Part shown: positions 1 through 64,000 of the stretch, one piece after another | Position numbering within the stretch: position 1 is the first letter of the stretch | Layout: every line of letters begins with the position of its first letter | Assembly: GCA_036245525.1 (NCBI GenBank) | Contig: BTPG01000005.1 | Span: 117,410,119-117,474,118 of the forward strand | Source: Semisulcospira habei | Taxonomy: Eukaryota; Mollusca; Gastropoda; Semisulcospiridae | Reading direction: 5' to 3' | DNA length: 64,000 bases | Position numbers and translations under genes: made by a program | Notes under the pieces: generated by a model | The model's database searches: none | Seen by the model: the letters and a program-made list of their open reading frames with translations, nothing else | What the model was told of the DNA's origin: nothing

Positions 1-1423
1 GTGGTGGTGGTGGTTTAGGCAAGAATGTGTTTAAATCAGATCCCGATTTTAGCGGCTAAATTGTTTATATCACCACACAAAATTTAAAATAAATTATGCC
101 CAAGAGTGATGATTACCCCTTATGTTTTCTTAAAATATGCATAGTTCAAACGTTATGTGCAAAACAGAGGCAAGAGAATGTCACATGTGCCACTCTGGCC
201 TTGTGCAAAATTAATACAGCTGCAACACCATCTTCACCTTCTACCCCCACCACCCAGTCCCCACTTGAGTTCTTGGCAGTCTACAGGTGAACTGCCCACA
301 ATCTGCATGAACCATAGATTGTCATTTGCCTCTGTAAAGTGCAGGGGCTTCTAGGAGCTTGATGTTCTACTGGCCCTCTGTTATGGCGGTTGATTATGAT
401 ACTTGATTACCTGCTGTGTATAGGTGTAGGGCCTGGATTGCATGCCCAGGATCACCGTGAATCCCCAGCATTGTATAGAACTGTGCCATTCAGAATCATG
501 AGGGCAACTTGGTTCTTAGAACATGGTTGTAGGAATGCAGGGCAGGCAGTGAGGCACTACACACTCGCTTTGTGATGCAAAGTGTGACATTACTTTTCAG
601 TTAACGTGCTGTTGTGAAACAAAGCACGTAGCCTTGGCTCTAATGCTGGCATGCATCACTAGTCAGAAAGGTACCAAGACATACAGTACACATGTTGCTC
701 ACACCGAGATCTGTACTGTAGCTACACAGAAACCAATGCAGATTTTTTACCTCGAAGCAAGAAGCAATGGAAAAAGAAATCAACCTGTCTACTTGGGGTA
801 ACTGAGCATATTGTGCAGCCAGCAAGCGACGTTGCTTTATCGTAGACGTGAACCCAGATACGGTTTCTATGTGACGACGTAAAGCGGGACTGAGGCCGAC
901 ACATTTTTAAGTGCTTGCAGAGGTTCATGTGAATGTTTTGCGAAAGGCAGGGTGAGGCATGATTGCACTACCAGCTGCTATCACACTGGTGGTCTCTTGC
1001 AACAGGCATAGAATCTCAAGAACTGCTGCACTGGAAATAAATCATGATAATGTATGCCGGCCCTTGGCTATATTTAAATTTATCTATGAATAAGCAGTAC
1101 GGGTTTGGGCTACCTCTGCGTATTGTGCGTCACAGGACGAATATTTTAGGTGCAATCTGGGTGGTCTAATATTTGAGGACATGGCATTTTCAGGTGGTGG
1201 TTGAATATTTAAGGTCTTTTTCTTCTCTTTTTTTTTTTTTTTTTTTGGGGGGGGGGGGGGGGGTGGGGGGGTGGGGTGTGTGTAAATGCGTGCAAAATGG
1301 GCTGCGGTCAAATATTTGGAGGAGTGGAACATTTTGGGGTAATTATGGTACCAGTAGCGCAATGTTCAAGGAGATTAATATCCAACCATGTGTGGGGTTC
1401 ACCGTTTTCACAATTATACTCAC
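1..1423. other. NASP intron sequence, no gene seen
   Basis: This stretch lies downstream of the last NASP exon visible in the window (minus strand), so it is probably intron. I see no exon with good splice sites and no recognisable protein. The only landmark is an uninterrupted T run followed by a G run near 1,228-1,275. Confidence 0.5.
1228..1275. repeat. poly-T / poly-G low-complexity tract
   Basis: A long T run passes directly into a long G run with a few interruptions. It creates false Phe/Gly-rich reading frames on both strands. It is a simple-sequence tract with no coding signal. Confidence 0.9.
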
Positions 1424-1620
1424 TCCATCTTTATTTTCCTCATCCCCTCCTTCCTCCTCACCCTCCGCAGCTTCTTCCCCTTCTGCTGTCTCTCCATCCT
1501 CTTCTGCATCTTCCCCCTCCTCCTCTTCACCTTCAGCCTCTCCATCTTCCCCTTCCTTTTCTTCTCCAACTTCCCCTTCCTTTTCTTTCTCCTGGTCAGC
1601 CTCACCCGCGCTGCTCTTTA
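1424..1620 (-). CDS. NASP: NASP exon 6 (acidic segment)
   Basis: This 197-bp exon is open throughout and encodes an almost pure Glu/Asp/Gly/Ala stretch. The acceptor is a cag at 1,621-1,623 and the donor is GTGAGT just below 1,424. It takes a phase 1 junction from the exon at 3,382-4,314, leaving 65 full codons, and exits in phase 0. NASP proteins carry a long acidic insertion inside their TPR array that binds histones, and this exon continues it. The remaining TPR exons and the C-terminus must lie beyond the left edge. The gene assignment rests on the phase-linked exon chain and on the conserved motifs in the upstream exons. Confidence 0.82.
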
Positions 1621-3381
1621 CTGCACATGACAAAGTCAGTTAATTAGAAAGTCACGAAATAATAATACAACATATTACATTATGTTCCTCAATGATTCAA
1701 AGTTTGAGTCATTATAGCACATGCATATGTAATATTCTGTATCATTATTTTGAATCGAAGTGTTGCCACAAGCTTAACCCAACAAGCAAGCGAAACAAAC
1801 GTGCAGTTACTCCATACACTGAACATAAACGCAGTACATTCATGTGCTGCTCAAGCAAGCGAGCTGTTGAACTTTGGATTGTTTGTATTTGAAATTTTGA
1901 CAAAGTGGGCAAAGAGCAGGAATACCCTGAAAAAGAACCCTCAAATGGTCTGCCCGCATTTTATCACTGAACCACAGAATGCAGAGTGCTAAGAACTCAA
2001 AAGTACTAAAACATTACAATTTTTAGGCTAAAGCAATTGCATAAATTGTCCTGTCTCAGGATGTTGGTACATAACTTGTCCTAATTCAGACCTTAGTTTC
2101 TCATCTGGCCAAAGGGAACAGTCTTCCAGATACAAAACAAAGTAACACTGAATAATAAATCTCAAACTTTCGTCTTTTCTTTTCCCTCCAAAATGCGTGT
2201 GTGTATGTTTTTAAATTCTGCAGATTGCATCATCTTTTTTAAACCAATTCTACAAGTGTGAATTAGCCCATTACATAAACATGACAGAAAAATTAATCTT
2301 AGCCTGCCTTAACTCCTTGCCCACTAAGTAACTTTTATGTATTATGTACTGTGCCACCAAGCAATTCTGAGTTCATTTTGCGTGTGCATGCCAGTACCGG
2401 CCTGTCACAACACATTCAGCACTAAAAACAGCCAAGCACACCCACTGCAAGTGAACCTTAGCTTGGCAGATCTTTCCGCCTATAGTGGCTACAGGAAGTT
2501 GTCTTGTGGCAGCTGAAGGCAACGAGCTAAGAAATTTGTAATTTGTGATTTCTAGCTGCATCTGAATTGAAAGAACAGAAATGGCAAGGCCCTCATGATC
2601 TATGTGAATTGCAAGCAACTATTTGCAAGGATCATGTTTATTGTGGTTCATGCATTTTATAGATTCATAATGGTATTCAATGCAGACTTCATCTGCCACA
2701 GATTTATGACGGATAACTCAGCACAGACTCACTTTTTTGCCATCATATGAGCACCATTTTTTTTTAAAGGGGTTTTAGAGTGACCTGCTCCAAGCAAAAA
2801 AAAAAAAAGGTTTAGTAGTCCACAAATGTGTCAATATTTCTGCACAAAAGGGCAAACTGTTTCATTGGTAAGGTTGAATGTTGCAAAAGAGACTTTTCTG
2901 CTTTTCTGGAGTTCCTCACCTTTGTATGCAGGCGCGTTCCCCCACTGCTCACAAAGAGCAATTGATACTCTTTTAATCACATGGATTGTGAAGTGAGGCA
3001 AAAACATCTTAGCTGAGCCAAAACATGGAGAACCTGTTGTATCTGTTACTTTAAGCACTGAAAGCCTGTCCTGGAGCAGGTCACTTCATGAAGTGGGAAC
3101 ACAAAGTGTAAAATAAAGGTTAGGATTAAAACAAAAAAAGAGAATTGTTACAAATAAGAAAAATTGGCTGATTTTCACAGAAACTAAGCATGCATAAAAT
3201 TCTTAAAAAAATTAAGTGCAGCACAAAAAAAGTATTTGAAAAAAATTGTGCAGTTTCAATCAGGAAAAAATGTAACACTAAGTTCTAAAAAATTTTAGAA
3301 GTCATCAAAACATTGAAAATACAAATCTGAAAGTGAAATTAGCCAACATTGTAAACATTTGTTGAAGAGAAAACTTGTCAC
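1621..3381. other. NASP intron 5, no gene seen
   Basis: The sequence is AT-rich with homopolymer runs (T near 2,758, A near 2,797). I find no spliced exon, RNA gene or recognisable transposon. Short open frames here lack any family resemblance. Confidence 0.55.
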
Positions 3382-4314
3382 CCTTTGCATCTGCCTTCTT
3401 CTCATCTTTATCATCCTGCACATCCATCTTTTCGTCTTCCACTCCATCTTTTTCATCAGTTGCACTCTTTTTCTCGCCATCAGCAGTTTCTTGCAGATCT
3501 TTTGAAGCTGATTTCGTCTTCTCTCCATTTTCATTTTCTTTCAGCTCTTTTTCATCTTCAGTTGTCTTCTCTGTGGTATCCTGTAGATCTTTTGAATCTG
3601 ATTTTGTCTTCTCTCCATTTCCATTTTCTTTCAGCTCTTTTTCATCTTCAGTTTCTGTAGTATCTTGTAGATCCTTTGAAGCTGATTTGGTCTTCTCTCC
3701 ATTTCCATTTTCTTTGAGCTCTTTTTCATCTTCAAATGTCTTCTCTGTGGTATCTTTCTTTTCATTTTTATCTTCATCTTCCTTCTTACATTCTTCTGAT
3801 GCATCACCATTTGATTTTTCAGGAGTTATATTTTCCTTTTCAGCCTGTGCTTCATCTTTCATTTCTTTCTCTTCTGTAGTTGAATCCTCCTGTTTCTTCA
3901 CTTCATTGTCCGTCTTCTTTCCACCCTCGGTTTTCATCTGGACATCCCCATTTTCCTTTGGAGCATGGCCATTAATGTCATTTGTTTTGCCTGTTGAGTC
4001 CACAAACTCGCCCTTTCCTGCTCCAGCCTTTTCAATGTCTGTGATCACCATGTCTTCAGTATCTTTCTTGATGTCTGCTTCATTGATGGAATTACCATTT
4101 GATGTTTCAATTTTCTCTGACTTGTTTTCAGACTTTACTTCAGTGCTTTCACTCTCTGCCTTCTCTGTTTCCACATCCATGGGCTCAGCATCTTCACTGA
4201 CTTTAGGTGCTGACTCTTTGACAGCAATTTCTCTGGAGTCTTGACCATTTACCTTCTTTTCATCTTCTGCCATTGCGTCATAAACTTGATCTCGCAGCTT
4301 ATCTCTTGCATCCT
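3382..4314 (-). CDS. NASP: NASP exon 5 (large acidic, repetitive exon)
   Basis: This 933-bp exon (2 + 930 + 1 nt) is fully open. It begins with a segment reading EDARDKLRDQVYDAM across the junction, which matches the conserved EEAREELREQVYDAM-type block of animal NASP proteins. It then becomes very rich in Lys, Glu, Asp, Ser and Thr. The C-terminal part holds about three tandem copies of a roughly 28-residue unit (core ELKENGNGEKTKSASKDLQ). The acceptor is ...TGTAG just above 4,314 and the donor is G|GTGACA below 3,382; intron phases fit both neighbours. NASP is a nuclear chaperone for H3-H4 and linker histone H1, and the acidic region is the histone-contact insertion. An antisense Ser/Phe-rich frame over the same bases is only a shadow. 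Confidence 0.93.
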
Positions 4315-4324
4315 CTACATGCCA

Positions 4325-4974
4325 GGACAGAAGATGAACAATGTAACTGAGTGGTAAATACAGACAAACAATCTACCTATGACACTGGCAAGGGAAAAGC
4401 AATCAGACTGCTTAGAATGAAGATGAGCCAAAAGAACCTATTATAGTAATAAGAATGGCAAAGCCAACATGGCTTACACACATGACCACTCTGCATAATT
4501 TATCTAACCTTCTGGTCACTCATTTTAACAAGTGGCCAAGTGTCTTGACATAAATACCGAGCTGGCTTTAAAGGGAAGACCAAATCTGCTTGCTCAACAC
4601 CAAAATGCAGAACTTCTTGTGGGGAGAGGCAGTCATATTTCTAAGAGCCTGAATTGGCCAACATATAGAGCATCCACACACACAAGGGCGGCAAAGCCCT
4701 TATGGCTGAAGTATATGACCGATCCAGATATGTGTGACCTTTATCTTTGATTCTTTCTGACATGTCAAGAGTGAGTGTTCAAGTGTTTTAACATAAGGGG
4801 TTGGCTTCTGTACCAGATACATTTGTCAACTCTCCATCACCACGTTACCTTTGTGATTGGTTGACAAAACTAGTATACACAGAAAGATCTTGCCATCAGC
4901 AAACTTTATGACAAATTTGATTGAAAAGTTTCCAAAAACTTTGATTAAAAACTAGAATTCTAACAAAACTTGGA
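4325..4974. repeat. interspersed repeat, copy 1
   Basis: This stretch is closely similar to 6,541-6,799 followed by 28,001-28,410. Both copies start with ggacagaagatgaacaatg and share the landmark ccgatccagatatgtgtgac. The repeat starts about 10 bp from the splice acceptor of NASP exon 5. More degenerate relatives occur near 30.2-30.9, 42.3-42.7 and 43.9-44.2 kb. It has no convincing ORF and its class is unknown. Confidence 0.8.
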
Positions 4975-6540
4975 CATCTGTCATCAAAACATACAGGAAA
5001 CTGAGAGAAACATACCAATACCTACATATAGTACAAGATTCAGCCCACGCAAAACACGTCTTTAAAGCCCTAATAAGGGATGAAACAACCAGATACGTCA
5101 GAACCAACAGCAACACAGATCTGCGGAAACAGATTCATCTATTTCACAATAAAATGAAAGACTGGATACAAACAAACTGAACTTACGCAAGAAACTGACA
5201 GTGCTTGCGAAAGACAGAGCAGCTCTTAGCAGAAAGGCCTAAGGCAATACGGAGACACCTCTTGTTATGTTACCCCATACTACCCCAGTGTCGAGCACCT
5301 ACATAGGAAAATTTGAACACAATGGCATCACATGACAAGAGACACGGAATGCAAAACACTCTTCCCCACTCCACCGCTCATTGCCTATAAACATCATTAA
5401 AAACGTCAAGCATATTATTATATCAGCTAAATTAAATACGGAACAACCATGACTGCTATAGACACAAACAGGGGGGGCACAAGGAAACGGCGCCAGGCAC
5501 AACCCCCCCCCCCCCCCCCCCCCCCCCAAGATGAAACAGTGACGTCAACCTAGAGCAAGGAACCCCCATCTACCTACCTATGATGGGGAGGGATTCGCAC
5601 AATTCCTATTACACTCTCGGCAACAGAAAAGAACCAGCCACGCTCACGGCATGAAGCTCAAACCCCGCAGGAAACTAAACCTACCCACCCCGGTAAAGGA
5701 AACAAGAAAATATTTTTTAAAGCAAACTGCGCTCTGCAAAAAGCACATTAAAATCCATGGACACAACAGAATTTTAAATGTATACCACTACGCCCCTGGA
5801 GGAAAGAAAGCTGACATCGCCCTCAATACCCCGACACGCTTACAGAAACACTCAGACGTACGACATATACCCCGGAGAAAGGATGAAGTTAAACCCCCGC
5901 TCTCTCCCTCAGCCCGAAGGATAATGCAACAGCTAGACGGAATGGGATGAAAGCCCACCACCCTACTTCTGCAGGAAGAATATAGAACCCCAATCAAGGA
6001 TGATGCGTAACTATCATGCTCAGCTTGAACACTGCCCACCCGGCTCATCGCTCTCGGCACACTTTACCATATTACAACAGGCATCAGAACTGTTCCCCCC
6101 AAAAAAATCTGAAAACGTTATTTAAAGCCATTTCCTGGCACATAAGAAGTCAAAAGTGTTATTAACTAAGCACATGAACAGGGGCCAGGAAAATCGGAAA
6201 ATCGCCGAAAATCGGACAGTTCTGATGCCTGATTACAAGTAACGAAATATGAAAAACGGAATATGAAGGCTGCGTCATTCAACATAATCACGAAAGGAAC
6301 CTCGCACCCACCGACTTAAAGATGGCCCTCTATCAGATGCTACATCCACAACAATAGGCCGGATCCCTGACAAGTATATCGGAGCCTGTAGTTACACTAC
6401 AAATGCCGATCGAAACGCCTCCCGAGTGCTTCATAAACCTAACACATACAACAGTAGTGACCACAAATAACTCTAGATTAACAGGCGTCGGGACCAAAAC
6501 GACAGGATGCATACCTGGGTGGGACCCGTTTATTAACTTA
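4975..6540. other. degenerate intronic sequence with poly-C tract
   Basis: No intact gene is present. There is a C run near 5,504-5,527. Several short open frames (for example 5,651-5,950, basic) could be relics of a mobile element, but I cannot assign a family. Text resembling the tail of the small TIR element at 25.3-25.9 kb (aaaatcggaaaatcg) appears near 6,190. Confidence 0.4.
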
Positions 6541-6799
6541 CTGGACAGAAGATGAACAATGTAACTCTACTTATGACACTAGCAAGAGAAAAGTAATCAG
6601 ACTGCTTAGAATGAAGAAGAGCCAAAAGAACCTATTCTAGTAATAAGAATGGCAAATCCAACATGGCTTACACACATGACCACTCTGCATAATTTATCTA
6701 ACCTTCTGGTCACTCATTTTAACAAGTGGCCAAGTGTCTTGACAAATATTGAGCTGGCTTTACAGGGAAGACCAAATCTGCTTGCTCAACACCAAAATG
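6541..6799. repeat. interspersed repeat copy 2, left half (split)
   Basis: This matches copy 1 (4,325 onwards) up to its ...caaaatg. The match resumes at 28,001 with caaaatgcagaacttc. The repeat was therefore interrupted by the 21-kb nested insertion, with caaaatg duplicated on both sides. Confidence 0.88.
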
Positions 6800-7673
6800 C
6801 AGAGATGTTTACCCCCCAAAAAAAATGGAGTAATGGGCTATGCCAGAAAGAGTAATCTTGGGTAAAAAGAGTAATGCTTTCTGTCAGCACATTTGATCGT
6901 TCTCAAGCGCAATCTCACTCAACAAGTTCTTACAAAGCCTTGCAGTTTTTATTTGCACTCGAAATGAGATACAAGTGAAAAGAAAAAAAAATCACTGTGT
7001 TAATTCAGGCATGCCTACCCTCAATTTGAAGTTTCAGTATTAGCTATTTGAAATTTCAGTAATACTATTAAAATTTCAGTAATACTATTACTATTGTTAC
7101 CTATTATTTCTGCACTGTTTTTTATATTGTGCCTTTTATATTAGCACGTGCGCAAAAATAAAAATGACACACACACACACACACACACATCACTGACCAG
7201 GACACATATAGTTTGCACATCTCTGCAGGGCTTGAAATTAGCGGGGGCCCGGGGCCAAAAACCCGCAAAGTTGATTTCGGGCTCGGAAAGTTGAAAAACG
7301 AAGGGCCCGCTTGGCCCGCAAAATAATTCGTCTGCTACAGCTAGCTCTACTCGGCAGTTTCGTATTTGGGCCAAGGGAAGCAACCCACACCGGTGCCCTC
7401 ACGCACAGTAATAGTATTGTGTTCTTTTTTCTTTTCTTTTTTTTTGTTATTGTATTTTTAGTTTACTTCTGTTAACTCAAGTGCACATAAGTGTAATATG
7501 AATAGATGATTGAAAAAAAAAAAAAAAAAAAGCAAAATCTGTTTGTTTAACTTTAGTTTATCAGGAAGAGTACTGTTAAGTTTAGTTCCCTTTCATGGTT
7601 TTGTTTTGAACTTTTGTGCATTGAGGTCAGATTTTTTGTTAGGTTACTCATATTAAAAATTTAATGATGTGTA

Positions 7674-9307
7674 TTGTGCAATACTCAGTCACGCAAACAC
7701 CTTCAAAACCAAATCCTGGAATCCACCTCTTCCAAAACCCTCTACGCCACCATGAACACACTCCTAGGCACTTCTAAAGACTCTCCTCTCCCCAACACAC
7801 ACAGCAAAGAAGAACTCCCGTCTGCTTTCTCTACCTATTTTTCGGACAAAATCCAAAATCTGCGCGACACACTCGACACCCTGCCTCCTCCGCCTTGCCC
7901 TCCCGACCCCACCTTTTCCGGCACTCCCCTCTCGTCCTTCCGCACCGTCTCTCAGGATGAAGTCCTCAAGACCATAAAGTCCATGCCCTTCAAAACCTGC
8001 GAACTTGACCCCCTCCCAGCTTCTCTCTACCGTGACGGCCTTCCAAAACTTCTACCCTTCATTACCGACATCATCAACGCATCTCTAGAAAACGGCTCCG
8101 TCCCCGATATCTTCAAGTCCGCCATCGTCCGTCCTCTCCTCAAAAAACACAACCTCGACCCAAACGAACTCAAGAACTATCGCCCAGTCTCCAATCTCTC
8201 TTTCCTGTCCAAGCTTCTTGAGAAGGTTGTTCTCAACCAGCTCAACCTCCATCTCACCGACAACAACCTCCTCAGTCCATTCCAGTCTGCCTATCGCAAA
8301 CATCACAGCACTGAAACAGCCCTTCTACATATCTTAAACGAGCTGCTTCTCTCCACTGACTCTGGCAACATCTCCCTTCTTACACTACTCGATCTCTCTG
8401 CCGCCTTTGACACTATAGACCACTCTATCCTCCTCCACCGACTCCACCACTCCTTCGGCATCACTGACTCTGCTCACTCCTGGTTTCTCTCCTACCTCTC
8501 TGACAGACAGCAGTCCGTCACCATCAACGGCGTCTCTTCCAACCCGGTAACGCTCTCATGCGGAGTTCCACAGGGGTCCGTCCTGGGCCCGGTCCTTTTC
8601 ACACTCTACACCTCTCCTCTGTCCAACATCATCCAGTCTCACCGCATACACCACCACCTCTACGCTGACGACTCACAACTGCAAGACAAAGACAAACTCG
8701 ACAACACTCAGTCACTACTGACTCGCACGGCTGACTGCTACAAAGACGTGAAAAACTGGATGACAGCAAACAAGCTGAAACTGAACGATGACAAAACGGA
8801 AGCCATGCTGGTAGGCACTCGCCAAAAACTCTCCCAGCTCCCTCCCTCTCTCCACCTTCAACTCGATAGCACCCCCATCTCCCTCTCTGACTCGGCCAAG
8901 AACCTCGGCGTCATCCTCGATTCCTCTCTGTCCATGACCAACTTCGTCTCCGCCACGACCCAGGCATGCTATTTCCACCTTCGCCGCATCAGTCAGATCA
9001 GAAAATACCTCACTACCGAAGCTGCCACCAAACTTGCTGTCTCTCTCATCTTATCTCGCATCGACTATTGCAACTCTCTCCTTTCCGGTCTCCCTCAATC
9101 CACCATCTTCACTCTCCAACGCGTCCAGAACAATGCTGCCCGCCTCGTCCTCAGAAAGAAAAAATCCGACCACATCACACCCCTGCTCAAACTCCTTCAC
9201 TGGCTCCCCATCCCCCAACGCATCCAATACAAAGTTCTGTCTCTCTGCTACAAATCCCTGAACAACTGCGCTCCTGCCTATCTCTCCAACTTACTTCACC
9301 CCTACAC
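7674..9307 (+). pseudogene. CR1/L2-type LINE reverse transcriptase, 5' part, split by the Maverick
   Basis: The open frame starts inside the protein, so the LINE is 5'-truncated near 7,665. Reverse transcriptase landmarks are clear: YRPVSNLS, motif A (LSAAFDTIDHS), motif B (GVPQGSVLGP) and the catalytic YADD near 8,661. The later RYLT...SRIDYCNSLL and LHWLPIPQRI blocks are typical of CR1/L2/Rex-like LINEs. At 9,307 the frame enters the Maverick TIR and ends after about 40 meaningless residues. The correct continuation is found in the same frame at 26,717, after one copy of the 6-bp target site is discounted. C-rich codon use sets it apart from the AT-rich Maverick genes. Confidence 0.93.
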
Positions 9308-9879
9308 AGAGAGGGGGGATATGGGAGTTTTAGAGAATCTTCTTTGGCCCTCATTTTTCTATGTTATTCGCTCACAAAAACGCACACGACCTTGCCTTTC
9401 CTTTTTCTCAAATTCCTTTTATTTTTCTCTGTAATTAGATATATAAAGAAAGAACTGAATCTTCATTAACACTATGACTGAGAATTTAAGGGGTTAACTC
9501 AGTCATAGTGTTAATAATACTTCAAATCCCCCCCTCCCCCCCCCCCCCCCCCCCCCCCCCCATAGACAAAACGCCCGATCAAACCAGTGCTTGTAACCCA
9601 AAGCAATTATATATAATACATAAACACCTCATGCCTACGCTTGACTGGTTTTGAAAGACCCCCACTTCAATTCAGGTAAGATATGAATAGACCTGTTCTG
9701 AAAATAGCAATTATTCGCATTTTCTTGTCGGGACGAGATTGCCTTTTGAAACCGGGATCGAAATTTTTTGAATCAGATCGGTATGCACCGCACCTGAGTC
9801 GCTATTCATACGGGAATTTATAATTTTTTCAATTATGTGTTCACCCGTTCGATTTGCCATTAAATGCAAATGGCTAACA
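9308..9879 (+). repeat. Maverick left terminal inverted repeat (572 bp)
   Basis: This matches the reverse complement of 26,160-26,710 until ...ggctaaca, then diverges. I compared both arms by eye and saw no mismatch. The whole 21-bp length difference is explained by a C tract (34 positions including one T here, 13 in the right arm). A palindrome, attaacactatgactgag, loop, and inverse copy, lies at 9,465-9,515. Confidence 0.95.
9465..9515. repeat. 18-bp perfect hairpin inside left TIR
   Basis: Attaacactatgactgag (9,465-9,482) and its exact inverse (9,498-9,515) are separated by 15 bp. The same hairpin is in the right TIR at 26,503-26,553. Such a structure about 160 bp from a linear end could take part in end replication or transposition; that role is inference. 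Confidence 0.9.
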
Positions 9880-10210
9880 GCCAACGCCAGGGCGCCGCTA
9901 TTCAACTTAGTAAGGGAACACTCTATGAATAAACCGGCTTTGAAAAGGCTATTTGCTGAGAGGTGACAAGAAGAGTTTCGAAATTGACTTCATATTTACT
10001 CAATGGCTGGTTCCCGAAAAATCAGACGGTGGTTATACTGTTTTGATAAGAAACTAACAAGTAATATTTAACACACACACACAGACGCACAGACAAAACA
10101 CACACACAAACAAACAAACAAACAAACAAACAAACAAACAAACACACAATCAAACAGACGTACACACACACAAACAAACAGACGTACACACACACAAACA
10201 CACACACACA

Positions 10211-10246
<36 letters not shown>

Positions 10247-10902
10247 CTTACAGACACTCATGTCAGTACAATTTTATCGTAAGCATGAGCTGCCAGGTGG
10301 TGTCACGGTTGATCGCCTTTTGTGTTGCCTCACGCCGCGGCCGCATTCCATTCCTTTTCAATTCAGACACGAGCCGCATTTTGAAAAGACTCTCACCCGT
10401 CAATGGCTTTTATAGCTACACCCTTTCAAATCGCTAAGTTGTGTCAAAGTTCAACAAGGGGAACGTTATTATTTGAAAGGAGGGGGATTTGTACAAGTGG
10501 GCTTAATGTACTCATGTGGTTTCTGAGGAATTAGAAAATCAACTGGTGGTTATTACACTATACAGGCACTGAAAAAACAGCTGGATAAGAAAATACCAAG
10601 TAAAAACAATAAGTCACAACTCACTTAAAGGTTACCTTAAAGTGAGTTACAATAGGAACTTATTAACTACTTACATTAAGAACTTATTAATTACTTATCC
10701 TAATTACTTGCAAGTACTTAATAACAACTTGACTCTAGTCACGTATACTAAGTCTTTTTTACCAAGACACAAGGGCACCGGAAAACTTTTTTTTCTCAAT
10801 AATATTCTGGTGGTGCAGATGGTGCAGGCCTAAACTGTGTAAGTGACATGACATCTCTCTGTGAAGTGTATGACATTAATAAACGATTACCAAATCTGAT
10901 TT
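9880..10902. other. Maverick left non-coding zone
   Basis: This lies between the left TIR and the first gene. It contains a CA/CAAA microsatellite at about 10,072-10,252, then AT-rich sequence with direct repeats of acttattaa-type words (10,655-10,730). No credible gene was found; the open frames here are produced by the simple repeat. Confidence 0.6.
10072..10252. repeat. (CA)n/(CAAA)n microsatellite
   Basis: Runs of acacac, (caaa)n and cagacgtacacacaca alternate. The Cys/Val-rich frame on the minus strand is a by-product. Confidence 0.95.
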
Positions 10903-11589
10903 TTATTTGTTTAAAAGATTGTGTAGCTTTTCTGTGGTTTCCTGAACACCTATCTTTTTTCCTTCCGCTAAAAAACTAGCCTTCAGTTCTTCAACATTTA
11001 CGGGAGATTGACTGCGCATTTTATTCTGGATTTCAGACTTCTGTTTTTTGTAATTATTTAAATCATCCTGGACTCGTTTAAATTCCTCGTCATCAATAAA
11101 ATTATCGTTCAATGCCTTACTGATAATAAGTTTAAGACTGCTCAGCTTTGCACCCGCCAAAGTACTCAATGCTTCATGTTTTTCTAATTTCGTGTGAAAC
11201 CTCTTGTTCAAGGCCTCCAAACCAAAGCATGCTAGGCATGTAGCGACGCTTAGACCCTCAATTGCTATTCCAGCCAAACTCCCAATTCCTGTGGCGAACA
11301 AAACAATGCCCCCTACAGAACATGAAGCTGAAACTGCACCAATAGCCATAGAAGTGTTTTGAACAGAATTAAATACTGACTTATACCTCCTTTTGCACCG
11401 TGAGTACTTAGCCTCCTCACTCTCCAAATATTTCAAAGCTTCTGTAATATTATTTAATCTGAATGCATCTGCCTGTAATGTTTTATCTGAAGCAATTGGC
11501 ATATGTGGATCAGGTGCAAGTGTTGTTTTAGTCATCACATTTGTTTCAGTCGGATCAAGCGTTGGTAGTTGCGGATAGAAGTTTACCAT
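10903..11589 (-). CDS. Maverick protein, 228 aa, hydrophobic core with helical tail (unknown)
   Basis: The start ATG is preceded by AATAAAAAAAA, the A-rich box shared by most genes of this element. Residues 1-70 are polar. Residues about 80-124 form a Gly/Ala/Ile-rich hydrophobic region long enough for two membrane passes. The C-terminal 90 residues are charged and probably coiled-coil. I do not recognise the family. Its place as the outermost gene of a three-gene minus-strand block next to candidate virion genes suggests a membrane-linked structural or accessory role, which is inference only. Confidence 0.85.
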   Translation of the reverse strand: MVNFYPQLPTLDPTETNVMTKTTLAPDPHMPIASDKTLQADAFRLNNITEALKYLESEEAKYSRCKRRYKSVFNSVQNTSMAIGAVSASCSVGGIVLFATGIGSLAGIAIEGLSVATCLACFGLEALNKRFHTKLEKHEALSTLAGAKLSSLKLIISKALNDNFIDDEEFKRVQDDLNNYKKQKSEIQNKMRSQSPVNVEELKASFLAEGKKIGVQETTEKLHNLLNK

Positions 11590-11619
11590 TTTTTTTTATT
11601 GACAAATATTTTTTTTTAT

Positions 11620-12495
11620 TTAATCAGCAATTACATTTTGCAACTCTTCAAAAGTATACAATTTGCTGGCATAATAAAATGCAACAAGATCAATGTGTTC
11701 AAGGTTTATGTAAGTTAGACGAACAAAAGTTGTTTTGTCGACCACCACCTTGACAGCTGGAACACTGCTCGAAACATTAATAACATCATTATTTTTTGTA
11801 ATAGCAATAAAGACCTTTGATGATTCTGTTACTGTTTCGTCCCATGTAAGTTTAATTCCTTGTGCAATTTGAGCCTCTTTAGCAGTAGCAACAGATTTCA
11901 TGATAATTTCAAATACTATTGTCACTTCTCTAGCCATGACTAAGCTTGCTGGCATAAACACAACAGAAGTATCTGATCTACCCTTTCTAGCTGTAAGAAG
12001 ATACCGCCGTCTCTCATAATTTTCAACTTTCAGTTTTTCTCTGCTATTGTTGTCTGGGGCAAAACTTGGAACAAGGCTTACAATAAGCGGCCCCGAGTTA
12101 ACAACCTTCCTAAACACTAAGGCGCCTTCATCATCAGTGTATACATAAGGACTAATAAATTCCAACTTTATGTCCCAGTCAATTGTGGGTGGTGGAACAG
12201 GCACAGGTGAAACCACCCACTTATTTCCCACATGTATTAAGTTGTAGGGCGAATTATTTACAGGTGGAGTAGGTACAGTAACATCACGTAGCTGACCAAG
12301 TTTAGGAATCTGTTTTTCACCGTCTTTCATGTCAACAATTACTTTCCTCTTGTACATGCCAAAGGAATCAAGTTCAAAACCATATATTTCTCCAATTTCT
12401 CCTTCCTTCTCAAAATCCTGTACGTCTGCCAAATCTTTCAACTCTGTTACTGGACACGCAACTGGTATGATTCTCAACTTTGGACCACCACTCAT
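11620..12495 (-). CDS. Maverick protein, 291 aa, beta-rich (unknown, possible minor structural protein)
   Basis: The gene is intact, and its start is preceded by TATAAAAAATG. It lies 30 bp upstream of the 228-aa gene and 21 bp downstream of the 236-aa gene, an operon-like spacing. The sequence has a Pro-rich central linker (VPVPPPTIDW) followed by alternating hydrophobic strands. No transmembrane segment or enzyme motif is seen. Size and composition would suit a jelly-roll minor capsid (penton-like) protein, but I see no diagnostic motif; a structure prediction would decide. Confidence 0.85.
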   Translation of the reverse strand: MSGGPKLRIIPVACPVTELKDLADVQDFEKEGEIGEIYGFELDSFGMYKRKVIVDMKDGEKQIPKLGQLRDVTVPTPPVNNSPYNLIHVGNKWVVSPVPVPPPTIDWDIKLEFISPYVYTDDEGALVFRKVVNSGPLIVSLVPSFAPDNNSREKLKVENYERRRYLLTARKGRSDTSVVFMPASLVMAREVTIVFEIIMKSVATAKEAQIAQGIKLTWDETVTESSKVFIAITKNNDVINVSSSVPAVKVVVDKTTFVRLTYINLEHIDLVAFYYASKLYTFEELQNVIAD

Positions 12496-12516
12496 TTTTT
12501 ATAAACAAAAATAAAA

Positions 12517-13227
12517 TTATTTAATTTCCAACACAACACTAAAATCATGCATAAGAACTGGTTTGTCATCCTGATTAGTTACAGATATACTCAGTGACTC
12601 AAAGAAACTAGAACCTAATTTCTTAAACTGCAAATTAGGAAATCTAACAACTACACTTTCACAATACGGAGCAGTTCCAGTTGGTAAACATCTCAACAAA
12701 GTTGAAGGCTTTCCATTGTGAACATTCTCAGATGTGTTTAGTTCTTTCAAATAAACATTTAGCACTGTGTGTACTGACAAATTGACAGGACGTTTTCCAG
12801 TTATTTTTAGTCTTTTTGTCTTCATTGTTATAATACCAGACATAGCTTCATCTAAATCATCTGTTCTCCACCAATCTTCATCAATATAAAATCCAAGTAA
12901 ATATGCAAATCTATCTGAGATCCTTAACCAATTTTGTGTCAAAAATTCTAATGTAACAAGTAGGTTAGCTGGATTTAAAGTTGCTTTAATTTTAAATTTA
13001 CTTTGAAACCATTCAGCTATAGTACAAAAGTCATAATACCCAGGTGGTATAGCTTCAGTCTTACCATCAAAAATTACTTTATTATATATATTATCTTCTA
13101 CATTAAACCATTTTACTGTGTAGAACAATTCATGGATAGCTGCAGCCTTGCTACCATCCCGATTATCAATCCCATTAGTTAACCACACTGGTTTGCTTGT
13201 GTCAAGATTTGTTAAGGTAATAAACAT
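12517..13227 (-). CDS. Maverick protein, 236 aa, candidate minor capsid-like protein
   Basis: The start is set at the ATG at 13,225-13,227, directly preceded by AATAAAA. A longer frame using TTG at 13,353 would overlap the divergent gene and is rejected. The protein is beta-rich. It has an IPPGYYDF segment, a SDRFAYLLGF block and a C-terminus ending LSISVTNQDDKPVLMH...VVLEI. The pattern of an internal LGF and a terminal L-IS-TN-G-like strand pair recalls small capsid-associated proteins of other animal Mavericks; this is a weak, unaided resemblance. Only 24 bp separate its start from the plus-strand 411-aa gene. Confidence 0.85.
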   Translation of the reverse strand: MFITLTNLDTSKPVWLTNGIDNRDGSKAAAIHELFYTVKWFNVEDNIYNKVIFDGKTEAIPPGYYDFCTIAEWFQSKFKIKATLNPANLLVTLEFLTQNWLRISDRFAYLLGFYIDEDWWRTDDLDEAMSGIITMKTKRLKITGKRPVNLSVHTVLNVYLKELNTSENVHNGKPSTLLRCLPTGTAPYCESVVVRFPNLQFKKLGSSFFESLSISVTNQDDKPVLMHDFSVVLEIK

Positions 13228-13251
13228 TTTTATTATCTCATATAAAAAAGG
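13228..13251. promoter_or_regulatory. 24-bp divergent promoter between two Maverick genes
   Basis: The interval holds tataaaaaag reading toward the plus-strand gene and ends in AATAAAA reading toward the minus-strand gene. There is no room for a conventional eukaryotic promoter plus UTR for each gene, so transcription must start at or inside the coding starts, or use a virus-type promoter. Confidence 0.6.
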
Positions 13252-14487
13252 ATGGAATTTAAATCGCCAACCATCACCACTACAAACGCATTTCAATTCA
13301 ATGTGAATGCCAAATATAATGTTGCACCTACTTATGAACAGAAAATAATTCAACTAAATCAGCTTGACATAGCTGTATCAGAACAAGATTTATTTCAAGT
13401 GAAAGTACCGAATCCATTTGACCATTACCTAAACCCTCCAATAACAGACGACTCTACTGTAAGAAAGTGGTCTTCAAGTCCACTACAGATGTTTCAAAAC
13501 CAACTCAACTTTGCAATACTATGTTCAACTACAGGCTGTGGTGTTTCATTCACAGATCATTTGAATCACTCAAACAAACTGATTAGATCTGTGTATCGTT
13601 TCCACACTTACTACCAGCTTAGACGTATACTGTCAGAACTGCATACACAACTGCCCACTGAATCTAGTTTCAACAGGTTTAACAACCCCATGGATATGAA
13701 AGCATTTGAACGCATCTGTAATGAATTTAACATTAACCCTGGCACTAAGTATGACTTCACACAAAAACTTGATGATCACAAAGGCATGGGTACACTTTAT
13801 TACGCTATGAGTCACAGACAATACCCTCAAGATTATTACCCTGGTTACACTTCATTCTCATCAAAATCACAAGTCTGGTTAGGATCAATAGAGCAGAAAC
13901 AGTCTAATGCGTGGACCACATTTATTTTAGATAAATCTGACGGGTTTACTCAAGCGGGAGTCGAGCGCGTCAATGAGTCTATCAGAACATATGTCTGGTG
14001 CATACTAGGTGCCCAATCACTAACAAAATCGAATATTCTTAATGGAAGTGGTATATTTGAATCTCAAAAACAGTTTCTCGCTAATCTTGAAGATTCAATT
14101 AACTCAACAGTCGATCTCCCATCTAGCATACAACGCTACCAAAACGTACTCAAATATGCCAGATCGAAAGTTGACTTTGTAGTTGGCACTGGGTTATACA
14201 TGTTACCATCTGACCTTCAACTCCAAATGGGTACAATAACAAATTATAATAATGAAATCATTGTTGCAGGTGTTGGTCAGAAATTAGGACTCAATAAAAG
14301 TGTAAACTTAGGAGCAACAACTGCGCATGTACTGACATTAAAATCATTACAGGAGGTTACTTCCCCTGCCCCACCACTGGTAACCATACAGTCAGTAACA
14401 ACCCCTGACACACATGAGTCAGAACGAACTGCATTAGTAATAGGATTAACAGGGCTAGGAGTATTACTTCTTTATCTGTTTCATTAA
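13252..14487 (+). CDS. Maverick protein, 411 aa, C-terminal membrane anchor (unknown)
   Basis: The ATG follows TATAAAAAAGG. The protein is intact and mostly polar, with conserved-looking blocks (YVWCILGAQ near the middle, SQKQFLANLEDSI). The last 20 residues (about 391-409) form a single hydrophobic helix, a tail anchor. It converges with the 408-aa minus-strand gene, and their 3' ends overlap by 24 bp. No enzyme motif is recognised. A membrane-attached virion or exit protein is possible, but function is unknown. Confidence 0.87.
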   Translation: MEFKSPTITTTNAFQFNVNAKYNVAPTYEQKIIQLNQLDIAVSEQDLFQVKVPNPFDHYLNPPITDDSTVRKWSSSPLQMFQNQLNFAILCSTTGCGVSFTDHLNHSNKLIRSVYRFHTYYQLRRILSELHTQLPTESSFNRFNNPMDMKAFERICNEFNINPGTKYDFTQKLDDHKGMGTLYYAMSHRQYPQDYYPGYTSFSSKSQVWLGSIEQKQSNAWTTFILDKSDGFTQAGVERVNESIRTYVWCILGAQSLTKSNILNGSGIFESQKQFLANLEDSINSTVDLPSSIQRYQNVLKYARSKVDFVVGTGLYMLPSDLQLQMGTITNYNNEIIVAGVGQKLGLNKSVNLGATTAHVLTLKSLQEVTSPAPPLVTIQSVTTPDTHESERTALVIGLTGLGVLLLYLFH

Positions 14488-15690
14488 ATAACCCGCCATT
14501 AACCCTCCTACTGTCACCAAAAATACCCACACATGCTCTGCCATAAACCCAACTGCCTTTGCCGCTGTACTAATCAACCAGCTGACAACAGAGCCTAAAA
14601 TGCCAGGCAACGCGTCTACTGCTTTCAGAGCCAATTTCTTAAGCAAGTCTGATATGTGAGACAACTGTTTCTTTACCCACGACTGTAAATCTTTTGGATC
14701 TGTGGGAGCCGGTGGGCCCGGGGGTGGCGGTGCACCCCCACCAACCCCAGCACCGGAGACAGCCAGCACTACAGTGCTGATAATAAACCCAAGAGCAGTA
14801 ATTAAACTAGCAATTGTAATACCCTGTTCTCTGAAAAGTGTTTTAAGTCTCTCAGCCAGAGTAGTGTCTTCGTGAAGTATTTTCTGAATAGTTTCTCTAA
14901 TTCTGTTAACTTGGGTTTTCAGTTTTCCTCTTGCAATACTAATTGTTTCTAACCGTCCTGATCTTTCTATCTGCAAATCATTTAATCTGTGTTGGATTCT
15001 TTCTTTCATTTCTGTGTCAAGATTCCCATTGTCTGCTGTAGCCAGTTTCTCCTTTTCACGTTCAATGTGTTTATCAAGTTCTCCCAGTTTGGCAAGATTA
15101 TTAACCATCTCACCTCTTATTGTCTGCAGTGATTTATCCAATCCCATAATCTCCCTCATTGACAAAGGTGGATCATCTATTGTTTTCATAGCGTCATTTA
15201 ATTGACCTTCAGTAAATGAGGTTTCTTGTATCACAGTGTTTGCTATTTCTGGTAGGCTTGTTACTGGTGCCATTTCAATTTGTTGCCCTGTTGGCAACTT
15301 TGTTTGCGTGTCGTGAAGAGCACTAACCAGTCTTGGGGGAACGGGAGACCCTCCAATTCCAAGGTACCTTGCCAACCCAGAGTTACCACCGACTTCACCT
15401 TTAATTGTACTTAAAGCTCTAAACTTAGAAGGATTATTTTTATGTGTTAGATTTATTTTCCCTCTGTCCGTATTTACAAATAAGTGCCCTTTATCATATT
15501 CAAACTGGTTAGGATCCAAGACATCTGGGCGCGCTCCAACACTTTCATAAAATGAGTTTACTTTATCTTTTAGCAGTTCGTGATACATACTAGAACTAGT
15601 TACCATTCCAGTCATATCTGTGATACTGGTATCTGAGACATGCATGTCATCCATTTCAAAATCTTCATGATTAAATCCTCCTGCTGCCAT
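14464..15690 (-). CDS. Maverick protein, 408 aa, coiled-coil plus multiple hydrophobic helices (unknown)
   Basis: The start is preceded by AATAAAACA. The N-terminal half is polar. Residues about 190-275 are charged heptad-like helix. Residues 291-312 form a hydrophobic helix, followed by a Gly/Pro linker (GGGAPPPPGPPAP). Two further hydrophobic or amphipathic helices occupy about 361-402, and the protein ends in a basic tail (MKQIKK). This architecture is what one expects of an internal membrane-active virion protein, but I name no homolog with certainty. It starts 40 bp from the divergent capsid candidate. Confidence 0.87.
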   Translation of the reverse strand: MAAGGFNHEDFEMDDMHVSDTSITDMTGMVTSSSMYHELLKDKVNSFYESVGARPDVLDPNQFEYDKGHLFVNTDRGKINLTHKNNPSKFRALSTIKGEVGGNSGLARYLGIGGSPVPPRLVSALHDTQTKLPTGQQIEMAPVTSLPEIANTVIQETSFTEGQLNDAMKTIDDPPLSMREIMGLDKSLQTIRGEMVNNLAKLGELDKHIEREKEKLATADNGNLDTEMKERIQHRLNDLQIERSGRLETISIARGKLKTQVNRIRETIQKILHEDTTLAERLKTLFREQGITIASLITALGFIISTVVLAVSGAGVGGGAPPPPGPPAPTDPKDLQSWVKKQLSHISDLLKKLALKAVDALPGILGSVVSWLISTAAKAVGFMAEHVWVFLVTVGGLMAGYLMKQIKK

Positions 15691-15730
15691 TGTTTTATTA
15701 ATTTATTATTTTTTATTGTGCATAATAAAA

Positions 15731-17014
15731 ATGACACAGTCTTACGGATCAAAGATAGACCCATACAGAAAACTACGTGAGCCTCTTGGTGTTAAGGGCA
15801 TAAGACAATCGATAGTCATCACAAACAATCCAAGTACCATAGACCAGAACCAAACACTTACAGTCAAGTTTCCAAACCTAGGTCCCAGTGACGTTATTGT
15901 TCCTGGCACTGCACGTCTTGCTTTTAATATTGAACTATCATCAGACGCAGACGTAAACAGAACACTGGTTGACAATCTTGGCAGAGCAATTGTTAGAACT
16001 ATTAAAGTAAAACTTGAAGGGCAGGAAGTGTTTAGTCTTGATGACTCAGATGTGTTCTACTGTTACAAGGATCTTTGGCTTACAAGAGAAGAACGAGAGG
16101 ATCGTATTTACCAAGGCATACAGTCTGATAATGTTGGTAAACTTCGAATCAATGCTGGAGATAAATCAACGTCAGCAGCCAATGACGTTATTATAGCAGA
16201 AACATATGGAACCAGATTTTACATTCCACTTGAGTTTGAAATCCTAACAGCACATTTGCCTTATTATCAAGGAGCACTGAATGACCGTCTGAGCTTTGAA
16301 CTAACTTTCAATGACTACTCCAAAGTTATAAAATCATCTGCCACAGATGCAACATACAAGATCTCTAACATTTCCTTGGAATATGAAATTGTCACACATA
16401 TTGAACTAGCCAGACTCATACAAAATCAGTACCAGTCAAGACTTCCAATTTATTATGACAGGGTGATTAGACATAGTTTAATTCCCAAAGACAAGAGTGA
16501 CCCAATGTGGAACTTAAACTTAAACACACCTGCCAGGTCACTGAAAGGTATTCTTATGTTGTTTGTTGAACCGGTGAGTCCATACAAAAGGGATTCAGAA
16601 AAATTTTACAATCCAAAGATTACACATTTGTCCTGCACAATCGAAGGCCGTCCTAATCAAGTGTACGCTTCAGGAATGCTGCCTTATCAACACTATGACG
16701 AAACCACAAAGTATTTTGCGGGTGGAAGGATTAGAGATAAACCTGCAAACATTGCGTGCAAAGATCTACATCTGTATGATGTAAGGATTGGTCAATACCT
16801 TACAAACAAGTATGCACTGTGGTTAGACCTTCGTAGTACAGACGACGATTATCTTCATGGGTCAGGACGAACTGTCGAGAACGGTAGTGATGGAATAACA
16901 ATTCAGATACAAAAGAAGGTTGAAACTGCTGCAGCCATTAACATATATTTGTACCTGATATATGACGCACAACTCAATATTGCAGAAAGCAGACTGAGTG
17001 GACACATATATTAA
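15731..17014 (+). CDS. Maverick candidate major capsid protein (double jelly-roll), 427 aa
   Basis: The start is the ATG in AATAAAAATGAC; an upstream TTG at 15,716 is not credible. The protein is beta-rich with two similar halves. The first has TVKFPNLGPSDVIVPGT (residues 44-60), IKVKLEGQEV and YIPLEFEIL. The second has SLKGILMLFVEP, LWLDLRS and LHGSGR. Strand-rich 400+ residue proteins placed directly before the packaging ATPase are the double jelly-roll MCPs of Polintons. It is shorter than the 600-700 residues usual for Polinton MCPs, so the assignment is by context and pattern. Genes downstream on the same strand (ATPase, 115-aa protein, PolB) form a block with it. Confidence 0.7.
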   Translation: MTQSYGSKIDPYRKLREPLGVKGIRQSIVITNNPSTIDQNQTLTVKFPNLGPSDVIVPGTARLAFNIELSSDADVNRTLVDNLGRAIVRTIKVKLEGQEVFSLDDSDVFYCYKDLWLTREEREDRIYQGIQSDNVGKLRINAGDKSTSAANDVIIAETYGTRFYIPLEFEILTAHLPYYQGALNDRLSFELTFNDYSKVIKSSATDATYKISNISLEYEIVTHIELARLIQNQYQSRLPIYYDRVIRHSLIPKDKSDPMWNLNLNTPARSLKGILMLFVEPVSPYKRDSEKFYNPKITHLSCTIEGRPNQVYASGMLPYQHYDETTKYFAGGRIRDKPANIACKDLHLYDVRIGQYLTNKYALWLDLRSTDDDYLHGSGRTVENGSDGITIQIQKKVETAAAINIYLYLIYDAQLNIAESRLSGHIY

Positions 17015-17033
17015 AATTATATTGTGTATTAAA

Positions 17034-17645
17034 ATGAACCGTAGCTTAATGACACTCGATCCACACTGTGGCTTATTTGTTGGTGCCACAGGGTGTGGGA
17101 AAACTCAATTCGTACTTGACTTATTACAAACAAGATACATACACCACTTTGAAAACATTGTAATATTTTGTCCTACAATCAAACACAACAAAGCTTATCA
17201 CAACCGTTTATTCATTTGGACTGACAGCAACATATACTTAGTTGACCCTGAGAAAAAACTGAATGACTACCTACAATATTTTTACAAGCAATTTGAAGGA
17301 CAGTCAACATTGTTTATTGTTGATGACTGTTCTGCAGAGAAAGACATTGTCAAGAAGAGAAACACTCTAGCAGAACTTGCCTTCAGTGGCAGACACGCAA
17401 ATGTCAGTGTATGGATTCTCACTCAGAAATATAATGCTGTACTGAAAGATTTTCGAGAACAGTTAAAGTTTATCTGTTTGTTTTACTGTAAAGATCGTGA
17501 CAGCTTCGAAGACTGTCTCAGAGAGAATGATGTCATCCCAAATAAGCATGAACGAGATAATGTAAAAAATAAACTGAAATCAACTAAGCATCTAAAGCTC
17601 ATTTTAAAGACAGATCAGCCCACAGGGTATGGGTTAGTAAATTGA
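17034..17645 (+). CDS. ATP: Maverick A32/FtsK-like genome packaging ATPase, 203 aa
   Basis: The ATG at 17,034 follows TATTAAA; a GTG further upstream is rejected. The Walker A motif is GATGCGKT (residues 17-24). The Walker B motif is FIVDD (94-98). Downstream SGRHANVSVWILTQ resembles the sensor region of the FtsK/HerA/poxvirus A32 ATPase family. Length is normal for Polinton packaging ATPases, which pump DNA into preformed capsids. The gene lies 19 bp after the capsid candidate and 36 bp before the 115-aa gene on the same strand. Confidence 0.93.
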   Translation: MNRSLMTLDPHCGLFVGATGCGKTQFVLDLLQTRYIHHFENIVIFCPTIKHNKAYHNRLFIWTDSNIYLVDPEKKLNDYLQYFYKQFEGQSTLFIVDDCSAEKDIVKKRNTLAELAFSGRHANVSVWILTQKYNAVLKDFREQLKFICLFYCKDRDSFEDCLRENDVIPNKHERDNVKNKLKSTKHLKLILKTDQPTGYGLVN

Positions 17646-17681
17646 TGTAAATTAATTTATTCTTTTGTTTGTCCAATAAAA

Positions 17682-18029
17682 ATGACAGACGGACAAATCA
17701 TACAGGTGCTTGATCTCACACACCTTTTCAAAGATGTTATGCACTTTACTGACTTAATAACACCCAAACAGACTTACATAAGCCTTTCAGCACCATCAGA
17801 AATATATGTTTCATATAGTGTGACTTTGGTTTATGTCGATGAGCATCCAAATGTGGAGCACATGTCAGTTGATTTAAAGACACCTACTTTTAAAGTTGTT
17901 GATACCAACTATAACTGGTTAGGGGAAGTTTGTTATAGCATATTTAAACAACTGCGCAAACTAAATGTTTATATTGACAGTGTTACAGTTAATAAAGTGG
18001 TATTACACAAGGTGAGCCAGCAGAGTTAA
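17682..18029 (+). CDS. Maverick small protein, 115 aa (unknown)
   Basis: This is an intact ORF with the strongest form of the start box, CCAATAAAAATGAC. The sequence is beta-rich and soluble, with no membrane segment and no recognised motif. Its position between ATPase and PolB, in the same direction, suggests a virion or replication accessory role, but nothing in the sequence decides this. Confidence 0.82.
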   Translation: MTDGQIIQVLDLTHLFKDVMHFTDLITPKQTYISLSAPSEIYVSYSVTLVYVDEHPNVEHMSVDLKTPTFKVVDTNYNWLGEVCYSIFKQLRKLNVYIDSVTVNKVVLHKVSQQS

Positions 18030-18071
18030 CGTTAATATTTTTTCATTTATTATTTTGTCGGTCAAATAAAA

Positions 18072-21000
18072 ATGACGGACAATGCTCAAAACCCTGGCCC
18101 ATCTAGTTTAAGAAACGTGTTTCACACAACAAACTTACCTATATCCAATACTAACAATGTCTACGAATCAATAGAAAACTCTTTTTCTGTCATACAACAA
18201 AATCTTCTTACAGGCAGTGTGAAGATTCAGATTGTTGCGAAAATCGAATTCACTAGGGTGGACGGCGAGGTGATTGTATCGTACATATCAACAAGACAAC
18301 ACACTGTTAACACAAGAAGAGAACCGGAGGTGGAGAACGTGTTTAGAGACAGACTATTACCAGACTTTCTCCAGGCGATTGACAGTGCAAAAATGAAGGG
18401 GTCTGGCTGGCACGAAGGACATGTACATGAACTACAATTAAAGCAGTCTAGGTATCATCCTATATTAGGTAAATCATGGTTGCCACTGCCAACAGAAGTT
18501 TCGAACAAGAAGGCAGTCGTCAACATACAGAACAATGACAACTATTGTTTCATGTGGTGCGTACTTGCTAAACTACACTTTGTGAGGTCAAGACCTGATC
18601 GCGTATCTAACTACACCAAATTTGTAAATGAACTCAACTTTAGTGGCATTGAGTTCCCTGTTAAAATAGAAGACATAGATTTGTTTGAAAAATTAAATCC
18701 TGGTATATCTGTGAATGTGTTTGTGTGGGATAATAATGCTGAGAATAAGTTACAGCCAATTAGAGTGTCCCCAATTGCCCCAACCTATGGTCAGTCAGAA
18801 GATAAACATGTTGACATGTTGCTAATCGGAGATGACAATAACTTCCACTACACAATTATCAGGAATATGTCACGTCTAATTCATTCACATACAACAAAAC
18901 ACAATGGCAAACAGGAAGTTTGTAAGAGATGTTTACAAAGATTCTCCTCCATAAACGTAGCGCACAAACATGTTTTACACTGCAGGTCAGCTGATGACAT
19001 ACAAACAGTACTTAAGTATCCAGATCCTGGTAGTCAAGTGTATTTTAAGAACTATGGGAATCAGCAAAAGCTGCCGTTCGTAGTATACGCAGATTTTGAA
19101 TCCCTCGTTCCATATGAGGGTCCAGTTCCAGAGTCATTACCAAAGACTATAAAACTAAGTGACCAAGTGGTGTGTTCTTTTGGATACATTATTGTTAGGT
19201 CAGACGGTCTTCATTCAGAGCCTGTTATCTACAGGGGTGAAAATGCAGCATGTCTGTTTTTAACAGAAATGAGACATCTGTATAGTCAGGTAGTACAATA
19301 TCTCACAACATGCCAGATGCCTTTGGTGATGACAGAAGAAGACAAACTAAAATTTGATACAGCTGAGAAGTGTTGGATTTGTGAACGGCCTTTAGGATGT
19401 GATAAAGTTCGTGACCACGATCACATAACTGGATGTTACAGAGGTGCTGCTCATGGTGATTGTAACTTGAAATTAAAAATAGATCCTAAGACATACAAGT
19501 TACCAATCTTTTTTCACAATCTCAAAGGATATGATTCACACATCATCATGCAGGCTGTAGATGAGTCTTACAAAAACATAAGTTGTATTGCCCAGACAAC
19601 TGAGAAGTACTTGACTTTTAGGTTAGATAAATTAGCATTTTATGACTCCATGCAACATTTGTCTTTAGGGTTGGCTAGTCTGGCAGAAGGGCTGACTGAG
19701 TATCCAATAACAAGTAAATATTTTGAACCAGACTTGATTAAGAAAGGTGTGTATCCGTATGAGTACATCAGTGAGTGGGTTGTGTTTGAAGAAACAAGAC
19801 TGCCACCAAAAGAGAAATTTTATTCTACACTAACTGGAAAAGGTATTTCTGACTCTGAATATCAACATGCACTTGATGCGTGGGGGAAGTTGGGGTGTCA
19901 GACAATTGGTGACTACCACGATCAGTACTTGAAAGCTGACGTTTGCTTGCTAGCAGACGTATTTGAAAGTTACCGTGAGAAGGGTTTGTTGCACTACAGA
20001 CTTGACCCAGCCTGCTACATAACTAGTCCTGGCATGACGTGGGATGCATTTTTAAAATCTAGTAAGATATTTATAGACCTGTTGTCCGATCGTACGATGG
20101 GTGAAATGGTGGAACGTGGATTAAGGGGAGGCATTAGTATTGCATCGAACAATTACGCCATAGCCAACAACAAATATTTGGACAGTCATGGTGACCTTGG
20201 CCTGGGGTTTGACCCGTCAAGGTCATTCATTACGTACCTTGACGCTAATAACCTTTATGGGTTCGCAATGTGTGAATTATTACCCTTGAAAAACTTTTGT
20301 CTGTATGATTTGTCACAGTATGACATAACAGGGTTAACAAACAATATTATTAATCTTGAACGAAACGACGCGAAGGGTTGGATCTTTGAAGTCGACCTGG
20401 AGTACCCGCATCATCTACACGATTACCATAATGATTATCCGTTGGCTGTTGAGAAAATGAGTATGACGGGGAAAAAAGAAGACACTAAACTTGTACCGAA
20501 TCTAAATGACAAATTCAATTACGTTTGTCACTACCGCTTGTTGCAGTTTTACATCAGACACGGGTTAGTACTAAAGAAAGTTCACAGAGGAATTCAATTT
20601 GATCAAAGTGCTTTCATGAAAGATTACATAATGAAGAACACAACCCTTCGTGCCAGAGACGGCAACACTGCATTTGACAAAGACTTCTTTAAGCTTATGA
20701 ACAATGCCTGTTTTGGCAAGACGATGGAAAATCCTCATCACAGAAAAGATGTGAGACTTGTTACAACTGAATTGGGTGCAATTAAACTTACAGGCAAGCC
20801 ACAATACACAGGGTACAAAGAGTTTCATTCATCATTGTATGCAGTGTCACTCAAAAAAAAGATTGTTAAACTGGACAAACCAGTATTTATTGGTATGGCA
20901 ATTCTTGAATTGTCAAAACTGGTGATGCTTGAATTTTATTATGATTACTTCAAACCAAAGTATCCTGAGTGTCGTCTGCTATACACTGACACTGACTCTA

Positions 21001-21548
21001 TGATCATTGACGTGTGTACTGAAGACTTTTATGAAGACATGAAAACAGAACTACACATGTATGACACGTCTGATTACCCTAAGGATCATCCACTGTACAG
21101 CACACAAAACAAGAAAGTGCCTGGTAAGTTTAAGGATGAACTAAATGGTGTGCCAATAGTTGAGTACGTTGGACTGAGATCAAAAATGTATTCTATACTG
21201 CACCAGAAAGGTAGTCAGTCAAAAGCCAAAGGTATCAAGAAAACAGCAATAAAAAATAAAGAAATACGTCATGAACATTACAAGCAAGTGTTAGATGGTG
21301 CATTAATGCCTGATTATCCAAACAAGTCACTGAGATCAAACAAACATAATCTTGAAATAATTCAAACACATAAGAAATCACTTGCAGTTGGAGACACGAA
21401 AAGAGTGTTTCACACTAAAGAAAAAGCTTATGCACCTGGACATTACAGGCTCAAGTTATCTGAAGACATTTGTGATGAACTGGTTGATGAATTAATTGAT
21501 GAGTTAGTTACTGAAATGAGTAACGGTGTCTGGGGGAATAATCTGTAA
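18072..21548 (+). CDS. POLB: protein-primed type B DNA polymerase (Maverick PolB), 1158 aa
   Basis: The ATG lies in CAAATAAAAATGAC. Exonuclease motifs: Exo I DFE (D341, E343), Exo II HNLKGYD (482-487, D487), Exo III Y619-x3-D623. Polymerase motifs: A DANNLYG (D724), B K-L-M-N-N-A-C-F-G-K (874-883), C D-T-D-S (D973, D975). All catalytic residues are present. The N-terminal 270 residues form the extra domain common in Maverick polymerases (NNDNYCFMW near 156-164), followed by a Cys/His cluster (CKRC...HVLHC) and, between Exo I and Exo II, a Cys-x2-Cys / DHDH / HGDCN cluster (434-467) like endonuclease VII-type zinc folds. It would copy the linear genome from a terminal protein. Its 3' end overlaps the integrase gene by 45 bp. 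Confidence 0.98.
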   Translation: MTDNAQNPGPSSLRNVFHTTNLPISNTNNVYESIENSFSVIQQNLLTGSVKIQIVAKIEFTRVDGEVIVSYISTRQHTVNTRREPEVENVFRDRLLPDFLQAIDSAKMKGSGWHEGHVHELQLKQSRYHPILGKSWLPLPTEVSNKKAVVNIQNNDNYCFMWCVLAKLHFVRSRPDRVSNYTKFVNELNFSGIEFPVKIEDIDLFEKLNPGISVNVFVWDNNAENKLQPIRVSPIAPTYGQSEDKHVDMLLIGDDNNFHYTIIRNMSRLIHSHTTKHNGKQEVCKRCLQRFSSINVAHKHVLHCRSADDIQTVLKYPDPGSQVYFKNYGNQQKLPFVVYADFESLVPYEGPVPESLPKTIKLSDQVVCSFGYIIVRSDGLHSEPVIYRGENAACLFLTEMRHLYSQVVQYLTTCQMPLVMTEEDKLKFDTAEKCWICERPLGCDKVRDHDHITGCYRGAAHGDCNLKLKIDPKTYKLPIFFHNLKGYDSHIIMQAVDESYKNISCIAQTTEKYLTFRLDKLAFYDSMQHLSLGLASLAEGLTEYPITSKYFEPDLIKKGVYPYEYISEWVVFEETRLPPKEKFYSTLTGKGISDSEYQHALDAWGKLGCQTIGDYHDQYLKADVCLLADVFESYREKGLLHYRLDPACYITSPGMTWDAFLKSSKIFIDLLSDRTMGEMVERGLRGGISIASNNYAIANNKYLDSHGDLGLGFDPSRSFITYLDANNLYGFAMCELLPLKNFCLYDLSQYDITGLTNNIINLERNDAKGWIFEVDLEYPHHLHDYHNDYPLAVEKMSMTGKKEDTKLVPNLNDKFNYVCHYRLLQFYIRHGLVLKKVHRGIQFDQSAFMKDYIMKNTTLRARDGNTAFDKDFFKLMNNACFGKTMENPHHRKDVRLVTTELGAIKLTGKPQYTGYKEFHSSLYAVSLKKKIVKLDKPVFIGMAILELSKLVMLEFYYDYFKPKYPECRLLYTDTDSMIIDVCTEDFYEDMKTELHMYDTSDYPKDHPLYSTQNKKVPGKFKDELNGVPIVEYVGLRSKMYSILHQKGSQSKAKGIKKTAIKNKEIRHEHYKQVLDGALMPDYPNKSLRSNKHNLEIIQTHKKSLAVGDTKRVFHTKEKAYAPGHYRLKLSEDICDELVDELIDELVTEMSNGVWGNNL

Positions 21549-22481
21549 TTCTTCTCTGACAAATGCCCTCTGGGGTGCAGGGTCATACAGGTAATATATT
21601 GTTGCGTCTGCGCCGGGAATTATTTTTTTTATATTATGAACGGATGTTGACCATATGGGGTCTGTCGACCTGCGCCTGATGTCATTCTCAGCTTCCCCTG
21701 GCTGATATAAATATCTCACCTGTTTAGTAAATAAACTTGTGTCTGGTGCTGGGGTTGGGGTTGGGGTTGACATTGTTTTTGGCTCTGTAATTGTTTTCAA
21801 TTTAATAGCATCAGCAGGTTTTGGGTGTCCTTCATTGTTCATTGCTTTTATCACATGTGGTAACCTTTGTACCCATTCAGTGTTACGGGTGTCATGCATG
21901 AGTTCCTTAGAATACTGGTAACTGAAAAGTCTTTCTGATAACTGTTTGTTAAAGTTCTCTACAATTGCCTGTGATCTGTGTACACCTGGAATTCCTCGTC
22001 TGACCAGTACGCCATGCTTCGCAAATAACTGATTAACTGCGCCCTTAAATTCAGATCCATCATCGACCTGCACTAGTCTGGGGTATCTTAAGGGGCCTCG
22101 ACTATATATTTTTGATAATGCTGTAGCAACTGTACTGGCTGTTTTGTCAGATATGGGTTCAGCGTCTTTATACCTTGAAGCAATGTCTACAACAGTCAAA
22201 GCGTACTTGTATCGTTTCTTTCTTATTGTGTCATGCGGAAGAAACAGGAGGTCCATTTGGTGCGTGTCATTAGGTGTTGTGTTCTCAAAATGAGGTCTCG
22301 TTATCTTTCTTGGAGCAGGGAGATAAATTTGCCAAATTGCCTGTCTCTGTAACCATTGCTTGACTTGATTGAGTGTTATATCTCCGCCCACAGCGGCATG
22401 TAATTTCTGAATAGCGGTTGCTCCTTTATAATACCCTGATGGTGAGTAATATATTTTCGATAGTTTATTTTCGGCTGCCAT
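21504..22481 (-). CDS. INT: rve-family integrase of the Maverick, 325 aa
   Basis: The start is the ATG at 22,479-22,481 (MAAENKLS); the longer TTG-started frame is not needed. Residues 1-60 hold an HHCC-like or helical N-terminal region. The DDE core has D77 (QMDLLF), D140 (VQVDDGSEFKG) and E175 (AIVENFNKQ), spaced like retroviral and Polinton integrases. The C-terminal region (DPIWSTSVHNIKKI, residues about 280-320) fits the small beta-barrel DNA-binding domain. It would join the TIR ends to target DNA, in line with the 6-bp duplication seen here. The gene converges with PolB (45-bp overlap), and its start overlaps the end of the 144-aa gene by 17 bp. Confidence 0.96.
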   Translation of the reverse strand: MAAENKLSKIYYSPSGYYKGATAIQKLHAAVGGDITLNQVKQWLQRQAIWQIYLPAPRKITRPHFENTTPNDTHQMDLLFLPHDTIRKKRYKYALTVVDIASRYKDAEPISDKTASTVATALSKIYSRGPLRYPRLVQVDDGSEFKGAVNQLFAKHGVLVRRGIPGVHRSQAIVENFNKQLSERLFSYQYSKELMHDTRNTEWVQRLPHVIKAMNNEGHPKPADAIKLKTITEPKTMSTPTPTPAPDTSLFTKQVRYLYQPGEAENDIRRRSTDPIWSTSVHNIKKIIPGADATIYYLYDPAPQRAFVREELQIIPPDTVTHFSN

Positions 22482-22899
22482 TTTTTCTAGCAATGAAAAC
22501 TCCAGTAAAATAAACAAATATCATTCCCACTAGAACAAAGATTATCTCCCCGTTTCTTTGTTCTGGGCTTGGTTGATAGTAGTCACTTAGTTTTGGTTTC
22601 GGTATAGACATATCTTCACCCGTGACTAAAAAATACTCACGGATTGCGTCGTCTGTATTTGAAAACGTATGTTGTGCGTGACCTTCTAGCCTGAGTTTTT
22701 CATTGATGAAATCAAGTTTCTCAATTCTATTCTTTTCGTAATCCTGTTCTGCCTGTGCTAATTTTTCTGACGCTTCATTATGACGCTTTATTTCTTCTGC
22801 AGATTGTTCTCTACCCATTTTAGAAAAGAGATAATTAGAGCCGCTAAACGCCAGAGCGTTGACCATCGCTCCTCCCACCATAATAGCTATCGTCGCCAT
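22465..22899 (-). CDS. Maverick membrane/coiled-coil protein, 144 aa (unknown)
   Basis: The start box is AATAAAAATAATATGG. A Gly/Ala-rich hydrophobic N-terminus (about residues 3-20) is followed by a charged helical stretch (AEEIKRHNEASEKLAQAEQD), a LSDYYQPSPEQ block, and a clear C-terminal transmembrane helix (about 118-137) with a basic tail. Similar two-ended membrane proteins accompany the integrase in other animal Mavericks to my recollection, but no function is known. It is the second gene of a five-gene minus-strand run. Confidence 0.87.
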   Translation of the reverse strand: MATIAIMVGGAMVNALAFSGSNYLFSKMGREQSAEEIKRHNEASEKLAQAEQDYEKNRIEKLDFINEKLRLEGHAQHTFSNTDDAIREYFLVTGEDMSIPKPKLSDYYQPSPEQRNGEIIFVLVGMIFVYFTGVFIARKNGSRK

Positions 22900-22910
22900 A
22901 TTATTTTTAT

Positions 22911-23141
22911 TTACATAGAAACATTTTCGGGAATAATACCTTGTTTAACAAGAAGGTCTTTCGTGGCGATTGACGCTGTTACAACTACAATTAGCTTAGC
23001 GCTGTCTTCGAAATCGAGTCTACTGAGGTCTGGTGATTTCATTTTGAGTAGATTTTTTCCCAGCATAGAAAACGCTACTGCTAATGCACTGATTACTGCA
23101 GAGTGATACACAAGATTCATTAAATTCTTTGAGTCATTCAT
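22911..23141 (-). CDS. Maverick small membrane protein, 76 aa (unknown)
   Basis: A short intact ORF 11 bp upstream of the 144-aa gene. Two hydrophobic segments (residues about 10-28 and 48-62) flank a KSPDLSRLDFED loop, consistent with a hairpin membrane protein. The A-rich start box is absent here, so it may be translated from a polycistronic or upstream transcript. Function is unknown. Confidence 0.8.
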   Translation of the reverse strand: MNDSKNLMNLVYHSAVISALAVAFSMLGKNLLKMKSPDLSRLDFEDSAKLIVVVTASIATKDLLVKQGIIPENVSM

Positions 23142-23176
23142 TTCTTAGGCAAGAAAAAATTAAAATAATAAATTTA

Positions 23177-23656
23177 TTACTGCATATGAAATGGGTCGAC
23201 AACTTTGGGTATTGTTGGTAATGTGGCGACTTCTGTTTTTGATGATGGAGTGTTTAATTTTTTGGACACTGTACGAGTCTGTGGCTTGTATTTTTTGTAT
23301 AATTGGTAAGCTACAAAACCAGATCCGACAACAAATGCGGCAACTGCATATCTTGCTGTTTCAGAATTAGACTGGGTTGAAGGTCTTTCACTTTGATGTG
23401 GGTGTGACAGGGGTGCCAGTCCTGACGGTCCTACCGGTCCTACCGGCGGTGTTGACGGCGGATCACTTACATGAGCCTTTTCTGTTAGCGCCTGTAGCTG
23501 TAACTTTTTCTGCTTGTTCCATTCAGCTAAACGTTTACCAGACTGAACCCTCCCTTCATTTTTAATTTTTGTCACTGAGTGAATCGGAGTCTGGACAGGG
23601 TCCGAAACAGGGTTCATCTGTGGGGTCGTTGGGGGGGTCGTCTGTTGGTCGTCCAT
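23177..23656 (-). CDS. Maverick protein, 159 aa, Pro-rich with one transmembrane helix (unknown)
   Basis: The start is the ATG at 23,654-23,656, preceded by GATAAAA; a TTG four codons earlier is rejected. The N-terminal half is Pro/Thr/Gln-rich with a basic GKRLAEWNKQKK segment. A single hydrophobic helix (YAVAAFVVGSGFVAY) lies near residue 115, and a basic tail follows. Its 5' end overlaps the 3' end of the 183-aa gene by about 95 bp in another frame. A role in a virion membrane is possible but unproven. Confidence 0.84.
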   Translation of the reverse strand: MDDQQTTPPTTPQMNPVSDPVQTPIHSVTKIKNEGRVQSGKRLAEWNKQKKLQLQALTEKAHVSDPPSTPPVGPVGPSGLAPLSHPHQSERPSTQSNSETARYAVAAFVVGSGFVAYQLYKKYKPQTRTVSKKLNTPSSKTEVATLPTIPKVVDPFHMQ

Positions 23657-24113
23657 TTTTATCAACAAAAAAATTTAATTTCGTAAAATCTACATGGCTG
23701 CTAGTTACAATTAATGTTACCAGAGGAGCCAGCAAATTACCAAATCTGTAGAATAAAAGGCAAGCTAATTTACCAATTGCACTCGTTACAATGGGGTTAC
23801 TCTCGAGGTCATTTGTGAGATTTTCAATGTCTACAGGGAGAGCGTAACTCACAGCTTTTGAATATAAGCAGACAATTGATTTGCTCAAATCACGGGTCAT
23901 TAGTGAAGCCATGTGCTGTTCATATTTAAAATGAAGTTTAAATAAATCAGCAGCCGTGAGGGATAGTATATCTTCAGTTGAATATAGCTTCCCAAGATAA
24001 GATTTTGAATGACCAGAAACCACTACAAATAAAAGCCGTTCCCTTTTCGAATCTAACTCTATGTTTTCTACAGCGCCAATATCATTTAATAATAATATTT
24101 CATCTGTGTTCAT
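23562..24113 (-). CDS. Maverick protein, 183 aa, helical (unknown)
   Basis: The start is preceded by TATAAAATG. The protein is mainly helical (KLHFKYEQHMASLMTRD, LPVDIENLTNDLESNP), with a hydrophobic stretch near residues 115-145 and a Pro/Asp-rich acidic tail. No enzyme motif is seen. In particular no His...Cys arrangement of an adenain protease is present. It heads the run of minus-strand genes that ends with the integrase. Confidence 0.84.
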   Translation of the reverse strand: MNTDEILLLNDIGAVENIELDSKRERLLFVVVSGHSKSYLGKLYSTEDILSLTAADLFKLHFKYEQHMASLMTRDLSKSIVCLYSKAVSYALPVDIENLTNDLESNPIVTSAIGKLACLLFYRFGNLLAPLVTLIVTSSHVDFTKLNFFVDKNGRPTDDPPNDPTDEPCFGPCPDSDSLSDKN

Positions 24114-24153
24114 TTTATAATAAAATATATTTTAAATAATAAGTGAAATAAAA

Positions 24154-24192
24154 ATGCACTTACCTTTGAAACGAGGAGCTGTTTCGACTTAA
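24154..24192 (+). other. 13-codon mini-ORF with a full start box
   Basis: GAAATAAAAATG precedes 12 sense codons and a TAA. The box is the same as that of the capsid candidate, the 115-aa gene and PolB. On the opposite strand the same spot offers a good splice donor (CAAAG|GTAAGTG). It could be a short late peptide, the stub of a gene cut by an insertion, or chance. Confidence 0.35.
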
Positions 24193-24243
24193 TTAGTCTC
24201 ATCAGAAAGGTCAGAAACCCTTGACAGCTCAAAGAAAATGAAA

Positions 24244-24528
24244 AATTTTTAGTGGTCACCTATTTTGTACCAAAGACCACATGTCAAGCCAAACATGTAA
24301 TTGCTCTCGGATGTAGATTTGTGTGTGTTTGTGTGCTGAGCTGTGGTACACCCCTAGAAAAAACACTCGAACATGATACTCCCGGGCTGCGTAAAAACGC
24401 ATATCACGTGAAAGTGTTTTTCCAACACACCACACTAAGATAAAAATATTCTGTGGTGTGTAAAATTTGATGGTATGTACAAAAGCCGAGAGCAAATGTA
24501 AGCCGCTTATTCTTCGTAAGCGGCTGTG
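24244..24528. other. structured Maverick intergenic region with several inverted repeats
   Basis: Inverse pairs include ttgctctcgg near 24,299 with ccgagagcaa near 24,485, acacaccaca with tgtggtgtgt around 24,425-24,462, and a tight hairpin AGCCGCTTA-7 nt-TAAGCGGCT (24,501-24,525). The 19-mer ending that hairpin recurs inverted at about 24,950-24,968 inside the next gene. No ORF of note is present. It may be a terminator, an origin-like region or the remains of a small fold-back element. Confidence 0.5.
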
Positions 24529-24543
24529 GAACTACTCCGTTAT

Positions 24544-25011
24544 TTATGCATTGCTTCCACTTGCTGCTGCTTTTTCTTGTCTCCTCTGTGCAATAATTGC
24601 ATGCAATCTTTGGAATAAGGGGTTATTAGTTTCTAATTGAGTTATTTTGGCATCGATCTTATTTGCAGCCATTTCATTCATTTCTACATCCTTTTGTTTT
24701 AATCTTATTTTTTGCTCTCCTTGAAAAATAGCTCTTTTAATTTTTTCTGCCTTTCCCTCAAGGTTGCCATATTCTTTTATCATGGCTGGCAATGACTGAA
24801 AGTTGTTTTCATCATTATCCGCAATTATTTTATCAGCAATAGGTTTCATCTCTTCTTGAAGATTATTTAAGCTTGTGTTTAAATCCTGTACATTAGCATT
24901 TAGTTTCTCCAATTCTTCTTTAAAACGAGCCACTTTTTCCTTACGAGCACACAGCCGCTTACGAAGAAGGCAGTTTTGCACAATCGCACTTTTACCAGAA
25001 TATTGTGTCAT
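24544..25011 (-). CDS. Maverick-internal coiled-coil protein, 155 aa (unknown)
   Basis: Residues about 20-120 are strongly charged heptad-like helix (EELEKLNANVQDLNTSLNN), ending in a basic/Gln-rich tail. Unlike the other genes it lacks the A-rich start box. Instead it has a classical TATAAAA at 25,041-25,047, about 30 bp before the ATG. It might therefore be an early or host-type gene, or cargo. Its family is not recognised. Confidence 0.78.
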   Translation of the reverse strand: MTQYSGKSAIVQNCLLRKRLCARKEKVARFKEELEKLNANVQDLNTSLNNLQEEMKPIADKIIADNDENNFQSLPAMIKEYGNLEGKAEKIKRAIFQGEQKIRLKQKDVEMNEMAANKIDAKITQLETNNPLFQRLHAIIAQRRQEKAAASGSNA

Positions 25012-25040
25012 GGTTGACTCTACTTAGCTCTGGGGTTTGG

Positions 25041-25047
25041 TTTTATA
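25041..25047 (-). promoter_or_regulatory. TATA box for the 155-aa gene
   Basis: TATAAAA on the minus strand sits 30 bp upstream of the ATG at 25,011. It differs from the start-adjacent A-rich boxes used elsewhere in the element. Confidence 0.55.
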
Positions 25048-25301
25048 CTAGAAAATATCTTAACACGCATTAGTTCCAAGGCACGCCAACAGTCAAGTTC
25101 AAACTGGCTTGATCGTGCCTGATTTCGAAATGTGCAAAACGTGCAGAATAAAATCAGCAAACAAAACCAGACAGTCTAACAAACAGATATAAAACGCCAC
25201 TCATGACGCTCACTGTGTGTATTCACGGAGCGGCAAATCAATTACTGTGTCAACATCAAGTTCAAAGCCTTTTGAAATGACCAGCAAAATCAACCTACAC
25301 C

Positions 25302-25913
25302 ATAGCTGCCAACCCTGAGGCAACAAAATCCCTGAGCTGCGGCCTCCACGACGCTAGCCCTTGCTTCCAGGTGCCAAAAAATCAAACAACAGGGGGGGGG
25401 GGTACGCACCTTGCTCCAGCCAAATAATCTAACACAGTGCTCGTCAGCCCGCCTACGTTTACTGTGTAGCGATGTTTATGTCTGCCTGGCACATTTTACA
25501 AATGGCAAAGTGTTCGCCCTTCGTCGATGTAAGAAACGCTTGTAGTCTGGATGGAACTTCACCAACCACTTCTGCTTGTTTGGAGGCATCATTTTATACC
25601 AGTTGTGAAAATCGCTAAGCATGTGCTCCAGACCAGGGCAATTTCGAAGCAACCGGAACAAACACAGAATGCATGCAAATTTGCTGCTCATGCGTAATCA
25701 AGACTGGCTGTGGGTCCCCGAAAGCTTAGCGGTACAGTATAGTGGCAGGCTCTCAACTACAGGCACTTGACCGAGCGGTACGCCAAAATGCCTCGAATTT
25801 TAAAACAAAGCTTGAAAATCCGAAAATCGGGAAAATTGTACAAAAAAACGGAAAATCGGGACTTGAAAAAAATTCGGGAAATTCCCGAAAAATTCGGGAG
25901 GGTTGGCAGCTAT
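25302..25913. mobile_element. small TIR element nested in the Maverick
   Basis: The left end atagctgccaaccct and right end agggttggcagctat are exact inverses. The flanks are cctacacc and gctacacc (7 of 8 bp shared), which fits an 8-bp hAT-like duplication. Inside are a C/G homopolymer, repeated aatcgggaa / attcccga words, and a 71-codon minus-strand ORF (25,476-25,691) with no known family. It is about 612 bp and non-autonomous. Confidence 0.75.
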
Positions 25914-26159
25914 GCTACACCCTTTGTCAGTGCCTGCGTTACTAGTCATGTTCGAACTGGCTTGATCATGTCTGTTTCATTCAGTCAACAGAAATCCCCT
26001 CCTCGGGGTGGGTTTTTGAAAAATTCCAGTCAGCCGGTCCAAAATCTTTCGTCAGTGCTTGTAATGTTGTTATAAGCACAGACATAAAACAGAGTGGGGT
26101 AAAGGTGTATGATTACTGACTTTATAACGGGCCTCTCTCTGTGAAAAAAAAGGGGTGAG
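25914..26159. other. Maverick right non-coding zone
   Basis: Between the nested element and the right TIR I see no gene. The short open frame starting upstream at 25,767 spans the nested element's border, so it is not a native gene. Confidence 0.6.
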
Positions 26160-26710
26160 TGTTAGCCATTTGCATTTAATGGCAAATCGAACGGGTGAAC
26201 ACATAATTGAAAAAATTATAAATTCCCGTATGAATAGCGACTCAGGTGCGGTGCATACCGATCTGATTCAAAAAATTTCGATCCCGGTTTCAAAAGGCAA
26301 TCTCGTCCCGACAAGAAAATGCGAATAATTGCTATTTTCAGAACAGGTCTATTCATATCTTACCTGAATTGAAGTGGGGGTCTTTCAAAACCAGTCAAGC
26401 GTAGGCATGAGGTGTTTATGTATTATATATAATTGCTTTGGGTTACAAGCACTGGTTTGATCGGGCGTTTTGTCTATGGGGGGGGGGGGGATTTGAAGTA
26501 TTATTAACACTATGACTGAGTTAACCCCTTAAATTCTCAGTCATAGTGTTAATGAAGATTCAGTTCTTTCTTTATATATCTAATTACAGAGAAAAATAAA
26601 AGGAATTTGAGAAAAAGGAAAGGCAAGGTCGTGTGCGTTTTTGTGAGCGAATAACATAGAAAAATGAGGGCCAAAGAAGATTCTCTAAAACTCCCATATC
26701 CCCCCTCTCT
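26160..26710 (-). repeat. Maverick right terminal inverted repeat (551 bp)
   Basis: This is the inverse copy of 9,308-9,879. It carries the 18-bp hairpin at 26,503-26,553 and a 13-G tract in place of the longer C tract on the left. It ends at ...CCTCTCT directly before the duplicated target site. Confidence 0.95.
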
Positions 26711-27095
26711 CTACACACCTTCCCGCTCCCTCCGCTCTGCCTCCGACCCTCTCCGCCTCCACATCCCTCGCACCAAACTTAACACTTTCGGTCCCCGCTC
26801 CTTCTCCGTCTACGGTCCATCCATCTGGAACACTCTCCCACTCTCTCTCCGTCAGAAACACTCTCTCTCCTCCTTCCAGTCCGCCCTCAAAACTCACCTC
26901 TTTCAACAGTTTTAGCACTATATCACCGCACTCCCCACCCCAAGCTGACCGTCGTAATGTATTTCACTGTTTGTGGTACGTGAGTCATTGTCTAAAGCGT
27001 GCGCATGCGTGCGCGAGTTGTGAGTGTGCGCTTAGAGTTATAATTATTATAAGATAAGCGCATTATAAATACCGTAATTATTTTTTATTATTACA
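26711..27095 (+). pseudogene. CR1/L2-type LINE, C-terminus and 3' UTR
   Basis: This begins with the duplicated target site ctacac, then continues the reverse transcriptase frame in phase to a stop at 26,913-26,915. It contains the conserved FGPRSFSVYGPSIWN and LPLSLR blocks at the end of such ORFs. The short 3' UTR ends in gcgcattataaatacc followed by an (att)n tail, the usual 3' signature of CR1/L2 elements. A similar 3' signature occurs in reverse near 48.2 kb. Confidence 0.9.
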
Positions 27096-28000
27096 AAACT
27101 GAAAAGTATTATACAAGAGACTCACTTGATTTTTTTTCTATTTTGTTTAATGGCCATTTCAGGCTCACTAGTCATTGGAATATGTGTGTCACTGAATGTG
27201 TGTGTGTGTGTTTTTTCCCCTTTTTTGTTGGTAATGTTTGAAAGTGAAAGAAAAGGCAAATAAAAATGACATCACTCAGCAAAATTGGAAATTCAATTGT
27301 TTTTATTTTAGATTATCAGACAAATTGTACTTTCTACTTATTATATTGTCAATAATTCTTTTGTTTTTTGTTTGCATTATTTTTCAAAGTTGGGCCCCGA
27401 AAGTTGCTTGTGGGCCCTCAAATTTTTCAATCAAGGGGCCCGGTGGCCCCCAAAGAAAAAAGTTAATTTCTAGCCCTGTCTCTGTAATGGGTTAAATAAT
27501 GGTTGGGCGCCCCCCCCCCCCCCTCCTCCACTTAATTTTAAAAATTTTTTTTTTAACTTGCACATTGCAAAATTTTCTGATCATTGCACTTAGGTCCAAC
27601 CAAGGGAAAGCAGACACTGACAGGTTGGTTTAAGTAAAGGGACGTAATCGAGCAAATTGTCCTAGTGCGATTACTCCCCTTGTTATTGTTTTAATTTGAA
27701 TAACTCCTACATTTACTTTATTTCTAGATTTAAAAGGCAACTAATATTAATGATAAATTAGGAAATCATATAAATTATTATTTTATGTACTAATGTTGGA
27801 TCTGGTCATGGACCCAGTTATGTTTTGAAGTAGGATTTTGTTTGATCACTTTCTAAGAAAAAAAGCGGATTGGAATATGATTTCAAAAATCGTAGTTTTT
27901 GTTTTAAATAATCGTAATAGTGTGAAAAAAATCGTAGTGGCGTAATCTATGCCAAAAATCGTAAGAAATTACTCCAAAATCGTAAGGGTAAACATCTCTG

Positions 28001-28410
28001 CAAAATGCAGAACTTCTTGTGGGCTGAGGCAGTCATATTTCTGAGAGTCTGAATGGCTACATTCATTTGTACAGTGCATCCACACACACAAGGCAAAGCC
28101 CTTATGGCTGAAGTATATGACCGATCCAGATATGTGTGACCTTTATCTTTCTGATATGTCAAGAAAATGAGCGAGTGTTGAAGCGTTTTAACATAAGCAT
28201 GATAAGGGGTTGGCTTCTGTACCAGCAAAATCCACACATACTAAAAATTTCACACATTTGTCAACCCTCCATCACACGTGACCTTTGTGATTGGTTGACA
28301 AAATTAGTATGCATAGAAAGATCTTGCCATCAGCAACCTTTATGGCAAATTTGATTGAAAAGTTTGCAAAAACTTTAATAACTAGAATTCTAACAAAACT
28401 TGGCATTTTT
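28001..28410. repeat. interspersed repeat copy 2, right half
   Basis: It resumes copy 1 homology exactly after the duplicated caaaatg (atgcagaacttcttgtgg...), sharing ccgatccagatatgtgtgac and aactagaattctaac. Related degenerate sequence continues toward 28,715, where an A run begins. Confidence 0.85.
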
Positions 28411-29387
28411 CACACACTTGCTGACCTCTCGTGCCATTTAACCTTTCCAATGTGGTCATCCAAATTAATATGCATAGATAGGTCTAAGCATCAGGTATCT
28501 CTGTACCAAGTTTGGGTTTGAAGTTGAAAATAGTAATTAAGAAAAAAACATGTTTTTGTCCAAATATGGCTTTTGTGATAATCTATTTCTAGATCACGAT
28601 TCTTGACCTTTGCAATGGTCAACTAAATTAGTATGCATAGGGAGGTTTTATCAGCTACCTTGTGCAAAATTTGATTGAAAAGTTAGCAAAGCCTTTGATA
28701 AAAACTAAAATTCTTATTAAAAAAAAAAAAAAAAGATGGGATGAACCATAAACCACAAAGTCCCTTCTATATGAGAGCTATCTTCGCTGTCAAGGGTCTC
28801 TACCTTTTGTCTTTGACTTGATTCTATTGAAATATCTCCTTTTGAAAAAGCCTTGTATGTGTACCAATGCATCATAGTGAACTTTATAAGGGGCGCGCGC
28901 AGTGCATACGCGTCATTTGTTCGTCAAATGTCATGACAATTTTTGTTTTCACGCAATATATTTTACGTGATATGAGTTTCGCTTTCGTTTCAAGATTTGG
29001 GAAAATGGTGTCAAAACTAGATTTTCACGTTACAATTTCAATCTTGCTATAATTTGTGTGAAATCAGGTTGACTTTACCTAGCTACATGCAATACTCGTT
29101 ACACCTGCATGCTCTTCTGAAAGCACGTCGATGTGTGTGTATGTATGCGTGCGATTGTTGCATGCGCGCGCTCTAATCATCGAGAGGCATAGATGTTCAT
29201 GCGCCCTCAGGGCACATGAGGATCTATGCCTCTTGGAGATGCACGCATGTCTGTGAGAGAGCGCCGTGCGCTAGAGAGAACAACATCATTTAGAGTATTA
29301 TGTGATGTCTGCGTGGTGACGTCACCGCCACTGTCCGACCTTTTCTAGAAGTCAAGGTTTTTTTACTGTTTTTATTCTTTTCTGATT
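28411..29387. other. intron sequence with a hairpin, no gene
   Basis: AT-rich intron. An inverted repeat gaggcatagat / atctatgcctc at 29,184-29,232 forms an 11-bp stem with additional inner pairing (catg...catg). No exon or ORF with a known family was found. Confidence 0.5.
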
Positions 29388-29760
29388 GAGTGTATATTGC
29401 TTAACCTCCCGACAGCAACAAAGCTTTCTCAGGACGTGCCTGCACTGCTTGTGAAAAAAAAAACTAAACAGAACATTGAATGTATGTCGCCAGCCGGTCA
29501 AACACGTAAAATAACCTAACACATGGGGCCTAAATAAAGCTAAGACCATTTAGCAACACACATCCAATATCAAGAGCTACAGGCAGTGCAGACAGTAGGG
29601 AAACTTTTAAAAAGCAAATACAGGTGAATGGACCTCGGGTAGACAGAAACACATGCCCCAGAATAGAGGAAAACTCACCCTGCGGGGCTGACCAGGGTAA
29701 CCCTGGGAACTAAAAAGTACCTAACCCCACCCAAGTCCCCCAGGGCAGACCTGGGTGGGG
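29388..29760 (+). repeat. SINE-like interspersed repeat, copy R1
   Basis: The consensus runs from attgcttaacntcccgacagc to gacctgggtgggg and includes an A run and ctaaataaagctaag. It is shared with 57,494-57,870 (inverse), 62,757-63,157 (direct) and a short piece at 52,511-52,562. It is about 370-400 bp and has no ORF of its own. Copies sit in unrelated surroundings, so it is dispersed. Confidence 0.85.
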
Positions 29761-30224
29761 GGAATTCTTTTCTGAAAAGAATTAATTATTAATAAAGAAG
29801 TTTAAAGGATACAATGCTGGCTAACAAACTCATCTAATGTCTTTATCCAAAAAAGCTATATCCAAAATTTCTAGTAAATGACAAAAATTACAGACTCTAA
29901 TCTGGGTCAAACGACTTCCTATAAACGGTTGTTTATGTCTTCAATGAGACATTCAATTACAATATATTCGGAGGCCCTCTTAGTCTTAGCCACCCCATTA
30001 AAAAGTATTTCACCAAGTTTTAAGCTTGTGTGTACAGAAGTATCGGAGATTCTCTTATGCGCACACACGGCGCTTCACGCCAAATGTTCAGCAGCGAGGT
30101 AAGCGTAACTAGACATGGCGTAATTTTTATCTTGTTACTTCAAGAGGTTTAGGCATGCCCGCCTTCGACAAAGACACGCAATTAAATTCACCGCACCATG
30201 ACCCGTCCTAAAAAGTCTCTTTTA

Positions 30225-30930
30225 TAAATAGAAGGGACTTGAGCCAACCTCTTGTGACCCTTGATCTTTCTGAAGGGTCATACAAATTAGTACATACGCA
30301 TAGCTATGCAGACCCGTTTACCCTCCAAATGACTTATGAAGAAGATAAGAGTGAATTATGAGGGAGATTTATCACTGAAAAAGCAGCGACATGAAAACAC
30401 TGAAGATTTGAGATATATTTATTGTCCACGCATAATTTCAAGTTGTACCACACATGGGCAAAGAGTCATTTCTCATTCTGATCCACATACTGCACCACAA
30501 GTACTGATAATTTACAATCTGATGCATACAAACTCATACTGCATTACAAGTACTGATAAATGATAATGAGGGAAGCCTGCAGTGCACTAATCAGAACAGC
30601 CTATTTCTTCAGACTCTGGTAATAAGCAGTATGTCTTACCATCAGGTATCTCTGTCCCATGTTTGGATTTCAAGTTGAACATAATACTTGAGAAAAGACT
30701 AGATATATATTTTTTTTTTAACCTATTTCTGGACCCCTGTAACCTTGACCTTTGAGGTCACTGAAATTTTTATGTTTAGAAAGGTCCTGTCATAATGTGT
30801 CCTAGGGCCAGGTTTGAATATTTTCTGAGGAAAATGCCAACATTACAGTTCACCACAGACAGGTGCCGGACTACAGATGCCTGATGGCCCAATACATACT
30901 CACTTTTGCCAGGAGTTAGAAAAATGTAAA
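30225..30930. repeat. degenerate relatives of the 4.3-kb repeat family
   Basis: Phrases such as cttgtgacccttgat...gaagggtcat, gaccttgacctttgaggtcactgaa and the catcaggtatctctgt block recur here, near 28.4 kb, at 42.4-42.7 kb and at 43.9-44.2 kb. No coding capacity is seen. Confidence 0.6.
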
Positions 30931-31331
30931 ATTCCAACTAGCCAGCTGGGTCATTAACAACAGAAGTGTTCTAACCCGACAGATTTTGATAGCCGGTCAC
31001 CTGTTTATAACTTAACTTCAAACTGCAAAACTGAACATGAAAAAGTAGCCGTTATATTTTGCCCATGCAAATTGATTTACTAACTTGCAGATGGACGAAA
31101 ACCTGACAGTTTTATATGCGTGTGTTCTCTGCCTTTAAAACAAAACATAATAATCTAAACAGTTCAATTTATGCCATTTCTCTGCATTGGTTCTTCAATG
31201 CGAAAGAAAATTAGTGTGGTCTAGCCTTTATTGTAGTAAAATTGTGGGGAAAAAGACATTGACACTTTTTGTATCATAGACCACATGTCCGTTAGGTTGG
31301 TGTGTTTTGTTTTTTTCAGGGAGTGGGGATG

Positions 31332-32150
31332 TAGGGGCCCGACGATGGCGACTAAAGGAAAATCCACTGCGCCACCGCGAGTGCGCACCACCCCGTCACA
31401 GACTCAATTCAGAAAACATGGGAGGAAACTAACGCCCACTAAATTTTAGCTGTGGCCGGAAGTATCCCAGACCTCTTTCTCAACGTCTAGAGTTGAACGT
31501 TAAACCCTTTAGTAGAGTGCTGTAAAAGAGACCACTATGCACTACATCGCATCCATTGTTTTCTACTCGAAAAGATAATGACAACTGAGCAGTCTTTGAA
31601 CCAGACACTTTTTTGGGCTGGGGGAAAATATGTACCTAAATCGACTGCTGCATGCAGGTCACAAGTTCATGTTGACAGTAACTTGAGTAAGATGCACTCT
31701 TGTTTTAATTTCATTGGATATGCTAATTTACATAAAGAAATGAAAAATGAGCATGGGATGTATTTCCAGCCACATCTAAAACCACATCCGGCCACATCTC
31801 GACGTCTGCTATGAATGTGCCAAAAGCCTTGATGCTAAATTGTCAGTTTTGATCGGAGGACAAGGTTGGTATAGATATGTGGCAAAATATGTAATGAGTT
31901 TCTTCAGTTCGAGGTTTTAGGTGGATGGTTGCTTTGAGGGTTGAAAACTGCTCTGGAATCGCAGTGCTTCACCGCTTTGTGTGCCTTTCGTTTTCCTCCC
32001 TTGTATTCTGAATTGAGCCCGCCGTGAGATGGCCTTAGTTGCCTGCTCGGCGTTACACCCAAATAACTCTGAATTGAGCCCGTGACGGGGTGGTGCGCAC
32101 TTGCGGTGGCGCAGCGGATTTGCATTTAGTCACCATCATCAGGCCCCTAT
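31332..32150. repeat. inverted-repeat element with ~75-bp arms
   Basis: The left arm (31,332-31,409) and right arm (about 32,074-32,150) are imperfect inverses sharing cactgcgccaccgc and gtgcgcaccaccccgtcac. A block next to the right arm (gcctgctcggcgtt) also matches 39,812-39,856. This is probably a fold-back or composite non-autonomous element; the class is unknown. Confidence 0.65.
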
Positions 32151-33523
32151 GGTGGGGTAGCAGTTGCTTTTATTCAAAATAAACTACGGTATGTTTGCAG
32201 ATGGTACAATTTCAGGAGTGATGTTTGGAGAAAATGACTGACCAAACAACTTGATTGCAAGCATGTGTTTTCAGCAGGAAATGACAATCCTAATCAGTTA
32301 GTGCCAATCAGCTTTTCAACCTGTCCTTCCAAAAAAATTACCAACACAAAGGTGTAGTTCCAGAGGTTCTTTCCTTTCCTGATTTCTCTCCACAAAACAC
32401 AGCCCAAATAATTATAAAGATTTAATCAACCTGCAAAAGCTGCAGTTCTTATGGTCCTCAGGTTTACTGAACACATGGCATGACATGATATAACCTGTTG
32501 CCCCGCGGCACCCCCCTTCCTTTGCTGGTTGTGATGTCAGTTGCTGGACTCACCGCAGGTCTGTTGGTAATATCACACAAGTACTTATTTACTATTAATA
32601 CCACGCTTACACAGTTGCAGGACAAATAAAATTGTACCAGTTCTAACAAGGAACCCACGGCCGAGTATTCAAAGCCACCAATACATTTTTTCTTGCTTCG
32701 CTGCTTTGCATATCTCGATTTGGTGTGTTGCTGTCAGTACTGCCAACACGTGTGCGGGACTGCCAGTGCAGTACAAGAAAAGTGCGCATGTTGTTGGCAT
32801 TGGACATTGACGTAACACGCAACATTGATGTAACACGCAAGTAGGCAATGATCAAATGAATTCCAGCGACGTAAAAAACTCCAATTAGCTACCAACACTC
32901 GAGTCTCATCGGCAGGGTTATGACAGATTCAGATCACTTTAATGCTTGAGCGCCGACAGCTGGAGATATGAGTACTAGTACAGTGGAAATAACCTATCAA
33001 CAGCCGGGTGAATGACTGGCCAACTTAGCTGGCCTGAGTCATTCTTTTATTTCCATGGGTGAATGGCCAACCCTTTTTCGCACCCGTTTGCTATAGCACG
33101 AGCCAAAAATTGTTCTAGCTACCAGAAAGAACTCTTAAAACCGCATTTTAATGCCTTCACGTATGACCCAGCAAATTAATGTTCACCTCTTCAATGCCAA
33201 CATCTAAAAATAACTTCTCTGAAACCAACGTAGTCACTACTGAATACATAATTATCTGCCCGAGGCACATGGACATGAATGAGGACAGCAAGTGAAATTC
33301 ACAACTTGAACAACTGGAGCTATTTTAGCCAACACGGAGGCATGATTCTTTTTATAAGCTGGATGCAGAAGACCATGTGATTGTAAATCCACACCACTTA
33401 CAGATGAAATAAGGGATTATACTGATAATTTTGCTACCATAAAATCAAACTGTTCTATTTGCTAGCCATCTGATCTAGTAACGAGGTATAGTCTTCAATT
33501 CTTTTTTCAGAGTTTCAACTCAC
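32151..33523. other. NASP intron 4 proximal part, no gene
   Basis: I see no exon or named repeat. A short palindrome (gaatgactggcca...tggcctgagtcattc) lies near 33,012-33,046. Confidence 0.5.
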
Positions 33524-33604
33524 CAGTAAGTTTATCTGTTGGCTCAAACTGTTCCTTTTCCTCGTCATCTGGTTCATCTGCATTTTCATCAGCATCAACA
33601 TCAA
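33524..33604 (-). CDS. NASP: NASP exon 4 (81 bp)
   Basis: Flanked by tttcag and GTGAGTTG. Read as 2 + 78 + 1 nt it gives DVDADENADEPDD..., an acidic segment ending ...FEPTDKLT. Both junctions are phase 1: G + TT from exon 3 and G + AG into exon 5. Other frames contain stops or nonsense. It fits the short acidic linker after the first TPR of NASP proteins. Confidence 0.9.
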
Positions 33605-34797
33605 CTGAAAGTCAAAGAAAAGTATTATGGCACAAGATAAACAGTTAACCCTCTTACTCTTAAACCCACAACCGCATTTGAGCCAGTGACAGAAGGTGGG
33701 CCTCAGAGGGCATGCATTGTGCAAAATTAAGATTTATTATTGGTATATTTGGTTATGCTTCCTTGAAACTATAGTGTTGCACTATCTAAAACCATACACA
33801 AGATAGTCGAGTGTCAGGTGTTCCGTAGGCATGTCAAAAATGGTGGTCAAGTGGAAGTAGTTGAACGTGACACAGGACACGACTTCTTTTAAAATCCTTC
33901 TCAATTTACATAATCATTAGCAACTTTTAAATTTTTTATATAAACATGCTAAAATACATCAGAAAAGTTAAGTCTTCACGAATGTTATAAAATTAAGCAC
34001 AGAAAATTTAGTAAAGTTTCATGTCCTGTGTCACATACGACATATACTGGGTACAAACAAATACAATAAAGAACGAACAAATACACAGTTAATGAAGAAA
34101 CAACTTTTTATTTCAGAACAATGTTCACCAGCCAAACTGTACATGAAATTTTGTTGGTATCAGTGGTGACGGTGTTTTTTTTTTACAGAATGTGTATGTT
34201 GAACGTGACAAAATATGAGGACATGAGAAACAACATTTAAACTCTTTTTTACCTCAAACACACTTGTTTTAAAATAAAATCATGTTCAAAGGCTTATTTA
34301 TTAGCTTTACAGTCCATATTTATGGCATATATACTGGTTTTATACAGAAAGCATGTCGTATATGATGAAATATGTGAGGACATGAAAAAAGACCACCAAA
34401 GCATTTTTCTACTTGCAACCACTTGAAACTATATTTTCTTTTCCAACTACTGTTTCTCAACATAAAATCTCATAAATGAAGACAAGATTATGGTTTCATA
34501 CATAATTTGTGCATAAAACATGATGAAATCTTGGCGCACATGTAGAGTATTATTCAACACACTTAGTCTACTCACGTAAATATGCAATCACAAGAACTCA
34601 TTTCCTACCACGCTTTGTCAGCATACCACCCTGTAACTGAAGAAATGTTGCCACAAACTAATTTCACCCCAAAAAGACCCTCATACAGTGTACACTGTAA
34701 ATTAATGGACACCATAAAGAGGCAATTAAACGCAGTTGCTGACAACAAAAAAAACCCCACAATTTTCACTTCTCAGCACCGTTTCTTAGCACTCACT
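33605..34797. other. intron with GTyGAnCGTGACA-type motifs, no gene
   Basis: Recurring words gttgaacgtgacacaggacac (33,858 area), an inverse copy near 34,021, gttgaacgtgacaaaatatgaggacatg (34,198 area) and a decayed copy near 34,349 occur at roughly 150-bp spacing. No open gene is seen. Confidence 0.55.
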
Positions 34798-36140
34798 TTA
34801 CTTACGCCTGTCACCCCTACCCGGGTATAGGCCGTCGACGAGAGACCTCCAGCAACTCCTGTCCTGTGCTTCTCCTTCGATCCTACTCCAGGTGGTTCCC
34901 AATCTCTTGACGTCTGCTTGGAGGTCTCGATGCCAGGAGTTTCTCGGCCTACCTCTTTTCCTCTTTCCCTGGGGGTTCCATGACAATGCCTGCCTAGTGA
35001 TACTGGAAGCTGGCTTTCTCAGACTGACCGATCCATCCCCATCTTCTTCGCCCAATTTCATTCTCTGCTGTTATCTGCTCTGTTCTCTCCCAGAGTCTGA
35101 CGTTGCTGATCTTCTCTGGCCAGTGGATTTTCAAAATTCTTCGAAGGCAACTGTTCATGAAGGTCTGTACTCTGTTGACTGTGGTTTTTGTCAATCTCCA
35201 AGTCTCTGCTCCATATAGGAGAACTGCTTTTACATTGGAGTTGAAAATCCGGACTTTGGTGTGTTGTGACAGCTCTCTGGAACTCCACACTTTTTTCAAC
35301 TGGAGAAAGGCTGCTCTGGCTTTACCGATTCGTGCTCCGACATCTGCATCCGTGCCGCCTTTTTTGTCTACGATGCTCCCGAGATAGGTGAAGGACTCCA
35401 CCTCCTCCAACGGGGTGCCAGCAAGCAAGACTGGTTCTTCCCTGGTTGCGTTCAGCCTCATTGTCTTTGTTTTCTGTTTGTGAATGGTGAGGCCCACTTG
35501 GGATGAAATGTCAGCAAGCCTCGTAGTCTTGTCCTGCATTTGTTGATGTGTGGGACAGTAATGCCAAGTCGTCTGCAAAATCGAGGTCGTCAAGCTGTGG
35601 CCAGTGTCCACTGTATTCCACTTCGTCTGTGCTCTGTGGTCATCTTCATGACCCAGTCTATGGCCAGTAGGAAGAGGAACGGAGACAGACACCCCTGCCT
35701 GACACCAGTTCTGACCTGGAGCTCCCTGGTGAACTGCCCTTCATGGATCACGCGGCATGTCATGCCATCGTAGCTGCTCTTGATCAGGCGGACGAGCCTT
35801 GTGGGTACACCGTAGTGTCGTAGGAGTTTCCACAGAGTCTCTCGGTCCACACTGTCAAATGCTTTCTCATAATCCACAAAGTTGACGTACAGCGGGAAGC
35901 TCCACTCCAGAGACTGTTCCACAATGATGCGGAGAGTGGCGATCTGGTCTGTACATGATCGGTTCTTCCTGAATCCTGCTTGCTGGTCTCTTAGCTGGGG
36001 GTCAACGGAGCTCTTCATTCTCTCCAGGATGATCCTGTTGAAGACCTTTCCTGGTACTGACGGCAAGGTGATTCCTCTGTAGTTGGAACACTTGCTGAGG
36101 TTGCCTTTCTTGGGAAGCTTGATTAGGTACCCCCCTTCCA
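34798..36140 (-). pseudogene. RTE-like LINE reverse transcriptase fragment
   Basis: On the minus strand: NYRGITL-like start, FVDYEKAFDSVDRETLW (motif A), [15 protein letters not shown] (motif B), [10 protein letters not shown] (motif C, near 35,565), then [14 protein letters not shown] and a C-terminal GKRKRGRPRN...W block, as in RTE/BovB-type elements. The frame shifts just after motif C; compared with the copy at 63,818-64,000 a 2-bp deletion (cacatcaac versus cacactcatcaac) is the cause. A further frame change lies near 35,000. It is 5'-truncated and inactive. Confidence 0.92.
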
Positions 36141-36431
36141 GTCAGCCGGCATCACTTAGCACATCACCCCGTAAGTGATGCCTGAAAAATAATTAGCGCA
36201 TTGCTCGATTTATACATGCACCTATGAGGTTTTTCAGCTTTCGACAACAAAGCCAGTCTCTGCATGTCCAAAAAATGTTCACAAAAGTGAGGAGGATAAT
36301 ATCTGGAGGGGTCGTCTCAGATTGCGGAGGGCTCGTTTCTGGCCGGGGATGAGTCTGAGTGCATTATAGGAAAAGAATAAAATATGATAATAGTTAATAC
36401 AATCACGAACATTACTAAATGGTCACTGAAG

Positions 36432-37296
36432 CAGTGATGGAGAAAGTTTTTAAGCTAGGGGTATTTATACCCTCAACCAAAACATGGTGGTTTTCATACC
36501 AACCCTCATTGCAAACATAAGGGGGTTTTTATACCCCCTTTCAGTTTTTTAGGGGGTACACCAACATACGTAATAAACACTTTGCGTGCATGCTGGCGTG
36601 AGTATTTATGGGACAATTAGGATAGATAATAGCTGGTTGATTGTTTTGTTTAGCATGTCAATATAATTCAACTTTGCAATTGTATCAGGATTGATTTGTG
36701 TCCGACTTCCTTACACACAGTGACACACACTTGTTTTAAACAAACATTTAATACCCTGTCTCATTACTTACTCATTACCGGTTGCGGCTCACCTTTTTCT
36801 TCTCTTACCGAGCACTCAAAGCCAAAGGCTGACAAAAAAGTTTATCTTTTCCTTCATCTTGTTTTAATTTTTTGGAGCAATTAGTTTTGTCTGCTTTATT
36901 TTTCCTTTTCTTTGGCTTCCCCTCAGATCACTGCTTGTCGGCCATGTTTAATGTTGGGTTGTTGTCAGTCTTATATAGCCGATCAAAAGCGTCGAGAAAA
37001 AATAGTGAATATTATCGTGCATATGATTGGCTGTTTCTCAGAAGCGACAGAATGAATAGGAGGGGGAGAGAGGGTGGTAGGCGGTCGCGCAGGCACACGA
37101 TCCAAATCGAGCGAAAGCTGTACGCACGACCGAAATAGTTGTACCTGATGATACCTCCCAGCAACTTAGCTTCACGTTTTCATACCCCTTTGGCACTGAC
37201 TTTGTGCGTGTTTATACCCTTTCATTAAATTTTCGTTACGTGATTTCCCAATTCAGTACGTGAAACACGTACAATTGTACGTGATCTCCATCACTG
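36432..37296. mobile_element. TIR element with 6-bp duplication
   Basis: It starts CAGTGATGGAGA and ends with the inverse (tctccatcactg); CTGAAG is duplicated at 36,426-36,431 and 37,297-37,302. It is 865 bp with no transposase. Internal mirrored words (tataccccc, ccatacccc) occur near both ends. Confidence 0.75.
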
Positions 37297-37696
37297 CTGA
37301 AGTATGGTGTTTTTTTTTGGGAAAATGTATCTCAGGTACATTGTCCATGTTAAAGTGAGAATCGAGCTCGGATTACTGAAAAGCGCCAGCTGTATGGCAA
37401 CATTCTCATAGAAAGCGAGATTTGAAGTCTTGCACAGTTTAAAATGGAAAATGTACCTGAGGTACAGTTAATAAGACAGTGTCTGATAAAAGTATACCAT
37501 AGTCACGATAGTGACCACCCAAAAAGTCAAAGTAAGAGACATTTGGTATAGGTGTGCTGGATTGTGGCATAACAATGGGGAATGGAAGGTTTCACATGCA
37601 AAGTACCATCTTATTTTTTAAAAACTTAATCTGAAAAAAGAATCTGCCTCTCACATGAACAGTTCTGCAAAGAACAAATTCTGAGATTAGATTTAA

Positions 37697-37923
37697 TTCA
37701 AAATATTAGAAAATTAACTATGAGAAATGCACATTTACTTTTCTTTTCAAAGTAATACTTTAAACATTTCTCCCGGTGACGCCGCCACTTCTGAGTCGAT
37801 GATTCACTGCATTGCTCCTGTTTCGCTCTGCGCACGTTTTTATGCTGCAGCTCCACCGCATGCCTGGTCTTGGGCTTTGGTGTAGATCTGGCCTGGGGAC
37901 CGGTTATCACCTTCGTTCTCTCT
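37697..37923 (-). pseudogene. Arg/Lys-rich gene family, copy A, exon 3
   Basis: The acceptor tttttcag lies before 37,923. One leading base and then an open frame encode a Lys/Arg/Gln-rich helix with KPKTRHAVELQHKNVRRAKQ and QKWRRHREKC. It corresponds in phase and type to copy B exon 3 at 54,006-54,205. The 3' boundary is unclear. Family and function are not recognised. Copy A exon 2 carries an in-frame stop, so this copy is probably decayed. Confidence 0.5.
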
Positions 37924-38149
37924 CTGAAAAAAATGTTTGATGGAAATGAACTGAAGAGGTTAAATACTGGGAACCCATCACGCACAGAAAAGTTAAGATG
38001 GATGATCAATAAAAATGGTAGAAATGTACATGTTTACGAATCACAACCAGAGTAGGTCTCCTAAACAATGTCACAATAGTATAAATAATAAAATTATATA
38101 TGGGAATGTGTTACGCACATGTTAACCAGAACCAACACATACCTCATCT

Positions 38150-38362
38150 CTGTGCGCGTAGCCTGTCTTGTTCACGTCTGCGCAGATTTCTTCCTCTGTC
38201 CGAGGGCGCTGTTTCGAGAACTACTTTATTCTTCTGCCTCTCAGCTTCATCACAGGAGGGGTCACGCCTAATTGACATGCGATTTTCCTGGCATCTGTCA
38301 GCATTCATTTTAACTTTAGTGGCCTTGATTTCTTCCTCTGGATGATCAAGTTGACGAAGACC
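38150..38362 (-). pseudogene. Arg/Lys-rich gene family, copy A, exon 2
   Basis: The acceptor ccttttcag precedes 38,362. The exon takes phase 1 from exon 1 and reads LRQLDHPEEEIKATK, VKMNADRCQENR, then NLRRREQDRLRAQR before a TGA just ahead of a GTATGTG donor. Copy B has the matching NAERCRAYRD and RRREQDRLRQKQ segments. The stop at the exon end suggests decay of this copy. Confidence 0.55.
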
Positions 38363-38364
38363 TG

Positions 38365-40632
38365 AAAAGGATTTTTGGGTGGTTAGAACACAACTTTTGG
38401 CATTTTTTGGGGGGTTAATTTTCCTGATTAAACTCGGTAACTAAAACAATATATTATAAATCAGACATGAACTATTACTATGTTTTGGCATAAACAAAGC
38501 GTCATCGAGTGTGATGAAGGTCATGAAGCCACTTCATGTCCGCAAGATGTCTATCACGGTCGACTGAAAAGCAGACGATTCATCTGCCATTAATCACCTC
38601 AGGTCATAAACAAAGAGGTATTTGAAACCCACGTATGAAAATTAACAGGTTGTTTAACCCGATCTGAGACTCCTCATTAAAATTTTACAAAAAAAGACCG
38701 TCTATCAGTCGAACGTGGTGTCGGACATGACAAGAAATAGTCGACCGTGATTTGAGACATGACAAATTTTTACTGAAAAAGTCGTCGTCATCTCAAAAAC
38801 AAGTCGCTTTTGAACAAACCTCAGAGTATCGTTGGGTAGTTTTGACCACACACTCATCGTTCACTTACACCGTAAAATTATATAAAATGTGCGAGCTTAG
38901 AGGTACTAAACACAATAAAACATGTACACAAATGTACACAATGGCAACGTACGGTCGTACGTGATAAGGGAAAGTTATGGGACATGAAACAATTTTGCTT
39001 ACCTTCGCTACGTCGTGGCGCCATTTCCAATGAATGAAAGCACTGCGGCTAATCACGTGACCAAAACATGACCTCCGAACAAAATTGCAGGCACAAAACG
39101 AACTCCGCATAAATAGAAATCGGCAAATAGTCGAACGTGATGAACGGACATGAAAACAAAAGCTTACCACAAAAAGTAAAAAATAATCATACGCGAACCC
39201 CGAAGACTAGTACAATAAGATGTTTTATGCGGAAATATGTATGCAGATGAGGTTCATTAAAAAGTTGGAACATCTAGGCCATGCTTGGGTGTGTGCGTTA
39301 GAGTGCAAACGGTGTTTTGGACATGACCCGTCACGCTCGACTAACCGTTTTTTCGGGATGAAATAAAAACTCCAAAATATGTGTTTTCACACAAAATTCG
39401 TGTAAAATAGACGCTAAACACTCCATAGAAGTGTTGCATAAGAATAGGAAAGGACTTTTTATGAAATGTTGAAAAATATCCATGTGCACAATATCAAGCT
39501 TGTTGCATCTCACAAAGGGCTTTGCCTGCCTTTTTTTGTTTTTATTTACTTTTTACCAACTTAAAAGCGTGCAACTAACGTATGTATATTTACATGCAGT
39601 TTTCTTGAAATAGGATATAAATCACAACATGTTTGACTTTCATATTTTACTTTGCACTGGAAAATTGGCAACCCATCCGTTTCCACCTTCTGTCACTGGC
39701 TCATTTCCAAACTTTTGGAGCCGTTGTCTAAAGACTACGTACCAGTCAGAGGAGATGGATTGATCATGATAATTCAAGGGTAGTGCTGGATGAGCTTGGC
39801 ACCTTCTTAGTTATTTGGGTTCAACGCCGAGCAGGCGACCAAGGCCTTCTCACGACAGGATGGGTAAAAATCTGGCCAGCCAGACTAAAAGGTCTTAAAG
39901 TTATTTTCCCCAGGATCAAGCATCTCAGTCAGAAAACTGTCTGCAACAGATACTGCTGACAGTATGTGTATGGGTCCTTTGTGTACTATCCGATGGCTTT
40001 ATGATGCAAGTACAATGCCAAAATTTATCGTTTGGAGGGTGTATTGTTTTGAAGACCATGGCTTAAATAATCTCCGGGAAAATGCCAATGTTAGTTTTTA
40101 CCACGGACGACGGCTGACAGACTGCAGACGGACGACCACTGGCCCAGAACATACTCACTTTTGCTTTGCACGCGAGCCAAAAAGATGTCAAATAAATATA
40201 GGGGGTTACACAACAGAATAGAACTGTATGTACAGGGTTTCCACACACTTTCTGTTACAAAATTTAAGGGTATTTCAAGTGCATTTCAAGGAGACTATTT
40301 GCCAGTTTATGCGCACATAAAATAATTCAATTGTTACACAAAACATACAGTTTGAGCAGGGCATGGCACTCTTCTGACAAACTGAAGACACAGACCTACT
40401 TGTAGTTGATGCTGCAAGCAATCCAGGGAGGGGTACAGCTGGCTGGCTAGCTTTTTTTGAATTCAAGATGTTTCTTCCCCTTTGCATGGCTGACTAGCGC
40501 ACTTTCACCCATACCTCAAACATCTTCTTGCATAAACAGCAGTTGCACAAGTATTTGTATGTACCAACTGACTAATGCAAAGAAACAAAAAGATGCATAA
40601 ATACAAATTTAGGGGGTTATGCAAGAAAATAA
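38365..40632. other. copy A intron 1 and upstream region with motif cluster
   Basis: Outside the small exon 1 (39,003-39,024) this span holds GTCGAACGTGGTGTCGGACATGAC (38,709 area, described in two halves: gtcgaacgtg and ggacatgac), gtcgaccgtgat (38,740), gtcgaacgtgat...ggacatga (39,131) and inverse copies near 38,557 and 39,318. A SINE-like phrase shared with 32.0 kb is at 39,812-39,856. Nothing else is identified. Confidence 0.5.
39003..39024 (-). pseudogene. Arg/Lys-rich gene family, copy A, exon 1
   Basis: ATG followed by six codons (MAPRRSE) and one base, then donor GTAAGC. The start resembles copy B exon 1 (MATPRRE). The tiny first exon and the phase 1 junction agree in both copies. 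Confidence 0.5.
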
Positions 40633-41886
40633 CAGGGCTTCCGTTTTAGTGCGTCTGTGACACATTTAAACTCAAAATCATGTACTGAAAATGTAACTAA
40701 GGGGTAGTCAGACGCACTAAAATTCAGTGCATCCGTGCCCGAGACGCATTATCCTTGTGCCACCGTGCGTACCATAACAGAGGTCGGCGACAGTCGTTCT
40801 ATTTTTAGTGACGAGTTGGTTCATTTAGCCGCTTGCTCAGTCGCGGCTGCGTTCAGAATCAACCCGACCCCGGGGTCCGTGCGAGTAATTGGGCGGGCAA
40901 ACTGTTAGTTTATGTGTGGTGTCAGCAAGTTATTACAAAGCACGATCTACATGTTGAACGCGTTACTTGCTGTGATGTCACCATACATGCTATTATGGGA
41001 TACGGCATCGTGCGTTTCACTTTCAATCTTGAAGTTGTAAATGGCGGAGAAAAAGCAAAGGAAGCAATGCTTCGGATTCTTCAATCGGTCAGCACCGTCT
41101 GATCTTGATAATCGCTAAGAAGAAACCGCCATCTCCATCGACAGTACCAGATGATACACCTGGGCCGTGTGTGGCACCGCCACTGCGACGCAGTTTTCAG
41201 AGTTCGTGGCTGCGCTGCATGTATTTCCATGGCTAAAGCATGACGGCACACGAATGGCATGCGCAATGTGCACCGAGGCAAACTCAAAAAGCAAGTCCAG
41301 AAATTTTAACAGAAATAGGCAAACTCAAAAAGCAAGTCCAGAAATTTTAACAGAAATAAGTTTGTCAGGTTTTTATTTAATCGTGGTCGATCCATCTTCT
41401 GGTACACAGTTATTAGGCAAAAATTGGAGAAACACGTCTTTCTGAGTCAAATGGGTTGAAATAAACTTTTGTGTAATCAGTTCACACACACACACAGTGA
41501 CAGTTTAGACAAGTCACACTTTAGTTGTCAATCTGCCGCATTCAGCAGAAAATGCTATATGCTCCGTTACAATACATTATCAAATGATCATACAAATAAA
41601 TAAATAGATATGTTTTTCTGTGTGTGTGTGAGAGAGAGGGAGACAGGCTTTTGCGCGATAGCTCACCAGTTAAAGAATCAGTATAATGGAAAGGACACAC
41701 ACACACTGTCAAAACAGTTAAAGAGAGAGCGAAATGAGTCATTTTAAGGAACATACAGATGATGCAGTTTTTCTTAAATAAATCTGTGGACCCTCTATAA
41801 TGCTCAGATGGGGGTCTGTGTGCCCTCTAAAATTTATACCTGGGGGTCTACAGACCCTTTAACCTGTTGTGAAAACAGAAGCCCTG
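40633..41886. mobile_element. TIR element A (CAGGGCTTCnGTTTT ends) with transposase N-terminus relic
   Basis: Ends CAGGGCTTCCGTTTT and aaaacagaagccctg; aaataa is duplicated at 40,627-40,632 and 41,887-41,892. Inside (from 41,041) is a start reading MAEKKQRKQCFGFFNRS that soon stops, and, in another frame, FPWLKHDGTRMACAMC (near 41,213-41,265), which looks like the TTF/BED-type zinc finger of hAT-like transposases. A 57-bp direct duplication lies at about 41,278-41,359. It is non-autonomous; a second copy is at 61,260-62,171. Confidence 0.8.
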
Positions 41887-42339
41887 AAATAACTAGCCTA
41901 TATTACCAGATTTCATACAAAAGAATGACTGAAAATGTGTTAAATTAAAAAAAAAATACCTTCGAGAAAAATTCCAGGTGAATGCAGTTTGTGCGAGGTT
42001 GTTGACCGACAGTTAAAAGTACTGAGATTTGTGTCCCCTGCATTTCTACGTCACATGCACACAGCATGAGGTTCTTCCAAGGTTACACATCACGCTTAAT
42101 ACAGTGGAAGACAAAATCGTATTGCGCGTTAGGTTTTACCAGTGGTTCTCGTCACCTTGAAGGTCCAATCAGAATGTCAGAGGCAAGAGTCACCTCTTAC
42201 CAACATTCACCCCTGGACCGGACCCTTGAGGCTACAAGAGCCACCAGCAAAGCCTAACTGGTAATACAACTAAAAATGTATGTTGTGCGACTGGTAAAAT
42301 GTTAAAAATGTATTTATGACACTATCCTGGACACAAAAC

Positions 42340-42720
42340 AAAATGGGCAAAGCCCTCAACGCTCACACATGACTGATCACATCTAATCCAAAGTGTAACC
42401 TTGACCTTTGACAGGTCACTGAAATGAGCAAGTTCTCAGTTGTGTCCCAACGAGCAATGTAAGTAAAGGGTTGGCTTTTGTGCCTGCAAAATCTACTTTT
42501 TTTAAAAAACGCATGTATTTTTCACACACCCTATGACCTTTATCCATTGTGAGGAGTCAACCAAATGAACTTGCATAGAAAGGTCTCAGCAGCTACCTTT
42601 GTGACGAATTGGTTTGACAAGTTTGCGAAACTGATAGAAAAATTACACCAAAACTTGACATATTGAACACATCTTGTGACCCTTGACATTTTTTAAGGGT
42701 CATCCAAATTAGTACACAAG
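42340..42720. repeat. degenerate interspersed repeat (4.3-kb family)
   Basis: Shares tgacctttgacaggtcactgaa, gggttggcttttgtgcc and cttgtgacccttgac phrases with the other copies. No gene. Confidence 0.55.
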
Positions 42721-42737
42721 TTCTCATTAACTCTTAA

Positions 42738-43807
42738 TCACCTATAACGCCCGTAAACGCCCTCCGGGTTTTTACCTAAAGCGCCCATAGACGCCCGTCC
42801 TCGGTACTAAATTTAGAAGTCATGTGATACGTTGGTGGGTTCTTCTGTGAAGAAGGTGAGATTGTATACCGTAGGGGGCAAGGTCAAACTAACTTTAGAC
42901 ACTGGGCATGCGCTCTAAGCCACTGTGTGTGTCGAATTGGGAGAGTTTTACCGTGCACCTAGCTGCTCGCCAACGCACGTGTTTGCAAACATGGCGACAT
43001 ACACGACAGTGACCCAGAGTTTACCGCTATTTCGGAGTAAATTGGCAATTATCCAGTTTCAGAGCCAGAGGGAAGTGACATAAGTGTGTCTAGTGTACAT
43101 CTAGTGTACATACTAGCGATCTGTCGGACTGGGATGACGAAAATACCGGAGTATTTCAGCAGTGTTTACCGAAGCGACAACTGCAAGATGGCGGCGGCGA
43201 TGCTATCTGGCATCAGCGGCCAATTTCAGACTTTTTTTGCAGCCTTTCACGCGATATGTGGGCCCAACAACTCCACTTGAGTTGGAAGCGACACCACTTG
43301 ATTATTTTTATCAGTATTTCCCTGCTGAAATGTTCGAAATTTTCGACTAAACAGACGAACTTGGCGATCAATTTGTAGCAACATCCGCCGACGGGGATAC
43401 GTGCACTTCGATTACCTGAAGGATTATCAGTGGATTGCCTGGTAATAGTGATCACTAATGTAAAATTATCTCACTCCACTATCACACACTTTCATATTTT
43501 CGCCCACCAACACACTTTCCAGTTTTACGTCTTTTGTTTGTCATATCAAAATAATCAAGGTGCATTTTTTTCAGTTAATTTACCTGTAATTAATTACAGT
43601 AAATAATATAAACAGGTATCAAATTACACTCCACCACAACATAAAATACTATCCATCCATATGTCAGCTAAGAAAAAAAAACCAGACTTAAATATCTGTC
43701 TATTCAAAAAAGTTATAGACGCTTTGGTGAAGTAACCCATTTTCTCAGTAATTTTCTTACTATCTTCTAGGTACAGGAGAATAGACAGTGTATGTTCTTA
43801 TAGGTGA
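42738..43807. mobile_element. piggyBac-like element with TTAA target sites
   Basis: TTAA lies at 42,734-42,737 and 43,808-43,811; the ends are TCACCTATAA and its inverse TTATAGGTGA. Inside, the plus strand encodes a transposase N-terminal stretch: a Ser/Asp-rich part (SDWDDENTG in one frame), then GPTTPLELEATPLDYFYQYFPAEMFEIF (43,258-43,345), the conserved block before TN-YA in piggyBac transposases. A stop follows at once and the frame changes, so it is a truncated, inactive copy. Confidence 0.8.
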
Positions 43808-43859
43808 TTAAGAATAAGAGTTAAGTATCTCTGGATTTTTTTTATAACCTATTTCCTGC

Positions 43860-44225
43860 CCTCTTGTGACCCTTGACCCTTTTGAAGGGTCAAAATCCAA
43901 ATCAGTATTATATAAAAAAGGAATATCAAGAATCTCTGTAACAAGTTTTGGTATTTGCACATTTTGGGGGTCCAAATATGGCCATTTTGGGCATATATTC
44001 CTGATCCACAGTTACCTTGATCTTCAAAAAAGGTCAGTAAAATTGATAGAATGGTACCTTTAGAAACATCTTACCACAAAATACCCTTGGGCTAAATTTG
44101 ACGACCGTGGCTTGAATAGTCTCCACAAAAAATGCCAACGCTAACGTATACCATGAATACAGCATGACAGATGGATGATCATTGGCCCATTCTACAGACT
44201 CACTCTTGCTATCACGTGAGCCAAA
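43860..44225. repeat. degenerate interspersed repeat (4.3-kb family)
   Basis: Contains cttgtgacccttgaccc...aagggtca, a ccaaatatggcc phrase and tggcccat...actcactcttgc, as in the copies at 30.7-30.9 and 40.1 kb. Confidence 0.55.
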
Positions 44226-44287
44226 AACTTTACTTGACAGGTCTGAGATAGTGTCTGAAAATCAATTGCTCTCAGCTGAATGCCCAC

Positions 44288-44406
44288 CTCCTTGTAAAGC
44301 ATTTCCAAGCACACCAGATTCCATGCGGGAAAGTTCAAGCAGTCCAACACCATAGTAGTAGTAAGCATCTGCACACTCTTTTGCCAGTTCCCCATAACTT
44401 GTGGAC
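44288..44406 (-). CDS. NASP: NASP exon 3 (first TPR, diagnostic)
   Basis: 119 bp (1 + 117 + 1) with acceptor tttag and donor GTGGGC. It encodes [20 protein letters not shown] and then [11 protein letters not shown], the hallmark end of the first SHNi-TPR motif of NASP/Sim3/Hif1 histone chaperones. Phase 2 entry (CT + G) and phase 1 exit match the neighbouring exons. This is the strongest single piece of evidence for the NASP call. Confidence 0.96.
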
Positions 44407-47062
44407 CTAAACAACATAATTGCACATTATTATACACTGCTGAAAATCTACTTTAGCGCTTCCAAAATTTTATTTTCTAGCAATTATACTTTAAAAAGGT
44501 AACTTTCAACTAAACATGCAACAAAAAATGTCAAAACTCAAATGTCCTGGTTTAGCCAACATAAACAAGACATACATTTGCGAGTTGGACAGACATTTCA
44601 ATAGGATATTACAGCATAACATTCTTTTACTTATTAATTTAGTTTCATGAACCAAGATCACATGAACATGTATGTGTGGCAAAGACTTAGACTACTACTA
44701 GTAGTAGTACTACAGTGGAGTCCGCCAACACAAATTTTTGCGGACAGAGAAAATTAGTTCATGTAAAACGTATTTTGTGTTAACCGTTTTAGCTAAAATT
44801 GTTCATAGTCTGATAGAGAGTGTGTGGGAGATGTGTAAGCGAGTGTGTCCTGTCCAGGAGGCTAAAAGTGCAAAGTATCCTATTCTACCTGCTTACTCTC
44901 AATAGGAAAATACACGTGTACAGCTCATGAATTTAATGTACAATCCATCTGGAAAACAATCCATCTGATAAACAGCTCCATAACCATGTGCAGTATACCA
45001 GCCAGTGTGCTATTTTTAGCCGTGTACCAATGTGTATGGGCAGTACAATGAATATTTTCCGTTGATCAGGTCACAATCCTTGGAACTGCTGTTTTCACTC
45101 TGCGACTGTGGCACTTTGCGTTTATAAACTTACGAATCAGATCTGTATGCGTTTCGTCACCATCATATTGAGCCAAGGAATGAAAAAAATCAAATGCTTA
45201 AAATGACTGAATGAATGTACAAGATCGGCAGAATACAGAAACACTATCAGCTGAGATGGCAGTTTATCCCCCATCTCGCTCACTCCCACCGCACATTACA
45301 TGGTCAATCTTTGTCTTTGGTTGAATAAAAAATGGGAAAGGAAGAATCTCGTCTAAAATAACTCACTATGCTTAGAACAGACCAATAATTTTCAGAAACG
45401 GGGCTCTATGTAAAAACACGTGCAGCCCTCCCCTCCCTCCCTACTACCCCCCTCCCTCTTGCTAGGCAGTGTATGTACGGAACCCGCGGCAGACGTATGT
45501 CCGTGAACATCCTCCGAGCTGTGTTCCGACACATTTGAGCCTGCCTGTCGAGTATTAGCGGTTGAAAACAATGGAGAGCCTCGGCCATGTAGATTGGACT
45601 GAGGTGTGAAAGCCAACATGTAGTCATTCAGGCATATTAGCTATTGTGTAACGGAGTTCACAGGTACTTCTGTAATTGTAAACAAAGCTTTTGCATGCAG
45701 TACTTACTTAGAAGACGACATCGTCTCAGTCCTTGCATTGGTTATTCGTGTTAAACGGGTGAAAATATTAACAATTGTTCTGATGGGGAAACAAAATCAC
45801 CTTCGTGTTAAGCAGGAATTTCATGTTAAAACATTTTGCGTTAACCGTGAAATTTCAATAGAGAACAAGAGGGCTGTCTGGTGGGAATTCATAAACGTTT
45901 CGTGTTAACCAGAAATTTGTGTAAAGCATGTTCATGCTAACTAGACTCCACTGTATTTTTGTTGCAAGGTCCCCCAAAAATCGTAGGGTAACAGAAGAAA
46001 AAAGGATGGTTGGTAGGTAAGCAATTCTTTTTTGGTAGTACTCTGTATACAGCTTGCAGCTCCAGCCGTGATGAGACAACTTCCAGTAGAACATTGTGGA
46101 CAGTGAGATCACCAAGCCATGGTTGGCATGCAGTGCGTGTGCTTGGCTATTGTTAGCGCTGAATGTTTGTTAAAAGCTGTTACTCTACACACAGGATCCA
46201 GAAATGAACTCTTCACAAAATACTTATACTCAAGGTGATGGATGGCCTTCCATTTTTCCCATCCCTGGCAAAATTTATCTGCCAAATACAAATACTTAGA
46301 AATTTCCTTTTACTTTTACGAAACGCCTGTCAGACATTTGGTGATGCCATCAGACTATGACAAACTAATCAGGGGTGGGATTCTAGTAACAAAGAAAACA
46401 CGGAAAATCAAACGACGGGGGCGGAGGGGGGGGGGCGGGGGGGATATGCGCGTGTCCACTGTTCGCTGAAGTATCCAAAAACCGACATGGGGAGCGAGAC
46501 CAAACACGCCCAAAAAAGGGACTTTGTTATGGCACTCCTGATCCGCCCTGTAAAAATGGAATGTGCTTACCAGTTTATAGTCTGATGCACACTAAACAGC
46601 ACTCCGTCTTGAACAATATCCTTTTTCACCGCCATTTTTCACTGCGACCTAAAGCTACCGGAAATATCGGGCGATAGTGAACCAAACTACATACAAATCC
46701 AACCCATTTGAGAATTTTTTGCCATTTAAAAAGAAATTTGTTTGGGGTCTCTTTTGTTGTTTTTAAGACGCGGAAAATAAATATGCTTCAGCGGAATTGT
46801 GAAAGAACGTCCGCGGAAATGCGGAAAAATCCCATCCCTGAACTAATGTATGATGACTTGTTCAAGTTGTTGCATGTCCACACCATACCTTCCATTAATA
46901 CAGCCGAGATGTGAGGCACAACATACTCTTCTTGTATGGTTGAAAGTTGAATATCAAGTGTGTCCGACACACTATTATACTTCATAGTTGCACGACACTT
47001 TTATTTCAGATTGTGCCTGTTGTGCTCTAATTTAGTTATCTCATTATCTGCTACAAACTTAC
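44407..47062. other. NASP intron 2
   Basis: Apart from the pogo-like element at 44,713-45,953, I see a G-rich tract near 46,417-46,443 and no exon. A (gta)n-like run is at 44,695-44,710. Confidence 0.55.
44713..45953. mobile_element. pogo/Tc1-mariner-like non-autonomous element
   Basis: Ends CAGTGGAGTC and GACTCCACTG, flanked by TA on both sides (44,711-44,712; 45,954-45,955), as in Tigger/pogo relatives. Internal text repeats the theme gttaaccg / cgtgttaa. No transposase ORF is left. Confidence 0.75.
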
Positions 47063-47173
47063 AGCTTCTGACAAGCCTCCTGAAACTGTTGTACAGCTGT
47101 GGGCACCTCTTGACACAACAGATTTCGCTTGCCTTGCGCAAGCATATTCAATGCTTCGACTGTTGCGTCCATC
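47063..47173 (-). CDS. NASP: NASP exon 2
   Basis: 111 bp (1 + 108 + 2) with acceptor tttgcag and donor GTAAGTTT. It encodes ATVEALNMLAQGKRN then AVQQFQEACQKL, an A/B helix pair of the first NASP TPR. Phase 2 on entry (AA + G) and on exit (CT) joins exons 1 and 3 exactly. Confidence 0.93.
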
Positions 47174-47509
47174 CTGCAAATCAACGCCAGAAAAAAAAAA
47201 AAAATGAGGGGCAATAGTAACACAAGGAGACTGCATGCGTATGTTCTAAACCAACAAAGGAAAAAGAATACAGTAATTGTGGTTTATCACAAGTATATTC
47301 AACAAAATGATAGAAATGAAGTGGCAGTGCCCTTTCTGCTGTCGGTTGCCTAAAAGCTGTAGAATTGTTACCGGAAAGAAGTTCATGAGCATCTATAGTG
47401 ACACATTAGGCCTATTTTTTTTGTCGTCTGCTAAATGAACAGGAACAATGAACGTCTAAACAATTAAAAGCAGTAAACAAACCCTAAATAAACACAAACT
47501 ATATCATAC

Positions 47510-47556
47510 TTCTCCTTGCTTTCCGCTGTTGATGTAGAAGCTCCTTCTGAAGACAT
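47510..47556 (-). CDS. NASP: NASP exon 1 with start codon
   Basis: ATG at 47,554-47,556 in ...CACAATGTC. Fifteen codons (MSSEGASTSTAESKE) plus two bases precede donor GTATGA. The Ser/Glu-rich N-terminus and the clean join to exon 2 (KMDATVEAL) support the start. The 5' UTR extends toward 47.66 kb. Confidence 0.87.
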
Positions 47557-47622
47557 TGTGACCAAGTCAGTGAGCGGTTCGGTGGGAAAAGATTACTGCG
47601 TGCAATGCACAACAGACGAGAA

Positions 47623-47631
47623 TTTCGCGCC
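47623..47631 (+). promoter_or_regulatory. E2F-type site
   Basis: TTTCGCGCC matches the TTTSSCGC consensus, 67 bp upstream of the NASP start codon. NASP is S-phase regulated in other animals. Confidence 0.5.
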
Positions 47632-47824
47632 CTCGCTCCAGCAATACTCTCTGTCCAGGAAGAGTTCATTAACCTCAAACAAATGCTAATTAAGAGAGAA
47701 ATAACTTTTCACAAGTCAATAAAGGATCAGAATATTATCATAAACAACAAATAGCATTATTTGGTTAAAAAAACCCGATAATTATGTTGTTTAGAGAGTA
47801 CTGTGTAATGTGCACACACATCAA

Positions 47825-47832
47825 TGACGTCA
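47825..47832. promoter_or_regulatory. CRE (TGACGTCA)
   Basis: A perfect palindromic CREB/ATF site directly before the polypyrimidine start of the BTF3 leader. Confidence 0.5.
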
Positions 47833-47835
47833 CAA

Positions 47836-47906
47836 CCTTTTCCTTCTAAGCGGCCATACTCAGACCTCGTGGAGAGAGAGAAATCCCTCGTCTCCATCAA
47901 AAATAA
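47836..47906 (+). other. BTF3: BTF3 5' UTR exon with TOP-like start
   Basis: The pyrimidine run CCTTTTCCTTCT begins the exon, as in terminal-oligopyrimidine mRNAs of translation factors, and the exon ends at AATAA|GTAAGA. It is noncoding. The link to the coding exon at 49,255 is inferred from strand, order and splice signals. Confidence 0.5.
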
Positions 47907-48214
47907 GTAAGATTGTGTTGTTGCTCTGATTTACTTGAACGCAGACAAATGTTATATATGTTTATACCCCATATATCGACATACGAAATGTGTGGTTGCC
48001 TATAAAACTGATGTCCCTTTCCTGACGCCAAAGCAATGTGCTCTGGCTCCGCTTTTGCCCATGCATGCCCGTTTTGGTCGCGCAGGGATTACGGCCGTTT
48101 CTCACGGTTCAGTCTCTCCCCACTCCCTTGCACTTTTATGGTTTGCTGTAATCACTGTAAAGAAACAGACTTTTGAAAAAGTGCTTTGGGTTCTTCTGCT
48201 TATCCAATATGATA

Positions 48215-48300
48215 TGATAATGGGTACTTATATAGCGCTTAATCTTACTCAAAAGCTCTAAGCGCTTTACAATCTGTACACAAAAATAAAATACAATGAC
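48215..48300 (-). repeat. CR1/L2 LINE 3'-end fragment
   Basis: On the minus strand the text reads gtaaagcgcttagagctt...gcgctatataag, the typical CR1/L2 tail. It resembles the 3' end at about 27,050. Confidence 0.65.
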
Positions 48301-49254
48301 ATATGCACATAACAAACAAAGCACAATGCCCGAACACACCACTTTTACAATAAACTAAACAACAATACATACATAATAATTTATATTCTAATTAACATTC
48401 AGTCTAAACAATATCTGGGGTTTGTTTTTATACTTATAGTAGTATGTACTGATGGCGAAATTAAAATTAGAAAACACAATAATAAAGACCCACCAATGAT
48501 TGCACGTGCCTTAGTTCGTAAGTTACTAGTGATTATTGTCTGTACATGAGCCGCAGGGGATTCAGTCCAATTTCGTAGTACTTCACATGTGCAGCTTTTT
48601 TCTCTTTGTTCGTCAACTGTGGCACCTCCACTGCCCATGGTGAAGGGGTCAAAGGCAAAAACCAAAGTAAGTCGTTAGGCTTGATGTTAGAGAAGATTCG
48701 ATTTTACTGTACCTGTTTCCATTTCTGTTGCTTCCATTTTTGTACTGTTTTGTCTCTTTGTTTATGTCTGTGTGTTGTTAACCTCCGTCAACATCCACTC
48801 AGCAGTTCTTGTGCCGATTCATTCTACTTTGAAAGAGAGTGCACTGATTAGTAAATAGTGGGCAGTCAGTAAAATGTTGAAAGTTGGCAGGACAATAAAA
48901 AAAGACTAGATGTGAAAGTTGCCTGGTTGACTTCACTGGATATGGATTCACATCTCCAAAAAGTCGGACAAATTTAACATCCAGTAACTTTATCTATGCT
49001 AGTACTACAAATGGCGTTTTAAGAATACAGACTATGCAGATGTCACTGGAGTAGTGCAAATGGCTCGGACCGGTAAGAACATTGTGGCACCGATTTTTGT
49101 CAAGCAGTATGATAACTAGAGCATAAGCTCTACTAATTTCTAATCATGGCCAGTTTTGATTTACTTGTACTTTGTGGGAACCTGTGTGACCATTTTTTTG
49201 GGTCAGTTACCAGTTGTTTTCTTTTATTCACAATGGCAACTTTCTTTGTTTCAG

Positions 49255-49325
49255 CCATCAAGATGAATCCAGAAAAACTCAAACAGTTGCAAGCCAAGGC
49301 TGAACAAGTTAGGATTGGTGGCAAG
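49255..49325 (+). CDS. BTF3: BTF3 / NAC-beta N-terminal coding exon
   Basis: Acceptor tttgtttcag, ATG at 49,263, then MNPEKLKQLQAKAEQVRIGGK and donor GTAACT in phase 0. This is the conserved N-terminus of BTF3/NAC beta, a ribosome-associated nascent-chain chaperone. The next expected exon (starting GTARRKKK) was not found in the window, so either the intron is very long or this is a partial copy. Confidence 0.78.
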
Positions 49326-50455
49326 GTAACTGCTTTTTTTCCGGTTTTTATACTAAAATTTATGGTTATACACAGTTTCACACACTCGGGGCACCCAATT
49401 ATGGAACATTTTAGAGCATCCTGAGGCCACATTGCCAGTATTTCTCAGGCTTTGAGTGTGTCCTTTCAGATATGAACTTATATCTAGCTGGAGTATGGAA
49501 GGAGGGGGGGGGGGGGTTCTGTTCATGTCTGATAGTACTATGCGATAGCATATGAGACAGTCTCAAAAGGTGACAACAGAAATGGGACATGAAGGTGCTA
49601 AAGTCAAATTTGAAATGCACTTATGTAATCTGTGTGTTTGAACACTTTAATATATCTATTATTAGGTACTGGCAGGTCAAAATTCCAATATAACATAAGC
49701 AATAAAGTACCTACATATTGTTATAGAGGACAACAAACAGAACACAACACAACAAAAATTATCTTTCTATGTTTAATGGTTCAAAAGTTATGGGCAAAAA
49801 ACTATGGCAAATATTCCGCAGTTTTTATCCAAAATCGGTCGAAAGAAAGATTTTGCCCAGTTCAGGCCAGCCTAACACAAAAGATATTAAACACAGACAT
49901 CCCAGAATTACAGAATTGTATCTCTATATAATATAGAAGAAGCCCAATTTTTTTCAGGTGCATAAGCCTGTAACTTTTGCAACACTGCTGCCCTAAAAAA
50001 GCTGAAAAGTGTGTTTTCCAAGGCGGTCGAATGGCCCTCCGAGTGTAAAAACTTTAAAATAGCATATCTCGGTCATTTCTTGTCCGTTTTTAAAAATTCA
50101 AACTGTGTTTTGCTAAGTTCTTGAAGCTCTTTCAAGTAAGTAAAAGAAAGCAATAATTGAAAACCATCTTATTTTTACCCCCCACCCCCACCACGTAAAT
50201 ATCAGCTGCCCCGCCCCGCCCCCCCTCCCCCCCACCCACCAAACATACTGGCAAACACATGACTGTGGAGTTGCTTTCTGCAAACCATTCATTATTAAGC
50301 CAATCTGAATCTCTCCACATCATAAGCAGTACTGCTGTTTGTATGCAGTGTGCCTTGCTGTGACATTCTGCATGCTGTCCAGGGTGACGCTTCTCCCTGA
50401 CAAACTCCTCTGTCTGCCTCCATGATTTTTTATGTCTCATCTTCAAGAGGTGTAC
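49326..50455. other. intron/intergenic, no further exon seen
   Basis: I searched the plus strand for a continuation of BTF3 and found none. A G run lies near 49,503-49,515 and a C/T-rich tract near 50,178-50,240. Confidence 0.5.
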
Positions 50456-50559
50456 CTGGAGCAATAGTTTGTTGTTCACTGATGCCTCAATGTTCTTCCT
50501 TCTTCCTTTATCAGTCTGGGTAAACACTCTCCCCAAATCTAAGAATACTGGAGAACTTT
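50132..50559 (-). CDS. unknown spliced gene, exon 2
   Basis: The acceptor ttgttgcag precedes 50,559. The frame takes one base from exon 1 (G + AA) and reads ESSPVFLDLGRVF, KNIEASVNNKLLLQ. A donor GTACAC at 50,455 would end it after 104 bp in phase 0; otherwise the frame stays open to 50,132 through low-complexity Gly-rich text. I do not recognise the protein. No downstream exon was found. Confidence 0.5.
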
Positions 50560-51156
50560 CTGCAACAATTGGAAACAACACAGGATCCACTTAACAATTG
50601 ATACAGGATCCACTTAACAATTGATGCAACAACATCTAGACAGTTAACAATGATGAGACTGAGAGACAGAGAGAGCAGAGCAAAGGGAAGAGTAATATTT
50701 CACCATATTTGCTTATTTGGTCTTTACAAACGTCTGAGGGGGCTATCTCAAGCAGTAGCTGCCACAAGAAATGAATAACGCGAAAGCGAAACAACTTTTC
50801 TAGCAGACGACGGTCCCACTTCCGGTCTAGACTCCCATTCGACACATCGTTTGCGATCGCTACTTTACCCGTTTTAAGAACACCATATACCCATGGAATT
50901 TATTGAACATGTATAGAAAACCCCATTTTATTACCTACATTTGTATTTTGTCTCTTGATGTAAACATACGCCTGCAGTTGTGACCGATCTCTCACACACC
51001 GCACGTAGTAGTTGCTTCGAACAAACCCGACTACGGCCGGTGTGGAAATATGCACATTACAGCAGATTATCGCACAAACTGTACCCAAATCTTAGGTTAA
51101 GTAACAAATAACACATTGTAGAACCATTATCAAGCAAACAAAAACACATTTCTTAC

Positions 51157-51217
51157 CTAGATCATGCTGGAGATTGCTCAAAACCGTCGCGTGTTCGTCA
51201 CACGCCATGGCTGCCAT
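51157..51217 (-). CDS. unknown spliced gene, exon 1
   Basis: ATG at 51,215-51,217 (a second ATG three codons on) followed by MAAMACDEHATVLSNLQHDL and donor GTAAGA, 61 bp in phase 1. It joins in frame to the exon at 50,559. Opposite in strand to BTF3, it would lie inside the BTF3 transcription unit if that gene continues to the right. Confidence 0.5.
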
Positions 51218-52510
51218 TGTGAATAACATGAAAGCGTAACGGCCAGTGAGAGGACTCGGTTTATGACAAAGCTACTCTTCCCCGTTCAAGCTATCGCGTT
51301 TCTGATTGGCCCAAATTAAAGAGAAAAGCATGGGCTTTCCAACAAGTATAGCCTTCTAGGGGTTATTTTTCGAAAATCATACTGAAAATTGCATTTATTT
51401 TTTTCAAATAATCCATTATTGGGCTAAATTTAAACAAATATTAGACTTCTTTATATCAATGTGTAGGTCTGAACTTGGTCAATAGCCTTGTGCTATTTTT
51501 AGATGTGTAGATTGCATGGGGAAGAGTAGCAAGTCGTTTTCCCGAGGGGGTTGCTTGCGGGTTCGCGCGGTACAGTTGCCAATGTGGCGCGTGCAGGCTT
51601 GAGGGTGCGTTTTTTTTAAAATCGCTGAAAGTCATCAGTTGCACTCCCAATAAAAAGAAAGATACTTTTGAAAAGAGAAATAGCTCAACTTTATTGAGGT
51701 ATGCATTTGACTGCAGTATGTGAGCATTTTGTTAGTACAATCGCTGTTTCAAAGATGAGAAAAATTCGTGATGCGTCACCGCTGCGGCCAGTTAGCGGCA
51801 AGCCCTGCCAGTACCTACTATTATATGGAAAAGCAGGTGAAAAGACAGTGCAGTGTATAGTTTTAAAGATATTTGATGATTATGCTCGCCAAGTGGAATG
51901 TGTCACGCGTGACAGCAGACAAAGTCTTGAGGTAGAAACACTCATATAAAAGGTAGAACTGGACTTGGAGAGTTGGTATTTGATAGAAGAACACACTAAT
52001 ATGGTGAAATGAATCAATTCAAACTCATTTTAAAGTGTATCAGTGTAAAAAGCAATTATCACTTTGTCCGTTGTCACGTCCGACACAAAACATAATTAAT
52101 AAATTAAGTAATGAGATAACAGAACCAACACAAATGTCCAAAACAATCTAGATTTTATTCAGTGGAACTCCTCCATAAGAATTGACTGCAACACTGATCA
52201 ACATCAAACAAGCATTTTCTCCAAACAAAATAGTGTGTTGATCGTGACAAACCCCATGATGGACAAAGTCTCGAAACTGAAATGAAGAAAATCACTTTAT
52301 CATCAGGACACATTTTGAAGACAAGCATCACAAACGTTGAGATACTAGACTAGGTCAATATTACACTCAGAAATGAACTGGTGCATTGGTAAAAAATAAC
52401 CCATAAATGGAAAATGTGTGTTGATTGTGACACGTTCAGTATGGACAAAAACAGGATGTATGTAGCTGATAATCCGTGTCAAAAAAATGTATTTGGGATT
52501 AAGTTGAATG
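51218..52510. other. non-coding, motif cluster near 51.9-52.4 kb
   Basis: Contains tgtcacgcgtgac (51,901), an inverse-type tgtcacgtccgac (52,074), gttgatcgtgacaaac (52,229) and gttgattgtgacacg (52,421), similar to those around copy A and upstream of copy B. An 82-codon ORF at 51,701-51,949 overlaps the first of these; no family is recognised. Confidence 0.45.
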
Positions 52511-52562
52511 GTTGTACATTGCTTAACATCCCGACAGCAACAAGACTTTCTCAGGATGTGGA
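52511..52562 (+). repeat. SINE-like repeat fragment R4
   Basis: Matches only the first ~50 bp of the SINE-like family (gtacattgcttaacatcccgacagc...ttctcaggatgtg). A truncated copy. Confidence 0.7.
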
Positions 52563-52889
52563 TTAAATTGGAGATGTGGTTAAAATTACTGGCAACAAAT
52601 ACAGAAGGGAGAAAATGGTCTAAAAAATTGTTTAAAACTCAACTGGATTTCATGTTTTTGGATAAATAAATGTGTTAGAGAACAAAGTGTAGTTTTATTG
52701 GTATAAAATGAAGAACATGGTATTTGCAAAGAAAATTCTCCGCAAAGTCTAACACCACCAGTGCAAGCAGGGGACAGTTGCTGATAGCTGCCTTGCAAGT
52801 TTTGAATCAATTGGTTGTGCCGACACCAGAAAACAAACGCTTGGAAAACAACTCCAGTTCAAGACTGATCAGCTGATCTACAGTGCCCT

Positions 52890-53781
52890 CTTTGTTGACA
52901 AAGTCAAGTAGATTTTCCCTTTTGTACCATCTCCCATGCTGTCCATTTCACCGTCTCTGGTCCTACCGTCAGGTTGGCATACAAATGGCTTTGCACATTT
53001 TGCACACCACATGCGTCACACACAATTGATTTATGCAGTCCAGCGTTGGGGGTGAACACAGGCTGGCTTCTGAAAGGTTTTCGCGTCGATTCAATCTGGG
53101 CTTCCAGGTGTTTATTTAGAACGCCCAGCTTCTTGTCGACACTTGTGCAGATTTCACATAGACACTGTCGGTGAGATTGATTGCCAGCGGCAAGGATATG
53201 CGGCGGTATCTGCCTGTAAAAGGTCGTGCATGAAACCTTCAGCTCGGGATGTGTTAGACAAAAAGTCTTTGTGAAGCCTTTTCACTTGTTTGGAAAGAAT
53301 TTGTTTCTGTTTCATGGTTCTTTTGTCCACTGACCTTTTTCTAGGCAGATCTACAGCCACATCTTCGAGGTAACTATGAACAGCAGCTGCTGCTGCAGAC
53401 ATATTTTTTGCGTATTTTCCCGTTGACCATCCTGTTTCTTGTACATGTGTACCGTATCAAGCAGCAGTTTCCTGGCAGCCAGGCACTTCTTGCTAGGTTT
53501 ATGCTTGCGTTTGTCCAGTTCTGACAGAAACCTCTCTTTTACCAGTTTTGCAGAAGGTGACTCTAGAACGTCACTAATGGCTTTACGCTTGCGGGGCAAT
53601 TTCTTGGCAAAGCATGTGATGACAGAAAAAATGTGCCCAAACAAACTCGGCATCTTGCAGACAGCCTTCTTAGCCCTGTTTATGGCTTTCTTGTCCCCAG
53701 CTTCACCACACGAAGTCGGAGTCTGTTGAAGGTCACTAGTGGGTGCTGGCTTGTCTGCAGATGGTGGAGCTAGTGGTTGAG
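52890..53781 (-). pseudogene. Arg/Lys-rich gene family, copy B, exon 4 and distal part (frameshifted)
   Basis: The acceptor tttcag precedes 53,781 and phase 1 joins exon 3. The frame reads QPLAPPSADKPAP, then a basic part with AKKLPRKRKAISDVLESPSAKL. It breaks near 53,405 and continues in another frame (VHSYLEDVAVDLPRKRSVDKR, QVKRLHKDFLS). It breaks again near 53,165 and continues as CLCEICTSVDKKLGVLN plus a further Cys pair (CDACG). The order helix-rich basic domain, then CLC-x2-C domain, is one I associate with multi-copy invertebrate proteins of unknown function. At least two frameshifts make it a probable pseudogene unless they are sequencing errors. Confidence 0.6.
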
Positions 53782-54005
53782 CTGAAACAAATGAGATCCA
53801 ATGCTAAGTCAAACAGTACAAACAATACACACAGTTACAACACTCATACTTGCCGACTTTGGTTAGGATGGCAACTTGTGATTTAAAATCACAGCACGAT
53901 ATTGGTAAGATAGTAGACTTCAATAACAATTTAATAAAAAGCAAAGGGAAAGATCCCCACACCGTGTGTGCTGGAGCTCAGAAAAAAATTAACATGAGAT
54001 CTTAC

Positions 54006-54205
54006 CAAGTTCCACAACAGTTGATCTGCTCTTGTTCTTGCGACACCATGCAAGGGCCTTCCCACGGTGCCGTTGTTTTTGCTGGGAATTCCATTGCTCC
54101 CGTTCTTTTCTCTTCTGCGCTGCCCACAGCATTCGTTGTGCAGCCACTGCAGCATCCTCAAAGTGTTGTTTTGCGCGGGTGGTCCTTTTCTCTGCTAGTG
54201 GCCGA
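54006..54205 (-). pseudogene. Arg/Lys-rich gene family, copy B, exon 3
   Basis: 200 bp (1 + 198 + 1). The acceptor chosen at ...GGGCAG|T gives an open frame RPLAEKRTTRAKQHFEDAAV, then MLWAAQKRKEREQW and CRKNKS, ending at donor GTAAGA. An alternative upstream acceptor meets a stop. Phases agree with exons 2 and 4 and with copy A. Confidence 0.55.
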
Positions 54206-54402
54206 CTGCCCTCTGCCCAGCCTTAATCCTTTCTCTGTAAAACAGTAATGAAAATACATTTTGCAGTGTGCGTTGGAACTGGTCCAGAAGATTGGATCAG
54301 CTTACTTCAATACAAAAATTTACACAGGATACTAATGGTTGTTGCTTTTTTAAAAACAAAACGCAGTGTAGTTTTTTACATCGCAAGTAAAACAAAACAA
54401 AC

Positions 54403-54599
54403 CTGCGCTGTTTTTGACGCAGTCTGTCTTGTTCTCGGCGCCGCTGCAACTCCTAGTCAGTTTTGGGTCGTTGACGGTTTCTGTGATTTCTGTCCAAATC
54501 CTTCAGCATACCTCGCTTGATCAGATTTCAGCGAGTCTCTGTAAGCTCTGCATCTTTCAGCATTGCTTTTATTCAGGGAGTTTTGTTGCAAGAGGAGGC
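54403..54599 (-). pseudogene. Arg/Lys-rich gene family, copy B, exon 2 (one-base frame error)
   Basis: Reads LLLQQNSLNKSNAERCRAYRD, then a TGA in that frame, and resumes one base later as ELQRRREQDRLRQKQR before donor GTTTGT. NAERCRAYRD and RRREQDRLR match copy A. The exon length (197) is one base off the value needed to keep frame. Confidence 0.55.
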
Positions 54600-54639
54600 C
54601 TCAGGAGGACCCACAGACCTACAACTTAGTACAAGTACA

Positions 54640-57031
54640 AAATGAAAAATAAAATATTACAACAGTCTAAAAAGAATGCCTCAAACTTATATCATAGCAA
54701 CCTAGTTAGTAGTATTTCTGTCAGTTGTGGAAAAAAGCTTACTAACACAGTAACAACATATCAAATTCGTGCTCAGGTTTTAGTACAATGCTACTTTCAT
54801 TTTATAAACTAGGAGTTTGTTTATCAGCCTCACTTAGTCCTTATGGAATATGTCACAATCGACTAGGTATCACTCAGAACTTAGGCAAAAATAACAACAA
54901 ATAAAATATTGCTCATGTTTCTGGGATGAGGTATTCAAACTAAAATAAAATGTGTAATAGTAGTCACAGTCAGCACTATCAAAAGGAGAAATGGGAACGC
55001 ATGAGTCGTCCGTGACAAAGACAAAGGACGGAAAAACTATGAGCACTTTATCTTTCGAGCCAAAGGTCACGGTCGACAGCACAAAGGGTGGGTGTGAAAG
55101 CAACCACAACATTTTAAGCCATTCTTACAAACGCAATTTGCAAAAGCAATCAAAAGAAGTACGCCTAAGCGCAAAGTATCAAGTAACATGTTTTATCTGG
55201 ACCACAAATAAAATTCATGAGTCGTCCGTGACAAAGACTCAAAACTTGTTTTGGTCCTCGTATGAGGAAATGGGCAACCATGTGCGAACAAGAATAAAGT
55301 GGGCGCTTTGTAATATGTAAAAGAATCGTATTTTGCAAGTGAATGGCGATAATACTAGTACATTTATTAGCATTTCATAACTATGCTGTGAAACTGACAA
55401 AATTCAATGTCGATTGTGACTCTTGAGTCGACCGTGACATCATAAACAGTACAGACAAAATTCTAAAACCAACCTTCTCTCCTAGGTGTCGCCATCTTGC
55501 TTAGAAACAATCACGTCACGTTCTCGCGAGATCTTCCAATTTGCATATTAGTCAACTCGGAAGCTCGAGTACGCTGCCTCGCGGGAGGTAGCCTCAAATG
55601 ATCGATCGTGACAAATCGACAAAAATCGGCGTGGTTCATTTCAAAACGCTGTAACTGCTACAGGATTAAAGTCTAACCTCGCACAGCCCGAATTTCTGAA
55701 TACAGCGATGGTGTGCGATTGCCTGGTGATATTTGTTAATAATCATTTCTTTGGCTTTTTTTTTCACAAGCTTGTCTTATTCAGGCTGCTCTCCGACAAA
55801 GCGTGTCCAGATCGACCACGTAATTTTGAGAAGACGATTTTTCTTTGAATTTGTGAAAATGTACGCAATTTTACTTGAGACACAAGTAATTTAGGTATAC
55901 AACAACAAATTAACACCACAAACCACGGACTTACTGCATTATTACAGATCACAGAAGTACTCGTCCGTACCGCACACACCAGAGTCCCTTTTTCAAACAT
56001 GATAAAAAGCCCCCAAAACTATATTTTTATTTCATACCTTGTAAACGGTCACCAGTGTAGATTTGGTTTTATCTTATGTATCTCTTCAATCATTTCTCTT
56101 GACACTGGTACAACCATAAATTGATAACTTTATTTCTGATAAATGTTTTTAGCAAATAAAGAGGATGGGGGTAGTGACCAACCACCTTTTGGGATGGTCT
56201 CATATCACTGTGTATGTGCTGTTGAGTTGTTGATCATGGGCCATCAGTTCAAAGAAAATAGCAGGTAAGGTGATGATGCTGAAAGTCTAATGTCATGAAT
56301 GAATACTTCTTTTGCTTACACTAATTAGGTACAGGCAGCCCCTAAAACTACACAAATCCCTTGCAAATATGATATCAAGAAAAGAAGGTATTATTAAAGT
56401 TCAAACAAAAAAAAAAAAAAAAAAAAACAGCAAGTGTCTAGCTCAAATAGTTTCAGAGATATAAGGAAAAGACTTTTGCAAAAAAATTGTCACGTCGGAG
56501 GCTGTTTTTGGGGAATTGTATGGCAAGCAAACTTTGACAATCCACAATTTCTTCAAATCTATTCTAAATTGGCTAAAAATCTGAGATTCTGTTTAAAGTA
56601 TTGGTCAGTGTAAGCTCAATTTTTTTTTGGTGTGATGGTAATAGTGGTTTTTGAATGCCAGTTAGCCGAAAATGCCTCTCCAGCTAAAATCGGCTTGCGG
56701 CAAAAAACAGGAATAATTTCAAAATAACACAACTTTCACATTTCTTGTCCGATTTAAATTTTTTTAAGTATTCTGTGAATATCTTTCAAAATGCTTTAGT
56801 TTGACATCCTACAACACGCTGATATGCCAGCTTTTAGTGGTTTTAGTTTTAACCCCTCCCCCCCCCCCCCCCCCCAAGCCATTTCTTAACTGTCAGATAG
56901 GTTAGGTTTCCCCGTTTGTTGTGCTATTACAGGATCTGAAAACACTCATCCCCTGAAATTGAAAACAAATGCCATTACATATTTTTTGCCAAGTCACAGT
57001 TAAGTTGCCAGACCACGAGTAAAAATGGTAT
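54640..57031. other. copy B intron 1, upstream motif cluster and plain sequence
   Basis: Outside exon 1, motif words occur near 54,849 (inverse), 54,999, 55,063 (inverse), 55,219, 55,409, 55,424 and 55,602; gagtcgtccgtgacaaagac is repeated exactly at 54,999 and 55,219. An A run at 56,407-56,427 and a C run near 56,857-56,875 follow. No gene was seen between 55.7 and 57.0 kb. Confidence 0.5.
55480..55507 (-). pseudogene. Arg/Lys-rich gene family, copy B, exon 1
   Basis: ATG with MATPRRE and one extra base, donor GTTGGT, at about the stated span. It parallels the tiny copy A exon 1 at 39,003-39,024. Confidence 0.5.
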
Positions 57032-57493
57032 TTAAGGTGGCTCTTGGCGTCCGTTTTTTGTAAAAATTGTAAAAAAAAAACTGTTCAAGATAGAGTTGTG
57101 AAATTTGGCACACTCATAGTACACATCACAGATGTTTTCCTTGCAAAGTTTGAAGTTGCTGGGTTGTTTAGAAAAAAATCTACAGCTGATCATAATTATA
57201 ATACACGACGGCAATGCATGGTATTTTGCCCCCTCTGCTGTACAAAACTGCTTTGCTTTTTCAATGTAGAAATTACTGTTTCTTGTAAAGCTGTGTTCAT
57301 TCTGTGCAAGGAAAGCAGTTTTTGATGTGTACCAATAACAGATTCAGCACTCACCAGCCATACAAACGTGGCAAAAAAGTAAAAATTTTTGCCACCACTT
57401 ATGGTCCTGTAACTTGACAACTATAAGACATAGGCTGATTCTGATGCTTTTATTGCACTCTACATGCAATTTTACATAAGCATGCAAATTTTC

Positions 57494-57870
57494 ACCCCCA
57501 CCCGGGTCTGCCCTGGGGGACTTGGGTGGGGTTAGGTATTTTTTAGTTCCCAGGGTCACCCTGGTCAGCCCCACAGGGTGGGTTTTTCTCTCTATTCTGG
57601 GGCATGTGTTTCTGTCTACCCTTTGTCCATTCACCTGTATTTGCCTTTTTAAAACTCTCCCTACTGTCTGCACTGCCTGTAGCTCTTGATATTGGATGTG
57701 TGTTGCTAAATGGTCTTAGCTTTATTTATGCCCCATGTTGTAGGTTTATTTAATGTATTTGACCGGCTGGCGACATACATTCAATTTTCTGTTTATTTTT
57801 TTTTTCACAAGCAGTGCAGGCACGTCCTGAGAAAGCCTTGTTGCTGTCGGGACGTTAAGCAATGTACAAT
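57494..57870 (-). repeat. SINE-like interspersed repeat, copy R2
   Basis: Inverse-oriented copy of the family at 29,388; starts ccccacccgggtctgccctgg and ends gtcgggacgttaagcaatgta on the plus strand. It inserted into the TTAA element. Confidence 0.85.
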
Positions 57871-58101
57871 CAATCATGCAAATTTTCAGATTGATAGCTC
57901 TGTTAGAACAGAAGCTACTGAGGGGGAAAGTTCGTCACACATGCAAAATACACAGTTCTTAGAAAATTGGCTTCAAAGTTTAGAAATGTTTCACACTACA
58001 GTATAGGTCATAGAATGAACTTAAATTCTGTCAAAAGCAGTTAAGTTCACTTGAAACAGCATTCAGCATCATGGGGAGGCACTGAAAGTTTTGGCAGACA
58101 G

Positions 58102-58533
58102 TTAAAATTGTCCTGCACCATAAATGGCACCCTCTCGCTGGCGACGCTGTTCTCTCTCACGTTGACGAATGTCATCAATCTTCTTTCTCCGATCCTTCTC
58201 TTTGTTCGAGGTCTTCCTGGTTGCAGATTTTGCTCTCTCCAGGTCCTCCAGCTCTACAAACTTCATCTGCTTTTGGTAGTGATACCAAGTCTTTTCATTC
58301 ATTGGTGGAGGCATGTTCAGCATTGCAGAAAACCTCCAAAGCTGTGTGAAACCTAGGCCGTTGCTGACTGCAGCTGCAACAACAGGTCTGTTGATGTCAA
58401 AGCCAGAGTGGGTGATGCTAGACCATAGTGATGTCCACTCTGACAACAGCTCCCCACACCTTGTGCAGTTCACGGACAGCAGACAGGCAGCTCCCTTTCG
58501 CCCACCATCACCTCCTTCGCTGATCAACAGGTT
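58102..58533 (-). pseudogene. Mutator/Kolobok-like transposase fragment, exon 2
   Basis: The acceptor tttcag precedes 58,533; phase 0 join to exon 1. The frame reads NLLISEGGDGGRKGAACLL, CTRCGELLSEW, GFDINRPVVAA, then LNMPPPM and a basic coiled tail ending GAIYGAGQF before a stop. The CxxC pair and NMPPPM block mark the Mutator-like transposase domain seen in many invertebrate proteins. The catalytic DDE part is missing, so the protein could not act alone. Confidence 0.75.
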
Positions 58534-58883
58534 CTGAAATGAACACAAGTTGCAAACTTAGTCTATGTCCACATACACAGCACACACTCAACATGTGACA
58601 TACACACAGTACGGCAGCAAGCATCATACTCAGCCTGCATGCACTGCCCCAAAACATTATATGAATACTTCTTTCATTCAGCTTTCTGTCCGACTAAAGC
58701 TGTATTTACTGCACAGCAAAACGGGCCAGTTCCTGATCCAGAAAAAGTGGGGGACTCTGAACTGTGTGAACACACAAGATCTGCTTCATCAGTTCATGAC
58801 AAACCATTTAGTATTTACAAACACAAAAAGCGAAATATCGGCATATGTGGCCTAGACAATAACAATAAAACAAGATCGCTCAC

Positions 58884-59294
58884 CTTTTTCTTGCAAACTG
58901 GGCAGTGGAGGATGGTTATTAGTGGTTGTAAACAGCCAAGATTTGCAATGAAATTCAGATCGCCATCGCTCGCTGACCGTGTATCTGCAGGGTCGTCGTT
59001 GGTGTCACTCCCGTTCGTATCCGACCTTTTCCGGGTCTTCGGTGTTGTTTCTTCTGCAACTGTATCTTCTGCCATCTTCTTCCTCTTAAAAAAGTTTCTT
59101 TTTTTTTCGTCGATGCCACAGACTCTGGCGCAGTTTCACTCGATGCACCATCCCCATTCACGAGCGACGATATCGAAGGCACCGGCTCGGCCTCTTGCGG
59201 AGTTTTTCGACAAAACTGGCGTCTCATTTTTCTTCCTGCGGCGCTTCCCAAACTTATGAAGTGTTCGGAACTTAGTACCAACATTTTTCCCCAT
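58884..59294 (-). pseudogene. Mutator/Kolobok-like transposase fragment, exon 1 (two frameshifts)
   Basis: Begins MGKNVGTKFRTLHKFGKRR at 59,294. The family-like reading passes to a second frame (VPSISSLVNGDGASSETAPE) and, at an A run near 59,100, to a third (MAEDTVAEETTPKTRKRS). It ends ILHCPVCKKK at donor GTGAGCG. The first CxxC completes the zinc site with exon 2. Two frame changes indicate decay. Confidence 0.7.
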
Positions 59295-59945
59295 CTTCAA
59301 ACGATTTTCTTGCTCACAATTTGACAAATTCCCACGGCACTCAAGAAGAAAGCGTCAAGCAGCGGCCATTTTGGATCGCATGGTTGCCTAGTCGGAAACA
59401 GCCGAAGAAGCCCCGAGTGAGCGAAACAGCCAATCAGCGATCGCGCTTTTGAACAGAGGTCCATATATGGAAATCTCCGCTCGGTTTTGCTGATGGCCCA
59501 CCCCCCCCCCCGGACGAAATCAACGAGAGTTGGAAGTCCCAGTCCCTTTCAAATCAAGCAAGCAAGGTTTTGCTGCATTCGGTTGCTCTCGTTTTTGGCT
59601 TCGTGTGACTTTGTGAATGGAAATTTCCGATGTTTCCGCGCGAATTCTGACGGAGAAAGAGTTGACCTACATAACGGTATGCGGCAAGCCGGAGTTTGTT
59701 CAAGCAAAATGGCCGTAACCAAGGCCATAAGTTCACGATGCTCGAAGAAAAAATACGGTGTTTGGATGATTTTCATGTCGAGTGACTTTGAAAATAAGAT
59801 CAATAAACACATTTTGAGGGCATTATAACATAAAACATGTGCAGGAACTGCTTCTAGATACTTCAAAGACGCAAAAGCCGAGTCTGTCTCAAAACTGTTT
59901 TCTGAAAGATTTTGGTCAAAAATACTATGCCAAGAGCCACCTTAA

Positions 59946-61259
59946 TGCTTAAATCCTTCAGAAATGTGCCCGTAGCTCACCACTCGCCTCTGCTTTGCGT
60001 AGCAGCCGACGCATAGCCTAGAACCATAACTTTACCGGAAGTTGAAAACCGATCGCCAGTGACCAATTTTAATTTTAAAATAATAAAATATCGACTGGTT
60101 ACTTTTTACTTTTAGCTACAATAGTGCAAACTAGAATGCTCAAATTATACGTTTCAGCATAATAGCGATAAATATTCAGTCGGAAACCAAACAGAAAAAA
60201 ATGTACAAACAGCGTTCACTCGCGAGGCCTACTCGGCTGAGGAAGCAGCTTGCACAGCGATCAAATTGCACGCGATTACATAAAATCAAACTTCATAACA
60301 CTCATGAAAATAAATTGGCATTGTATCAAAATGGATTTAGAAGACATTTACATTGATAATGATGTGAACTTATTTAGTTCATCGCTGATTTTTGACGAAA
60401 TTATCAGTGCACTGGGGGTCGCCATTTTCGTACACAACTTCGGCATATTTGACTATGGGTGACCTCGGAATTTCAACCAATGGACGCGTACCATACATGT
60501 AATCTCGTCGGAAACGAGATTTTAGAAAAGAAATATGAATGAACTTTTGAATGATACTATGCAAGCTATGCATAATATTTCGGCAAGAGGATAAATTTTG
60601 AGTTCAAAAGTTACAAATTGCAATAAAAGTCGTCATTTAAAAAAAAAGTCTTTCATATTTGGCACCATTGCAAAGCGCACGACGAGTACTTTCCAGTGAC
60701 GTATACCATTGCGTTGTTCTATTTATAGTACACGTCCGGCGAGCATTTGAAACGACGTGACTGCAGTGAGCTTGCTTCGGGAAGCAAGCAACCCGTGCGG
60801 TTTCGACGAAAACGGTCATTTTTAACAACTGCTTTTTTTCACTAACGGTACAACATCCACACTCACACTTGGACTCGAACGAAAGAACGCAGCGTTTTCT
60901 GCAAATGCATACAAAGTTTATTACATGGAAGCCTAAATTAAAAGAGCTAGACCTGTTTGAAGCAAAGAGGTTGGAGGGCAAAAGTCAGGTGCATGACCGT
61001 GTGCTATGTATAGGGCTGCCGGTACCTACACTAATTAGCATGGTAAGGAGGTTTTTTTCTACTTAACTCTTCAGCGCACACAGTCAAGAAAACTTGACCT
61101 CTAAGAAGCGCACACCAGCAGCGCACGCCAATCTGTGGAGCAGGCGTGACCTAAAATACTCAAAATTCCATTTCCCAATATTGCTTTCTGTACCTTTCCA
61201 GCTATAATGTACTAAAGTTTAACTGGCACTGATGATTATTACGCAGAAATGTGCGTATC
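59946..61259. other. no recognisable gene
   Basis: Several ORFs of 60-115 codons occur (60,250-60,462 plus; 60,637-60,981 minus; 60,869-61,066 plus) but none shows a family motif or splice context I trust. Confidence 0.45.
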
Positions 61260-62171
61260 CAGGGCTTCTGTTTTCACAACAGTTTAAAGGGTCTGTAGAC
61301 CCCCAGGTATAAATTTTAGAGGGTACACAGACCCCCATCTGAGCATTATAGAGGATCCGCAGATTTATTTAAGAAAAACTGCATCATCTGTATGTTCCTT
61401 AAAATAAATTAACTCATTTCGCTCTCTCCTCTAATGTGTTGTGACACTAGTGACAGTGTGTGTGTGTCCTTTCCATGATACTGATTCTTTAACTGGTGAG
61501 CTATCGCACAAAATCATGTCTCCCTCGCTCTCTCTCACACACAGAAAAACATATCTATTTATTTATTTGTATGATCGTTTTATAATGTATTGTAACGGAG
61601 AATATAGCGTTTTCTGCTGAATGCGGCAGATTGACAACCAAAGTGTGACTTGTCTAAAGTCTCTCTCTCTCTCTCTGTCACTGTGTGTGTGTGTACTGAT
61701 GTACATAAAAGTTTATTTCAACCCATTTAACCACTCAGAAAGACGTGTTTCTCTAATTTTTACCTAATGACTGTACCAGAAGATGGATCGACCACGATTC
61801 AACTATTTTAAAAAACCTGACAAACTTATTTCTGTTAAAATTTCTGGACTTGCTTTTGAGTTTGTCTCGGTGCACATTGTGCATGCCATTCGTGTGCCGT
61901 CATGCTTTAGCCATGGAAATACATGCAGCGCAGCCACGAACTCTGAAAACTGCATCGCAGCGGCGGTGCCACGCACGGCCCGGGTGTATCATCTGGTACT
62001 TTCGCTTGTCGATGGAGGTGTCGAAGTGCAACTTTCTTCTTAGCGATTATCAAGATCAGATCGTGCTGGATTGAAGAATCCGAAGCATTCCAGCTTCCTT
62101 TGCTTTTTCTCCGCCATTTACAACTTCAAGATTGAAAGTGAAACGCACGATGCCGTATCCCATAATAGCAG
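61260..62171. mobile_element. TIR element A, second copy, inverted and incomplete
   Basis: Starts CAGGGCTTCTGTTTTC and is the reverse complement of 40,967-41,886, including the acagacccccatctgagc block and the zinc-finger relic. Homology ends at cccataatagca near 62,171, before the other terminus. A (ct)n run lies near 61,660-61,676. Confidence 0.8.
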
Positions 62172-62756
62172 CGAATAGGATGCTCATCGGTCATCGGTCA
62201 TTGACGCATACAAATTTGAAATGACGCATTGCTCTGTCAGTGAGCCGGTCATATGACTTATTCATTTTTTAAACAATCACTGAGACCGGCAGTCCTCAAT
62301 GAACAGAGTGCATCCTAGATTAGGGAGGCGGGAGGCCAGCTGCCAACAGTGATGGGTGACACTTGCCCCCTGTCTCGAGCAAATGTAAACAATACTGCAA
62401 GCATTGGCCCTGACTATAGGTACACGGTCCAATATGATGCAAAACGCCTTCCGCCTGTAAGAGGCAAACATCTTCATCAGTCCCAACGGCTGCATTAACT
62501 CTAATCTAAAGTCTCCTTTGTTGGTCTCATTGACGCTGATTTTGATCCTCGGAGTCGGTATGAGGCTGCGGCAGCGGACTGGGTCTAGATGTCTGTAGCC
62601 AGGTTTTGTTTTTCACACAGTTCAGCAGTTCACGTATTCATAATAGACGTCTAGAAGCAAAGAAAATGGCTTAACTGTTGTCAGTGCTGCCGGTTCGTAA
62701 TTTTTGCACAGATATAATGCGTATTTTTACATGATGTCCAAATGTTGTTGATTGAT
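62172..62756. other. no gene seen
   Basis: Short duplicated word catcggtcatcgg near 62,187; otherwise nothing assignable. Confidence 0.5.
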
Positions 62757-63157
62757 TGATTGTACATTGCTTAACGTCCCGACAGCAACAAGGCTTTCTC
62801 AGGACGTGCCTGCACTGCTTGTGAAAAAAAAAACTAAACAGAAAATTGAATGTATGTCGCCAGCCGGGCGGTCAAATACGTTAAATAAACCTACAACATG
62901 GGGCCTAAATAAAGCTAAGACTGAACTAAGACCATTTAGCAACACACATCCAATATCGAGAGCTACAGGCAGTGCAGACAGTAGGGAGAGTTTTAAAAAG
63001 GCAAATACAGGTGAATGGACAAAGGCCCCGTTAGACAGAAACACATGCCCCAGAATAGAGAGAAAAACCCACCCTGTGGGGCTGACCAGGGTGACCCTGG
63101 GAACTAAAAAAATGCCTAACCCCACCCAAATCCCCCAGGGCAGACCCGGGTGGGGAC
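62757..63157 (+). repeat. SINE-like interspersed repeat, copy R3
   Basis: Full-length direct copy: tgtacattgcttaacgtcccg to cagacccgggtgggg. Preceded by ttgattgattg. Confidence 0.88.
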
Positions 63158-63817
63158 CAAATGTTGTAATGTAAGATGTTGCAATTGATGTACCGTGGTC
63201 TCTCGTGCTCACACATATAACCTTCGTTCTTATTTCATGGTTACACAATCAGTAACTCAATCTTGTTTTGTTCGCGTCTTGTAGTTGAAGTCCACATCAT
63301 GTAATTAGTTGTACACTGATAGTCCATAAGCTAGCAGGATCTACCGTGCACCCCCCCCCCCTCCCCCCCAGTACTCAATAAGATGGGTTTCAAAGTGTAC
63401 CTTAGTATGTCATCCTGAGATGTTTAAGCCATGTTCCCCCGAAAATCTATAGGAACACACCAGAGATATAACCGATGGCGCAAGGGTACCCCCATTCACG
63501 CTCTTTGCGGTTGCTAAAATGAGGTTGAGAAACATTTTCCTCTAAATAAATGAAGAGTTCATTCGAAAGCCCAAATCAGACACTATTATGTTAAGGCACA
63601 CCTTCTGCGTCCTCTGCAAAAAAAAACAGAATGAAAAAATATTGAATCTCTGGCTCACAGTGAAGGTATGTGTGCACCCAGTAAACAGCCATTTCCGCAA
63701 AAAAGACAAAAATATGTATCAGATGCCTGCAGACATTTTTTATAGCACTGGTAGTCTATTTTCAGGCTTACATCATTAAAACAGGATGTCACAATTATTA
63801 TAAACTTAACTAGGTGA
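63158..63817. other. no gene seen; poly-C tract
   Basis: A C run lies near 63,351-63,369. No exon or ORF of a known family was found. Confidence 0.5.
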
Positions 63818-64000
63818 TTCCCACACTCATCAACAAATGCAGGACAAGACCACGAGGCTTGCTGACATCTCGTCCCAAGTGGGCCTCACCATTCACAAAC
63901 AGAAAACAAAGACAATGAGGCTGAACGCAACCAGGGAAGAACCAGTCTTGCTTGCTGGCACCCCGTTGGAGGAGGTGGAGTCCTTCACCTATCTCGGGAG
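63818..64000 (+). pseudogene. RTE-like LINE reverse transcriptase, second copy, cut by the window edge
   Basis: Begins abruptly at cccacactcatcaac and encodes [28 protein letters not shown] and [13 protein letters not shown], nearly identical to the inverse of about 35,365-35,555. It keeps two bases missing from the other copy, so its frame is intact across this point. It continues beyond the window. Confidence 0.85.

What the first reader, a model, noticed from the sequence alone, without database searches (positions are those of the whole stretch)
9302..26716. Base-exact, apparently intact Maverick/Polinton provirus of 17.4 kb
TIRs of 572/551 bp match by eye except one C tract, CTACAC is duplicated at both borders, and 14 genes are open. 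Excising 9,308-26,710 plus one target copy lets the host LINE frame run on in phase, so the borders are certain. No visible decay suggests recent integration or an extant virus.
Basis: partly seen in the sequence, partly recalled or inferred. Interest (0 to 1): 0.85.

Follow-up and report, generated by a model that had tools for sequence, protein, structure and literature searches.

The report
Young Polinton family, swappable capsid-like gene
The 17.4-kb insertion is an intact, recently integrated Polinton (a virus-like mobile element), one of more than two hundred relatives in the same genome, whose presumed shell genes look preserved by selection while one of them exists with different, highly variable middle parts in different copies.

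Summary
The element spans 9,308-26,710; its 572/551-bp inverted repeats differ only by 21 gap columns at the C tract, CTACAC stands on both sides, and I count 15 open frames. It is a Maverick/Polinton: PolB, RVE integrase, A32-type ATPase, (AG)3//(CT)3 ends.

It is not alone. Two capped searches of the same 1.98-Gb genome give 239 distinct places with near-identical integrase or orf236 genes. All 39 terminus pairs compared have perfect duplications, 27 of 5 bp and 12 of 6 bp. In sampled intact copies PolB, integrase, ATPase and the major-capsid candidate have dN/dS 0.04-0.08. Copies are mosaics.

The surprise is orf236 (12,517-13,227), a candidate minor capsid protein: three forms, 74-76% identical, nearly identical ends, variable middle with dN about equal to dS, while neighbouring genes differ no more between forms than within: a recombining cassette.

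The kind is known; the copy number and the cassette are the new parts.

The parts
9302..9307 (.). left target-site duplication CTACAC
9308..9879 (+). left terminal inverted repeat, 572 bp, begins AGAGAG
9465..9515 (.). hairpin inside the TIR; the same inverted repeat is in 7 of 7 other TIR-end loci compared (L002-L008)
   Evidence: (z -6.5)
10903..11589 (-). orf228, hydrophobic stretch (by eye), no family over its cut-off
11620..12495 (-). orf291, no family; dN/dS 0.148 among 16 sequences
12517..13227 (-). orf236, candidate minor capsid protein (name by recall); three forms, variable alignment columns about 41-165; dN/dS 0.886 over the gene among 17 sequences
13252..14487 (+). orf411, C-terminal hydrophobic segment (by eye), no family; dN/dS 0.127 among 16 sequences
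14464..15690 (-). orf408, 345 relatives at E <= 0.001 among 7994 scored; two forms differing mainly in the first 120 alignment columns; dN/dS 0.372 among 18 sequences
15731..17014 (+). orf427, candidate major capsid protein (name by recall; no database match); dN/dS 0.061 among 18 sequences
17034..17645 (+). A32-type packaging ATPase, Walker A present; dN/dS 0.040 among 18 sequences
17682..18029 (+). orf115, no family
18072..21548 (+). PolB (1158 aa, YTDTDS present) with a weak endonuclease VII match; dN/dS 0.078 among 11 sequences
21504..22481 (-). RVE integrase, 325 aa from ATG, 34 residues between the second D and the E; dN/dS 0.066 among 11 sequences
22465..22899 (-). orf144, two hydrophobic ends (by eye), no family over its cut-off
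22911..23141 (-). orf76, 99% identical in one other copy; not scanned against families
23177..23656 (-). orf159, proline-rich with a hydrophobic segment (by eye)
23562..24113 (-). orf183, no family over its cut-off
24121..26159 (.). right accessory segment, about 2.0 kb, no DNA match in the 0.68 kb at the same place in the one other copy compared; holds orf155
24544..25011 (-). orf155, many weak coiled-coil-type matches, none over its cut-off
26160..26710 (-). right terminal inverted repeat, 551 bp
26711..26716 (.). right target-site duplication CTACAC
7752..9307 (+). host LINE reverse-transcriptase frame interrupted by the element
   Evidence: (PF00078)

Best explanation
A complete Polinton (Maverick) of a large, still recent family in an animal genome, probably an invertebrate's. 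Shown: open replication and integration genes, exact ends, 5- or 6-bp target duplications, more than 200 places with near-identical genes, strong purifying selection among intact copies on replication and presumed capsid genes, and recombination among copies. Inferred mechanism: a copy is expressed; PolB replicates a linear genome from protein-primed (AG)3//(CT)3 ends; the ATPase packages it in a capsid of orf427 and orf236; the integrase inserts new genomes into germ-line DNA with a 5- or 6-bp stagger. Repeated passage through particles would explain selection on capsid genes and the mixing of lineages. Swapping of the orf236 middle would then change an exposed part of the particle.
For: Pox_A32 ATPase and rve integrase hits over their cut-offs. 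PolB residues 500-1158: top 20 relatives at 51-61% identity, some later ones labelled PF03175. DTD, Walker A and integrase D/E residues. TIR and TSD. Exact 26-base tip 124 times, reversed control 0. 39 of 39 terminus pairs with perfect 5- or 6-bp duplication. Within-copy TIR comparison: 7 of 11 other copies without mismatch, window 0 of 551. dN/dS PolB 0.078, integrase 0.066; orf427 0.061, ATPase 0.040. Integrase without stops in 115 of 119 scored, orf236 in 150 of 150 scored, both lists capped and ranked by similarity. All six capsid-side genes full length and stop-free in 12 of 20 sampled copies. Mosaicism: window-L032 integrase dS 0.013, PolB 0.121; L033-L036 PolB 0.038, integrase 0.103; all four combinations of the two main orf236 and the two orf408 forms.
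Against: No adenovirus-type protease was recognised (orf76 not scanned). orf427 and orf236 match no capsid family or structure. Viral-contig scans with PolB, orf427 and orf408 gave only two distant PolB relatives, 36-37%. Copies were sampled from capped, similarity-ranked lists, which favours intact, young ones; even so 10 of 20 PolB genes were not usable (2 with one stop, 8 interrupted or partial) and 8 of 20 copies had a capsid-side gene broken or missing. In one search three copies showed large TIR differences (133, 12 and 44 mismatches: L015, L023, L027); those loci or their partners contain N stretches, and L017 shows 12-13 in both calls.
Confidence: 0.75

Rival explanations
1. Purely intracellular transposon: it replicates and integrates inside germ cells without particles, and the capsid-like genes are kept for some other action in cis.
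For: High copy number on all eight large contigs and no close relative in the viral contigs scanned.
Against: Presumed capsid and packaging genes are as constrained as PolB (0.061 and 0.040 against 0.078), and orf236 has no stop in 150 of 150 scored copies.
Confidence: 0.2
2. Exogenous virus that repeatedly endogenises: most copies are separate germ-line infections by a diverse circulating population, not descendants of endogenous copies.
For: Mean between-copy dS of 0.11 in PolB against almost no TIR divergence within most copies; three orf236 forms; the 20 closest PolB relatives sit on metagenome contigs of 2.3-15.0 kb.
Against: Several endogenous lineages copying over time plus recombination give the same pattern; no near-identical free contig was found.
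Confidence: 0.3
3. The variable middle of orf236 is relaxed or converted sequence with no selective meaning.
For: Bootstrap intervals for dN/dS in alignment columns 41-165, one representative per form, all include 1: 0.80-2.30, 0.73-1.92, 0.68-1.92. Genes with stops were left out beforehand.
Against: 150 of 150 scored genes close to the window's form have no stop; conserved islands alternate with variable stretches inside the block; a metagenome relative shows the same layout of conserved ends and different middle.
Confidence: 0.3

Closest known systems
Vertebrate Mavericks (Nino Barreat & Katzourakis 2021, PMC8097293; text parts 1-3 of 8 and search passages seen)
   Same: Size (theirs 12.7-24.6 kb), TIRs, 6-bp duplications, (AG)3//(CT)3 ends, PolB, integrase and ATPase, opposed strands for PolB and integrase, intronless genes, purifying selection, accessory regions.
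   Different: If orf427 is the major capsid protein, it lies on the PolB strand here and on the integrase strand in most of theirs (they note exceptions in the cane toad and the western clawed frog). No protease recognised here. Their largest number of intact elements in a genome is 38, and in cyprinids all eight core genes are strongly conserved; here more than 200 places, and one hypervariable gene.
Polintons with jelly-roll capsid proteins (Krupovic et al. 2014, PMC4028283; passages seen)
   Same: PolB, RVE integrase and packaging ATPase; protease identifiable in 74% of theirs, so not finding one is not unheard of.
   Different: MCP and penton could not be confirmed here by any profile or fold.
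Endogenous mavirus-like virophages, EMALEs (PMC8547959, passages; PMC10945749, passages)
   Same: Multi-copy elements, recombination, strain-level hypervariable regions; the first paper gives 5-6-bp duplications for mavirus and Polintons.
   Different: Protist host; their three hypervariable regions are a primase/helicase gene, a central accessory region and a FNIP-repeat gene, not a candidate minor capsid gene.
Metagenome PolB relatives P0001-P0020
   Same: 51-61% identity over 94-98% of residues 500-1158; weak endonuclease VII match in 18 of 18 aligned.
   Different: Unnamed contigs of 2.3-15.0 kb; their other genes were not seen.

Membership tests
Polinton/Maverick | protein-primed family B DNA polymerase | tested here: met
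   5859 relatives at E <= 0.001 among 7993 scored, some of the 120 listed labelled PF03175; DTD motif. The window's own protein does not reach PF03175 and finds no convincing solved structure.
Polinton/Maverick | RVE integrase | tested here: met
   PF00665 E 2.8e-11, over its cut-off; 34 residues between second D and E.
Polinton/Maverick | A32/FtsK-type packaging ATPase | tested here: met
   PF04665 E 2.1e-15, over its cut-off.
Polinton/Maverick | long TIRs with repeated short end motif such as (AG)3//(CT)3 | tested here: met
   motif type as in PMC8097293.
Polinton/Maverick | 5-6-bp target-site duplication | tested here: met
   39 of 39 pairs: 27 of 5 bp, 12 of 6 bp, window 6 bp.
Polinton/Maverick | double jelly-roll major capsid protein | tested here: inconclusive
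   orf427 named by recall; no Pfam, PHROG or NCBIfam match, one PDB match at E 1; structure prediction unavailable.
Polinton/Maverick | penton-like minor capsid protein | tested here: inconclusive
   orf236 named by recall; no Pfam, PHROG or NCBIfam match; best PDB match NEDD4-binding protein 2, E 0.0024, taken as chance.
Polinton/Maverick | adenovirus-type cysteine protease | tested here: inconclusive
   not recognised with Pfam in the frames scanned (orf76 not scanned); a very divergent one cannot be excluded.
Vertebrate Maverick architecture | two opposed modules, PolB-ATPase-PM-PZ and integrase-capsid-protease | tested here: inconclusive
   PolB and ATPase share a strand and integrase is opposed, as in PMC8097293; the position of orf427 would break the scheme, but its name is recall.
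Adintovirus | free Polinton-like animal virus | not testable with these tools
   needs particles or free DNA; no close relative in the viral contigs scanned.

The most novel reading that the evidence does not exclude
The genome carries a living population of animal DNA viruses whose many endogenous copies act as an archive of capsid variants: recombination among copies deals out different middle parts of a vertex-like capsid protein (and N-terminal parts of orf408), much as other viruses vary receptor-binding or antigenic parts.
Probability: 0.3. Interest if true: 0.85.

Novelty: new variant of a known kind. Interest (0 to 1): 0.6.

Why it matters
Maverick particles had not been observed when the vertebrate survey was written (PMC8097293 abstract). 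A family with more than 200 near-identical gene copies in one genome, constrained presumed capsid genes and one diversifying structural-protein candidate makes the question testable: look for protected DNA and particles in this host, and ask whether the orf236 forms differ in what they bind.

Tried and rejected
Solo-TIR mini-elements: four pairs 187-619 bp apart looked like defective palindromes, but each holds 10-20 N, so they are most likely assembly gaps; my notebook entry is wrong on this point. 'Five-bp duplications are six-bp ones with a lost end base': rejected, because the base that would have to be A (or T) varies. LINE frame as proof of borders: weak. Free viral relatives: PolB, PolB alignment, orf427 and orf408 alignment gave 0, 2, 0 and 0 loci; one of the two also matches the ATPase (24%) and integrase (29%). 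Of the 120 listed orf408 relatives 35 were aligned; P0129 and P0225 were read but not aligned. Rfam and tRNA scans of the window found nothing.
Full report
What is there. The element runs from 9,308 to 26,710. Its TIRs (572 and 551 bp) are identical apart from 21 gap columns at a C tract, and CTACAC flanks it on both sides. It interrupts a LINE reverse-transcriptase frame. I take 15 ATG-started frames of 76 aa or more as genes. Identified by profile: A32-type ATPase and RVE integrase. Identified by relatives and motif: PolB, which like all 18 aligned relatives carries a weak endonuclease VII match. The names 'major capsid' for orf427 and 'minor capsid' for orf236 come from my recall of Polinton proteins; searches of Pfam, PHROGs, NCBIfam and PDB neither support nor refute them. 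No protease was recognised.

It is one of many. The window lies in a 1.98-Gb genome whose eight large contigs add to 1,963 Mb. The exact 26-base tip occurs 63 times forward and 61 times reverse, with 0 for the reversed control. The integrase search scored 119 places (capped; 13,753 candidates), 115 without stops, identity 95-100%. The orf236 search scored 150 places (capped; 10,134 candidates), 150 without stops, identity 96-100%. Both lists are ranked by similarity to the window, so intact copies come first. Merging places within 12 kb leaves 239 distinct clusters, a lower bound. A 401-bp PolB piece scored 40 places (capped; 4,312 candidates), the best other copy at 98%. Candidate numbers are not copy numbers.

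The insertions are young. Of the 124 tips, 100 were listed; they and one place give 39 inverted pairs, and 23 listed tips stayed unpaired and were not examined. All 39 pairs have perfect duplications, 27 of 5 bp and 12 of 6 bp; without the four short pairs that contain N it is 23 and 12 of 35. Spans: 34 of 39 over 10 kb, median 16.3 kb, range 16.0-22.1 kb, and one of 7.6 kb. The two ends of a copy were compared in 11 other copies: 7 have no mismatch, the rest 1, 2, 12 and 12, over best stretches of 294-903 columns that in some copies reach beyond the TIR and hold 1-39 gap columns. An earlier alignment gave 133, 12 and 44 mismatches for three of them, whose loci or partner loci contain N stretches. 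Choosing copies by an exact tip favours young ones, and an assembly may make repeats too alike.

Selection. From 20 of the 119 integrase places I fetched PolB plus integrase: 10 PolB genes are full length without stops, 2 full length with one stop, 8 interrupted or partial; the 10 plus the window were used. Mean dN/dS: PolB 0.078 (mean dS 0.112), integrase 0.066. From 20 other of the 119 I fetched the capsid side. Genes full length without stops: orf291 15, orf236 16, orf411 15, orf408 17, orf427 17, ATPase 17, of 20 each; all six in 12 of 20. With the window added, dN/dS is 0.148, 0.886, 0.127, 0.372, 0.061 and 0.040. These are pairwise Nei-Gojobori means on related copies, so they describe and do not test; keeping only intact genes favours constraint.

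Mosaic copies and the cassette. PolB and integrase distances disagree (correlation 0.41; window-L032 and L033-L036 as examples). At an 8% clustering distance orf236 falls into three forms among 17 sequences (11, 5 and 1); mean amino-acid identity, gaps left out, is 74-76% between forms and 96-99% within the two forms that have more than one member. Comparing one sequence per form, the C-terminal 87 codons have 1-2 synonymous and 0-1 nonsynonymous differences and the first 40 columns 1-2 and 2-3, while columns 41-165 have dS 0.33-0.45 and dN 0.40-0.49; the intervals of the ratio include 1, so positive selection is not proven. orf291, orf411, orf408, orf427 and ATPase are about as different within as between orf236 forms, so the block moves on its own. 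orf408 has two forms differing mainly in its first 120 columns, and all four combinations of the two main orf236 forms with the two orf408 forms occur. Relatives of orf236 are few: 3 proteins at E <= 0.001 among 179 candidates, and the closest shares the conserved ends with a different middle. The right accessory segment also differs: 2.0 kb here, 0.68 kb of unmatched DNA in the one other copy compared.

Known or new. Vertebrate Mavericks with intact genes, TIRs, 6-bp duplications and purifying selection are in print, with at most 38 intact copies in a genome. Mavericks are reported across the mollusc genomes of one survey (PMC10294476, passages). Mixed 5-6-bp duplications are stated for mavirus and Polintons, a protease that cannot be identified is common enough, and hypervariable regions are known in reactivated virophages, in other genes. 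A search for Maverick with penton and hypervariable returned three papers, of which I saw passages of one; a five-term search for Polinton, recombination, capsid, positive selection and intact returned none. In those searches I found no description of a variable cassette in a Polinton capsid-like gene; the library lacks most subscription papers.

Host. Not named. A nuclear copy of COX1 (PF00115) reads open for 259 codons with the invertebrate mitochondrial code and for 132 with the vertebrate code. That rests on one AGA codon; the mollusc- or annelid-like look of the protein and the thought of a chiton are recall.

On rereading the calls I softened 'hundreds' of copies to 'more than 200', moved the vertebrate gene-order test from not met to inconclusive because it depends on a recalled name, and added the TIR comparison, the other open frames and the count of wholly intact capsid sides.

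Noticed in passing
window 9465-9515 and L002-L008: A strong hairpin inside the TIR (z -6.5 as single-stranded DNA); the same inverted repeat is in 7 of 7 other TIR-end loci compared.
   Followed up: partly
L002 (C6:185890400-185890560) against window 9210-9307: A more diverged Polinton copy (TIR 84.5%) sits in another copy of the same LINE, about 9 bp from the window's insertion point: coincidence or target preference.
   Followed up: partly
window 18072-21548, residues 425-467 of PolB: 19 of 19 PolB proteins aligned have a weak endonuclease VII match inside the polymerase.
   Followed up: partly
G000:C7:74389346 and 74390607: Two orf236 genes 1.26 kb apart on the same strand, possibly a tandem duplication or an assembly fault.
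   Followed up: no
window 34994-36066 and 58102-58548: Further reverse-transcriptase pieces (PF00078, DUF6451) and a Mutator-like transposase piece.
   Followed up: no
P0129 (metagenome protein): A 231-aa piece of an orf408 relative, 81% identity over 57% of the query, on a 1.2-kb contig: the highest identity seen outside this genome.
   Followed up: no
L008, L013-L016, L023, L024, L028: N stretches of 151-951 bases in loci at element ends: gaps or withheld stretches.
   Followed up: no
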